A stretch of 64,000 bases of DNA from Hybos culiciformis (Eukaryota > Arthropoda > Insecta > Diptera > Hybotidae). The notes under the pieces are model-generated. The model was not told the origin of the DNA and did no database searches. It worked only from the letters and a program-made list of their open reading frames with translations. The stretch covers positions 150,952,444-151,016,443 of the forward strand of contig OZ023273.1 in assembly GCA_964007475.1 (NCBI GenBank), given 5' to 3'. The first letter of the stretch is position 1. Each line of letters starts with the position of its first letter. Made by a program: the position numbers and the translations under genes. Of this stretch, positions 1 to 64,000 are shown piece after piece.

Positions 1-2406
1 AGCAAAATTATCTAATCGATTCGCATACCACACTATCTAGAGAATATTGAGCTTAAAAAGTTGCGATTATTCAAGATCTTAAATAACTTACGAAACTCTT
101 AAGTCTAAAGTGATCGTAAATCATTTGAAAACTCAAAGAACAATTGAACAATTTAAGTTTTTTTTTTTTCAACAAAATATAAAAACAAAAATTATATTAA
201 TGGTTTTATTAATTTATAGCACAAGCTTTAACAATACTTTAGTTAAGTTTTCAGAAGAATACTTTAAAAATAAAAATACAAAACAAAAGACCTCTTTAAC
301 TCTTAAGTTTAAAATCATTATTCTTACTTCTTATTTTCTTAGATATCAATTAAATAAAGCTTTTGACCTTGACTATAACAAGTCTTTACTCTTGAAATTC
401 AATATCTTTTTTGTTATGTAAATATATCTTTGGAAAATTTCGCAAATATCTACAATTACACTGTGCAACATCAATAAAAATAATTTATGAATGAAGTAAA
501 CTGTTTGCTTGAATTAAATGTTCATTTTTAAAGATATAGTATGTTCACAGCAGAATTACAAACATGTATTCGGGAAAACGATTATTTCATTGTTGGTAGA
601 AATAGTATATGTTCTGAAAATCCGTATAGATTGTCAGTCTTCTTTTTTGATAAACATTTAAAATGTCAAAAACGGTGTATAAAACCCATTAAAAAAAGGG
701 GTTTCTTGAACCTTGCAATAATAAAAGAAAATATTAACAATTTAAAAGTTAAACCATTCTCAGCGATGTAATATGATGTAAAAGAAGACATTGATAGACA
801 TTATATTTACAATATACTAGATACTTTTAGTTTTTAAGACTTTTAATGTCATAATATATTTGCATAATCTCTTATTTTTAAACGATTTAAACGATGTGGT
901 TTTGAGAACAAGTACTTCAGTCCAGACTATTCCTAACTCTTTTTTCTTCTTTTAATAGATACATAATTTCTTAAAATTGAAATTATTATTTAATGTTTAT
1001 CAGAATTTTAAATATTACACTAAGCTTTAAATTTTTTAGCATTTACAAAATTAAAGTCCTACTATCAACTGATGTAAAAATATTTTTATTCATTCGATAA
1101 CGGACGCAATCAATGTTTTAGGATAAAAAAGGTTAATACAAGTAATGTTGTGCAATTTATGATTGAATTAAATTGTTATTTAATTTAAATATTTAATTTC
1201 GTGATTTTGTAAATACTTATATGAATATTGAATAGGTAAAATTTTAATGTACTTGTCTTTACGTTACCTGTCAAAAATGAGTCAATCATCAAGATTAAAG
1301 AATACATTTGAAATATGTGCTTCTACTTATTTCAGAATTTATGTGTATGTACTTATAAACGTATTCAATTCAAAGTAAAGGTTAGTGAAGTTTTACGTTT
1401 CGATACGTGACTTGATATGATTAAAATTTGGATTCCTCTGTTGATCGATGTATTAAACTCAAATTAGATTATTCATTTTACAACATACTTACATCAGGCC
1501 TGCTTGAAAAGTTCGATTATGTCACAATAAATAACATTATAGAAGTTTACAGAAGTAAAATGGGTACATTTTGTTTTCTTGAAAATTATGAAATAATTTT
1601 TTTATTTCATTATTATCGTAATTTATACAAAAAGTATAAATATTTTTCATTAAAATCGGAACAAACTGATGTGGAAATATATTTTTTTTTTCAATTGTGA
1701 ACTTCTTAAGAAATATTCAGAAGTTATTGTAAAATGTTCTTATGCTGACTTTATTTGTATTTTGTTTGTATATAATTCTGATGGTCTTATGCTTAAGTAA
1801 TCAAGAATTTTATACGATATTATGTAAAACAAAATTTACAAAAAAAAACATTTATGAAACAAAATTTTTGAAATATACATGTACTTTTTTTTGTTTATGC
1901 AATAATCACCTTTTAGTTTGTATAATGATATTATATATATTTAATATTGGAGTGGTTTCATTCGTTTTATTTTAATTTAAATTGATATCAAATCAGAAAA
2001 ACAAAATTAAAGAATCTTAGCTTTAATAAATTTTTTTTATAATTGATCGTGTGAGTGAATTTTATTCCTTTTTGAAAGTACTGTGGATAATACTAAAAAA
2101 ATTGTTGTGAGCCTTGAGCCGAAATAATTTTAAACAAAATCAATTTTGAATGTTTATAATTTTTTAATCTTTATTCAGTAACTGACATTCACAGCTTAAA
2201 ATCCTGTTAAATATAACACGGGAATAATCGTGCAGGAACTCAGGCGTCTCTTCAATTTACTTTCCGCATCTAAATGTTCAACATCATTGATTCTACAGAT
2301 ATTTTTAACCCAATATCAGAATCAGTTCTTTTTTATCGGATCTTTGATATCGTTCCATAGACATCAAATTTGATTATATTGTAACACTGGATGTTAAAAA
2401 ATATAT
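1..2406. other. Intergenic / 3' flank of tribbles
   Basis: AT-rich sequence with no recognisable gene. It lies downstream of the tribbles stop codon, so part of it is presumably the tribbles 3' UTR. Short open frames at 110-421, 541-771, 1428-1700 and 1742-1975 have composition like the surrounding non-coding DNA and resemble no family I know. No repeat stands out. Confidence 0.5.
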
Positions 2407-2881
2407 TCATCCACTGTCTCCAAAATTAGTCATTTCACCTTCAGAGCAGTTATCTGGTACAACCTGGTCGTCATCAAACATGTCATTGATTAAGCCTGAT
2501 GAAAATTCTTTAGAATAAAACCAAGGATGAAATAAAATATCTTCAGCCAATAAACGTTCGTCTGGATTTTTCCTAAGCAAAGACCTTAACAAACATCTTG
2601 CTTTTGGGCTCAAAAAATGAGGCATTGTAAAATTTACCAGAACAATTTTGTTGAATAAATTTGAACTGTATCCGTCTGTGAAAGGATAACGTCCAACTAA
2701 TAGTGTAAATAAAATTATTCCCAAAGACCACATATCGGCCGCATATCCAGCAAAACATGTATTTGGAGTAAGTAATTCAGGTGCAACATAAAGTGGGCAT
2801 CCAATTTTTTCCGATAAATAATCATTTTCAGGATTATCAAGAATAAATGCACTCTCGAGGGATTCATACTGCAGCGTTTTT
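2407..2881 (-). CDS. trbl: tribbles coding exon 2
   Basis: Encodes residues 194-351 and the stop. The acceptor is TACTTACAG just before 2881. It carries the SLE motif, the APE segment, the complete C lobe and the C-terminal tail with the COP1-binding motif. The acidic FDDDQVVPD context is like that of vertebrate TRIB1/2. Confidence 0.94.
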
Positions 2882-4593
2882 CTGTAAGTAAAAAAAATAA
2901 AATAAAATAAATTTCAACTCTAATTGCATTATTATTTGAATAAAAATTCATTTGTCTTATAATAAATATTTTCATCAGCAAATTAGTTTCTTGGAATGCC
3001 TGCGGCATGCAAACTAAGTTTATTTTGAACCTGATATGTCTGCAGTTGCGATTATGAAATGACCCATTTATAAATATAAAACTTTATAGTAACAAATGTA
3101 AGACATAAAGTTCATAATAGTATTTTTGTAAAATATGAACTACTTTTGATATTTAATAACATATCAATAATGGGGTTCTAGCACATTCTTAACTTGTTAA
3201 ATAATTATAACAATTTTCGAAATATTGATCAATAACATTCTTTCTTAATTAAATCTCATGTTAACCAATATTGAAACATTCAACAACATATTAACTTATT
3301 AAATCTTGCATAAAATGCAATAAATTTATTTATATTGTGTAGATATGTGTTGTATATATTTGTATAATATATGTATATACGGTATATTTTTTCAAAATAA
3401 AATATAATTAAAATATTATTATTTATTTAACCTCGTACTGACCCTGATTTTTACTAAAAAAAAAAAATATATACATATTATGCTTAAATAAATTCAATCA
3501 TAATTCTTTCATATATATGAATTTTTTAAATGTAATTTTTTTTTTTTTGTAAATTACGAAAATCAGCTAACAATCAACGATTCACATACATAGGTACACA
3601 TTTCTAGTTTTACATTTACATCATTTAATAAAAAGTAGAAGTATTACGATTACAAACGACATCAAGTTTCTGATATTCTGCAAGATGTATAAAACTATAT
3701 TACTTATAACAATTATCAAAGATTAAAGAAGGCTAAGTTGATTTCGATTACAACTATTCAGAAAACAGCATAATTGTGACAAGTTTGTGATTGCAGAACG
3801 TGTTTGTTGGTTGATTTTGTGTGTTTGTACAAATTAAAAATTTTTTTTTTTTTTTTTCGTTTCAGAATACATTCATCTGTAGCATATGATCAAATTTATA
3901 TTTTTTAAGAATAAAGTGGCAGTAAAATTGATGCATAGACAACGTCCATATTCAAAAATTGAAAATAAATTGAATATTGTGCAAGCATGGAGGCTCGTAT
4001 GGGCCATTTTATCTATTATACAACAATTAAAAAAAAAAAAATGTCATAATATTTAAAGAAATTGACGAATAAAAATTATGGAAACAACTTTATAAATTTT
4101 TGGCTCTCCATGTTGCCCTATGTTAAAAATTTGAATTATAAAACTAACCACAATACTATGAGAACCCTATCAAAAAAAAAAGTCATAATATTTAAAGAAA
4201 TTGACGAATAAAAATTATGGAAACAACTTTATAAATTTTTGGCTCTCCATGTTGCCCTATGTTAAAAATTTGAATTATAAAACTAACCAGAATACTATGA
4301 GAACCCTATCAAAAAAAAATATTTTTAAGATTTTAAGAGCCTTCCCAAAGGCATCATTATTCAATCAATAGTATTATACGGTCAGATCAACAAAGATTCA
4401 ATAATCTCACCCACATTTTGCATGAACCCACTAAGTTTTTTTTTTTTTATACATAGTACATTTTTGATATATGTACATATATTTTGTTTATTTATTTTTT
4501 ATGCAGTAACCCTCATCATAAAGGCAAAAAAAAAAATTGTGAAAATTTGTTAATAGTATTAACAGTTTTTTGTTGACTCAATTTTTAGACAAA

Positions 4594-4624
<31 letters not shown>

Positions 4625-6743
4625 CAAAATAAAATTAGCTCATTGATATTACAAAGCTTTTTTTTTTTTTTATTAGATAGAAACTTTTTTATATATGTAC
4701 ACTGTATATTGTATGAAAACAGAGAGAAATAATAAAATATATACTTAGTAAGTAATTGAAAAAGAGTTTAAAAATATTATCTCTATTCTAATACCGTTAA
4801 TAAAAATTTCTAAGCTTGTGATCGTGAAGGTGCAGTTTTATTTTTCCGTTAAAAAAAAAAAGAAGAAAATTTCAAAATATCATTTTTTTTTCTACCTATA
4901 TTAAATGTCTTTTAAGAATTGAATGGACCAAGAGTAGTAATACCCCTGAAGGTATAGTATTTTTAATTTTATTTTTTATATTTTTTTTTAGATTTGGCAA
5001 TATACAAAAAAAAATTAAAAAATTAAAAAAAAACACATAATGTGTAAGATTAGCACATCGATATTATATATATATATATATATTGTTGTAAGAAAATAAA
5101 AATGAATAAAAAAAAAAAGATCTTTTTTTTTTTTTCATAAGTTTAAAAAGCATATCGCAAGCAATATGCGACCAGCAGAGAGTAGGTGTTAAAATTGTAA
5201 AAAAACAAAAAAAAAAAAACAATTTTTAATAAAATGTTGTATGAGTGTTGTATTTAGTGGTTGCACATAGCACGATTACTTTACATTTTTATTATTAAAA
5301 AAACTAAATATTTCATTTGAAAAAATATATATTAACAAAAAAAAAAATGACACAATAATGATCAGATCAAATTAATAAAAAAAAAAAAATGTAAATTAAA
5401 TAAAAGTTTCAGTAAACTTTATTAGTTAATAAAAAAAAAAAAAAGCAAGATTACTTTACAAATGTTTTTTTTTTTTCAGAATTTTATTTAGTCATCTGCT
5501 GAAGTAAATAATTAGCTCGTTGTACTTGAATATAGTAACTCGCCTAAAGAATGATCATAACTGAGAAGTTTTTATTTTAGTTTTAATTAGAGTGGTAGAT
5601 GAGGATTCCTTGAAATTGCGATGAACCATCATCGATTTATCTACATATATAAAATTGGTGCTCAGATCAAATTTTATTCAATCCAAGCTGTTTCTTACAT
5701 TGCAAACATTATAAATGCATAATACTGATGTCAATTTTATATCGTTACAGACAAGAAAACTAGAGTACTAATAGTACAAACATTATTATTAATAAAATGT
5801 AAAAAAAAAAAATGATAAACTATACTTAAAAGTCAGGAACATTTCAATCTTGATTAAGAATATTTTTTTTGTAAAATTATTTTCATTATACGAAAAAGAA
5901 AATATCTAACAATTTGACTAGATCTCTAAAATCTCTAAAATTAAGGACGTTGTTATATCATTTCCATAATATTTACAAAAAAAAAAATGTCTAGTTTTGA
6001 AGTTTCGATTTGATTTGAACTTCATCAGAATTTTATATTTTATTTTACAGAAAAAAATTATTGTAAGTATTTAGATCTCTGTTTAATTAATAACATAATA
6101 TTGAAAAAAAAATGTATAATTAGATAAAATTATTTTTTAATTTTCTTTTTAGTAATACCAACCTTTCTTTATCAATGAAATAAAATTTTGTTAATTTTAA
6201 ATCTCTTAAAACAATTCCATTTCGGTGACATAATAAAACAATATCACAAATTTGTCTAAACAAACATATAGTTTCTGGTTCGGGTAATCTTCGTTTAAAT
6301 TTTATATATGTGTGTAAATCACCATAGTGATGTTGTCGTAAAATCAAATAAGTAGCTTCATCACTTATTTGTACAATATCTGCTGGCGGACGGATAATTT
6401 CATTTTCATTTAAATTAGTATTAGCTAAATTAAAATATGCTAATTGTACCTTTGGTAATGAATTCTTAATTAATTTACATAAAAACACTTCTTCTGTATA
6501 AATATCAGTACAAAATAATTCCTGTGATGTAGTCTGTAATAGGTAACGATCTTTTAACAAATGAAATGGTTCATTTGAAAAATCTAAATTAATTTCTTGG
6601 AGATCACAATTTTTTGGTGAAGTTTTCATTTGTTTAATATCAGAAGAAATTATTGCATTTAAAATTGCTTTTTTTGGTGTTATAAAATTATTGTTTTTAT
6701 CTTTTGCTAAAATTGATGACATATTGTATCCGCTTGAATTCAT
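2407..6743 (-). CDS. trbl: Tribbles pseudokinase (two coding exons)
   Basis: Tribbles proteins are catalytically impaired kinase-like adaptors that recruit the COP1 ubiquitin ligase to substrates such as C/EBP factors and also bind MEK/Akt. The gene model is exon 1 at 6743-6163 and exon 2 at 2881-2407, joined in phase 2 to give 351 aa. Seen in the protein: a TPKK motif near residue 22; a pseudokinase N lobe with Lys90 in FLCKL; the catalytic-loop equivalent LRDLKL (179-184) without the usual Asn; ESLES (200-204) where active kinases have DFG, the diagnostic Tribbles SLE motif; an APE motif (227-229); AADMWSLG; the MEK-binding-like ILFHPWF (309-315); and a C-terminal COP1-type motif DQVVPD (332-337). 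Length and domain order fit a complete insect Tribbles. The ATG was chosen because no longer in-frame extension is supported. An upstream non-coding exon is possible. Confidence 0.95.
2882..6162 (-). other. tribbles intron
   Basis: A 3.3 kb intron, GTTGGT donor and ACAG acceptor on the minus strand. It is AT-rich, with numerous A/T homopolymers of 9-20 bp, a TA microsatellite near 5066-5083 and a tandem duplication at 4043-4319. No coding exon was seen in it. Confidence 0.85.
4043..4319. repeat. Tandem duplication, 139 bp period
   Basis: Two adjacent copies (4043-4181 and 4182-4319) inside the tribbles intron. Both start with GTCATAATATTTAAAGAAAT and end with an A-run. The only clear difference I see apart from the A-run length is C versus G in AACCACAAT / AACCAGAAT, so the duplication is recent. 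Confidence 0.93.
6163..6743 (-). CDS. trbl: tribbles coding exon 1
   Basis: Encodes residues 1-193 plus two bases of codon 194. The donor is AG|GTTGGT at 6162; it is weak, but it is the only site that restores the conserved FIDKER-KTLQYESLE junction with exon 2. Translation past 6162 gives a non-homologous Lys/Leu-rich tail that ends at 6120, which is therefore intronic. The part KVQLAYFNL and the part HRNGIVLRDLKL are strongly insect-Tribbles-like. Confidence 0.92.
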
Positions 6744-9700
6744 TTCAATTTTTCAATTTTTATTTATTTAAATCAATATTTTTTTTTCTGAATCTCTCTT
6801 TACTGGAAATTCTAATATCCGGTTTAAATAGTTAAATTTCAACTAATTATATTTTATAAGATCTAATTTGATTTTTCTAAGTTTTGTGTCTTTAATTTTT
6901 TTAATAAATATTTATTAATGTATAAAAATAAAATTTGAGTTCGTTTTCTAAAAATTTTTAATTTAATTTTGTTTTTTAAACATTAATTATGTTTCTATAA
7001 AAGCTTTCACTTGTCATAAAACTATATAAACGTAGTCACGCTTTTTTTTCATGAACAACGAGGTTCATTGAATTTAATTTTGTATTTTTTTATATATATA
7101 TCCACGTGCGATTAGAATTTTTTCTTATGACAAGAGCATACAACCGCACAGTTACAATTCAAATCTTAAACTGACTTCAAAATAAAGCAATAACTCAAAA
7201 TATCACTTCACAAAAAAATAAAAAACCAAAAAGAACATGAATCTGAAAGATTCATATTATTTTTTTTTTTTTTTACTTAAGTTTTTATTTTATTTATTTT
7301 ATCAGTTTGAACCTTATTGTGTATTAGTGAGATTGTTGTGTTTTTTTTTTTGCTTATATTGCTTCGCAATCAACTTAAGCAACACAAAATTTAAATTATT
7401 TGAATTATTTTTAAATCACATTGTACAACACTATGCTGCGCAACAGCATAATAAAAAAAATATATCTAAACTACATTAAACGAAAAGAGACAGAAGAGAG
7501 CATAAAAACTGTGCAATATGTTAGATTTATGAATATTTTTTTTATAGCTATATTGAATATTTTGAATGTATGTAGTTGTTTTCAATCTGTTGAACATATA
7601 TATCTACATCTAAAGTTCGATAATGGTATTGTTTGTAGAATAAATATATACCACCTACAAAAAAATTAAACATCAGGCAAAATCTATAACGTTTAACAGC
7701 ATTAAACTCTTCTTACAAAATTTTTTCAATTCAAAATAAGCACATAATTTAAATTCCGAAAAATTTAATATTTTGGGACTACAAAAGTTACGTTGTTGAA
7801 TATTCAGTTTTGACCCAAAAATTCATCTACCTCGAAGGCAATTACTTAATAAATTATATATCAAGAATCAAAACGAATGAAAATAATTTGCTATCACAAA
7901 ATTAAGGAAGTTATGCTTTCAGAAGTGTGTACTATAAATTGAGTAATTGACTATAATGATTCAGTGAGAAGTTTGTTTGAGTATATTTAAAAAAAAATTT
8001 CAAGTTAACGAAATTTCTTTGCATAAATATCATATGTTTTACTGTATTAACAAATACATAATAACAAGAGAGGGTGCATTGCATTTTGAATCAAAAATTT
8101 ATGGTGCTATGTTTCTACCTGAAGGTTATTCTTTGTATTTTTTTTTTTTTAAATTGTTTTTCTTCTTCTATTTTATGTACAGTCACTTTTATGATGTAGG
8201 AGAATTTTATGCTCTTTTATAATGAGCATAAAACAGATATTATTTTGTGTATAGTGCAAACATGCACTGCGTGCAGGTAGTTAAATTTTTTTTTGTGAAT
8301 TTATATTTAATTTTATTTTATGTTTGTATATACGCATGTATTTTTTTATTAGCCAACATAGAGCGAAAAATTATTATGTTTTGATGAAACAGTATAGCAA
8401 TGTGTACGGAAATTATCTCACCAACTAACTGGTAATTGCGATCATCAATTTCATTAGATAATCAGCTTTAACATTAATCGATAAAAAAATGGAAAATTTA
8501 TTTCTTCAGCTCCCATAAATTTAATATATTAATTTTTTTTTTCATTAACATTAACTTCTTTTTACAGCAGAAATCATTCTTTAGGGATATTTTCTTCTCT
8601 AAAAAAGAAAAAATAAGTATGTTTATAAAAATGTATATAGATATGTATTTATAAAGTCAACATACCTATTTAAGTATGTATAGTTTAGAGTTGTAGAGCA
8701 TAATTTGGAAAAAAAAATATATGTACAATTATGTCAATTACAAATGAAAAATATATTTAAAAATCTAAAAAGAGCAGCATACGAGAGGAAAAATTGAAAA
8801 GAATATAGGTAGGTTGAAATCGTTATCACAATTATTATCACAATCACTGCTGTAACCCCCACGTTCATGCAGATATCGATTTCGAGACCGACATAAACTG
8901 ACGTCAGTCAACAGAAAAAACAAATAATATGAATATTTTACATATTCAACGAACAAACAAACAGAACGATAACTTTATATTCTCCGAAATAAAATGATGA
9001 AAACTAAAATATTGTACCTATTGTCTCTTTTAAAAAAAAAAAAAACTAAAAACTAAAAATATTAGGGGAGTTTTTTCCCAATTCTTTGGCAACAAGTTGA
9101 TAAAATTTTATAATCTTTCATTGTATTTATTAAGGTTTTTAAGTTTTTTTTTTTTTCATATTTATTTTTTTGTTAAATAATTTTTTAGCTTCGCAATATA
9201 CATATTCTTGTTGTTAAATTTTAACATTTTTACCTCATTTTCAATGCGTCACCATATATACATATATTTGTATTTAGTTTGTTTTTGAAGAATTATTTTT
9301 TTTTAGAAGAGACACTATAATTTAGTATTGGCAAAAAATTTAGTTTATAAACCAAAAAATTTTGAAGCAAAAACACGATTAAACAAAATAAATTTTGTTT
9401 ATTTCTGTTTCTGATATCATGCGGATCTGAAAAAATGATGATACATATATTACCATTTAACGAACATTTTGTATCTCTTTTGAAAATTACTATTTGTTTT
9501 TTTTTGTTCTTGGATTTTAACCCCAAAACAAGAACAAATTGTTTTTAAATCGTTACAAATAAGATTTTGAATTTTTTTTCTTGTTATAATAACTGTCACA
9601 AATGATAATTCAAATTTAAAATTTTTATACTTTAAGACTAGCAACTAGCTCATAAACATATACAAAACTACATAAATTCCAATTATAATTATTTATAATC

Positions 9701-11738
9701 TCATAGTCACAAGATCATACATAATTTTATAAAATATTTTTTTTTATAATAAACTACCCGCTATTGTGCTAATTTTCATCTAATACATCATGTCAGAAAT
9801 ATTTACTTTGTTATTTAAGATTATGATTATTCGAAAAATCTGATCTCAAAATAATACAGAACCAATTACATCAAAGGCATGTATTTAAATTTAAATTCCA
9901 TACTATTCTGAATATTTATATATGAATGGTATATATATGCATATATATATATATATATGTATAACTAACCTTCTTAAGTTTAATGTCTTGTCGAGTATAT
10001 ATGGATTTCAGGTGTTTTTACTTCGAAATCAAAGATTTGTAAAAAATTATTTACTTTCTGGAATAAAAGTAAATTTTCTTTTATTTAGAAAATTTATATA
10101 CCAAAATGATGCCTGAAGTTATCTTTTCAAACAGTTACTGGAAGTTAAATAATAATAATGCATAACACATAGTTAATATAACCCAAATTCCAGCCCAAAA
10201 CATGACTAGAATAACGACGAAATATAAAGTTTAGTGGTCACATATATTATAAATATATGTATATGTATATGAATTCATGAGTTAAATTACCAGCTGTTGT
10301 TCTTCATCTTCTACATTGTCCTTTAAATTATATCTAAATCCATTTATTTACCGACCACAAACTTTTCCGGATAAAATTTTGATGAAGGTTTCTTTGAACA
10401 TAAAATCTATAATTATCTTTGTGAAATATTTTTCCTTCCGCAAAAGCAACATTAATAGATTTTATAGATTTTAATGATAGATATTAATAAAATTTATTTA
10501 AAAAAAAAAGCCTAAATCACAGTTAAATGAACAAAATAAAAATTTAAAATTTTTTATTTCGGTATTATGCATCCATAATTAATTTTTCCTATTAATGCAT
10601 TCAATTTAATTGGAAAACTGTCCAGTAGAAAACCAAAACAAACAAAACGAATTGCTTTTGAAATAATTGTGTGGTTTTTTAGATCTATATTTAAAATTTT
10701 TAGCTTTGATAAAATTTCTCCTGGTCCAATCTCTTGACCTTGTTCGGACTTTATTGGCATACGGTTCAAAAACTCTTCATTTCCATTCTTTTCCCTATTC
10801 TTTATTCAAATTTATGCATACAATATAATTAAATGTTAAAATTATTTAATTGTTTAGCTTTAGTTATAGTGTAAATTTTACGTACATAATTATAATATAT
10901 CTTATTGTACATATTCATAATATCTGTAAAAGCATGCACTCAATCTCAGTTTTGGCTTCAAATATTAATTTTTTTACTATGTTATGTCAAAACTAATGTC
11001 CAGCCACTAGCCATATAGTGTTTATTTAAAAAAATTTAAACACACCGAGATTATTTAATTTGAAGTACTTGACACCTGGTAAAATATTATTTTGAGCGTT
11101 TGTTATACTATATATTATACACATTGTCACACTGCTTCTGCCTGTAGCATAAAAAAATGTATTTTGCACCAGAACAGAAAGATCAAACAATAAGAACAAC
11201 ATGGATAATCAATCATAATGTTCATTTCTTTTATTTTTGCAAAGAAAACCAAAAAAAAAAAATAAAAATAAATGTTCCTTTTTAGAATTTTAGTTTTGTT
11301 ATAATTATGTACTATGTACGTGTAAAAAACAAAAAAAAATTGTCTATTTTTTACACAAATCTCTGTAATAGATTGTAACATAGTACTACATACATATTTT
11401 AAAATAAATAAAATATATTTATATCTAAATGTATGTATTGTATACAAATACTATATGCAACATAGGATATATATCCTATAGTCTATTATTTGAAATCCAG
11501 GTGTGTAAAATATGTGTTTTCGCAAAACAAAACAATTAATATTCAAGACGCCTGCTAACTACACCAGTTTCTTTGAACAAATAAAACAAGAAAGAATTAA
11601 ATATCGTTTACTTTATTCAAAAATAAAAGCCCAAAGTTTTGCATTAATTTTTTTTGGATTAGAATTTATTCAGTTATCAGGATAGTCACAATATTTTTAT
11701 GACAGGCTACATGTTATACTTTATACCCCCTTATCATA
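6744..11738. other. Gene-poor region upstream of tribbles
   Basis: AT-rich DNA containing the tribbles promoter and possibly 5' non-coding exons; I could not fix a transcription start. A TATAAA-like stretch occurs near 7024, but its orientation does not establish it as the tribbles promoter. An (AT)n microsatellite lies near 9935-9960. Two short minus-strand open stretches (8765-8895 and 10554-10800) are discussed as weak candidates. Confidence 0.5.
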
Positions 11739-12355
11739 TAGTCCAAGAGCTCGCAACGTAAGAATTCACGTGATTTTAGCAAGGTTCATTTTTTAATATA
11801 ATGTTCCATACTACGGTGCAGGACGCATAAAGGTAGTCTGGCTGTCAGACGACGTTGCGTTTACCCGTGGGAGCAGAACCAAGTAGGTAAAAAAAATGCA
11901 AAATTACATGAAAAAAACAAATTACTTTTAAATGACATAGGTCTGGCATCCATTTAGCAACGGTATTTCCGTCTGGCAAATTGGATGTAGTATATATAAG
12001 ATCCAATCTATAACATATAAAAATTTCAGCCTTGCTAAAATGACGTGAAATTGAAGTTTATTTTTGTTATAAATCAAGGTCTGGCACGGTCTTAACAACT
12101 CCGAAGCCGTCTGGCAATGATGCATTAACATTTCATATAATAAGCACAAACAAGTGACATAACTAGAAATCGTGCTATTATCACGTAATTTTGCATTTTT
12201 TCTTTGACCTACCTGGATCTGCTCCCACGGGTAAACGCAACGTCACCTGACAGCCAGACTACCCTTATGGGTCCTGCACCGTAGCATTTAACAATATTTT
12301 AAAAAATGAGCCTTGCTAAAATCACGTGCCAAAAACGTTGCGAGCTCTTAGACTA
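11739..12355. mobile_element. MITE with long (about 170-185 bp) inverted repeats
   Basis: The outer ends are TAGTCCAAGAGCTCGCAACG at the left and its imperfect complement CGTTGCGAGCTCTTAGACTA at the right. The arms continue inward through AGCAAGG/CCTTGCT, GGTGCAGGAC/GTCCTGCACC, CTGACAGCCAGAC and GTTTACCCGTGGGAGCAGA to roughly 11925 and 12185. The flanks end and begin with ATA, a possible 3 bp target duplication. The central segment holds several GTCTGGCA motifs in both spacings. No transposase is present. The minus-strand open frame at 11928-12149 is only this repeat read through. Confidence 0.85.
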
Positions 12356-12393
12356 ATATATTATGTTTAAAAAATTTGTGTTTTTGTAGTATT

Positions 12394-12443
12394 ATACCTT
12401 GTTCGCACCTGAAAACTTTTTTTTTTAGATGCGAACAAGGTAT
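12394..12443. repeat. Short perfect hairpin
   Basis: ATACCTTGTTCGCA and its exact complement TGCGAACAAGGTAT are separated by a T-rich loop. It lies between two larger inverted-repeat elements. It could be the remnant of a deleted foldback. Confidence 0.8.
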
Positions 12444-12567
12444 TAGTTAGGAAAATTTGTTTCTTAAATAATATTTTCATTGCATACCTACTTCTTAATT
12501 TTGAGTGGTAAAAATATTTTAATTGTTTTTTATTATTTTAATATTATTGCATTTAATTGCATTTAAT

Positions 12568-12887
12568 CATAAAGGAAGTATAAATAGAGAAACTAGTCCC
12601 ATACAAAAAATGCAAATACAAATAGTGAAACAAAAAATCCATATCACAACCCCATGAGCTTTTTTTTTTGTATTTTTAGAGAATTCCACTCTCACAAAAG
12701 CTTTTAAAACTTTAAAAATTGTATAGAACTGTTGTTATTTTGAAAGTTTTAAAAGCTTTTGTGAGAGTGGAATTCTCTAAAAATACAAAAAAAAAGCTCA
12801 TGGGGTTGTGATATGGATTTTTTGTTTCACTATTTGTATTTGCTTTTTTTGTATGGGACTAGTTTCTCTATTTATACTTCCTTTATG
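12568..12887. mobile_element. Foldback element, copy A (320 bp hairpin)
   Basis: A nearly perfect hairpin with arms of about 150 bp. The termini are CATAAAGGAAGTATAAATAG and its complement. The inner arms contain CCATATCACAACCCCATGAG and GAGAATTCCACTCTCACAAA, and the loop lies at about 12725. It is flanked by a 7 bp direct repeat ATTTAAT (12561-12567 and 12888-12894), which I read as the target-site duplication. It has no coding capacity. A related copy lies at 31508-35170. Confidence 0.92.
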
Positions 12888-12894
12888 ATTTAAT

Positions 12895-15800
12895 TGACGT
12901 ATGTATCACAAAAAAGTATCATAAAGTTTAGATTCTGATTTATAAATAAAGCTGTTCTTTTTTCTTCATTTTTAATTATAAATGTAAAATGTACATTTGA
13001 AGGCAGAAACAGCTTTTAATATACAATTTAAATATCAAAATAAAGGAAAGATAATAGTTATAAGTACTTACTTCTTTTCAATTAAGAACAATCTATTTTT
13101 TAATACACATATAAGTATTCTTCTCCATCCATACTTTAAGTAAAAAAATTAATTCGGCCACACGACAGATGATAAAAAATCTATTGTTTTTCAAAGTTGA
13201 TCCTAAAAAATAAAAAAAATTAAATAAAAATATTGAAATAAATTAAAATAACGAAATCATAAATAAAAATTTCCACCTGGACCTCTAAGAATCCAAAATT
13301 TAAAAAAAAAAATTATATCCATCATTTCTGTTAAACTTTTGAAAAAAAAAAAAATAAAAATCTCAATAAGACTCCTACTACAATTCAATTTCTACAGAAT
13401 AAAAATAAGAAATCAAGGTGCAATCGCATATCATATCAATTTTATTTTTATACGTTTACGCATTTTTTATTCCTTTTTGTAAAAAAAAAAAAAAAACTTA
13501 ATATCATAAGGATTGCATCTGCTCTACCTTCATATGTTTTTCAAACAAAAACCAGAGAAAAAAAATCCTATATAATATATGTTGCAAACGGTGTAGTGTT
13601 ATCTATGTACATGTAAGAAATTTTAACATAAGTTTTACGAATAAGTGTAGGTTCTATTTTTCCTTAAAATGATTCTATATTGCACTTGAAAACAGAAAAA
13701 ACGTTAAATTCTAGAAAAATAAGAAAAAAGAACACTTAGAAAAATTTTTGCTTTCTACATAATTCTTGATTTTTTTTTTAAATAATAATGCTACTTGTAC
13801 ATGTACATTGTATTGTAAGCGCACCGAATACCTTTAATTATGAAAATGAAGCTCCAAATCGTACATCTCGGGTTATTTGAAATTCGTTTTTATTTTAGTA
13901 CTGGTTGAGAGATGATTAGTTAAATTTTTTGACCAAGTCGGGCGGCATGATGACAACGGCACCAAAAGATTTCACGTTTTTACGGATAAATCGTTATATT
14001 TTTAAGAACCTCTAGTTTTGAAGTAAACTAATCAATTTGCTTTAAAAATCTTTTTTTAAAACTCCAGCTTATTTTTTAAGTCTGGGGCCTACATTTGCAA
14101 TTCATTGGAACTACGCTTGGCAATTTTCAGAGAACTTAAATTACCAATCCAAATTTTTCGTTAATTATTTTAACCTTGCAATATAAATTTATATTATTTT
14201 GCTAGCATTTCAATGAGCTAACTTATTTTTCTAAGTGTATTTCGCATAAAGAACATAATATTATAAAAGAAAAATTTAGAAAATGCAATCGTATCATCTG
14301 CTTAGCTATTTAACCTATATTTCAAAAGTATTTCAATCAAAAAAAAAAGACTTAGATAAAAAAATCTTTATAGTTTGTTTAAACTCGAAACGTTTTCAAA
14401 AATAAAACAATCTAGCTTTTGGATGAACTTAACATAAGAGGCTTACAATATATAATTATATACTATGTAGTTTACTCTCTTTCCTCTTTTTATAGAAAAT
14501 GACTAAAGTGTATTGAATTGAAAAACAATTATTGAACAAGAAAAAATTACTGCATCAAATCATTAAAATATTTATTTCAATAATTCTTCTTTTTGAGATG
14601 TGGAAATGATGCAAAAGGATATTAAAATCTGAAAAATACCATACGTTTTATAGCGGATGTGTAGATATTTTTTTATGAATGCATTTTGTATAAAAAAGGA
14701 CATTTTATCGTTACAAAAAACGCGAGATCAAATTCAAAAATGTATTCCAGAAGGATTATTTTACTATAACTAAGATAATTTTTTTTTAAAGGATGCTTCT
14801 AACATAATTGTATTTTAGTGTATGGTGCATTAGTATTTGATTGAATACGTTTTGTTAAAAAGTAAATTTTCAGAATTTATATTAAGTAGTCACTATTGTG
14901 CAGCAGCAGCTATCGAGATCCTCAAAACTTCATTGACTCTTTGAATATCCCTTTCAATTAATTTGTTCCGGTCCCTCGCAACATTTTGTTCATTTATTAT
15001 AGTTAAGATCACTCTTCTATCTACTGTTTAATTATAATCTTTATAATAAATTCCACTTCTTTCTTCTGTGCACCATTCTAGCATAATTTTTCTACTAGGT
15101 ACTTGAATTTAGGGCTTCCAGTTTTCCAAAGCTGTTCGGCGGGACAATATGCGGGGAAATACTACGTCCCACCCATAAATGGAAAAGTCGTCGGAAAAGA
15201 GTCATTTTATTTAAATTTAGTTTTTTCTGAAAAGTAAAGAATAGGTATAAGTTAAATTTAAAAGTAATTCAAAATAAAATAAAAATTTATTTGATTCCTA
15301 ATGAGAAGTAAAAAATTATATTTAGCTATTTAATCAACTTTTTTATTATATAATTATTATAAGATCACATTAAAATCACTTAGTATTTTAAATACTTACA
15401 ATCTATTAGTGTTTCAAATACCTACAAGTATTTTTTTCTATTTATTTTTTCTATATTATATTTATTAAGACCCACGGTTGTTAGACTCCTATTTCAATTA
15501 CGTCATCATTTGGAAAATTCTGCCTGCAAAACTCAGTGCATTGAACCTCTTCAAAAATCCAAGGACCGATAATTATTTTCTTTATTGAATAAACCATAAC
15601 AATTCGAGAATTTGTCTGCAGGACGTAATACTCTTTGTAAAATTGCATTTAATTCTCCAACCCTGTCTTACGCATCTTACAAATTTATAGATCTACAGGT
15701 TTTTTTTTTACTAACTCAGAAACATTATTATCCTTACAATTGTAACATCTTCTTACTTGTTTTTCACAAAATCTACGAATCAAACATACATTGCACTCGA

Positions 15801-17239
15801 AAATTTTTATAATAAATTAATTATGTTTGTTTGAAATCTAATCAAAATTTTGGTATTTCCGGATTTTTTTTTTTTGTTTTATGCTTAAACGCATTCAATG
15901 AATCAGCCAGCCACACACATGCAGACATATCTATATTTATGATTATGCAGAAAACATAATATCCAATATTATGTTAACCTGTTTTAATATTTTTCAATGG
16001 TTATCAAGATATTGTAAATTTAATGTTTTATGCTTTGTTATGGGAAAATTAAAAATCAACCAACATTATTGACCATAATATGTGTACATATGTAATAATT
16101 TTTTTAGTCATCAATATCATCATTGTGTTTTTAAATTTTTATTAACTAAATAAGGATTATGAGTCATTATTGTGATTCTTTATATTTTGTTTTCGCGACT
16201 ATTGCTTCATAAACTTTGTTCTGGCAAACACGATGATTTAAATTTATCTTCCATCTAAAATAACCGTAATAAAGTCGAATGTGACAAATATTCATAATTA
16301 ATTTAATCATCTTACAAATGTAGATAGACATAAATATAGATAGATATAAAATATGCCAACGTTTTGTTTTAGTTCTTATACTTTGCTTTTGAAACCTCAA
16401 AACATTGGACTGCAGGAAATAGCTGTAGCAAGTTTATTTAATTCTGATTCCTAAATAAAAAAGTAAGTAGTATACCTACCTACCTGTCTAATGATCATGA
16501 AAATATTTGAATATGCTAAAATTTAGAATTCCGTGGGTTCAATTACTGAAAATTATTTATAAAACAATAAGAACATTAATAAGAGTAGGTATTTAATAAT
16601 GTTGACATAAAAAAAAGAAATTAAAGTTTACTTATTGTCAAGAGATAGATTGAATAGAGAATATTAAAAGCAATAGTTAAGAAACATTAAAAAAAACTCT
16701 ATATAATCCTGAAAATATTATACAGTTACTACATGATATTTACATTAAAATAAGTTTTGTTATTATAAGGACATCAGATAGTCTTCTTGAAAATATTTTA
16801 AAGTATATAATTAAGGAAATATTTAAATGTTTAAATATTTTAAAGTTAAAAATTTCAAAATATTCCTTAATTTAAGTTTTATTTCAAGAGAAATTTTACC
16901 TAAAAGTTTTTTAGCAAAAATAAATGGGTTTTATTTGGAAAAGAATAAAAGTTAAGAAAAGCAATTTAAAATTTTATTATTGATAAATGGCATTACTAAA
17001 TTGTAAAATTATCGCATTGTTCTGTTTTAATTTCTCGACTTTCGAACAAACTAGTTTTTGTCCAATTGATACTTTGAATTGATACTTTGAATCTAATAAA
17101 TTTTTTATACGAGCTATTGCATAGAGTCTCCACGAGGTATTTGTAAATTTAATCGAATGTTTGAGATTTTTATGTTCTTGCAGTCTTTCATTTCAGGACA
17201 CCACATAGAAAATACTTATTTAATTATATTTAATTATAC
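12895..17239. other. Gene-free AT-rich stretch
   Basis: No gene, RNA or clear transposon was recognised. Short open frames (15612-15812, 16167-16400) are not supported by similarity or composition. Confidence 0.5.
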
Positions 17240-17480
17240 CCGCCCCCCCTCTTGTTTTGGGACACCCCCTATTCTATCTTCAAAAAAATGGGGCAAATCG
17301 AGCAAAAAAAAAAATTTTCCCATACAAAATGTACGAAAACTTTGGGAGGCCCTATCTCCGAAACGGGGCCTTTGCCCCAAGAACTGATTTCAGTTTTGGG
17401 AGTTTGGACAACGCCTCTACCCCCCCTCCAAGTTTCAGCCAATTCTGAGGGGTTCAAGGAAACTGTAGTTTAGCCCTAGT
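17240..17480 (+). repeat. Dispersed repeat, plus-strand copy
   Basis: A GC-richer block starting CCCGCCCCCCCTC and containing CCATACAAAATGTACGAAAA, CCGAAACGGGGCC, CCCCAAGAACTGATTTCAGT, GCCTCTACCCCCCC and CAGCCAATTCTGA. The same order of motifs occurs inverted at 22398-22640. A third, more diverged copy follows at about 17580-17700. The open frames here in several phases are shadows of the repeat. Confidence 0.8.
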
Positions 17481-17774
17481 TTTTTCGGGACATTAAAATT
17501 CTCGTCTTGGATTTGACATCTGTAGACTATAGGAACAACGCCTTTACCCCCGCATCAAAAATCGGGTTAAAAGAAAATTTGGTTATACAAAACATACCAA
17601 AACTTTGGAGTGCCAAAATGGTTTGGATTTGGAGGCTTTGAGACCGCCTCTACCCCTTCACCTAAGTTTCAGCGAAATCTTGAATATATGTACACGTAAA
17701 CTACAGTTTAGCCAAAAATTCTTATTCGGTTTTTTTTTTCTGCTTTCAGGTTTCAAAAAAGCCAAGCCATACAA

Positions 17775-18800
17775 CAGGGTTACCAACCTTTTCAAATGTT
17801 TCCCCCTAAAAAAATAAAATTTCCCCCTAAAAAACCCCTAAATTTTTTTTATAGATATTATAACAGCTATATGGTGAAAACACAATTGGGGCGACGACGA
17901 CGGCGACAGCGATTTTTCATACAAAAAAGTCGCCTCAATTGTTTCATTCTCATACAAATATATGGTTTTTGACAGTCGCTATCGCTGTCGTTACGCTGTC
18001 GCCCCAATTGTGTTTTCACCTATACTTATATACCTATGAAGATTTCAAATAGATGCTTGAAGAAAAATATATAACGCACATCGTAAATTATATAAATAAT
18101 AAAATTATTTATTTATAATACACTTCAGGTTACAAACACAGAATTCCGTGTTTTGCAGAAAAAAATAGGTTCGTTCTGTGTTTGGTACTTGGTTTGCCAT
18201 ATAAAATTTTTTTTTTTTTTTCATGGTTTGAAAGTCGGTTCGACACAAACCTAGAAATTTTACTACATAGTTTTATTGCATTTCAAAAAAAAAAAGGTAT
18301 AACCTGTCAATTTGCAGAAAATTTACAGAAAAAATCATACTTTAAAATGCTTCGATATAAAAAAAATAATAATAAATTGTAGGTTGTCAAAAAAGAAAAT
18401 AAATTAAAATATTTTTAAAAAAAAATTTATTATTATTTTTATTTTCCATTTTTTCTTTAAATTAAAAAAATTAATTTTTTTTTTTTAAATTACGAAAAAA
18501 TAAAATTTTATTTTACAAAGAATTTTTTTTTAATTTTACAAAGAATTTTTTTTTAATTTCAAACCAAACCATCTTTTATAAGTGTGTCACCGCATTCCTG
18601 AAGTGTAGCGAAGTTATTAGCAAATAAGGTATCTTATGAAATGCAATCAAAAATATTACAAATGTCATTTAAATCTTCGCTTTTAAGATCATACATCATA
18701 CCCCTAAAAAACCCCTGAAACAAATTACCCCCTAAAAATCCCTATGTCAACAAAAAAAACCCCTAAATCTAGAGGGAAAACCCCTAAGTTGGTAACGCTG
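17775..18800. mobile_element. hAT-like non-autonomous element, about 1 kb
   Basis: The ends are CAGGGTTACCAACCT and AAGTTGGTAACGCTG, inverted with the CAGNG start typical of hAT elements. Repeated CCCCTAAAAA blocks sit just inside both ends. The flanks CCATACAA and CATATCAA are similar enough for a degraded 8 bp target duplication. A smaller MITE (17873-18020) is nested within it. Part of its body (about 18240-18600) recurs at 36290-36500. Confidence 0.7.
17873..18020. mobile_element. 148 bp MITE nested in the hAT-like element
   Basis: The inverted ends are GGTGAAAACACAATTGGGGC and its complement GCCCCAATTGTGTTTTCACC, continuing into a GC-rich GACGACGGCGACAGCG / CGCTGTCG section. The flanking trinucleotide is TAT on both sides. 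There is no coding capacity. Confidence 0.85.
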
Positions 18801-18819
18801 CATATCAATTATCACTAGG

Positions 18820-19146
18820 TGTCTACATTAGCGTATTTTTCCTGCATGCGATTTTGTTCTTTAAATGTATTCGTGTATCTTTATACAAAATCCAAAATCG
18901 CAGCAAAATACGCATGCTGATTTTGAATAATTTTTCAGCATGCGTATTTTTTGACATTTCTCACAAAATTTGCTTTTTTTTTATTAATTTGACATTTAAG
19001 TCAAGTAAAATGGTACAATTTGGAAAAATCGCATGCTGTAAATCTAACCCAGTGGCATATTGAGCACACACAAATACTAATAAATGAAACAGAAAAAATA
19101 GAATACATTCATAAATACGCGCGATTCTAAATCGCTAATGTAGACA
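18820..19146. mobile_element. 327 bp MITE
   Basis: The terminal inverted repeats are TGTCTACATTAGCG and CGCTAATGTAGACA. An internal palindromic section, AAAATACGCATGCTGA against TCAGCATGCGTATTTT, lies near 18905-18950. No coding capacity. Confidence 0.8.
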
Positions 19147-19177
19147 GCCCGTCAACAAAAAAATTTTGTCTTTTTGA

Positions 19178-19911
19178 TGCTAGAGATAGAGTCGACGTAA
19201 TTCACGCGCGTGTACGCACGTAAAAAATCAAATTGTATGAAAATGTATGAGACCGGCTATACGCAACGACGTAAAACGTAGCTTACGCGCGTAAAAGTTG
19301 AAATATTTTAACTTTCCCAGTATTTTACGCCGTACATTGTGGAAATCATTTGTTTATAATTGTGTTGTTTATTTTGTTGTAATTAGAAAAAAAAATTGTG
19401 TTGTTTATTTTGTTGTATTTAGAAAAAAAAAATTTTACAAACAAATAATTATTTAATAAAATAAAAAAGTTCATAAATATAATTATATTCAAAAATAAAA
19501 ATTAAATAATTATTTATTGCAAATTTATTAAAATTTTTTATGTTTTATTAAGTTATAAATAAATTAAAAAGCATTATAAAAATATTACAAACAGAATTTC
19601 GGGAATTAGGAATTTAATTTTATTTTTTTAAATTTTTATAAAAATTTTATTTTTTATTAAAAATTATAAAATTATAATTATTGTTGTATTTTATTTAATT
19701 TATAACTTTATTTTTATTAATTCTTTAACAAGAAGATCAAATTAAAATTAATCAAAAGAAATTAAAATTTCTTTTATTTTATTGTTGACATTTTTCTCTT
19801 TTGTTTTTCGCATGTGAACGGCGTTGAGCATAACAGGTAAAAAAAACAGGTTTTTTTTATTTTTTTTACGCGCGCATACGCGCGTGAATTACGTCGACTC
19901 TATCTCTAGCA
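19178..19911. mobile_element. PIF/Harbinger-like MITE, copy 1 (734 bp)
   Basis: The termini are TGCTAGAGATAGAGTCGACG and its complement, extending through GTAATTCACGCGCGT to a total of about 40 bp. The interior is extremely AT-rich and nearly identical to copy 2 at 21115-21877, apart from small indels. The flanking bases are TGA and TAA. Confidence 0.93.
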
Positions 19912-20044
19912 TAAGACTTCCTGCGCGCGCGTGTAGCTTCTTGGTATATGGCAATGCTATTTTATATTTATCAGCTATAAAATGCGCCATCTGCCTCACA
20001 CAAGTCAAAACTTCAATACGCACCTTGTGAAGTGCTGCATATCG

Positions 20045-20593
20045 GGGGTTGGACATTTGTCCGCGGGACATTTGTCCGCGATTTGTTTTTGTATCGCGGA
20101 CATAAAAATGACATTTGTCCGCGATTCGAAATGTCTTTTGTCCGCCGCGGACAAATGACATTTTCCAAAATGTCATTTGTCCGCGATTAAAATCAATCGC
20201 GGACAAATGACATTTTGCAAAATGACATTTGTCCGCTAAAAAAACTGAAAAATCAATCGCGGACAAATGACATTTTTCAAAATGACATTTGTCCGCTAAA
20301 AATTAAAAATTTCAATCGGGGACAAATGACATTTTGCAAAATGACATTTGTCCGCTAAAAATTCGAAAAATCAATCGCGGACAAATGACATTTTGCAAAA
20401 TGACATTTGTCCGCTAAAGTTAGAAAATTCAATCGCGGACAAATGTCATTTTGCAAAATGTCATTTGTCCGCTAATTTTGAGACATTTGTCCGCGGCGGA
20501 CAAATGACATTTTGCAAAATGACATTTGTCCGCGAAGTTTTCCATACAAATTTCATCGCGGACAAATGTCCCGCGGACAAATGTCACGGCGCC
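20045..20593. mobile_element. Foldback array 1 (word ACATTTGTC)
   Basis: An array of roughly seven 40 bp hairpins about 60 bp apart. Each has the form CGCG, complement of the word, core CATTTTGCAAAATG, the word, CGCG. The 9 bp word ACATTTGTC appears twice at each end, joined by CGCGGG and followed by CGCGAT. The outermost bases are GGGGTTGG at the left and, read inward from the right, GGCGCCGTG. A perfect 10 bp direct repeat CTGCATATCG (20035-20044 and 20594-20603) flanks it, which I read as a target-site duplication. There is no gene; open frames on both strands are shadows of the repeat. Confidence 0.93.
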
Positions 20594-21114
20594 CTGCATA
20601 TCGTGTATTAATTATTAAATCAAAATGTTTTAATACAAAATTTAAAATATTTTTAATATCTCGGTACTAAAATGTTCAGAAAATAATTAAAATAAAAATC
20701 AATAATTAAAATTTCAGAGATTTCCTGCGATATATCTGGGTGGAAATAACAATTTTTTTTTTTATTTATTTGAATGAGATTCAAAAAAATGCAATCACTT
20801 GTGCCGAATCTTACTATATAATACATGTGTTTAAAATTACAATGAGTAGATCTAAATCGATAAATATTGTACATATTATGGATATATATTATATATGAAT
20901 TCATTTAACATTATTTAAATTTATTAATACTATGTAAGTTTTTTATATATTGTAATATGAATGTATATCATAAAAAAGCTGGATAAAACTTAATTAATTA
21001 ATCGCCATTTGTGTTAGGAACTGTTCATTAAAAAACGTTTCAGCGAAAACTTGAAGGACGTAATGTTCTCAATTGATCTTATTTCTGAAGGTATTTGATT
21101 GTACTGAGTTATTA

Positions 21115-21877
21115 TGCTAGAGATAGAGTCGACGTAATTCACGCGCGTGTACGCACGTAAAAAATCAAATTGTATGAAAATGTATGAGACCGGCTATACG
21201 CAACGACGTAAAACGTAGCTTACGCGCGTAAAAGTTGAAATATTTTAACTTTCCCAGTATTTTACGCCGTACATTATGGAAATCATTTGTTTATAATTGT
21301 GTTGTTTATTTTGTTGTAATTAGAAAAAAAATTGTGTTGTTTATTTTGTTGTATTTAGAAAAAAAAAAAATTTTACAAACAAATAATTATTTAATAAAAA
21401 AAAAAGTTCATAAATATAATTATATTCAAAAATAAAAATTAAATAATTATTTATTGCAAATTTATTAAAATTTTTTATGTTTTATTAAGTTATAAATAAA
21501 TTAAAAAGCATTATAAAAATATTACAAACAGAATTTCGGGAATTAGGAATTTAATTTTATTTTTTTAAATTTTTATAAAAATTTGCTTTTTTATTAAAAA
21601 TTATAAAATTGTAATTATTGTTGTATTTTATTTAATTTATAACTTTATTTTTATTAATTCTTTAACAAGAAGATCAAATTAAAATTAATCAAAAGAAATT
21701 AAAATTGAATTAGATTTTTTTTTGAATTTATTTTTCTTTTATTTTATTGTTGACATTTTTCTCTTTTGTTTTTCGCATGTGAACGGCGTTGAGCATAACA
21801 GGTAAAAAAAACAGGTTTTTTTTTATTTTTTTTACGCGCGCATACGCTCGTGAATTACGTCGACTCTATCTCTAGCA
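21115..21877. mobile_element. PIF/Harbinger-like MITE, copy 2 (763 bp)
   Basis: Same termini and interior as copy 1. It is flanked by a TTA trinucleotide on both sides (21112-21114 and 21878-21880), a 3 bp target duplication as expected for PIF/Harbinger. It contains a short extra segment near 21707-21730 that is absent from copy 1. Confidence 0.95.
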
Positions 21878-22397
21878 TTACGAAAAACTTTTCAATTTTT
21901 TTGATAATATATGTACATTTATTTATTTTTTTTTTGGGTGGCAACACTGACATTCAACATAAGTTTCTTTTTCAAATTCTGGCAAGGCAACTCTTTTTTT
22001 TCTAGATTCGCTGATGTGTGGTGAATTGTGTTTGTGTGTGTGTGATAAGATATTAGAATTAGAAGCATGAAGCAGACAGATTAGAAGACGTCGCGTCGGT
22101 CGATAATTTGCGTTAAAAGTAAAAAAAAAAAAAAAACGTTCAAAGTTCAAGTTCAAACAGAAAAAGAAATAGGTATGTTAAATTAATTAATTTGTGGATA
22201 TAAATTCACTTATAAAATTTTAAATAGGAATATGTACAAGCAATATTCAAGCCTAGGTTGTTATTAAACAAAATACCAGAATCATCACTCCTCCAGCTCC
22301 CGTTAACACCAGCCATACGAATCTTCTATTTTTTTTATAGAAATACACTAGCTGGCTTTTTTTGCGAATGCGTGGCTAGGAACTTTAGGCGTAAGTG

Positions 22398-22640
22398 CAG
22401 ATGACGTGAACCATTCAGAATTGGCTGAATCTTGGTGGGGGGGTAGAGGCGGTACCGAAACCCCTACAACTGAAATCAGTTCTTGGGGCTCGGGCCCCGT
22501 TTCGAAGGTAGGGCCCCTAAAAGTTTTCATACATTTTTGTATGGAAAAATTTTTTTTTGTGCCCGATTAGCCCTATTTTTGGGAAAAGGATAAAGGGGGT
22601 ATCCCAGAACGAGAGGGGGGGGGGGGGTGGGGAACGGCGG
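22398..22640 (-). repeat. Dispersed repeat, minus-strand copy
   Basis: An inverted relative of 17240-17480, with the same blocks in reverse complement (TCAGAATTGGCTGAA, GGGGGGGTAGAGGC, ACTGAAATCAGTTCTTGGGG). It ends in a run of 14 G. Just beyond, 22650-22680 matches the centre of foldback array 2 (GGTTGGTCAGTGGGATTTGC, against its complement there). Confidence 0.8.
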
Positions 22641-23394
22641 TCGGGAGGTCTGGTGGTTGGTCAGTGGGATTTGCGGCTGGCGTGCTTTTTTTGGAAAGAA
22701 ATGTTTACCGGAACGTTATATTATTTTTAATTCTATAGAAGGAAAACCTATACAGAAACTGTATTTCTGTTGATTGTGATTGTAGGTAGGTACATTAATA
22801 TTAATATGCGGATTAGGCGTTGGAACATTGCAAGAAACTTTCGATGCGTTACCTTTCTCGCTTCGTTTGACTTTTTTTTTGTAGGGTACTAAAATAACTA
22901 TTTATATTTATTCTTTTCATATTCTTGGGACATATTTAAAAACTATGGGTACTTTTCCGTTAGCCGGGCGCTTTTTGCGGCGCAAATTTACTATATTATA
23001 AGTGACACTTTGAAAAATAAATGTAAAATTCTTAACTTCCTGAAATCTTTAAAGTAACGTCGAATAATAGCAATCGCAAAATAACTAGACAAAAAATCAC
23101 TAGAAAAAAAAAAAATAGAAACCAATAAATAGCAATCGGAAACCTAGGCAAATCTATGATTTAAAATTTTTATTAGATAAAAATTATCGTTAATTACGAA
23201 TTTTTCTCATGAAAAAAATAACGACAATTTTTTAAATCTAATAAAAATTGTTTTTTTATTTTTTATTTTATTTATATTTACCGGAGCTGTGCTCCGGTGA
23301 GCTCCGGTACAAAAAAAGCCCTGGGTATATTTAGATGAAATTCATGACCGGCTTCCATGTTTTTCATATAATTATATCATTTTCTTTTAATCCA

Positions 23395-23482
23395 GAGTTC
23401 AAATGTGTGTTCAATGTTAATTAGCTCTCTGTGTCTGTCATACACACGAGGGTCAATTAACATTGAACACACATTTGAGCTC
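23395..23482. repeat. Foldback hairpin, 88 bp
   Basis: GAGTTCAAATGTGTGTTCAA at the left pairs with TTGAACACACATTTGAGCTC at the right, and the inner arms run through TGTTAATTAGCTC / GGTCAATTAACA around a short loop. No gene. Confidence 0.85.
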
Positions 23483-24380
23483 TTATTAGGATTGTACAAA
23501 ATTGTACGAAAAATTATAGTTCTAGAAGATTTTGGTATTTTAATTTTACATGAAAAAATTAACTAGGTACCTACTTAGGTATTCAAGAAAATATTTAAAA
23601 AAAATCTAATCAATAAAAAATGCTAGAAGATAAAATGAGGGTTGTCTATGTCTCATATAAGTACTAGTAATATGTAAGCCTCGCCAGGCTTGAATACCTA
23701 CCCCATTGAATTGTTGATTTGTTACAATTTTTCTTGGTAGTTTTATTTCATATAATGTATCTACATATGTATATAATTATTATTTTGATTTGAATAAATG
23801 AAAAATTTGATATGTTTTGTGAATATTTAATCAAAATTACTGGAATCAATATAAATCAGTTTTTGATGCTCCTGGAAAATTTCATTTAATTAAATGTGCT
23901 CCACGATTTCAAAAAGGTTAAGAACAGTTGCTCTAACTGAATTCGTTTTCATTTCATTCTAGAAATTTTAAAAGATAAGGTAGTTACCTACTCAGATAAG
24001 TTGAATGTTTATTCTACTTAAAATTAACTCTTCTATTAGTATAACATGTTGAAAGACCAGTTGAACAAACACTCAAACCATCTGAATCTTGCTTAAGAAT
24101 TATTCAATAGTTTGTGAAAGAATAATATATAAAAACCATTCGAAGTCAAAAAAAAATGTACAAATATCTTAATGTAACTACCTATTAAAATATCTTTTAA
24201 GATGGTTCATCAAAAGAAAATTTTGAAAACAGAAGTTAAATAATTCAATATGAGAGTGAAAGTAAAGGAAAAAATATTTCCATCAGAAAATTCAGGTTCG
24301 TTTTTTGTGGAATTTACATTAAAATACATATTTAACTATTTGTATAATACAATAATAGTAGATTACAACACATGTTAAGA

Positions 24381-24529
24381 AAATTTGTTATTACAACGAG
24401 TTGTGTATACACAAAAACACATAGACACTTGTCAATACTTATATCACGAGATCGTTAGGTCGAGTGATATAATATTGACGTGTCCATTTGTTTTTGTGTA
24501 TATAACACAACGAGCTGTATAACAAATTT
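24381..24529. repeat. Imperfect foldback, about 150 bp
   Basis: The arms AAATTTGTTATTACAACGAG and (right, reversed) AAATTTGTTATACAGCTCGT continue through TTGTGTATACACAAAAACA and ATATCAC. The central spacer contains CGAGATCGTTAGGTCGAG. It looks like a small MITE; I found no clear target duplication. Confidence 0.75.
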
Positions 24530-25317
24530 TATTATATTTTATGTTTTGTATACTGTTTTAATGTGCATGTGATAGGTAGTTGCAATCAATACATTTGCAA
24601 TGCAAAAAATAAAGAAAAGTTCAAAATGAAGAAAGTAAATAAAATTGAAGTGTGGTAAATAAAATTGAAGTGTGTAGGTAAATAAAAATTTTCTTAAATA
24701 AATAATTAACGCATTTAATATACCATTTACCGAGCTAAATTTACGATCTTAAATACAACTTATCGATCACATGCACATTAAAATTTATTATGGGTACCCA
24801 TGCCAGTTATTCACGACTTTCGAGTAATAAAATTTATGAATTTTGATCAAACTTACCAAAATAAATACTATTTTCAAAAAATTCAATGACTATACATTTC
24901 TAGTTTTACTCGAATGGATAGGAGAATAGCATTTTTAGTTTTGATCATAATTTATAATAAATAAACCCCTTTATTTTTAAGAAACATGGAAATATCAAAA
25001 GCTTTTTGATGTAGACAAACTTGCTTTTGCTTGTGATGCTTGACTATGATTTCAGAAGCAAACATAAAAATATTAATATCAAAGAAAAGTGGTTTCTGAA
25101 AAGACAGCTTTGTGGTGATAGAAGTTTAGAAAGCTCTGCTAACGCAATTCTTCTACGGGAAAATTCTACATGTAAAAGATTTTTTTTTATTTAGTGATAA
25201 ATCTTAAAAATTTCAAACATTAGATATTTAGATTTTAGAAAGTTTGTATCTATGTTCGCAATTAAAAAATATTATTTAAAATTTAAAACTCAAATTGTAA
25301 TAATTTTAGGTCAAAAC

Positions 25318-25420
25318 ATGGAAACGGATTCAGAAAATACTGTAAAATCAAATTTAAATGATTCTAATCCTATCAACAGACCAAGAATCGTATTAAAAAA
25401 AACATTACCGTTAAAAAAAG
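25318..25420 (+). CDS. ZMYND8: ZMYND8-like exon 1 (N terminus)
   Basis: Encodes [20 protein letters not shown] and 14 more residues, ending in a basic KKTLPLKK stretch; phase 1 with donor G|GTAGGT. The ATG is chosen because it follows a splice acceptor closely and the frame joins exon 2 exactly. Confidence 0.75.
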
Positions 25421-28400
25421 GTAGGTATTAAACAATTTAATTAAGCTTTAATTTATTACAAAATTAAAAAGCTTCATACAAATTTTTTTGAAGTTAATAC
25501 TGCTTTAGGCGCGTTGTAGAGGGTAAAAATCTATTTTCAAATTCGAGTCTCGAAAACGCGTGAGATTTTTTCTCAGAAAAAAAAGAATAAGAATACTCAA
25601 AATACGACTCGACTCGAATTTGAAAAATGTACACAAAAAAAAGATTGGTTATTTATTAGAATTTTTATTAAATTCTATTATGCTTTCATCCGGTTTCGAA
25701 CCTGCGTTCTTAACGTTGCAATCTCCCCAACAATGCTGAGAACGCTGGGGGGTTATTATGTATTTCGCGTTCGAATGAGGATCCGTTCGAAAGTTATTTT
25801 CGATTCTTTTATTTATTAGCATTATGTAAAACGTTCGAATAATAATCAGGTGCAAGCGGATTATAGCTTACTTTATAAGAGATTTTGTTCGAAAGAAGAG
25901 ATTTTGTTCGAAAGAAGAAATTTTGTTCAAAAGAAAAAACGTCAAAGTTATCTTAATTTTTTTTAAATTTTGTTGTTGAAATAAAAAATAATAATAAAAA
26001 ATAAGAAATTTTAAAATAAAACATAAAATATACATTTTTATATTGTTTCCATAGAGATCACGGTCACGTTTTCTTTTTCCCGCAATCCACAATCTTCTGC
26101 ATCATCGATTCCGTCAATTGGAGTATTGAAGTCGAGCAGCTGCACAACTTTTGATTCCACCTGCAAAAAAGAATGCTGACGACTTTGGCCACCTCCAGTT
26201 CCTGAAATATTTATTTTGTTCATTCTTAATTTTTTTTTAATATGATTTTTATAATCTGCCCATACCTAAAAAGAGTAAATAATGAACATGAATTTTTAAT
26301 TTTTTGTTTATTCCATACTAACTTTTTTCCACTCATTTCCGTTGCGTATAGGAGGGCCTTGGGCATTTAATTCGGAGGATAACTCGTTCTACATGTTTTT
26401 GGTTTTAATTCTTGCATCCGGCGATTTGAGAAAACCCTTGGCGAAATCCGGATAATTTTTCATGTAGTCCACAATAATTGCGAATTGTTCACTTTTTGTG
26501 TTGGCGCATTTTTTTTTCTCCCTGAATTTAAATTATTTAATTTAAAAACGAGATATAATAATTTTATAATATCAATAAATTAATATTTTTATTTCTTTTT
26601 ATTTGATTTCACAATTAATAGGTACTTACATTTCAAAATTTATTGTTAGCTTCTTTTCCGATAACATAAAAGATAACTAATAAATTTTTCGAAAATGGAA
26701 TATTTTTTTTTATGTTTTCGATTTCCATAATGCTTAGGAAAATAGATTTACATCCTACTTTAAAAAAATTCCGAATGACATAAAAATCCGAATGAAAAAA
26801 AAAAAATTCGAATGTCGTTCGAAAATCGAATTGCATAATGCATCGAAGCATTATTCGATAAAAATTATGTTAGAATCGAATTGCATAATAACCCCCCAGG
26901 TTCGAATCTCAAAGAAGGCAAAAAATCTAGTATGAATTGAAATCTATATATAAATGAAACTATTACTTTTATATTTATACCAAATTCTTTAGATAAAATG
27001 CAACCAAAAATTTTTTTTCAAAATAGGTAGCTCTCCTACCTGACCAAAAATTTTGGATAGGGAGCTACTGTTAGAGTCTTCCCGGCTCAAAATATACGAA
27101 ACAATTTTTTTTTTTTTTTTCAAAATATGTAACTCCGGTGAAATAAAGACTACCTGCTCAAAAATTTTGGGTAGGGAGCTACGGTTAGGGTCGTCTCGGC
27201 TCAAAATAAACAAAAAAATGGCATAAATTAAAACTAAATTAGTTTAAATATACATTTTACATTATAATTTTTTAGGTGATGAATCAAGCAAACCAAATTT
27301 GTCGCGGAGAATTTTACGTTCATCAAGTTTAAGCAATAGAGATCCACATTCTATTACTGAAGAAAAAGATATTAATTTGTCAAAAAAATGGCGATCATGT
27401 GAAAATTTAAACTTACGTAAGGAAACTGAAGGAAAAACTAAGAACTTAAGTTTAACATCTGAAGTTCCTTCTCCAAATTTGAGTTCAATTAAAAAATTGT
27501 GGGAAAAAACACCAATTAGGGTAAATAAAAATTGTATAATTTTATATGAACATAGTTCCTATAATCTGAATCAATGATGTCTGTATCTTAAAGACTTTGA
27601 ATGTTCAGTCTAATACATAACTCATTCGTTACTTATTAGATTAATACATAACTCATTCATTACTTTGTAGAGATCAATTGTGGGGATATTGTGACACTTA
27701 TTCCTTATTCAAATAAAATATGAGCATTAATTTTTAAAAATGTTTCAGCTTGGATCAGATGGATTTTGCTCCAAGTGTCACACTTGTGGATACAAATTAA
27801 TTTTTTGTATAAAATGTCCACGATCATATCATTATAAATGTGTTAAGTTGTATAATATTGATTCTAAAGATGAATGGATTTGTCAAGAATGTAGATCATT
27901 GCAAAATTTATCTGAGTAGAGTTTTGGAATATTTTTATTTTATTTTTTTTCAAAGCATTTTTTTTTTTTCTTTTTTAGAAATGGGAAAATATCAATATCA
28001 CAACAGCTTTTAAATCAGTTACTACAATATGTTTTAAATAAAGCTAAACAATTAGAAGGGGTAATGATATTCTTCTTCTGAAATGATTTCCCCACTATCG
28101 TAGAATTAACGATTTCGGAGAAAAAATTTTGAATTTGTCTTTCAAACTACAAACCAGCTTTTCCATAAGAAAGAAAATATTAATACGACTACATATTGCA
28201 ATATTTGATTTATTTTAGGTTGACGCTTTTGTCGAAATTCCGTCCGATAATGAATTCCCTGATTACAGCAAATACATAATTAAGATTGTAACGATTAATT
28301 ATTTACAAAAAAAAGTTACAAACAATGAATACAAACACAGCAAAGAGTTTATTAATGAAGCGCAATGGATTTCTCATAATGCATTATGCTATTTCGGAAG

Positions 28401-31400
28401 TAGATTAAATTAATTGAATAAAACTAAGATGAATCAATTATTATTTTTATTTATATCGTAGGTCGATCAAAATTTTCCGAAATTGCAAAAAAACTAGTTG
28501 AAATACTTCGAAAAGAATGTTATGAAATAAAACTTTGTCATGAATGTTATTTGAATTCTAATACGAAAGCAAAATGGTTTGTTGAAATATGTTCAAAACC
28601 TCATCTCATTGTGTGGGCCAAACTTAGAGGCTTTCCGTATTGGCCAGCAAAAGTAATGCAATTTAATCCACCCTCAATGGTAAATGTGGTATTTTTTGGA
28701 GATCATTCTCGTAGTACAGTGAACATAAAATCAGTATTTTTGTATTCAAAAGAACATCCTTACAAACAAATAGGAAAAAAACACAGAAATTTGGTGCAAA
28801 CAGCCGTCAACGAAGTGAATGTTCATATAGAAAACTTAAAAATGAAATTCGGAAATTTTCATTACGATTCATTCAAAACACCCTACAATCAAACGGTAGA
28901 CCAATTGCAGCAAATGATTCCTGGTATCAACAATTGTATTGGTAATAAATTCGTCACCAATTATTTCATTAATATTTTTATAATTTATAAATTCTTGAAT
29001 TTTAGACTTTATTATAACTACTTTCTATGGTTCCATGACATTGCACCTAATGTCATTTAACTTAATCGGATTTTAGACATTCAACAAAAGAATTCTCAGG
29101 CTGAGTAACATTTTTAAAAAATGTGACCGAACCAAAAAATATTTTGTCAACGAGCCCAATCCAAATTTTGTATATTTTTTTAAAATTAGCTGAAATGTCA
29201 CAGAACCAATGTCATCAAACCAGAATCTAGATTTTTTTAGATTTTAGGCTGAGTATATACCTAACATTTTTCAAAAATGTCACAAAAAATAAAATTTGTC
29301 GACGATCTTAATCCAAATTTTTTTGGGTTGGCTAACATTTTTCATAAATGTCAACGAACCAAAAATATTCTATCAACGAGCCTAATCAATACAAAAATTA
29401 AGGAGTGATGTTGTGAAAAAAAAATTTCGGAATGAATAAATTTCGACAAAAAAAAAAAATCGAATTAATTCAAAAATCCTCGAAAAGCCAGAAATCTGGG
29501 TTTTAGAGTTGGAATTGTCTGGTAAAAACAAATTTTATGATTTCAGATTTTATTTCACTTGAAATATAACATTAAAAATTAGTTTATTTAATTACAATGA
29601 AAATAAAAAAAAAAATTGAATTCATTATTAATCAAAAATTTGAAACAAAAAAAATTAGACTCATGTTGCCTGCAAAAAATTTAGATGTAAACGATTTGCT
29701 CTATTGCTTAAGAACAATTTTAGTAAATAATATTTTGTTCTTGCCTAATCTGGACATTTTTTTTATGCTAACTTTTATATATTAATATTTTATTTTTAAT
29801 ATATTAAAAGCAATTATTTATATTCACACAGGAAACTTATTGTTTATTATTTGAGAATTATTTTTACTTACAATTACTGGAAGATTATTTCGTGTCCTTA
29901 AGAAAAGTATTGATTATTATTTGAGAATTATTTTTACTTGAAATTACTGAAAGATTGTTGAATTGTTTCGTCTTTAATTTCGACGTTTTTTTAAGGGTTA
30001 TTTTTCGAGATTTTTTCATTCGAGCTAGAGCTCCAAACCCCAAAAGTAAATATAAAACCAAATTTTAGTAAATATGTTGAAAAAACAAATATTTAAAGCA
30101 AACTGAATATTTATAGATCAAAATGTTAGATCTTTAAAAATTTTAATTTTTTAGGAATTGCTCAAAGTTCAAGAAAACAAGATATCATTGAAAACAATAA
30201 AAAAGAAAATATCAAAAATAAAATAGAAAATATCAAAAATAAAAAAGAAAATATCAAATCATCGGTCGTAGTTAAGGTCAGAAATGAGAGAAAAAAAATG
30301 GAAACTTATAAAACTGATACCGTAGCAAATGAAAATAATAGTCATAGTGAGTTTACGGTAACACAAAATTTTACCATTAAACGAAGTCACGAAAAGAATG
30401 ATTTATATTCATCACGTTCTGCAAAACAAAGAAAAATTTACAAAATAAATTCGGACAAACAAAACATTAATAAATCTAATTGCCAAAATTTTAATATTAA
30501 CAACTCAAATAAAAGTTTAGAAAACACATCAAAGCCAAAGATTAATGAAACAAACGGGAATATAAATAGTTTAGATCCAAGAATAATACCAAGTTCAGTT
30601 AATCAACTTAAAAACGATGAACTGAAACAACTAATGAATGGACTAATAAATAAACTTAGCACAGTCCAAGAGGAAATAGATGAGTTGAAGAAAAATATGG
30701 AGATAGAAAAAAATCGAGAAATTAGCGAAATTCGAAAGCAATGTGAAGAGGAGCGAATAAAAGCTGTCAATGAAATGGAGCTAGAAAAAAATCGAGAAAT
30801 TAGCGAAATTCAAAACCAATGTGAAGAGGAGCGAATAAAAGCTGTCAATGAAATGGAGGTAGAAAAAAATCGAGAAATTAGCGAAATTCGAAAGCAATGT
30901 GAAGAGGAGCGAATAAAAGCTGTCGATGAAATAAAGAATAAACTAGTGATTTGTGTGCGCAGCATTAAACCTTATCAAATATTCAACGTACCAGTAAGTA
31001 AAGTTTTTTTTTTAATGTTAGGAAACTGTTTGTTCGGTTCACAGAAACGAAATATCGTTATATTTCAAGAACGAAAAAAGACAAAACTAAATAGATTTTT
31101 TCAGATCCTTACACTCCAAAATCGATAAAAATAGACTTACTGATTCTGACAGTTTCGTCAACGACATATGTCTTTATTTAAAAGACTACACATAAGAATT
31201 GTCTGAATCTTGTGAATTTGACTTATACAATTTGATTGCATGCCATATTTGTGTGCATGATTTGTGTGATGAACAACAAAAACAAAAAACAGTTGTGTAA
31301 ACTGTTTCGGTCAAATTGCAACGAAAAAATTGAGTTTACCAAAAATTCTTTTTATATACCTACAAAATTTTTATTTTATATCAATTTCGAAAATTTAATA

Positions 31401-34400
31401 ATCAAATGTTTTTCATTTTTATTTCCAAAATTATTTATTAACGTTTATACAACTTACATTTCTATCCTAATCTAGATTTATGAAAAATGATGATTCGACT
31501 AATATACCAAAAAGCATGTATATAAAGAGGAATCAGTCCCATACAAAAAAAAGAATAAAAATAGTGAAACAAAAAATCCATATCATGAGCTTTTTTTTTT
31601 TTTTGAGAATCCCACTCACAAAAGCTTTTAAAACTTTAAAAATTGTATAGAACTGTTGTTATTTTTGAAGTTTTTTAAAAGCTTTTGTGAGAGTGGAATT
31701 CTCAAAAAAAAAACACGAAGCAGTCATAGGAACTGCCGAAAGAAGTTAATACTTAAAAGCTTTAAAATATGAAATAACAGTGGCTACAAATGATGGGCTG
31801 TTCAGTACAAAATTAAATTAAAAATCAATTTTATTGAAGGCAAGATTTTGTATTGTTACATTTTATTTTAATTTACATTTTGTACTGAGCAGCCCATTTG
31901 TAACCACTGTTATTTCATAGTTTAAATCTTTTAAGTATTAACTTCTGTCAGCAATCTATGACTGCTTCGTGTTTTTTTTTTTTTTTTTTTTCATATTTTG
32001 AGTCGGGAAGACCCTAACCGTAGCTCCCTACCCAAAATTTTCGGTCAGGTAATGTTTATTTCACCGGAGCTGCCTATTTTGAAAAAAATAATTTTTTTTT
32101 GTATATTTTGAGGCCAGAAGACCCTAACCGTAGCTCCCTACCCAAAATTTTTGGTCAGGTAATCTTTATTTTACCGGAGCTACCTATTTTGAAAAAAATT
32201 TTTTTTTTTTAATATTTTGAGCCCGGAAGGCCCTAACCGTAGCTCATTACCCAAAATTTTTGGTCAGGTAATCCTTATTTCACCGGACCTGCCTATTTTG
32301 AAAAAAAAAATTTTTTTTGTGTATTTTGAGTCCGGAAGGCCATAACCGTAGCTCCCTACCCAGGGCCGGCTCAACTGTTAAGGCGCCTTGTAGACATATA
32401 CATTTTTCCGCCCCCATATTATTTCTTAAACTTTTTAATAATAAAACTTCTGGGAAAAATGTATGAATATATTTATTTAATATTTAAGAGTTATTTATAC
32501 AAACTCAAACCAAATGAATTTAGATCGAACTCAAACCATATGGATGAAAAAACTTGTAAACAGCTAAAGATATGCAAAATATTTATTATTATGTAGATAC
32601 TACCCTTCTGTATATTTTGTATTAAAATTAGCCAAATTATTAATATATATTACAAACTTTTATAATTTTTAATATTTTTTTAAATTATTTAAATAAAATT
32701 AAAAAAAACGTAAAAAAATGTGTCAATTTGCCGCCCCTAAATTATGGCGCCCTATGCATTTGCCACATTTGCATCGCTCCTAAGCCCCACTTCCGCCCTC
32801 ACTTCCGCCCTCACTTACGCCCTCATTTCCGCCCTCACTTCCACCCTCACTTCCGCCCTCATTTCCGACCTCACTTCAGCCCTCACTTCCGCCCTCACTT
32901 CCGCCCTCACTTCCACTCTCACTTCCGCCCTCTCTTCCGCCCTCACTTCCGCCCTCACTTCCGCCCTCACTTCCGCCCTTACTTCCGCCCTCATTTCCGC
33001 CCTTACTTCCGCCCCCACTTCTGCCTTCACTCCCGCCCTCACTTCAGCCCTCACTTTCGCCCTCACATCCGCCCGCACTTCCACTCTCACTTCCACTCTC
33101 ACTTCCGCCCTCACTTCCGCCCTCACTTCAGCCCTCACTTCCACTCTCACCTCCGCCCTCACTTCCGCCCTCACTTCCGCCCTCACTTCTGCCCTCACTT
33201 CCGCCCTCACTTCCGCCCTTACTTCAGCCCTCACTTCCGCCCTCACTTCCGCCCTCACTTCCGCCCTCACTTCCACCCTCACTTCCACTCTCACTTCCGT
33301 CCTCACTTCCGTCCTACCTCTTTTCAGCCCTCACTTCCACTCTCACTTCCGCCCTCACTTCCGCCCTCACTTCCGCCCTCACTTCCGCCCTTACTTCAGC
33401 CCTCACTTCCGCCCTCACTTCCACTCTCACTTCCGTCCTACCTTCCGCCCCCACTTCCGACCTCTATTCAGCCCTCACTTCCGCCCTCACTTCCGTCCTC
33501 CCTTCCGCCCCCACTTCCGACCTCTATTCAGCCCTCACTTCCGCCCTCACTTCCGTCCGTCCTTCCGCCCCCCACTTCCGCCCTCACTTCCGTCCTCCCT
33601 TCCGCCCCCCACTTCCGACCTCTATTCAGCCCTTACTGCCGCCCTCACTTCCTTCCTTTTTTTTTGGACAGGTAATCTTTATTTCACCCGAGCTACCTAT
33701 TTTGAAAAAGATTTTTTTTGGTATATTTTGAGCTGGGAAGACCCTAACTGTAGCTCCGTACCCAAAATTTTTGGTCAGGTAATCTAATTATTTCACCGAA
33801 GCTACCTATTTTGGAAAAAAAAAATTTTAACATATTTTGGGCCGCCACGACCTAACCGTAGCTCCCTGCCCAAAAATTTTTCGCCAGATAATTTTTATTT
33901 CACCGGAGCTACTTATTTTGAAAAAATATTTTTTTTTGGATATTTTGAGCCGGCATGACCTAACCGTAGCTCCCTGCACAAAAATTTTTCGGCAGGTAAC
34001 TTTATTTCACCGGAGCTACCTATTATGAAAAAAAATTTTTTAATTTTAAATAATTGTAAACGAAAGATTTTTAAAAAATAATTTGAATTTAAATTTTTCA
34101 CGCCAAATTATTTTGTTTTTATAAATGACAAATGATTATTGAGTGGACCACTCATTTTTTTGAGTATTGAAACGTCAAAAAACTATGTCGTTTCGAACTC
34201 GAATGAGTCCGAAAAAAAATTTTTACCCTCTACAGAATAACAACGTCCCTAAAGAAGTGTTAATTTCAAAAAGAAGCTCATAGGGTTGTGATATGGATTT
34301 TTTGTTTCACTATTTTTATTCTTTTTTTTTTGTACTAGTCGAAATACCCGGCTGCGCACGGTAGTACCGAACTTATATTAATATCAAAACACTTTAATTC

Positions 34401-36101
34401 AGATTTTGTGCACTAAAAAAACAGAATTTCAAAATTTGTTAAAAAGCTACTTCCCCGGTGCCTTAACACATCCAGTCTTCTAAATAGTCGATTCGGGTCC
34501 AACGCTATAATATTTTATCGGAATATACCTAATTTGCAAAACCGCCTTCCGTCGGAGCCTCGGATCCTCGGATAGACTCCCGTCGGTGCCTCGGATCAAA
34601 AATTTCTAGTACCCTATAAGCATCTTGGGTCTCTAGGCTCCATATTTTCAAAATTCCAAAACGGTTGGGAGCCTCTCGACATCCAGTTTTTTAAATATGC
34701 TTTTCGAGCCCAACTCTACTATATTTTATTGGAATATACCTAAACTTCAAAACCGGCTTCTAAGGTAGCCCCCCGTCGGAGCCTCGAATCAAAATTTCTA
34801 GTACCCTATAACCATCTCGAGGCCCAATGCAACTTAAGTTCAAAATTTCAGCCAAATCGGTTAAGCGGTTTAGGCATGATTGAGGACAGAGGACAGAGGA
34901 CAGAGGACAGAGGACAGAGGACAGAGGACAGAAAACAGAAAACAGAAAACAGAAAACAGAAAAACAGAAAAACAGAAAAACAGAAAAACAGAAAAACAGA
35001 AAAACAGAAAAACAGAAAAACAGAAAAACAGAAAAACAGAAAAACAGAAAAACAGAAAAACAGAAAAACAGAAAAACAGAAAAACAGAAAAACAGAAAAA
35101 CAGAGAAACAATGAATTTTGATTTTTATTCATAAGATGGGACTGATTCCTCTTTATATACATGCTTTTTGCTAATACATAGCATAGATTAAGAATACAAA
35201 TAGATTGTTAGCTTCATACGACATTATTTTTGGTATTTTTATGTGAATGTGTTAGTAAAACAAAATAAAATACGTGATAATTATCAATATATGAAAAGAA
35301 TTTTATTTAGTTTTACTAACACATTCACATAAAAACACCAAAAAAGGCTGAAAAAATGTTGTATGAAGCTATAAATCTTTCTGTATTCTTAATCTATGTA
35401 CATAGTCAATACCGACTTAATACTATACTGGTGCAACATTACTGTTTACCATACCAGTATTTTTAAATTAGATTTTTGGAAGAACATCAGTGAATTAATT
35501 CCCGCAATTACCCTATTAGACGTAACGAAAAATGATTATTTATTTTTTGTGCAAAAAAACAAACACAAACATTTTTATTTTGACAAAATACTTTGCATTC
35601 TGATTACATATTTTTAGGCATGGTGTTTTATCATGATTATTTGATATTTTTATTTCATACAAACTTTCAAGCGTACATTAAAAATATTGATCATCATGAT
35701 TATTGTTTAGTACGTCTAACTCCCGTGTAAACACAACCAAGTGTTACTTTTAAAATAATAATCTTATGCCTTTTATATTAAAAATTATATAAAAAGTATT
35801 GGTAACTTATAATAATGAAGGGTCTTGCAAAAAGTATCTAAGAATATTTCGCAAATACAAACTAGGAGTGTTTTAATAGTAGATGTGTTGAGTTTTAAAG
35901 TTAATACTTTTTGAAATTTTCTTTTTTTTGTGAAATAATCAATTGTAGGTACTTAATAATATATTATAATAAGCTCCTTTAAATAATGTTCAATTTTTAT
36001 TTTATTTTTTTCTACTAACATTATTTTTGTTTATTAAAAATATCGTTATCTAGGGAACATCACAATTGGGTGAGCATATTAGAAACCTTCTTGATGATTG
36101 A
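25318..36101 (+). CDS. ZMYND8: ZMYND8/ZMYND11-type chromatin reader (PHD-bromo-PWWP), diverged
   Basis: ZMYND8 family proteins are nuclear histone readers that combine PHD, bromodomain, a zinc knuckle, PWWP and a C-terminal MYND finger. Exons at 25318-25420, 27276-27520, 27749-27915, 27979-28060, 28219-28399, 28462-28941 and 30155-30997 join in consistent phases with no stop. Tentative last exons are 35406-35521 and 36054-36101, giving 754 aa. If exon 7 instead reads through, the protein ends at 31128 with 743 aa. PHD ligands (residues 123-164) and the PWWP core FPYWP (317-321) are intact. The bromodomain has Tyr-Phe where the family has Tyr-Asn, and the zinc knuckle and MYND have lost cysteines. 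An acceptor precedes the ATG (TTTTAG at 25309), so a 5' non-coding exon is likely. The introns are full of transposons. It may be a fast-evolving orthologue or a paralogue. Confidence 0.88.
25745..26899 (-). mobile_element. Harbinger-like element carrying a broken zeste-type Myb/SANT gene
   Basis: The perfect terminal inverted repeats are CTGGGGGGTTATTATG at 25745-25760 and CATAATAACCCCCCAG at 26884-26899. Inside lies a minus-strand gene of the zeste-like Myb/SANT kind that accompanies PIF/Harbinger transposases in insects. No transposase ORF remains, so the copy is non-autonomous. No convincing 3 bp target duplication is visible. Confidence 0.8.
26038..26522 (-). pseudogene. Zeste-like Myb/SANT DNA-binding protein, disrupted
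   Basis: The minus strand encodes [40 protein letters not shown], then an in-frame TAG (26391-26389) at a position that is Trp in the family (MWNEL), then [21 protein letters not shown] short intron (about 26320-26268) leads to [16 protein letters not shown] and a low-complexity C-terminal part ending at 26038. The fold is the Myb/SANT-like domain of zeste-type regulators found in transposons. The internal stop argues that this copy is dead. Confidence 0.75.
26989..27213 (-). repeat. Satellite-like repeat, two inverse units
   Basis: Two units of the roughly 110 bp repeat that is arrayed at 31985-34030, here on the opposite strand. Recognisable blocks are CCCAAAATTTT-like, GGTCAGGTA-like and the CACCGGAG/TATTTTGA segment. 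The open frame with repeated [12 protein letters not shown] peptides is a shadow of the repeat. Confidence 0.85.
27276..27520 (+). CDS. ZMYND8: ZMYND8-like exon 2
   Basis: Encodes a Ser/Arg/Lys-rich, probably disordered linker ([20 protein letters not shown] onwards) ending KLWEKTPIR just before the PHD finger. Acceptor TTTTTTAG, donor AGG|GTAAAT, phase 1 in and phase 0 out. It joins exon 3 without any frame correction. Confidence 0.85.
27749..27915 (+). CDS. ZMYND8: ZMYND8-like exon 3: PHD finger
   Basis: Encodes [31 protein letters not shown] and EWICQEC. The zinc ligands C123, C126, C136, C139, H144, C147, C161 and C164 follow the PHD C4HC3 pattern and align directly with human ZMYND8 (CPRVYHAKC). 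Acceptor TGTTTCAG; donor GA|GTAGAG, phase 2. Confidence 0.93.
27979..28060 (+). CDS. ZMYND8: ZMYND8-like exon 4: start of bromodomain
   Basis: Encodes [28 protein letters not shown], corresponding to the first bromodomain helix of ZMYND8 (LTIEQLSYLLKFAIQKMKQ). Acceptor TTTTTTAG, donor GGG|GTAATG, phase 0 out. Confidence 0.88.
28219..28399 (+). CDS. ZMYND8: ZMYND8-like exon 5: bromodomain core, key residue lost
   Basis: Encodes [20 protein letters not shown] through [18 protein letters not shown]. It aligns with ZMYND8 DAFQKPVPLEQHPDYAEYI and ADAKWILHNCIIYNGG. The acetyl-lysine-binding Asn after the Tyr is Phe258 here, and the HPMDL loop is replaced by IKIVTI. Acetyl-lysine binding is therefore doubtful. 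Donor A|GTAGAT, phase 1. Confidence 0.9.
28462..28941 (+). CDS. ZMYND8: ZMYND8-like exon 6: zinc knuckle and PWWP domain
   Basis: Encodes the end of the bromodomain, the knuckle CHECY...WFVEIC and the PWWP domain. PWWP landmarks are [14 protein letters not shown] (310-323), VVFFGDHSR, the SKEHPY segment and [16 protein letters not shown], all close to ZMYND8. The third knuckle ligand is Val in WFVEIC where the family has WFCEPC, and the family AWVP after the HDR motif is STVN. Acceptor TATCGTAG, donor TTG|GTAATA, phase 1. Confidence 0.94.
28942..30154 (+). other. ZMYND8-like intron 6 with degenerate tandem repeats
   Basis: Contains diverged copies of a block with TAACATTTTT, AAAATGTCA/AAATGTGAC, CGAACCAAAAA and CAACGAGCC at 29060-29400. 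It also has a tandem duplication of ATTATTTGAGAATTATTTTT at about 29846-29945. No coding sequence; the ORF at 29597-29785 is not supported. Confidence 0.7.
30155..30997 (+). CDS. ZMYND8: ZMYND8-like exon 7: linker and coiled coil with triplicated unit
   Basis: Begins [20 protein letters not shown] in the phase demanded by exon 6. It has an Asn/Lys/Ser-rich disordered stretch followed by [20 protein letters not shown], then a Glu/Lys/Arg coiled coil that matches the pre-MYND coiled coil of ZMYND8. A 26-residue unit, starting [20 protein letters not shown], is present three times (30697-30774, 30775-30852, 30853-30930). It then reads [18 protein letters not shown], where ZMYND8 has [18 protein letters not shown], so the first MYND Cys is kept but the second is Ser. 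The end is a GTAAAG donor at 30998 (phase 1) or GTAAGT at 30994 (phase 0), or read-through to a stop at 31128. Confidence 0.85.
30697..30930 (+). repeat. In-frame 78 bp tandem triplication
   Basis: Three 78 bp units differing at only a few positions (for example MEIE/MELE/MEVE and RKQ/QNQ/RKQ). Each encodes 26 aa of coiled coil, which is not a multiple of the 7-residue heptad. The near identity shows a recent expansion or ongoing conversion. Confidence 0.95.
31714..31971. mobile_element. Foldback hairpin, 258 bp, nested
   Basis: The ends are CACGAAGCAGTCATAG and CTATGACTGCTTCGTG. The arms continue through GTTAATACTTAAAAG, GAAATAACAGTGG and GCTGTTCAGTACAAAAT with their complements. No coding capacity. 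It sits in the right arm of foldback copy B. Confidence 0.88.
32361..32787. mobile_element. hAT-type element remnant
   Basis: Starts CAGGGCCGGCTCAACTG, a typical hAT-like terminus, with AAGGCGCC just inside. The other side has TTGCCGCCCCTAAATTATGG and GGCGCCCTATGCATTTGCC, which mirror the inner left end. The outer right terminus is missing and is replaced by the minisatellite that follows. No transposase is left. Confidence 0.65.
32788..33658 (+). repeat. 12 bp minisatellite CACTTCCGCCCT
   Basis: About 70 imperfect copies of CACTTCCGCCCT, with ATTTCC, ACTTCAG, ACTCTC and GTCCTC variants. The 3' third is organised in a higher-order pattern with GCCCCCACTTCCGACCTC and TATTCAGCCC repeated about four times. 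Because 12 is divisible by 3 and the unit lacks stops, three long frames are open; these are not genes. Confidence 0.95.
34205..34265 (-). repeat. Terminal segment of satellite-bearing element (inverse copy)
   Basis: The reverse complement reads GAAATTAACACTTCTTTAGG, then GTTGTTATTCTGTAGAGGGT and AAAAATT, matching 25487-25540 (GAAGTTAATACTGCTTTAGG, GTTGTAGAGGGTAAAAATC). In both places the same satellite lies on the inner side, so the two are ends of one element family. Confidence 0.7.
34335..35136 (+). mobile_element. Dispersed retroelement-like repeat with simple-sequence tail
   Basis: Starts CTAGTCGAAATACCCGGCTG. It contains a duplicated block of about 200 bp (ACATCCAGT, GGAATATACCTAA, GTCGGAGCCTCG, TTTCTAGTACCCTATAA twice) and then TTCAGCCAAATCGGTTAAGC, a tail resembling the 3' end of insect LINE/SINE elements. 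It ends in ACAGAGG repeats (7 bp), then ACAGAAA (7 bp), then ACAGAAAA (8 bp, about 18 copies) to about 35105. The class is inferred and not proved. Confidence 0.6.
35182..35398. mobile_element. 217 bp MITE at the exon 8 acceptor
   Basis: The inverted ends are CATAGATTAAGAATACA and TGTATTCTTAATCTATG, with arms continuing through GCTTCATAC/GTATGAAGC and ATGTGAATGTGTTAGTAAAA. A perfect 7 bp direct repeat TACATAG lies at 35175-35181 and 35399-35405. The right-hand repeat ends in the AG used as acceptor in the tentative exon 8 model. Confidence 0.92.
35406..35521 (+). CDS. ZMYND8: Tentative exon 8: degenerate MYND-like segment
   Basis: In the phase left by the GTAAAG donor of exon 7 this reads [16 protein letters not shown], then [10 protein letters not shown]. 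Against the ZMYND8 MYND ([22 protein letters not shown]) Ile, Tyr, the second Cys, Thr, Tyr and the final Trp fall at the same spacing, while most zinc ligands are replaced (Trp, His, Phe). The donor GAC|GTAACG is phase 0 and joins exon 9. If this is not an exon, the gene ends at 31128. Confidence 0.38.
36054..36101 (+). CDS. ZMYND8: Tentative exon 9: C terminus
   Basis: After acceptor GTTATCTAG, phase 0 gives [15 protein letters not shown] and a stop. GEHIRN is weakly like the last MYND helix (PEHMKS). It is very short and supported only by phase and acceptor. Confidence 0.25.
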   Translation, partial: GTSQLGEHIRNLLDD

Positions 36102-38446
36102 ATATTTGGAATTGACAGAATTTTCACCAAGCAAGATTATGAACTAATATTTAAAAAACCATAAAATTACAATAACAGCTCCAAATTTTTTTTGAAATAA
36201 TATTATTCAAAATACAACATACGTTTTAATTAGAAATTACACAATTCGCTTTTTCATTTCAATAATTTGAAAAATAAAATTAGGTGCAGAAATATCACTA
36301 CATAGTTTTATTGCAATTGAAAAAAAAAAAGGATGTAACTTGTCGATTTGCAGAAAAAATTTAAAGTGCTTCAGTAAAAAAAAAAAAATTAAATAGACGG
36401 TGCCTAAAAGTAAACACAAGCAACACGAACAATTCAAAATATTTTTAGAAAGAAAACCACAAACCGAACCATCTTTTATAAAGTGTGTGTGTCTCAGCCT
36501 TTTCATCAACCTATTTCGCAATCATGAAATTCATGGTCGAATTTTCTCATTGGGCGTTTTACACTTGAACTCAATGCATGTGATTCGCGGGAAAAAGCTA
36601 CATTAATATTATTGGAATTATTCACCTACGGCAATACTTAGGCACATTCTACTATGGATATTTTCGAAAAAATAATTTTCTATAATCGTTACATTTGAAA
36701 TTTAAATACCGGTGTTTTTTACTTTTAAATTATCTAATTTTTATTTTACTAATATTTTAATAATAAAATTCGGAAAAATTTGGCATTACGCTTACATGTG
36801 ATTATAATAACAATAAATAAGCCTTCATGTGAATTAATGTTTTAAATAAATAACCAAAAAACATATTTTACAAACCAAACATCATTATCTTAATTTTTAT
36901 CTTTATTCTAAATATGTGTTATGCCTATTTAAAAATATTCTAAAATCTTTTTATTGTAAATTAGTAAGCTTAGACCAGGTAAAGTTGGAGTAGCAACTTT
37001 CACTTGCCTACATAGACCTAAAGGTTCCGACGGTACCACTAAAAAGTCTCCATGGAGCGTACAAGGTTGTGGACTATATTTTACCAGATAGGAAACTATC
37101 TTTCTCGAAAATGTAAGTAGGGTTTTTTTTTTGTTTGAGGCTAAAGGCAACGATATGTTCATCCTACCTTTTGCTAGGGCTGGACAATGACATTAGATGC
37201 TGAACACTTTCTACCTAGTTAGGTTCGTCTTATTTCCTACTTTTATCATGTCGAGGAATTTAATCTACAGTCTGATGAACAATACCTAGTTATTGTAGCT
37301 TTTAAGGAGCCGATTACGGATCGTTTGAATTTCAGAAGTTTTTTGGTTTTCTTTTGATCCCCAAAAATTTTGTTCGCTTTCGATGTTGGTTCATTGTTCT
37401 ATCTACTGTTTATTTTTTTCAATCATTGGGGATTCCAATTATTTAAAGATAGAACCGTAGTATGGGTTGTCCCTGAAAGTTCTTTCCACTTTCTTAAATG
37501 CATCTTCTCTTTGACTTCGGTGAGCTCTATGGCCCACAAAAGCCGAATTCTCCTTTTTTTTTTCTCTTATTCTATTAAAAATCATAATAATCATTTCTCA
37601 AAACATTTATATTATCTTTATTTTATAATATTTACTTATAATAACAAAACACAACAAAATATCCAACATTTTCATTAAAATTTACAATTTTACAATTTAT
37701 ATGTTTTGTAAAATTTTCACAATTTTATGTATAATTAATAATGTATAAGTATTTTTAATTAAAAATCTATTTTATAATATAATGGATGTAAATTTCAAAT
37801 TTAAAGTTTTATTTTTTTTTTCTTTGGTTTTTTTTTATAATATTTAACTTTTATTTTAGTTTTCTTCTTTTTTTTTTAATTTTAATGGTAAGAAAAAAAG
37901 TTTACGTTTTGTTTACTGTTTATTTAATAATATAATGACTATAATATAACCCCACAATAAAAAAAAAATATTTTACATATCTTTTTTCGGTGGCTTAAAT
38001 GCAAAAATTGTTTTATTCATTAATTTATTTTTAATATTAATATCACACAATTTCATTAAAAAAAAAATCAAAAAAAAAAAAATATTCAAGTGCCTTGTGC
38101 AAAAATTTATCTAAAAAAAATCTACCTAACGATATTCAAACCTTAGACACATTAATATCAAATTTTAAATACATTCTGATCGAAAAGTATATTTATGTAG
38201 GTAATTATATATATATACATATAGTTGATTGAAGTAACCGTACGTAGGCTGAGAATATTATTTTGAGCTCTAAAATTTAAAAATTATGATAGTTGCACAG
38301 AGAAATTTAGAATCTAAATATTTTAAGCTCTGAATTATTATGTTCTAATATTTCAAAAAAAAAAAATCTCTAAGCCTATTATTTATAAATGCGCCTTTCG
38401 GGAAAAGAATTAACATTATAAATAACAAATTATATTTATATATACT
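36102..38446. other. Intergenic stretch with a dispersed-repeat fragment
   Basis: 36290-36500 resembles 18240-18600 (CACTACATAGTTTTATTGCA, TTTGCAGAAAA, ACCATCTTTTATAA), a fragment of the hAT-like family. The segment 36950-37540 is less AT-rich and could be an old element, but I recognise no protein in it. The remainder is plain AT-rich DNA. Confidence 0.55.
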
Positions 38447-39199
38447 GGCGCAGTGAAATAAGGCTGCGGGAAATAAGGCCGCGATAGGTTTTTTGTTGCG
38501 GTCTTATTTCATTTTGAAAAATGAAATAAGGCCGCGAAAAATCCTCGCGGTCTTATTTCATTTTGAAAAATGAAATAAGACCGCATAAAATTCCTCGCGG
38601 CCTTATTTCGTTTTGAAAAATGAAATAAGACCGCGACAAAAAAAAAAAATTATTCGGAGGCCTAATTTCATTTTGAAAAATGAAATAAGGCCGCGAGGAT
38701 TTTTTCGCGGCCTTATTTCATTTTGAAAAACGAAATAAGGCCGCGTAATCTTGTGAGGTGAGCACACAGGGCAGGGGGCAGCAGGGCGGCGGGCGGGCGG
38801 TTGGTCAGTGGGCTTTGCCGCTAGCGCCGCAAATCCCACTGACCAACCGCCCGCCCGCCGCCCTGCTGCCCCCTGCCCTGTGTGCTCACCTCACAAGATT
38901 ACGCGGCCTTATTTCATTTATAAAAATGAAATTAGCCCTCCGAATAATTGTTTTTTTTGTCGCGGTCTTATTTCATTTTTCAAAACGAAATAAGGCCGCG
39001 AGGAATTTTTTGCGGTCTTATTTCATTTTTCAAAATGAAATAAGACCGCGAGGATTTTTTCGCGGCCTTATTTCATTTTGAAAAACGAAATAAGGCCGCG
39101 AAATAATTTTCGCGGCCTTATTTCATTTTGCAAAATGAAATAAGACCGCAACAAAAAAACGTCGCGGTCTTATTTCCCGCGGCCTTATTTCCATCCCCC
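38447..39199. mobile_element. Foldback array 2 (word AAATAAGRC) with GC-rich centre
   Basis: A large palindrome. Each arm (38447-38812 and 38835-39199) carries several 40 bp hairpins of the form CGCG, complement of the word, core CATTTTGAAAAATG, the word, CGCG. The ends read GGCGCAGTG (left) and GGGGGATGG (right, inward), each followed by the word, a GCGGG joint, the word again and CGCGA. The centre is a GC-rich perfect stem (GAGCACACAGGGCAGGGGGC onwards) with a short loop at 38813-38834. The flanks are AT-rich, so the target duplication is unclear. No gene. Confidence 0.93.
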
Positions 39200-40519
39200 A
39201 TATAATCACTCAAAAAATTTTAAACTGTCCCTATAAATATAAAAGATTAATCATTTCCAAGCTAAAGTCTGCAAATATATTTAGAATATTTAGTTATTAC
39301 AAAAAATGTACCTTAATTCGGCGTCGCAGCTCTAGCATTAATAATCTAACTTTTATTGTTAGTAGTACAGTAGCCAGTAGGAGTAGGTATACGTATATAT
39401 TGAAAATAAAAGAATAGTAACGAAAAGTCAACCAAGTCATTCACTAATAACGATTAGTTTTTTTTTGCAAAACATACACTTAAGGTCACACAAAAAAATT
39501 GAGGAATTTCCGTTAAAAACAAGCTGCGGCTATTTCGATTTATATGACTTAAAATATCACATCAAATTCATAAATGTAAGGCCTTTAACGTAATGTACTT
39601 CTTTATTATTTTAAAAACGATATTTTTAAGAGAAATTGGTTATATATTAAAACATATTACAATGTTACATCTGATTCAAACAATTAAATTTAGAATTAGG
39701 ATGAGCTCTTAATACAATTTCTAACAATAAATTTTCTGATAATTACTTTACTATTTGCATTGACAAGAAATTCAACAAAAATTCAAAATTTTCAATAACT
39801 TCTAAAGAAAGAATTTTTTCATCATAATATTTCAAAAATTAAAAAAAAAATTGGAGTAAAAATTTAATAAACTCTATTTTCTATTCTCTAATTTCTGTTA
39901 AAATTAAAAATAATAATTTTTTCATTTAATGTAAATTTATGTTAATAGAAAGATAACTAACTATATTTATAAAAATAAGGTCCAGAAACACCTCTATACA
40001 TATTTTGTATATTTAGTTATGTTATTATTATGGTGCCTACATATTATTAAAATAATTTTAAATTTTTAAAATTGAGAAAAATGTAAATTTATTATAATTT
40101 AAATGTAATTAGCAAAATTAATTTTTGGATTTTGAAATTAAAAAAAAAAGTTGACAATAAATATGACTCTTAGGTATATCTAAAAAAAATTTTCACTGAA
40201 TTATCAACATATAATATATAATAACCGAAAAATGTTGTAATCAAATGGAATGTTTGAATGATAAAGTTATTTTGAATTTACCTACTTATTACCTCTTAGA
40301 TTGCTAACAATTAAACATTTTCTATTTTTTATTGATAACACTCCAAATTTAATTAATCAAATTATTTATGTATTATATCGTGGAATTTATTTTTTAAACA
40401 AAATATATTAATTATCTGCAAGGAATGGAAATAAAAGGTCGACAAGGTCTGAGAGATTCTAAATTTTTTTTTTAGCTATTTTACATTAATTACAGTATAA
40501 TTTGGTCAATTTTTTAACT
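39200..40519. other. 3' flank of the polyQ gene
   Basis: AT-rich, with no gene. Part is presumably the 3' UTR of the minus-strand gene that ends at 40520. Confidence 0.5.
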
Positions 40520-43498
40520 TCAAAGATTTCTTTTACTCAAATCATAATTTCGATATTTCTTGAAAATTTTTCTTATACTAATATTGTATAATTTATTTTT
40601 TTCAAAATATTTTTTTCTCAGACATTTTATACGATTTTCTAACTTAAATTTCTTAATATTATATGGAATAACTTCTTCATGATGTATTAATTCTTCAATA
40701 ATTGGTTCTAATTTATTATTATTATTATTACTGCAACTACTATCATTATCATTATTAATAGTATCAACATAATTTTCATTCGATTCTAATATTGAATTAT
40801 TATCGATATTATTTAAATAAAATATATCATCGTCTATTATAATACTATTACTATTTAAAATTAATACATTTTCACAAAGTGCACTTAATTTTGGTACAAT
40901 ATTACTATTACTATTATTATTTACATTATCTTCTAATGTTTCATTAAAATAAATATTTTCTAGACTTAGTTTGATTTCATTTAAGGCCATTTCTCTAAAT
41001 TCATCAGAATTTATTTCATCTAAACATAGTGACTTTAATGATTTTACACATTTATTATTTTTTATTATTCTTTTACATCTATTTTTTTTAATTTGATTTA
41101 AATTTTTAGAATTTATTTTATTTGATTTTTTCAAAAATAATTTTTTTTTTAAATATTTTTTGGACCTTTTTAATAATAATGATTTTATATTTTGATTCAA
41201 TTTTTTATATTTTTTATAAAATTTAAGAAATTTTTTTTTATTTTTATTGATATTATTGATTTTAGTTTTTGTATTATTCAATTTTTTATCTATAACATTT
41301 GAATTGTCATTTTCTTTATCTTTAACTTTGAAAAATCTATAAGATCGCAAATCATCAACTTTTTTTGGTTCTAAGGATTTATTCAATGAGTTATTTGAAT
41401 TAAGAAAATTTTTGTCACCATTTTCCAAATTTAAAGAATTGATATTATCATTAAAATTATTAAAACTATTATTTAAAAATGAATTTAAATTCGATATTTC
41501 ATCTGAATTATTTTCCAATTTATTTAAATATGGATCTGAACAATAATCAGTATTGTTATTAATATTTAAACTTAAGTTTCGATCATTTGAATTCAAACCA
41601 TTGAAACCTGTTTCAAAAGATGTATTTATCTCATTAGAATCAATATTCAGGGCAGCTTCTTTAAATCCATCGTTTAATTTAGAAGCTAACTTGAGATCAT
41701 CCTGGTTAACGGTTGGAGTTTGTTTATAACTACTAAATGTTTCTGTTGGTTGCTTATTATAAGAATTTTCTATATCAATTACAATATCTGGTAAATTAAT
41801 ACGCTCTGAATTGTCTAGCATAATGCCGACATGAATTTTTTGTTCAAAATGCCTTTCATTTTCAATATAATTCTCTATTTTTATTTGTTTTGGATTTTCA
41901 ACATAACTGACAGGTGCTCCATCTTCGTCCATCCATTCATTCCATGATGAAATAAAATCACGAATATTTAAACTATTTCGACAGCTAGGATTTTCTGGGT
42001 TTTGCTTAATAAAATTTTGGCTAATGAATTTTTCATAATTTTGTTGAAATTGAAAGCAATTATCCGCTTTCGAATACTGTTGAGGTTGTTGAGATTGATA
42101 ATGTTGATGCTGTGATTGATGTTGCTGTTGTTGTTGTGGTTGTTGCTGATGATGATGTTGTTGTTGTTGTTGTCGTTGTTGTTGCTGTTGTTGTTGTTGT
42201 TGTTGTTGCTGTTGTTGTTGTTGTTGTTGTAGTGGTTGTTGCTGTTGCTGATGTAGTGGTTGTTGTTGTTGTTGAAGTAGTGGTTGTTGTTGTTGGTGTA
42301 GTGGTTGTTGCTGTTGGTGTAGTGGTTGTTGCTGTTGGTGTAGTGGTTGTTGCTGTGGTTGTTGCTGTTGTTGTTGTTGGTGTTGCAGTTGTTGTTGTAG
42401 TTGATGCTGTTGTTGATGCTGTTGTTGTTGTTGCTGTTGTTGAGAATGTTGTTGTTTTTGGTGATGGGACTGTTGTTGTATTTGGCCTTGAGTATGAAGT
42501 TGTGGATGCGTTAATGATTGACGATTGTGTTGTGTTTGTTGTTGATGCAGTTGATTCTGTTGGCTATTATTTAAACATTGATCTTCTATATTCGTATAAA
42601 GTGATGGTTGGGTATGTTGTTGTGTAGGAACATTGTTAGGACGAGATTCATAAAATGTTGGACCCTGCGATCTCTGCTGTTGATATTGTTGAGGTAGATT
42701 TAACGGTTGCTGATATGTCGTACAATTTTGTGGTTTAGTGGGATAATAATGGTTACTGTTTGAATAATAACTAGGTGGATTCGTTCTTTGATAAAAATTT
42801 ACTGGTGTATCAATGTAATCTGGGTTTGCATAAGGTGGATATCGAACTTTTTCCATACATCTTGAGTCATACTGGGGACAGTTAACACCGTTGCAGTCTT
42901 GATAAAAACAATTTCTTGGGACTTGAGAATTTGGAGCCGATGAAGTCTGACTGTAATATTGATTTGCAGCTTGCGGCAAAGTATTTTTGTACGATATACA
43001 ATTCTCAACCGGTTTCCCTGAAAATGTTGAATAATTTATTTGTTGATTACCATTTGGTGATAAATTATTATTCGAGTAACCGTTTAGATAGCCATTTTGA
43101 TTAAAATAATTTGAATTCCATGCTCCCGAATAAGTTCCATTTGGAACGTCTTTTTGTTTATCCCAAACATTTGCTGGATACTGTGGTACTCTATTTTGGG
43201 AAAAGTCCATAAGATTAAGAGAATCATATGACTCAGACTTGTCTAAATAGGCATTATTGACTGGTTGCTCGTAGTTTGAGCAATATTTGTCAAAACCATT
43301 ATTTACTCCATTATTGTTTGTGTAAGTTTTATGAGCTTGTTGAGGAACATAATTATACGAGTTATTTGAATTAACATCATTATATTGCGGTGGATACTTT
43401 GGATTAGATTTGTAATTTGAGAAATAATCTACTTCTATTGGTGAATTTTGGAGATATGGCGGATAATTTCGATAAGGCCAATTACTAGTTGGATTCAT
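40520..43498 (-). CDS. Polyglutamine-rich 992 aa protein, unknown function
   Basis: A single long open frame that I do not recognise. The N-terminal third is rich in Tyr, Asn, Pro and Gln (YPPQYND, NSNNSYNY, NHYYPTKP). Residues of about 310-480 form a Gln tract with His and a repeated QQPLHQQQ unit. About residues 490-590 look most like an ordered, conserved core (NIRDFISSWNEWMDEDGAPV and HVGIMLDNSERINLPDIVID). Then come an Asn/Ser-rich stretch, a strongly basic Lys-rich stretch (KKKFLKFYKKYKKLNQNIKS) and an acidic/Asn-rich stretch, with a basic C terminus (FKKYRNYDLSKRNL). No signal peptide or membrane segment is seen. Composition suggests a nuclear or RNA/DNA-associated regulator, but that is inference. 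A splice acceptor (TTTTAG, complement of 43515-43520) just upstream of the ATG implies a 5' UTR intron. Confidence 0.85.
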   Translation of the reverse strand: MNPTSNWPYRNYPPYLQNSPIEVDYFSNYKSNPKYPPQYNDVNSNNSYNYVPQQAHKTYTNNNGVNNGFDKYCSNYEQPVNNAYLDKSESYDSLNLMDFSQNRVPQYPANVWDKQKDVPNGTYSGAWNSNYFNQNGYLNGYSNNNLSPNGNQQINYSTFSGKPVENCISYKNTLPQAANQYYSQTSSAPNSQVPRNCFYQDCNGVNCPQYDSRCMEKVRYPPYANPDYIDTPVNFYQRTNPPSYYSNSNHYYPTKPQNCTTYQQPLNLPQQYQQQRSQGPTFYESRPNNVPTQQHTQPSLYTNIEDQCLNNSQQNQLHQQQTQHNRQSLTHPQLHTQGQIQQQSHHQKQQHSQQQQQQQQHQQQHQLQQQLQHQQQQQQQPQQQPLHQQQQPLHQQQQPLHQQQQPLLQQQQQPLHQQQQQPLQQQQQQQQQQQQQQQQQQRQQQQQHHHQQQPQQQQQHQSQHQHYQSQQPQQYSKADNCFQFQQNYEKFISQNFIKQNPENPSCRNSLNIRDFISSWNEWMDEDGAPVSYVENPKQIKIENYIENERHFEQKIHVGIMLDNSERINLPDIVIDIENSYNKQPTETFSSYKQTPTVNQDDLKLASKLNDGFKEAALNIDSNEINTSFETGFNGLNSNDRNLSLNINNNTDYCSDPYLNKLENNSDEISNLNSFLNNSFNNFNDNINSLNLENGDKNFLNSNNSLNKSLEPKKVDDLRSYRFFKVKDKENDNSNVIDKKLNNTKTKINNINKNKKKFLKFYKKYKKLNQNIKSLLLKRSKKYLKKKLFLKKSNKINSKNLNQIKKNRCKRIIKNNKCVKSLKSLCLDEINSDEFREMALNEIKLSLENIYFNETLEDNVNNNSNSNIVPKLSALCENVLILNSNSIIIDDDIFYLNNIDNNSILESNENYVDTINNDNDSSCSNNNNNKLEPIIEELIHHEEVIPYNIKKFKLENRIKCLRKKYFEKNKLYNISIRKIFKKYRNYDLSKRNL
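42080..42570 (-). repeat. CAA/CAG repeat tract encoding polyGln
   Basis: Mixed CAA/CAG triplets interrupted by CAT (His) and Leu/Pro codons. A subregion at about 42232-42365 is a minisatellite in which CAACCACTACACCAACA-like units encode QQPLHQQ six or so times. The opposite strand is open as polyValine and is not a gene. Confidence 0.9.
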
Positions 43499-43514
43499 CG
43501 TTCTAATCCGAAAT

Positions 43515-44780
43515 CTAAAATTAGAAAGTAATAAAAAAAGATTTGCATTAATAAATTATTATTGGTAATTAATTAATATAATAAATTCAATACAAAAATA
43601 ATAATTTAAAATATTTAAGATTTTCTCAAAGATTAATTATGTAATTTAAAATTGATTTTTATCAAATTTGAATAGTTTGATAACTATTGTTATTTAATAT
43701 TTAATGATACATAATTTAAATTTTTTAAAGGACTACATTTTTTGAAATATTTTTATTTTAATCAATCTCACAATTTTTGATTATTACAATATAATACTTA
43801 ATTTTTAGCTTATGTTAACTATTATAATAATTTAGTAATTATTCAGTCTTTTCGCTATCCTTAAAGTATTAACATGATTAGGTTGAATAATAAGAAAGAT
43901 AAGTTATAGATTCTCTAATCCTAATGTCTGAACAACATATATTTTATATTTTGCGATGTCTCAATTTTCTTGAAATGAATGTAATTTTTAATTATTAGAA
44001 TTTATTAAAATCAATAGATATTTTAAACAAGATTATATCGCCTAATGTATTTTATTTTTAATCTAAAAAATCGAGGTTGAAAAATGTAGACCACATGTAC
44101 ATAATTACATACTTAACTTAATATATCTACATTTTGTTATTTTATTTAAAATTTGCTGGACAATAATTTTTGTTGATCTTTGGTCCTTTAAATTGTTGTG
44201 AGCCACAGTTTATTTATCAAAATAAAAATAAATTTACCGAAAAGTTAATGCCTAAATGGTTATAATAATTACACTTGATCACTTGATTAAATAAACTTTT
44301 CAATTTTTTATTATTATTTTTTTTTTTTGAAACTTCAATTTTTATTTTTTGAATACAAATTTTTTTTGCGTCTCAAATTTAGAACCTATAGACCGCAAAG
44401 CTGTTTAAATACCTTTTAAATACGATCATATAAAATAATTTTTGAGGAATAATTGTATGCGTAACTTTTATTATCATTAAGTTCAATCTTCCTTTTATTT
44501 TAACAGCTTTTGTCATCATTGAAATTATTTCTAAGCTAAAATAATGTTTAAAGTAAAAACTATTTATTGACTTTGGAATTGCAAAAGATGATTATTATTG
44601 TTAATTATGTCAAAAAAAAATTTATATTTTTTACAAAATTTTAGCTCAAACTCAACCAAAATTTGAACCCTTGTTTTTACAATAACCATCCTTTTTATAA
44701 TTACGATATTTTTTTTATATTGCTATATTTGATTGTTATTAATTTTTTTAATTTTTCTTCATTGGTCTTTTATCTAATAA
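43515..44780. other. 5' flank of the polyQ gene
   Basis: Starts with the intron preceding the coding exon. AT-rich; no second exon or promoter could be fixed. Confidence 0.5.
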
Positions 44781-45249
44781 CACTGGCCTACAAAAAAAAA
44801 TGTTTTGTATTGGTGCAGCTCTGTTCGCATCTGTAGACGGTAAAGTAGTTTATATAAAGTACATTGCTACTACTAGATGTCAGCTGACAGCTCTGGTTTA
44901 CCTACAATTCTTATTTCAAATTTTTTACGGTTTTATTCAAAATCAGTTCATGTTATAACTACTTTTATGACATTAATCGTATAAATTTATGATGGCAAGT
45001 AAGTCAAGAAATTGCATTAACGATCCTGATATGTTTTGTTACATATGCGGTGAGTATATAATGAAAGATCAACGGAAACCGATTAATGACACGGTAATTC
45101 GCTTGTATTCTGTATACTTTGGTATTGAAATTGGCAATCAAGATAAAGAGCTGATATGAAAAATGTGACTAGTTTTCTTGTATCAGCTCACAAAATATAC
45201 CCAAAATCAGATCTAAAATCTTAGGCACCAAAATGAGTGTAGGCCAGTG
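44781..45249. mobile_element. MITE with a captured or residual zinc-finger fragment
   Basis: The termini are CACTGGCCTACA and TGTAGGCCAGTG, flanked by TAA on both sides (44778-44780, 45250-45252), a PIF/Harbinger-type 3 bp target duplication. Inside lies the start of a protein-coding gene (44989-45159) that is cut short, so the element is an internally deleted derivative. Confidence 0.85.
44989..45159 (+). pseudogene. Truncated Cys-finger protein of a transposon
   Basis: Reads MMASKSRNCINDPDMFCYIC, GEYIMKDQRKPINDTVIRLY and SVYFGIEIGNQDKELI, then TGA. It resembles the N terminus of a transposon-associated protein common in insects (FCYICGEY followed by YFG...GDQDK). Only 56 aa remain and the usual downstream cysteines are absent. 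The TGA may replace a Trp codon. Confidence 0.6.
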
Positions 45250-45252
45250 TAA

Positions 45253-48200
45253 TTTATTTTCCACTTGTAAAGGAAATAGTCTAGCTTTAATTTAGTTTAA
45301 TTCAAAGGAAATTTATGAGATACGCTCTTGGACAATTATGAAGAAAAATGTAATGCACATAGATCATTTGATAATTGATGATAGTGGGTCAGAGCTTTAG
45401 CTTTAAAACATTAATCCGAAGGTTATGTTGCTGGTCAATTTCAAGTATTCGTTATCCATGCTCAGGTATTTTTCTGCCGTATAAAGGTGAAAACATTAGC
45501 CACTAAATTTAATTTTAGCAATAACTGCGTACAAAATTTTCCAATAATTCTTTTTACAAATAACTGATTGGGTCCGAGTCCGATAATTTACTTCAATTAG
45601 TCAAACAATGATCAAGAATTATAGTTACCTTTACCTTGACATGGCAATTAAAAATAAAAGTTAATAAAATCGAGATTTTTTAATTATTTACATTAGTTTT
45701 TTTTTTCATTTATTTTTACAAGAAAATTATATAGAATTTGTAGATTCTTAAATTATTGTGTACAAATTATAAATAAATAAAATTAATTAAAAAAGTAAAC
45801 GAAATTTGAAATAAAATTTAGAATAATATAAATGAAATAAGTTATATCTCCCATAACTACGTTTATTTGCCAGTATGCATTTTTGTTTCAATCAATAACA
45901 TTGAAAAGCGAGAATATTCATTAAAATTACATGTGCTTCTAGTCTCTGTAACTATATTTCCATTTATTAATAATGCGTATTAAAACGTTTAATAAAATAT
46001 AAAATATAGGTAATTATTTTTATTAACTTTTCGAAAACTTAACAACAATATGATTTCCTTTTATTAAGTCTCAAATTTAATTATCTTAATTGCTTATATG
46101 TACATTATATGAATATATATGCATTATACTTATATTAGGGTTAAAGCTTCTTAAATTATTCATTTCATTGTCAATTTTAGAATTTCTTGTGAATGAATTG
46201 AGTAAAACTATTATGTACGTTCATACATTGTACATAATGTATATAAGTATGTAAGTTATAGTTTAATTAACCTAATAATTTTATAATTGTTATATATTAT
46301 GTATGTGTATGCTCTATATATTAGGGAAATTATATATTATTTTCTAAAACATTTAAACTATAAAATTTTTATTTATTTTTTCCACAAGAATAAAATTAAG
46401 TCAGCGAGACATTTAGTTCAGCAAACATACTATCATTAACTATAAAGTACAACTCTTACGCTAAATAATAAATTTAATTGAGTTGAAAAATTTACACCAG
46501 ACAACAAATTTCGTATTGTATTTAGTAAATAATATTATGTACATATAACATTCTTAAGAGATTAATTGCAAAATTGACCTCGTAATCGTAATAATTTTGA
46601 AATATTAATTTATGTAAATAATAAAAATATTATTTTTAGCATGTGAATTTTATAAGTATAATAATTAAGAATACAGAATAAAAAATAGAATTAAATTGGG
46701 CTTATAAAAAATAGAAAATAATTTCGAATATTGATTCGAATTTGTATATTAGAAAGTTTAAATAATAAAAACGAAATAAAAACATAATTATGTGAAATAA
46801 AGTCAATATTGTGTTCTAGATTCAAAAATGTTTTATCGTTTTCAAAAATTTATTTAAAACTTTAATCATTTAAATTATAATGTAAATTTTAAATTTATTT
46901 TCAAATTAGAAAGTAATAAAAGAAGTTCAATCACTTTAATTAAATTTAAGAAGCCCAGAGCCTATTACTTATTTAAATAATAATCATCATTTTTATATTA
47001 TGAAGATGTGTGATTTTGAACGATTTTATGGGATAGTGTAAGAATATGATTATAAAAAAATACATATTTTTGTTTCGGTGTTATAATAATTTACATTATG
47101 ATTGTTAAGTTAAAATGGCAATAAACTATTGACATTTAATTTTTTTTTCTGCATTGCATATATATATATATATATAATTGTTTTAAACTGTCTGATAAAA
47201 AATTAAATTAAATTGAATTTTTATTTTGAATTATTTATATTTATAATATATATGTAGTCAATATAATTAATTAGATACATATGTATTATATTTTGTTTAA
47301 AAAATGTATGATAGCAACAGGTTTATGTTGCTTACCTACATATATTTTCAAAAATTAATTGTGTATCCTCGTGTGCAGCAATTGTAAATTCTTTAAAAAT
47401 TTAGTTCGAAATAAAATATAATACGTATCTGTATTATATGATATTATTATTTAGACTATAGTTACATATAGTGTAACACATATGAAATTGAAGATAATGT
47501 GACCAACTATAGAGAATATTTTAAAAGAAATGGGTGATTCTGAATATTTTATGTTTTCAAAAACAAATTTGTGTATTGTAAATGCATTTTAAGAGTAAAT
47601 ATTTGGATTTAGTTAAGTATTGAAAATTATATTAAATTAAATTCTTCATTTAAAAATGTACACTTATTTTAATGTATAACATGCAAGTTAATATAATATA
47701 GTTATATTTATATACATACAAATATTGTCAACGTCAAATCATTTATTCTTTACGTGAATGTAAACAATATTTTTATTTTATCACAAATATACACTTCGTG
47801 CTAAACTGTATAAATTATTTATTTTAAAAGAAAATTTTACATATGTGCATACAGTACAGGTACACATATACAGAAACAGAAAATATATTTTTCATTTTGA
47901 TATAGGAAATTCCCAGTTAATAATGTTTTATTTTTATTATAGTTATTATATTATATATTATTATCGTTTTATATGTATGAAGATATATTTTTATGATTTT
48001 TATATGTAATGTACTGTATGTATACTGTATGCACTGTATGTACACAAATTTTCTTTCAAAATATAATAAATTGAATATTAAATGAAGAACAAATCATAAT
48101 AAAAACGAAGGGCTGGTGATTGCCATACTTATATTAATAATACATAATATATTCTTAATTTCCAAGAATTTCGATAAAATATTTATAATCTAATTTTTGA

Positions 48201-51200
48201 CATTAATCTATTTGTCTTTAAAATTAAGTTAAGATTCAAATAAAATATTTTTTTTTTATTATGATTTAAGAATGACAATAATCTAAATACTTAATACTGT
48301 AATAAGAAATTATATCATGGAAATACTTTTGAATTACGTACTTACTGCTTGCTGTAATAAAAAATATTATTAAAATATAGCTGGCTAACCTACGTGCTTA
48401 TTAGTTGCATATTAGATTCTTAAGTTTTTTACCATTTAAAAAAATAATTTTGGAAAGTGTGAATCGAGAAAAATATTCAAATGCTTTACGTTGCTGGGTT
48501 CTTTAATTTTATCTTCCCTTAATTTAAGATATTTAATTCAATTTCTTAAAAAAAAAATGTTATAAAAAGAGTTATAAGATATATGAATATTAAATAATTG
48601 ACAATGGTTGTAATGAAAATATCAAATTACGACAACTACTATAATTATAAAAAAATATTACATATAGTATACAGTGTGTAATTCTATATGAAATGAAAAT
48701 TTTTGAAAAGAAAATCGAATGTGCAATACAAACATTCATTTATGTATAATATGTAAACAAATATTTATAATGTATATATATATACATAAACCTATTATAT
48801 TGTAATATGAAGTTACAATATAGGTAGAGTATATAAAGAAAAAAAAAAAATAAAAATTTCAATCAACAATTTATTACAGAAATTAGACATTAATTCAATA
48901 ATATTGATTTTCAAAGTTTTTTTTTTTTTTTACAAATATATAATTTTTTATTATTATTATACGTTAGCTGCGATGTACATATTATACTTCATATATTATT
49001 TTCATTTAATATTTACTTTTTGTTCCATTTTAACTTTATTTTTAATGAAATTGGGTTACTAAAGTTATTGGTTTTATTTCTGTATTTTTTTTTTAGTATC
49101 TCTTTTTTTTTTATAAACTTTGTACTATATATTTTGTAATAAAAAAAAGCATTGTACATATAATGTAATTTTTTTTATTTATTATTATTATTATTATTTT
49201 TATAAAGTTATAGTATCTCATATGTCATATTCGGTTGAATGAAAAATCCAAAAAAAATAATAATAATAATAATAATAAAAAAAATAAAACAAGCTTAACC
49301 TTATATGTTTTACATATTAAAACAAAAATAATAATGTCATTGAAAATTATATATATATTAAACGTGTAGTTTATGTATTATGCTGCTATATGAAAATATG
49401 TACATTTGTACATAAGTAAAAATTCCAAGTAATAATAATTATAATTTTTTTTATTATTGTTAAATAATTTAAAATGTATTTAAAAAAGTTTCAAATAAAT
49501 AATAAGTAGTTTATAATATTCGAGAAACATTTGTAAATTCAAAAAAGTAGTTTATTAAAATAAAATTATAGATATTTTTTTTATAAGAACTAATTATTTC
49601 ATCTTTTTAAAATTTTCCACTAACTACTATTATGTGGAAATTGTTTTTTAAGTCTTATACAGATAAAAAATACGAAATTAAATTAAAATTTTATGAAATT
49701 TATGAGTAAACCGATTAAACATACATACGTACATAATGTATACGATGAAATGTCTAATTTTTATAATACTCAAATTTTTAAGATTATCAACTTCATAGAT
49801 GGTTTAATTTTAGCAATCGTAGATCTCATTACAGTAATTTAATTTATTTAATCAGACTGGCCCAAATATTCTACATTTATACTATACCTATATGTTCTAT
49901 GTATATTATAATAATATTATTGTCACAGCAAATAAAATTTATTAGTGATTCGAATGAAAATAGTTTTTATTGATTTTGATGAACGAACACCTTAAACAAA
50001 TTTCTAAAAAAAAAAAAAAATGGCACAACAAATTTATTTAAAAAAAAAAAATATTTTAATTATTATTTTTCAGATAAATTAAATCACATGAATTTCATAT
50101 GACAAAGGACAACACTATTTAAGGTTAGATTAGGTTGAGTGTTCTGATAATGAGGGCCTAGTTGTCTCAATCGAGCCCTCACAAACATTAACGACACTAA
50201 CTTTGGATACATAAATATGTTGTCTATATCTATACTGAACCTGTGGAGAAAACTAAAGAAAAAAAATTCGTGGTTTTTTTCGCTAGTGGATAAATTTTTC
50301 TATTGTATTTAACATTGCCAAAGCGTTTGCTCTTGTTGCACATGCAACGGTAAGGCGCTGGCTTTATGCTTCTTTTTCTCATACTTATAATTTATAAAAA
50401 TAAAAAAACATATAGTATAACAGCTGCTTTTATAAGTTATAATAATTCATTTATGGATTATGGACTAATAGAGATACAGTAACACATAATTATAATATTT
50501 TTAAAATAAGTAGATATACCTAAATATTTCTAGTTAAAATAATTAAATTATTCATTATTTATATTTACACATTTTGCTACATTTATAATTATTAATTGAG
50601 GAAAAATTATATTCATAAAAATAAAAATTAAAGGTTAATTAATTTTTCATGAAAAATTGTCTCTTTGATAAAATTAATTATTGATTTTTATTTTTTCCAC
50701 AATTTTCGGTTATTACGTTTTACATGATTTGAAAATGCAACGCACATAAATAAATCACCTTGAAAAAAGAATATACATAATATAATAAAAACTTTGAACT
50801 TTTCTTATAAATTATAATTAATTTAATTAATAACTTTTATATTTGTTATGACGTTTCAATTAGCGATAATTTATTATAATTTTCAGCTCCAAAATTTGAT
50901 TGAATTTTATAATTTTATTAAAATTTGAAACTATACTATTCCAAAAGAATATGACAGTAAAATGTTATTCTGAACTATATAAGTTAAATAAATAAGGCTT
51001 GAAAATTGTATTTTGATTCAATAAAAAATAAAAATAACTAAGAAACAAAAAAATGATTCAATTTACCTAGTTATAATCATATCAAAAGAAAAAAAATTTT
51101 ATTTTTGTGGCAATTAATTGTAACCTTAGAAAAATTTTAATTTTCTCAAAAAGATCAGATTTTTGTTGAAAATAAAATTGTGAAATGATACCGCATTTTA

Positions 51201-51421
51201 ATATAATTTTATAACTTATATATAAAATCAAATATTCTTAAAACCAATATTAATTCGTTGCCGAATAATACTGCATCTGTTACTTCTATATCTACAAAAG
51301 TTTTGTTAATGTATATATTTCTTATTATCACTGCACGAACTTTTACTTTTAATTAATTTGTTTACAAGTTTTTATTCTTCACTACATGGAGTTATTAACT
51401 TCAATAAAGCTTCAATTTACC
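45253..51421. other. Gene-free, very AT-rich stretch
   Basis: No gene recognised over 6 kb. Microsatellites include (AT)n near 47159-47176 and (TAA)n at 49258-49278. Near 50120-50145, AAGGTTAGATTAGGTTGAG looks like an eroded insect dispersed repeat. It could hold regulatory DNA or a long non-coding transcript; nothing in the sequence shows this. Confidence 0.5.
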
Positions 51422-51423
51422 TA

Positions 51424-52498
51424 CACGGTCCAAAATTTCAGTTTTTTTTTTAAACTTAATTCATAAAAACATGGTTTAAAAGAATATTTTAAACAAAAAA
51501 TTCAGTATTTAAAACTTGCTAAAGTTTAATTCAAATTTCTATACTTTTTTAGTTAAAAACTAAACTATTTTAGTTTACATTTTGATTTAAAACATCAAAG
51601 TTTATATTTTAAAACTTTAAAGTTTTAAATCAAAATTTAGCTCCGGTTTCTAAACATTTTCAGTTTAAAACTTAAATATTTTAGTTTACATTTTGATCTA
51701 AAACATCAAAGTTTATATTTTAAAACTTTAAAGTTTTAAATTAAAATTTAGCTTCGGTTTCTAAACATTTTTAGTTTAAAACTTAACTATTTTAGTTTAC
51801 ATGTTTAATTTAAAACCCTAAAGTTTACATTTTTCTTTTGTATTTTTGTATAACGATGTAAGGTTTTACTATTCTTGCATTTTTTGTATGACGATGTAAG
51901 GTTTTTACTTGTCAATAACTTTCACAGGTACACATAATTTATATTTTCTATTTTGTACACGTTTATAGTTTTAATACTGTAGCCGAGAGGTAGAGTGGTA
52001 GAATGAAATGCTAAAGACCGAGGTTCGAATCCCGAAGAAAGGGTTAAGACAAAAAAAAAAAAGAAAAAAAAAGAAAAAAAAAGAAAAAAAAAGAAAAAAA
52101 AAGAAAAAAAAAGAAAAAAAAAGAAAAAAAAGGAAAAAAAAAGAAAAAAAAAGAAAAAAAAAATTAAATAAATTTTTTAATTTTTTAATCTTCAGTTTAA
52201 ATTATTTATTATAGACTAAAAAGTTTAAAACTTAAACTTATATTGGTGTGGAACTATATAGAAAAAAGAAAAAAAAAGAAAAAAAAAATTAAATAAATTT
52301 TTTAATTTTTTAATCTTCAGTTTAAAATTTAAACTATTTCGTTTAACACATTATGTTAAACATCTTCAGTTTAAAATTTATTCTTTTTTGTTTAAATTAT
52401 TTATTATAGACTAAAAAGTTTAAAACTTAAACTTATATTGGTGTGGAACTATATAGAAACTTTTAAGTTTAAAAAAAAAACTGAAATTTTGGACCGTG
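51424..52498. mobile_element. Tc1/mariner-type MITE, about 1.08 kb
   Basis: The inverted ends are CACGGTCCAAAATTTCAGTT and AACTGAAATTTTGGACCGTG, flanked by TA on both sides. The left half contains about 2.5 tandem copies of a roughly 110 bp unit (TTTAGTTTACATTTTGAT, AACATCAAAGTTTATATTTT, CGGTTTCTAAACATTTT). The right half has a duplicated segment (TTAATCTTCAGTTTAAA to GGTGTGGAACTATATAGAAA) at about 52160-52262 and 52287-52460. A SINE is nested inside. Confidence 0.88.
51982..52161 (+). mobile_element. tRNA-derived SINE with (A7G)n tail
   Basis: The 5' part GCCGAGAGGTAGAGTGGTAG and GAGGTTCGAATCCCG carry A-box-like and perfect B-box (GGTTCGAATCC) elements of an RNA polymerase III promoter. No clover-leaf with a proper anticodon arm or acceptor stem forms by eye, so it is not a functional tRNA. 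After AGAAAGGGTTAAGAC comes a tail of about a dozen AAAAAAAG units. Confidence 0.7.
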
Positions 52499-52500
52499 TA

Positions 52501-55500
52501 AGAATAACGTTAGCAGTTAAAAATTCTGAATATCTGAATTTTAAATATAAAAAGATATTATAGTTTTAACTATTATTTTTAAGAAAAATTTCAGGTTAAG
52601 GTCTATAAAAATTTATTCTGCGGTAAATTATATAATAATAACAATTATTTATCGATGATGATTATTTTGATTTATTTTTGAAATTTAGGTATAGGTATAT
52701 TTTTTAGCTTTTGTAAATTTCTACGTAAATTCTAAGTTTTGAGATTTTTTAATAATGCAAACATAACATCTCTACGATTAAATATTTTTTGAACTAATTT
52801 GAATTAAATATGTTAAATATGAAATATACAAATTATTTAAATTTTTGTTGCTTTGACAACTGAGCAAAATATTAATTTATTTTAAAACACATAATTTTAT
52901 TTGTATAAAAAAAAAACAAATATATATGTTCTCTTTACCAAACAAAATTTTATCTTTTTCGGCTCATAAAATTTTAAAAACAAAAAAGAAAATAAAAAAT
53001 TTTAGTTTATTTGCCATTTTCTTATCAATTTTACTCTTTAGCTTATCGGAAAAACGTCATAGTTAAAAATCTTAAATACAATAAATATAATATATACACT
53101 ATGTACATATATTTATTATTATGTAACAAATAAAAAAAAAATAAATAAAAAACAAATATAGATACTATGGTAACAATAAAAAAACAAAACATTTTAAATT
53201 ATTAAATAAATGTCATTATTTTTATTTAAAAAAATATAAAATGCATAATTTTTATTTTTAAATCACTATAAAAAATGTGATAAAATGATATGATTTTTTA
53301 TTATTACTTTTTTTTTTCATGTAAAAATAAAAAAATTAAAAATAACAATACAAAATATTATCAAGCTTAGTGGTTTCATGTGTTTTTTTAAAACCCATAA
53401 TAATTATCTTTGGTATTTGGTAGGTACATATTATATGTATGTTTATAAATAAGAAAACAAAATGCACTATGAATGTGCTAATTTGTCAGACACGTGCGAT
53501 TTTTTTTTCACATTATTATGTTATTTTATTATAACTGTTATCTAGATTTTTATTCAATATAATTTTAATGTGTCTTTTCATATAAATTAACCATAAACAT
53601 TTTTTTTTTATACAACAAAGTTAAGGTTAAAATTAATATAAAAAAGTTAATATGAATGTAAAAGTTACAGAAGCTTTTAATTTGTTAATAATTTATAAGG
53701 CAAGTGAAGAACGTCGAAGAATTTCTCTCTCTCTCTCTCTCTTACAAGGTAAAAATGTCAAATTTCCATGAAAACTTTACAATATCTTAATAAAAAAAAA
53801 AAAAACATATACATATAATTGTTAATACGATCGATTGAAACTCTGGTAGGTATTCCATCTCGCGTTAACAACTTTGCTGGACTATAATAGTTAGACTCAG
53901 AAAAACTTTTTAAATATAATAAGCTGAAATTTTTTTTCATAATTATTTTTAATTTATTTTTTGAGTGATTTTGAAACTTGTATTGAATCAAATTTCAGCC
54001 CGAGGATATGTATAATGACGGCTAACGCGGGCGCAGCAGCGATGATTATAAATTCTTCAATTAAAAATTATTATTGAAAATTATATTCCTAGAACTTTTT
54101 GGAATTATATAAGTAATAAATAATAAAAACTTGAGACACTTGTGACCATCAATTAACTATATTTCGTAACTATATTTAAAAAAAAAAATTTGAATGTAGG
54201 TACTTAGATAATATAATTTCTCCTGCCCATATTAATTTTTTATGTTAGACACTGTGAAGTTGACAACATTATTATATTTTTATAAATGAACCTTCAAATT
54301 TAATTATTAGTTCCGTTGAATAATTTTTTTTTTTTTTTTAATTTAAAAAAATATAATATTTTTTAGCTGGAAATAATTTGATTTCGATAAAATGATAAAG
54401 TACTAATATGTACTGTACAATGTACATATAATATTATTATGTATGTACATTTATAATATTTATATTTAGAAATATAATTCACTACTATGTTAATTGAGAA
54501 AAAAATAATAGTATAATAATTATTATCATTAAAAAAAAAAGATCTAATGTTATTTTTGTCATCTGTTGCTCATCATAAAATTCTAAAAATATTTTGACAA
54601 AAAAAAAAAAATTCTTATAAGAAAACTTCAGTTACTTTCGTGATCCATAATTTATTATTTTAATTAAATATATAAACTAGAGGTACATGAAAGAAATACA
54701 AATAGTCTGTATGCTTTTAATATTTGCATACATACATAAATGTTTGTTGTTTTTTTTTTTCCTTCTAAAATTTCAGATTGTAAATATTAGAGAAATAATA
54801 TACGTCAATAACACATGTATATTGTATATTTATAATACATACTACAAACTACACGGTATTGATCAACTAACTTTTTATATATTTCTAATTCTAAGTAATT
54901 CATCATTGAAGGTTTAGCAAATAATTAAATTTTAATCTTAATTTTAACATTTATACATTATTTAATGGAAGTTAGAATGAGGAAGTATAATCTAAGCATA
55001 AATTATTTCTACAAAACATATTTTGTAAACATCTATATTTTCGTAAGAGAGGATCTCTTGATCTATGTTTATTAGTAGCTTTACTGATAAGATTACTCGG
55101 TTGGAAAGTTTGTTTTTGGTGAAATTAAAAATAATAATATAACAATTGTGCGCTGCCGCATAAAATTTACATTAAAATATGTCTAGAATTTAAATATATA
55201 AATAAAAAAGTATTAAAAACTTTAAGCGAAATAAAAATAAGATTATAGAAATATTTTAAGAATAATTAATTCATATATTTCAAATATAATTATAGAAATA
55301 ATTTTCTTAAATATTTTAAAAAAATTTGGGAGAGATACTTAATACAAACATACTGTATCCGGCTTAATTCATTTCTTTTCTGTAAAAGTAATGTGATCCG
55401 TTCTAATCTTGAACTAGTTTTGCCATTGGGAAAAAATAATCGACTCTAGAAAATGCCTCATTCAACCTTATAGCTTTACTTTAAGTACCAAAAATAGAGA

Positions 55501-58500
55501 AGTTTAACATCCAAAGTTTAGCTTCGAACTTTATGTTCTCCTTTTATATATTTTTTGCTTTATTTTCATTTCATAAACATTTTAATTTTCTTTATTTAAT
55601 TCTAGGTTTCTTACAGTTGCTACCTACTCCTACTCAATTTAGGTATACATCAAATTACTAATTATATCACTGAACTCTTCGTGATTATGATTCAATGAGT
55701 GGTTGTCAAATTGCAAAATTTAAGTTTGATAAGTTAATCATACAATAATATCATTAACTATATTCCCATAAAGATTTAATTAATAAGTTAAGAATAATGA
55801 AAAATAAAAAACAATAAAATAAATAAATTATGATTTATTAAGTTTATATATTTACCTACATATATGTACATAAAATTATATTATTATAGTTTTTATTAAA
55901 ATTTTATTTTTTGTTAAATTTTTCATATTTCTTTTTTTTGATCTTTTGAATTTTAAATAAAAAAAAAACATTTTTCTAAAATAGGCAAAAAACAATTTCA
56001 TCAGACTATGATGATAATAAATATTTTATAAATAAATCAGTTAAGATTATTAGCATTAGCATTATAATAAAAGATCGGAGCATATTTTTTTATGATTTTT
56101 TTTTTCGATACTTTAGTTAGTATATCTAGGGTTATAATAAAAGTGTGCATATTTCTTATAAAGATATAAATTAATACATTGAACTCATATATTATATAAA
56201 TTTTCCGTTAAAACTGAATTCATAATCTTCTTAATAACCTTCTTTCTTTAAAATTTTTAATATATAAGTAGGTACTTTTAATTTCTGTGGCAAAAAAATA
56301 AGAAAAATTATGCCGAAACTTAATAAAAATATTGGACATTGTAGCACAGGTAACGGATGCAGAGTGTGTAGCAGACCTTAAACCCGCCTCAATCTATAGT
56401 AATCTTAAGAAAAAGAAAGGAATGCATCAAGAGAATTTCAAGCTTACTAAGTAAGTAAATAGCATTATTATATTTACTATATTATATTTTTGATCAGCCA
56501 ACGTTGGAGATTTACGAATTTGAATTTGAACATACTTGTATACTTTTCCTGCGTCCTTTTTATGCAAATCAAAAATTAAATTTATTTCGAACTGGGTTAT
56601 AAACAAAATGCTTAGATTTTCGAAATTTCTAACCTTGTCACTGTATTTCTTATTTTTTGAAAACTTTTTCAAACCTTTCATAAGAATTGATGTTTGTATA
56701 ATTCAACGGAATTTATAACTATTGTAGTTTTATTGAGCAAAAAAAATTTTTTTTTTGCAAAAGCACGTTTACAAGAAGTGGCCGTCATTAATGTGATGGA
56801 AGAAATGTATAGGGCAAAAAAAAAAAACATATAAAAATGAATAAATAGTCAATAAAAAAACCACACATTTTATTATAAGGAACCATTAATTATGTGTTCA
56901 AAAATATTGAAATATATATGTATTTCAATAACAAAAAAAAGAATTAAAAAAAAGCTTGTGATTTTTATTTTTTATACTTAGAATATGATAATTTTTTGTT
57001 GAATCAAATATACACATAATGAAGAAGATACATAATTATAATCAATGTATGTAGATAGAGGTATAGTTTATTGTCCTTTCTTTCTGTGACAAGAAATCAA
57101 AATACTAATTTATTTAAGATAATTTTCTAGATTTTTTAATTTAATATTATATAATTAGGTTTAGTATAGTGTATAGTGTATTAATCATTTTCTAATATCT
57201 ACGAATATTTTCTGAATCTGAATGAATGATTCAAAAATGGATGACCTGAGCAATTTAATACAAAATAAAAAATAGAATGTTAAGTACATATATGTAAAAT
57301 AAAATGTTATATGTACTTTAGGCCATTAATTAGGGTGATAATGAAATGTACTTCATTTTGTGTCTTTTACAGCATAAACGTAATTTCCTGAAATTTTAAG
57401 CTTATTGCTTTAGTGTTTAAAAAGTGACGTAAAGATTCTAAAGTTTACCAAAGAGAATTTTCAAAGAAAATTAAGATTGAATTATTGTATTTATTTTATT
57501 TTTCCAAGATCGTATTATATTATAAACCAATAAAGATATCTAATTTTCAGGAATATTCAAATATTAAAGAATTATGTTAATTTAAAAAATGTATGTTAAG
57601 CGAAGTTAACTAAAGATAATATTTATCCTTGTAAGATATCCTAAATCATAAGAAAAACTATACATTATATGTACTTTAGTCACTATAGGCACTTATAATT
57701 AACTATTTAATAAATATAATATTTAAGAAGATGAACCTCAAGATTTCTGAAATTTTTATTCTAGAATGTATGGGATTATGTCATAAAATAACTAACTGAT
57801 TTTAACTTTTAACAAGTGAAAATGTTTAATCCAAATCACCGTCTGGTCTCAACGTATTATTAAATTAAATAAAAAGTGTCATTACTTGGTTTTGGGTGCA
57901 TTTATTCATATCAAACTAAATTTTTATGTTCTCCAAAAGTAGCTTATCGTTTTGGAATATGTATAAGATAAGATATAAGATATTATGATCGGTGATAGTT
58001 CCACAAGGATGTTTATCATAAGATGGTAGTCTGTTCTTAGTTTCAACAAAAATTTACAAATATTCATATTGTATTCAATTTATGCTACTATATAAAAATT
58101 GATTTTAAATTAATTTTAAAATTAGTTATTCTTGGAAAACAGTCAAAAAAAGCTTATTAGGATATAATAGTATTGAAATTTTAATAATTTATTATTATTT
58201 TTTATAATAGAAACATATGCGCAGCAGGAGTTTATTTATATATTTGCTTATACTTAAAAAAAAAAAAATATATATATATGTATAAGTATATTCATTACGA
58301 AATGAACTTATTTTAATTTGGATATTGTTTCAAATATTATATAAAATAAAGAATTAGGTATGCCGCCAAACAAATGTATTGAAAAAAAAAAGAAAAAAAC
58401 ATAAATGTAAATTAAAATATTGTTTTATTTTAATAATTTTTTTTTTTTAATTTAATGATTTCATTTAATTTATAGATCTAGCCTAGATCACATTTCATAA

Positions 58501-61500
58501 CCAATGTATATTTGTGATAAAAAATAAACCCAAAGCCGATAAATAACTGGCTCATAATTTTCATAACACATTCGAAATTCGACGAAGCAGCATCTTAATA
58601 TGATTTAGGTAAATAAATTTAACTTAAAATTTAATGAGGTGCTAATTAGAAAGACATTCCCTGTAAACTGACGTAATTTGTGTAAACGTTAAAGTAAGTA
58701 AAATAAAAATAAATTAAAAAATACCAATTCTTAAATAAACTTTTCAATTAAAAAATTTATCAATCCCTTAGCAAATAATAACGAAAAGAGTAAAAATAAT
58801 ACAAAAAAAAAAAAAAAGAAATTACAAATCTAAGTCCAATGTTCATAAATGAAAATGAAAATATATGTATAAGTATGTTGCTAATGAATTTTTTATTTAA
58901 AAAAAAAAAAAAAGAAAAAAAGTAAATAAATAAATTTCCCTTTGGGCGCATTGTCTTTTGTACCATTTTAATGTTTTTTAAATGGCAAATCAAAGTTCAA
59001 TAAGTTATATTTTGTTTCAAATATAAAAACTTAAACCAAATACTTAATATACGTTAATTTTTTTTTTGTTTTTTTTTTTTCAACATTATTATAATTAATT
59101 AAAACAAAACTTGACTATATATGAATATTTTTTTTTTGTCTTACTTAATACTCATCAAACTTTTTATTTATTCAAATTATGTTTATTTATAAATTTTCAT
59201 TTTATTATTATTATTATTATTATTTGTCAGTATTTTATTTTTTTTATATAGATAGATATTATCTGTGGTATATGTACATATCTATAATATTGAAACCTTA
59301 TATATTTATTAAAATAATAATTCAATCAATATAATTTATGACGATTGTATATTCATATTATCGAAAAAATATTAAATTTTTAAAATATTGTATAAGTATA
59401 TATATACCTATACTAAATGGAATATAAAATTTAATTTATTCATTAAAAATTATATATATCTCATTGGATTGAACTTAATTTTAGATAGATTTGTCGTGTC
59501 AGAAATATTTTTTATTATAATATAAAAGTCTTAACGAATTTTTTTTTCTCTGAAAAATTATTAAACTACATATTATCATATTTCTTTTAGTTATTTATAA
59601 GTTGATATAGTAATAATGTGTTATAATGTGTTCTAAATTAACTCTTGATTAATTTACTATTAAACTTACTATAATTTACATTGTACCTAAGTTAACTATA
59701 CATATATGTAGAATGCAATATTATGCAAATATTCTGATAAGCATATATGTGATAAGCGTTTGTTTTGGTTGTACTAATAATGCTAGTCAATTAAAATTGT
59801 GTAATATATATAATAGTGAATAATAGTAATAACATATTTATATTATTAATTAATTTTCTACAATTTGAAATTTTTCTTATGAAATATTTTATTTCTGTTT
59901 CTTTGACGAGTTTTTTTTTTTTTTCGTATTTAACTTTTTTTCAGTAAATATTAATTAATATAAGGGTATACAATACATAGTGTGATAATTAAAACGATAA
60001 TAAAATGTAAATTAGAAATTAGAAATAAAAATTACATTGTGACAAATAAAAAATTCCAACGATAGTCTATATTATATAATTTTTTTAAATTCATTTTTGT
60101 TATTATTCAAACATTGTAAACATTAAAAAAAAAAAATCAATAATAATTAATAAAATTCAATATATAAATTATATTTTTTTTTTCGTTACTCATTTTAAAA
60201 TTCATACATTAATAAATTTATATTATTTTTATAAGCAATTATTATTAGATACCTATTACGTTTTAGTATGTATTTAAATGTCCTATATGTCGTTAAAATA
60301 ATAATATTTCAATATAGAAACCATTAAATTTGTGTATATTGCCAAACAAAAAAATAAAAACACACATTATTTTAAGCGAAATTTTAATAATAAATAATTA
60401 AATTATATGTTATATATAGGTGTACCTTACACATTAATTTAAATTTAATGTTTGAAAAATATTTATTTATTTTTTTTTTTTTTTAAGTTCATTGAGTTTA
60501 ATAAAAAAAAATTTATATATAAATTACTTTTTTAAATTGTTATTATTATAAATAATTTATTTATTTATTAATTTCACTAAAAGTTTATCATAAATATTGT
60601 AATCAAAACAAAAAAAAAATGGTTCTTTATATTGTTACAATATCTATATGTTTATTATGAGACTGCATTAACAAAACTGAAGCACACTTTAATATTGTTT
60701 TTTTTTTTTAATTTTAAATATTGAAAAAAAAAAAAAATAGAAAATTATATCCAAAAGAAGTGAGAGCAACAAGTAGGTATCTAGATAATAATGTATAGGT
60801 TTTCATATAAAATAAAATCAAATATGCAAAAAAAAAACAAAAAAAAAAAGAGAAAATAATGAAACCATTCTCAAAATGAAGACGAATAATTTTGATAAAA
60901 ATTAACACACTTTTATCTAAGTTCATTATTTACAAAAATTATATAATATGTATTATTAGTAGATAGTAACAGGGTTAGAATTTTGCCCATTTTTTTTTAA
61001 TTTTTTCCGGGGCACTGGTTCTTAAGCGAATTACACAGTTTATACTTAAACTGAATGAAATTTAAATTTTGATGCTATTTTGAAATTGCCTATTTATTAA
61101 TTGCCTCTATGCCTTTATTGCCTTATTTATGACGTACCATATAAGTACACTTAGCCGATCTGGTTTTGAGCCTTCGCTTTGAATGATCAATCCGTTCACA
61201 TAATTTGTACCGCCGGTTCATTGCTTTCTTGCAGATTAATTTTGTGTAATTGATAAATAGTAGTACCTACAAATTCTTGAAAACTTAGATTTTTTTTTTT
61301 TTTGTCTGACCGGCAAAGTAAAATTTAACGCAAAATATTATCACTACCATATGTGAGTTGAAGCGCAAAATTTTTCTATATACATATATACATATGACTT
61401 TGTATGACTTTGTACTACTGTTTTATGTTAATTGAAGTTGTGTTATAATTAAAAAAAAATAAAAAATAAAAAAACAAGTTTAGTCTTTAATCGATATTTT

Positions 61501-64000
61501 ATTCATAACATATAAATAACAACGAAAACAACGATTTTTTTTTTTTTTATTCTAAAAATGGAATATTTTAAATACAATTTCCTTCTTCAAGGTTTAAATG
61601 AAAATATATAAAATAAAATTATAAGAACTTCTCTAAATAGAAAACTAATTTGACTATAATATTTACCCTCGATAAAACTAACTCAGCAGGTCTATTTTGA
61701 ATTTATTTTGATAATTTTTTTTTTTTTGTAAAAATCCAACAAAAAAAAAAAAATTATATAATTGAGGTTTATTTTAATTTTATTCTGAATATGTTTATCA
61801 AACAAATTACATGTACATAACATTATTTGCAATATTATTAAAGGATCCTTTTTTATCTCAAAAAATATATATACATATAATATATATATTTTTTTTATTT
61901 CATATCAATTTGTTTTTTTTTTTCACATAAAAAAAATGATAAAAATAACTTATAAATAAAAGTCTTTAAAATAACAGGTTTCCTTATTATATTAGGTATA
62001 TACATATATTTTTATCATATATATTATTGTTTTCTTTTTGTTTATATACACCAGAGATTAATATTTATTTATTTTTTATTTTAAACAAGAATTAATATTT
62101 TTGTTTATTTAATTATATAAATTGCTGTTTGCGAGTCAATGAATTTTAATTTTAATAAATTTTTTGATTATTGTCGAATAATTTTATTTTTTTTTTTTTA
62201 GTTATATACATTTATATAATTTTACGTCTAAGTTATAAAGAATAATTATCATGTTGAACATTTTGACAAAATTGATAAAATTATTATATTTTCATGCTCA
62301 TATTAAATATATATATACATTTATATGTATATGTACATTTAAAAAGACATAACAAAGTGCAAATTTTGATTCTTCATATGTTAAAAAAATTATTATAATT
62401 CTTTTTATTTATTTTTATATTTGGTATTTGGTTATGTTTCCCGCTGGGTTAACTAATAATTTTTAATTGATTTAGAAGCTAAAAGCTTAAATAACACGTA
62501 CGTCGTACATATGTGCACATAGATATGTTTCCTATTAATTGTTGAAGTCTCAGTAATTTTAGAGAGGATGGCAACAGCATACAGAGAAAGTAATATATAC
62601 TTTGCTAGGATATCAAAGACCATTGAAATAAAGAACTGTACTTATGGATGTACATGTGAATTATGTACCAGAACAATATATATGAAATTATGTTATAATT
62701 ATAAATTCAAAATTGTTATTCGTTTAAGTTTTTTTTTTGTTAAAGAATATTTTAAGACCTTGCATTGGATAAGAATATATTTTTGAGAATGGAAAATTTT
62801 ATATTTGATAGCGTAGCAATAGCTAAATATATTTGTTTTATCAAATACAAATAGTGTGCCTTAAGCTACTAAATTTTTTATCCCAAATAGGTATGTCTAT
62901 ATTGTCAGCCTAATTCTAGAATATTTCTTAATATATCTCATTTGAGAAAATAGTCGGAATTGCATTATCTAATGATTAGCAAAATAATTTTCTTTTTCAA
63001 AAAGAAAAGAATAGCTAGTTAATCAAAAAAAAAATATAAAAAAAATATTCATTATAAATGTTTTTAAAAATATAATGTAACTTTTTCTCAAAACTATAGC
63101 TATATTCTTTTGATAAAACTTATTACAATATTATATTTAAAGTAACGTCAATAACCATAATGTAAAGAAAACGAGAAAGATATTTAAAATATTAAAATAA
63201 AAAAGGTTTTGTTAATATTTTCTCCTCAACAATGCTAATATTACTATTTTAATATACGAATACGAATGTAGATTAAAATAAATTTTCTTTCATAATATAT
63301 AGAAATTTATGTATCAATAGGAAAATATATATAATGTAAATGTAGATAAACTCATCTATATATATAGGTGCATAAATTGTGAATATTGTAATTTGTATAA
63401 AAAAATATTTAATATTCATATTTTATTTTCAGTCACATTCAATATCTTCCTACAACATTTGTAATAAAAATAACCTACTATTAAAATTGTAAATTTTTTT
63501 TTTTTTATATAACTTGTCATTTTATTTGTGAACAAAATCCTATCATTTGTTTTATTTTTACCTATATATAGATATTAATACAAAATTTAACATAAATCAC
63601 TATATTAAAACATACATATAGGTACATTTATATATAATACTTCTTATAGGAGAGAAAGTTTTATATTATATCAAAAAATTTAACAAATACAGCATTTTAA
63701 TTTCAATGACAAAATATATTCAATGGAGCTTATAAAATGATGAATCGAAATATTATTATTTTTTATATAAATATGAATATTATCTATATATATAAAAATT
63801 TTCCAAAACTTCATAAATATTTTTTTATGAAGGACATCAACAAAAAATATGAATAAAAAGAAAAAAATACACACAATTTGTTGTAAATAGAGAAAAAAAA
63901 AATTCTTAAACATCAATAATATAATGCAGGAATCCATTAAAAAACCCTAAAAAGTCTTTATAGACAAAATTGGTTATTGATCTCGAAAACAAACAAACCA
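52501..64000. other. Gene-free AT-rich stretch
   Basis: No gene, RNA or element with defined ends recognised. Microsatellites: (CT)n at 53724-53742 and (TTA)n at 59202-59224, and many A/T homopolymers. Open frames of 60-85 codons (for example 53758-53991, 56427-56681, 62568-62786, 63680-63937) are rich in Phe, Ile, Tyr and Lys, as expected for random AT-rich DNA. Confidence 0.5.
53724..53742 (+). repeat. (CT)n microsatellite
   Basis: An uninterrupted run of nine CT units. Confidence 0.95.

Follow-up and report, generated by a model that had tools for sequence, protein, structure and literature searches.

Results

Two foldback elements on one scaffold

Two hairpin arrays that share a scaffold but differ in a short repeated word raise the question of what the word does and how it came to be the same throughout each array. 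Such a pair, A1 and A2, lies in the window studied here (the whole stretch of DNA analyzed, 64,000 nucleotides; Table 1). The original prediction held that a 9-bp word, ACATTTGTC in A1 and AAATAAGRC in A2, had been replaced at every position of an otherwise nearly fixed scaffold, and that it was a specificity element spreading through the array by conversion. We find that A1 and A2 are real, complete non-autonomous foldback transposons, one copy each of two families.

Table 1 Sequence features of A1 and A2, by position in the window
Feature	Positions	Strand	Remark
A1 (word-1 family, ACATTTGTC): non-autonomous foldback element, complete at 550 bp, with its G-type end at left	20044..20593	+	
A1 TSD, left copy CTGCATATC	20035..20043	.	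identical 9-mers flank both ends
A1 TSD, right copy CTGCATATC	20594..20602	.	9-mer identical to left copy
A1 G-type end: GGGGGTTGG, word, CGCGGG, word, CGCGAT	20044..20082	+	
A1 array: seven 40-bp near-palindromic units, head-to-tail	20146..20534	+	
A1 C-type end: GGCGCCGTG, word, CGCGGG, word, CGCGAT	20555..20593	-	
A2 (word-2 family, AAATAAGRC): non-autonomous foldback element, complete at 753 bp, with its C-type end at left	38447..39199	-	
A2 C-type end: GGCGCAGTG, word, TGCGGG, word, CGCGAT	38447..38485	+	
A2 left arm: five hairpin units	38497..38745	+	
A2 central GC-rich palindrome, 156 bp	38746..38901	.	
A2 right arm: left arm in inverted copy, with five hairpin units	38902..39150	-	
A2 G-type end: GGGGGATGG, word, CGCGGG, word, CGCGAC	39161..39199	-	

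A1, first placed at 20045, begins one base earlier, at 20044. Its flanking target duplication (TSD) is perfect (9/9), a match given by 15 of the 63251 placements across the window with the same spacing, and other word-1 copies likewise have TSDs of 8–9 bp. The 9-mers flanking A2 match at only 6/9 bases, and at least 6/9 is reached by 2558 of 63047 placements in the window. No ORFs of at least 150 aa are listed in A1 or A2.

The architecture of the two elements is shared in its units and ends but not, as had been proposed, in its overall layout. A1 consists of head-to-tail hairpins with linkers of 12–21 bp, whereas A2 is a large inverted repeat with five hairpins on either side of the palindrome; its right-arm linkers are offset by one unit relative to the left arm, one having been lost and one gained. 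By eye, the A2 palindrome resembles a palindrome in L262 and strings in L227 and L254. The internal units are, as predicted, 40 bp long and near-palindromic in both arrays, with the core CATTTTGMAAAATG or near variants (A1, n = 7; A2, n = 10). At up to two mismatches, this core occurs 40 times on both strands of the window compared with 11.0 expected (0 of 100 shuffles reach 40). The proposed likeness of the termini also held: both elements have one GGGGGWTGG (G-type) and one GGCGCMGTG (C-type) end, all four ends follow the predicted scaffold with the word twice at 15-bp spacing and at most one difference between copies, and no other place in the window combines the end scaffold with a double word.

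The word itself is family-specific, but it has not been replaced in full: ACATTTGTC and AAATAAGRC agree at 5/9 bases and differ at only 4/9. Among arm words, A1 and A2 show three fixed differences and one near-fixed difference, a position at which A2 has T, as in A1, in 2/20 arms. Nor does A1 carry ACATTTGTC everywhere, since the first base is T in 8/14 arms and the constant part is CATTTGTC. Between arrays, divergence was 50% for the word, 11% for the core and 19% for CGCG, the last barely above the 17–18% seen within arrays. Within each array, the word diverged by 6–8% compared with 51–57% in the first 8 linker bases; thus, constraint acts on the word within a family, although the word differs between families. 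A fixed scaffold with a changing word is supported by these data, but the statistics of the single A1–A2 comparison weaken from a nominal p = 0.011–0.025 to p = 0.06–0.16 once the choice of word boundaries is allowed for.

Two families across the genome

The host of these elements is probably, on weak evidence, a dipteran: a joined tribbles-like protein is most similar to insect proteins, at ~50% or less, and its best named hits come mostly from Diptera. The exact core occurs 5743 + 5711 times in the genome compared with 15 + 9 times for the reversed control, and exact G-type ends occur 593 times (299 + 294) in its 342 Mb compared with 4 + 1 for reversed controls. Many words had been expected on the scaffold in this exact form; among the 593 G-type ends, the 100 that were listed show two only, 77 ends being of the ACATTTGTC type and 23 of the AAATAAGRC type in a count made by eye. 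One of these 100 ends has the intermediate second word AAATTAGTC, and point-mutation steps between the two words therefore exist.

That each locus would be uniform for its own word proved true, at the level of the word family, of every element examined. Mixed words were found in 0/27 unique paired elements, and the word pairs at the ends were 54 of word 1 with word 1, 16 of word 2 with word 2 and 0 mixed, overlapping loci being counted twice. The five overlapping locus pairs (L186/L197, L188/L198, L191/L199, L192/L200 and L193/L201) enter the 27-pair set singly and are doubled in the arm-word and end word-pair tallies. At one locus (L187), a word-1 element and a word-2 element lie 4 kb apart, each uniform. 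One G-type and one C-type end are present in 26/27 paired elements.

TSDs of 8–9 bp, within the 8–11 bp of the MULE superfamily, flank 22/27 paired elements (word-1, 18/20; word-2, 4/7; A1 at 9/9, A2 at only 6/9), and a perfect TSD is absent in 5/27 pairs, A2 included. The 22 perfect TSDs are 9 bp (n = 15) or 8 bp (n = 7) long, not the 7 bp of Galileo. P elements have 8-bp TSDs, and 8 bp here would not exclude the P superfamily. The elements also display the type-2 Foldback trait of a 9-bp terminal motif followed by word units at 15-bp spacing. Copies of one end differ by 2–4% over the first 38 bases, which suggests that the spread of the elements was fairly recent.

Variation within the families was found in both scaffold and word. 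The W of GGGGGWTGG is T or A according to family in 36/36 fetched G-type ends, and the M of GGCGCMGTG is C in 19/21 word-1 ends and A in 9/9 word-2 ends. The 15-bp unit of word 1 expands in tandem, with ~7 copies at C2:55833402. A variant word, TCTTTTGTC, occupies a fixed place (offset 90) in 21/29 word-1 G-type ends; it is therefore inherited and has not spread. For another variant, AAATTAGCC (12 arms, overlapping loci doubled), no fixed offset was found in the end sequences.

Family-specific words beside MULE transposases

The MULE transposase domain has 145 matches in this genome (150 of 167 candidates scored), and all four near-complete ORFs scanned contain FLYWCH and MULE domains. Many of these transposases lie between inverted ends that are arrays of ~15-bp family-specific words. 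A1 and A2 represent two discrete families, and an end motif is shared with transposase-bearing MULE families: GGGTTGG directly precedes the word array in four MULE families, as in A1, and other families are without it. The motif stands beside word arrays at L235, L236-L240, L245, L246, L249, L252 and L254, several of which are near-identical copies, and 12/13 of its occurrences in 98463 bases are so placed, with 1.7 expected from base composition. It is present in 12/30 MULE loci and absent from the DNA read of families L228, L231, L241, L244, L248 and L253; L251 and L247 are without it, although their relatives carry it.

Across 11 families, similarity of the word correlated with similarity of the transposase (Mantel r = 0.51, p = 0.001; without L252, r = 0.45, p = 0.005), a correlation also expected from co-inheritance of word and transposase without binding, which counts against the explanation we favor below. 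Each family was represented by one member and one unit, hand-picked from repeat output and rotated or reversed, with truncated ORFs included; the comparison excluded L227 and L250, which are distant MULEs with no clear word, as well as L243, whose word is that of L228. Of the 11 family units, none was significantly similar to the units of A1, A2 or the 8-kb elements described below, whose best scores were reached in 166, 623 and 758 of 1000 shuffles, respectively.

An autonomous relative with the termini of A1 and A2 had been suggested as a target of search. No autonomous copy with word 1, word 2 or the core was found in the 30 MULE loci read of the 145 matches (0/30), over a span reaching only 1.5 kb past the domain. 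In a tblastn search (E 1e-4), the longest ORFs of the MULE loci had 0 hits in the window or in the hairpin-element loci that had been fetched. Considered as a partner, a tandem of word 1 on C499, 9 kb away from a MULE match, proved to be a short separate element.

Searches for further words

A third word, AATTTTGAC, occurs on a similar hairpin within an 8-kb MULE-like element; the TSDs of two 8-kb elements were judged by eye. For AATTTTGRC, the form with a 14-base core is present in only 2 copies, and a form with a 13-base core occurs in L261. On the scaffold itself, no third family was found by searching for words whose second base is G or T, which gave 12 genome-wide matches compared with 4 reversed controls. 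Ten of the 12 are GC-rich strings by eye; of the two AT-rich candidates, one proved to be a word-1 copy that has decayed, and its counterpart shows none of the remaining end and hairpin motifs sought.

Outside this genome, generic end patterns gave at least 170 matches; among the matches listed, the words agree at 6/9 or more in 9, and the sole 9/9 agreement is a GC-rich tandem string. The hairpin pattern matched 4 stretches in a separate genome contig collection, all attributed to chance, their two N9 being complementary at 1–5/9 only. In a viral contig collection, the hairpin pattern and both exact word pairs each had 0 matches.

Discussion

A putative transposase-recognition word

We propose, with a probability of about 0.65, that A1 and A2 belong to sister MULE-type foldback families whose ends are cut by a transposase, the word being its putative binding site and word and transposase having changed together. 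Both elements are probably MULEs, and their two families would have different transposases. The word is most likely the binding site of the transposase DNA-binding domain, and the constant end motif is most likely the cleavage signal. Because the elements are word-uniform and the MULE families follow a like rule, a role of the word in transposase recognition appears likely. In the proposed mechanism, a transposase acting in trans would cut at the constant asymmetric end pair GGGGGWTGG / GGCGCMGTG and produce the 8–9 bp target duplications. The word, at 15-bp spacing by the ends and in inverted pairs inside, would serve as the site for its DNA-binding domain, with the FLYWCH finger as candidate reader, and multiple copies may increase affinity and specificity. 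The families would have split, each word changing jointly with its transposase, and each would then have multiplied by copying, leaving every array uniform. The uniformity of the arrays is indeed best explained by descent of each family from one ancestor. Against this explanation, word 1 versus word 2 is a single two-family comparison, GGGTTGG is not universal among MULE loci, and no autonomous word-1 or word-2 element was found in the 30 MULE loci read of 145 matches.

The same elements could have arisen through ordinary subfamily divergence, with the word as the fastest-changing part of the repeat, kept uniform by one master copy per family. We consider this unlikely, though it deserves some weight: the words differ at 4/9 bases only, their contrast with the scaffold fades when boundary choice is allowed for (p 0.06–0.16), an intermediate AAATTAGTC end exists, and scaffold letters (W and M) depend on family too. 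What speaks against divergence of this kind is that the word is kept within each element (6–8%) beside linkers that are not (51–57%), and that a like pattern of a family-specific repeated word recurs in transposase-bearing MULE families.

Conversion or unequal exchange within arrays, by which the word was originally supposed to have spread, is very improbable. Units are gained and lost, as the offset linkers of the A2 right arm attest, and tandem word-1 copies expand; yet the linkers are not homogenised, 0/27 elements have mixed words, and TCTTTTGTC, although inherited, is confined to one place in 21/29 word-1 G-type ends, so that we see no sign of ongoing conversion. We give hardly any credence to a structural role of the hairpins themselves (as cruciforms, structured RNA or small-RNA precursors), with the word as mere stem sequence. 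Both elements do fold into extensive stems (DNA parameters, computed without shuffled comparison), but perfect pairing is not what is kept, because an A.A or T.T mismatch adjoins the core in 87/101 word-1 hairpins and the word-2 R position is paired in 22/39, near random.

Returning to recognition of the word by a transposase, a broader form of this proposal is conceivable, if tentative: at least a dozen parallel MULE systems may follow one plan, in which the catalytic core would read the end and the FLYWCH finger a swappable word, joint change of the two yielding new, mutually blind families. If so, the hairpin elements of words 1, 2 and 3 would report finger/word switches, and the transposase–word pairs would form a natural FLYWCH recognition table. 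To our knowledge, neither the sequence read by a FLYWCH finger nor the means by which MULE families that share ends escape mobilising one another has been established. With 11 sampled transposase families in one genome, each beside its own word, FLYWCH reading and cross-mobilisation are directly testable, and the hairpin elements are a compact system for separating scaffold from word.

Comparison with known systems

Tetris of Drosophila virilis, a non-autonomous foldback element that its authors assign to Mutator (PMC4079207), contains internal tandem repeats and has 8–10 bp TSDs; its repeats are 220 bp long, unlike the units here, and the available text describes no 9-bp word for it. Rehavkus, present in arthropods, has a 9-bp TSD and a minisatellite near one end (PMC6446971), but its transposase has a PHD finger, whereas the shared-end elements here have FLYWCH-MULE transposases. 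In Galileo of Drosophila, repeated sites within the element's own long TIR are bound by the THAP domain, which binds certain other subfamilies only weakly or fails to bind them (PMC3688188); the terminal ~40 bp are conserved between families, and the binding site lies within family-specific DNA (PMC3688188, PMC3573991). Our elements resemble Galileo in their long, internally repeated ends with a conserved terminus and a family-specific part, repeated transposase sites having been demonstrated in Galileo, and differ from it in its P-like THAP transposase and 7-bp flanking duplications (8–9 bp here). As of 2013, the repeats of Foldback and Phantom elements had not been tested as binding sites (PMC3688188).

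The elements here stand close to Tm1 and Muta1. Muta1 and Muta5 of Aedes aegypti have an 8–9 bp TSD and a short terminal motif, with a subterminal repeat of 12 bp or 15 bp present in 9 copies; Muta1 is classed as a type-2 Foldback element, and 13/14 MULE families of that species have a FLYWCH finger (PMC5225508). A1 and A2 share with them the 8–9 bp TSD and the terminal motif followed by subterminal repeats, but are built as a hairpin array, of which, as of a repeat-binding test, the available text on Muta1 and Muta5 gives no description. Tm1, a Mutator/Foldback family of root-knot nematodes, has two different 7-bp end motifs, a 9-bp TSD and, after the end motif, GGA plus 13–15 bp tandem repeats with a consensus ending in CCGC; 30/39 copies in M. 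incognita are MITE-like, and FLYWCH is mentioned 9 times in that paper (PMC3169594). Two different end motifs per element are likewise found here, in 26/27 pairs. Unlike Tm1, which has a single tandem motif, the elements here also arrange the word as inverted pairs that flank a fixed AT core; they form two sister families with the same scaffold and a changed word.

Two foldback families with constant ends and different words

A1 and A2, two non-autonomous foldback elements of inferred MULE type, each have one GGGGGWTGG (G-type) end and one GGCGCMGTG (C-type) end, each end continuing with the word, YGCGGG, the word again and CGCGAY. Both arrays of the original prediction exist, with an architecture that is not identical as had been claimed, since the array is direct in A1 and inverted in A2.

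Features of the window and related elements
Feature	Position	Remarks
A1	window 20044-20593	perfect 9-bp flanking duplications, CTGCATATC
A2	window 38447-39199	weak flanking duplication, 6/9
GC-rich palindrome, A2 centre	window 38746-38901	GGTTGGTCAGTGGG...
~750-bp element, two copies	window 19177-19912, 21114-21878	95% identical; 51-bp terminal inverted repeats
~109-bp tandem repeat	window 27006-27218, 31982-32362, 33661-34043	one inverted
12-bp minisatellite	window 32784-33652	
1011-aa open frame	window 40520-43555, minus strand	long glutamine runs
8-kb foldback MULE-like elements	own genome (G000) C1:870457-878546, C1:6914959-6922720	long end arrays of 15-bp words

Compared column by column, the hairpin arms (14 in A1, 20 in A2) gave word divergences inside the arrays of only 0.06 and 0.08, with 0.57 and 0.51 for the first 8 linker bases; between arrays, divergence was 0.50 for the word, 0.11 for the core and 0.19 for CGCG (0.18 and 0.17 within arrays). 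The word is thus conserved within an element, in spite of linker drift, and differs between elements. The predicted replacement of the word is incomplete, five of nine bases being common to both words, and the A1 word has a variable first base, (A/T)CATTTGTC. The contrast between scaffold and word is, from this single pair, statistically modest when boundary choice is taken into account. Comparing like end types of A1 and A2, scaffolds differed at 2/21 positions for either type and words at 8/18; comparing the two ends of one element, scaffolds differed at 5/21 and 6/21 and words at 0/18 and 1/18 (two elements).

A1/A2-type elements are two discrete families moved by cut-and-paste transposition. 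Across the assembly (342,369,924 bases, 509 contigs), the hairpin core matched 5743+5711 times on the two strands (reversed-pattern control, 15+9) and the G-type end, with words left free, 299+294 times (control, 4+1). Words with A or C at position 2 were read in the first 100 of the 593 G-ends, where a by-eye count gave 77 with GGTTGG and ACATTTGTC-type words, one of them with the intermediate second word AAATTAGTC, and 23 with GGATGG and AAATAAG-type words. For words having G or T there, a genome-wide search at the G-ends found 12 matches (control, 4), none of which proved a third family (10 GC-rich strings by eye, 2 fetched). Of 14 loci surrounding the core matches that head the listing, 9 held word 1 alone and 4 held word 2 alone apart from a few degraded arms; locus L187 carries one element of each family, 4 kb apart. 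The loci L183-L226 and the window yielded 27 unique paired elements, 20 with word 1 (340-1306 bp) and 7 with word 2 (189-753 bp), 26 having one end of each type and one having two G ends. Perfect target-site duplications flank 18 word-1 elements (9 bp in 11, 8 bp in 7) and, at 9 bp, 4 word-2 elements. We know of no description of either family, and none was found in the literature searched, Repbase entries lying outside that search.

The word had further been predicted to spread by conversion. This is not supported: the variant arm TCTTTTGTC sits at one fixed offset in 21 of 29 word-1 G-ends and is thus inherited, neither erased nor spread. Nor is perfect hairpin pairing the kept constraint, as 87 of 101 word-1 hairpins (fetched loci and window) retain a mismatch beside the core, with ACATTTGTC on one arm and TCATTTGTC on the other, and the R position of word 2 is paired in 22 of 39. 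The 15-bp word-1 unit has expanded in tandem: a pattern made of one-third of a word followed by two full words had 24+28 matches, counting overlapping ones, and one site carries ~7 consecutive copies.

Other features of the window

Judged by eye, the palindrome at the centre of A2 is similar to palindromes or strings found at loci L262 (~C1:877123), L227 and L254, so A2 probably contains it as a nested, independent mobile repeat. The ~750-bp copies lie either side of A1, and their 51-bp repeat recurs at L232 and L233. The minisatellite lies between two of the ~109-bp repeat places. The window is eukaryotic and probably of insect origin, as indicated by Pfam matches to protein kinase, PWWP and ZMYND8 coiled coil and by a tribbles-like protein whose best matches were insect proteins, the top named ones being chiefly dipteran. 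The 1011-aa frame has no Pfam match.

Elements with transposase sequences

Searching for the word-1 half-site repeated every 15 bp gave 1945+2104 matches (control, 83+42); almost all of those listed belong to another, related family, GACATTTGACAATCT, whose inverted arrays lie ~8 kb apart. Two 8-kb copies read at their ends showed 8-bp target-site duplications (by eye), one GGGGGG end and one differing end, and a subterminal GACATTTGCCCACGGACATTTG near A1's GACATTTGTCCGCGGGACATTTG. The interior of one copy, C1:870457-878546, holds both an ORF fragment resembling MULE transposases (35.7% across 56 aa; E 1.6e-9 in a 30-protein set) and nested hairpins carrying a third word (AAATG, AATTTTGAC, CGCG).

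The MULE domain itself gave 145 genome matches. Among the 30 of these loci that were read, no autonomous copy with word 1 or word 2 was found, and 11 families were picked for their clear arrays. Their inverted ends are arrays of ~15-bp units that differ family by family (GAGCGAAAGCAAAAA, ACATTTACTCGAAAA, GGACAATTCACCGTAT, AAAATCCCAAAAAAT, TACAGTGAAATGAAA, TTCATCGTAAAGCAA, ATTCGTCTAAAACA, AAAATCCAGTAAGAC, AAATCCCGGAAATCA, AAATCCCGGAAGACA, AAAACCTCGAAAAAA). GGGTTGG stands immediately before the array in four families, those of L235, L238 and L254 (with GTACG) and the L252 type (GGGTTGGTGTCTAAA), and beside no array of the remaining families within the DNA read; A1 also has GGGTTGG, and A2 has GGGATGG. 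All four near-complete transposases scanned carry FLYWCH and MULE domains. Transposase identity correlated with word similarity across the 11 families (Mantel r = 0.512, P = 0.001; without L252, r = 0.452, P = 0.005), a correlation for which co-inheritance of word and transposase would alone suffice.

In the mechanism we propose, cleavage would be signalled by the constant ends, and the repeated word would be a putative site for a transposase finger. Tandem growth of the 15-bp unit parallels that of the known foldback MULEs Muta1 and Muta5 (PMC5225508) and Tm1 (PMC3169594). In Galileo (PMC3688188), experiments provide a precedent for sites that are repeated and subfamily-specific and that lie next to conserved ends.
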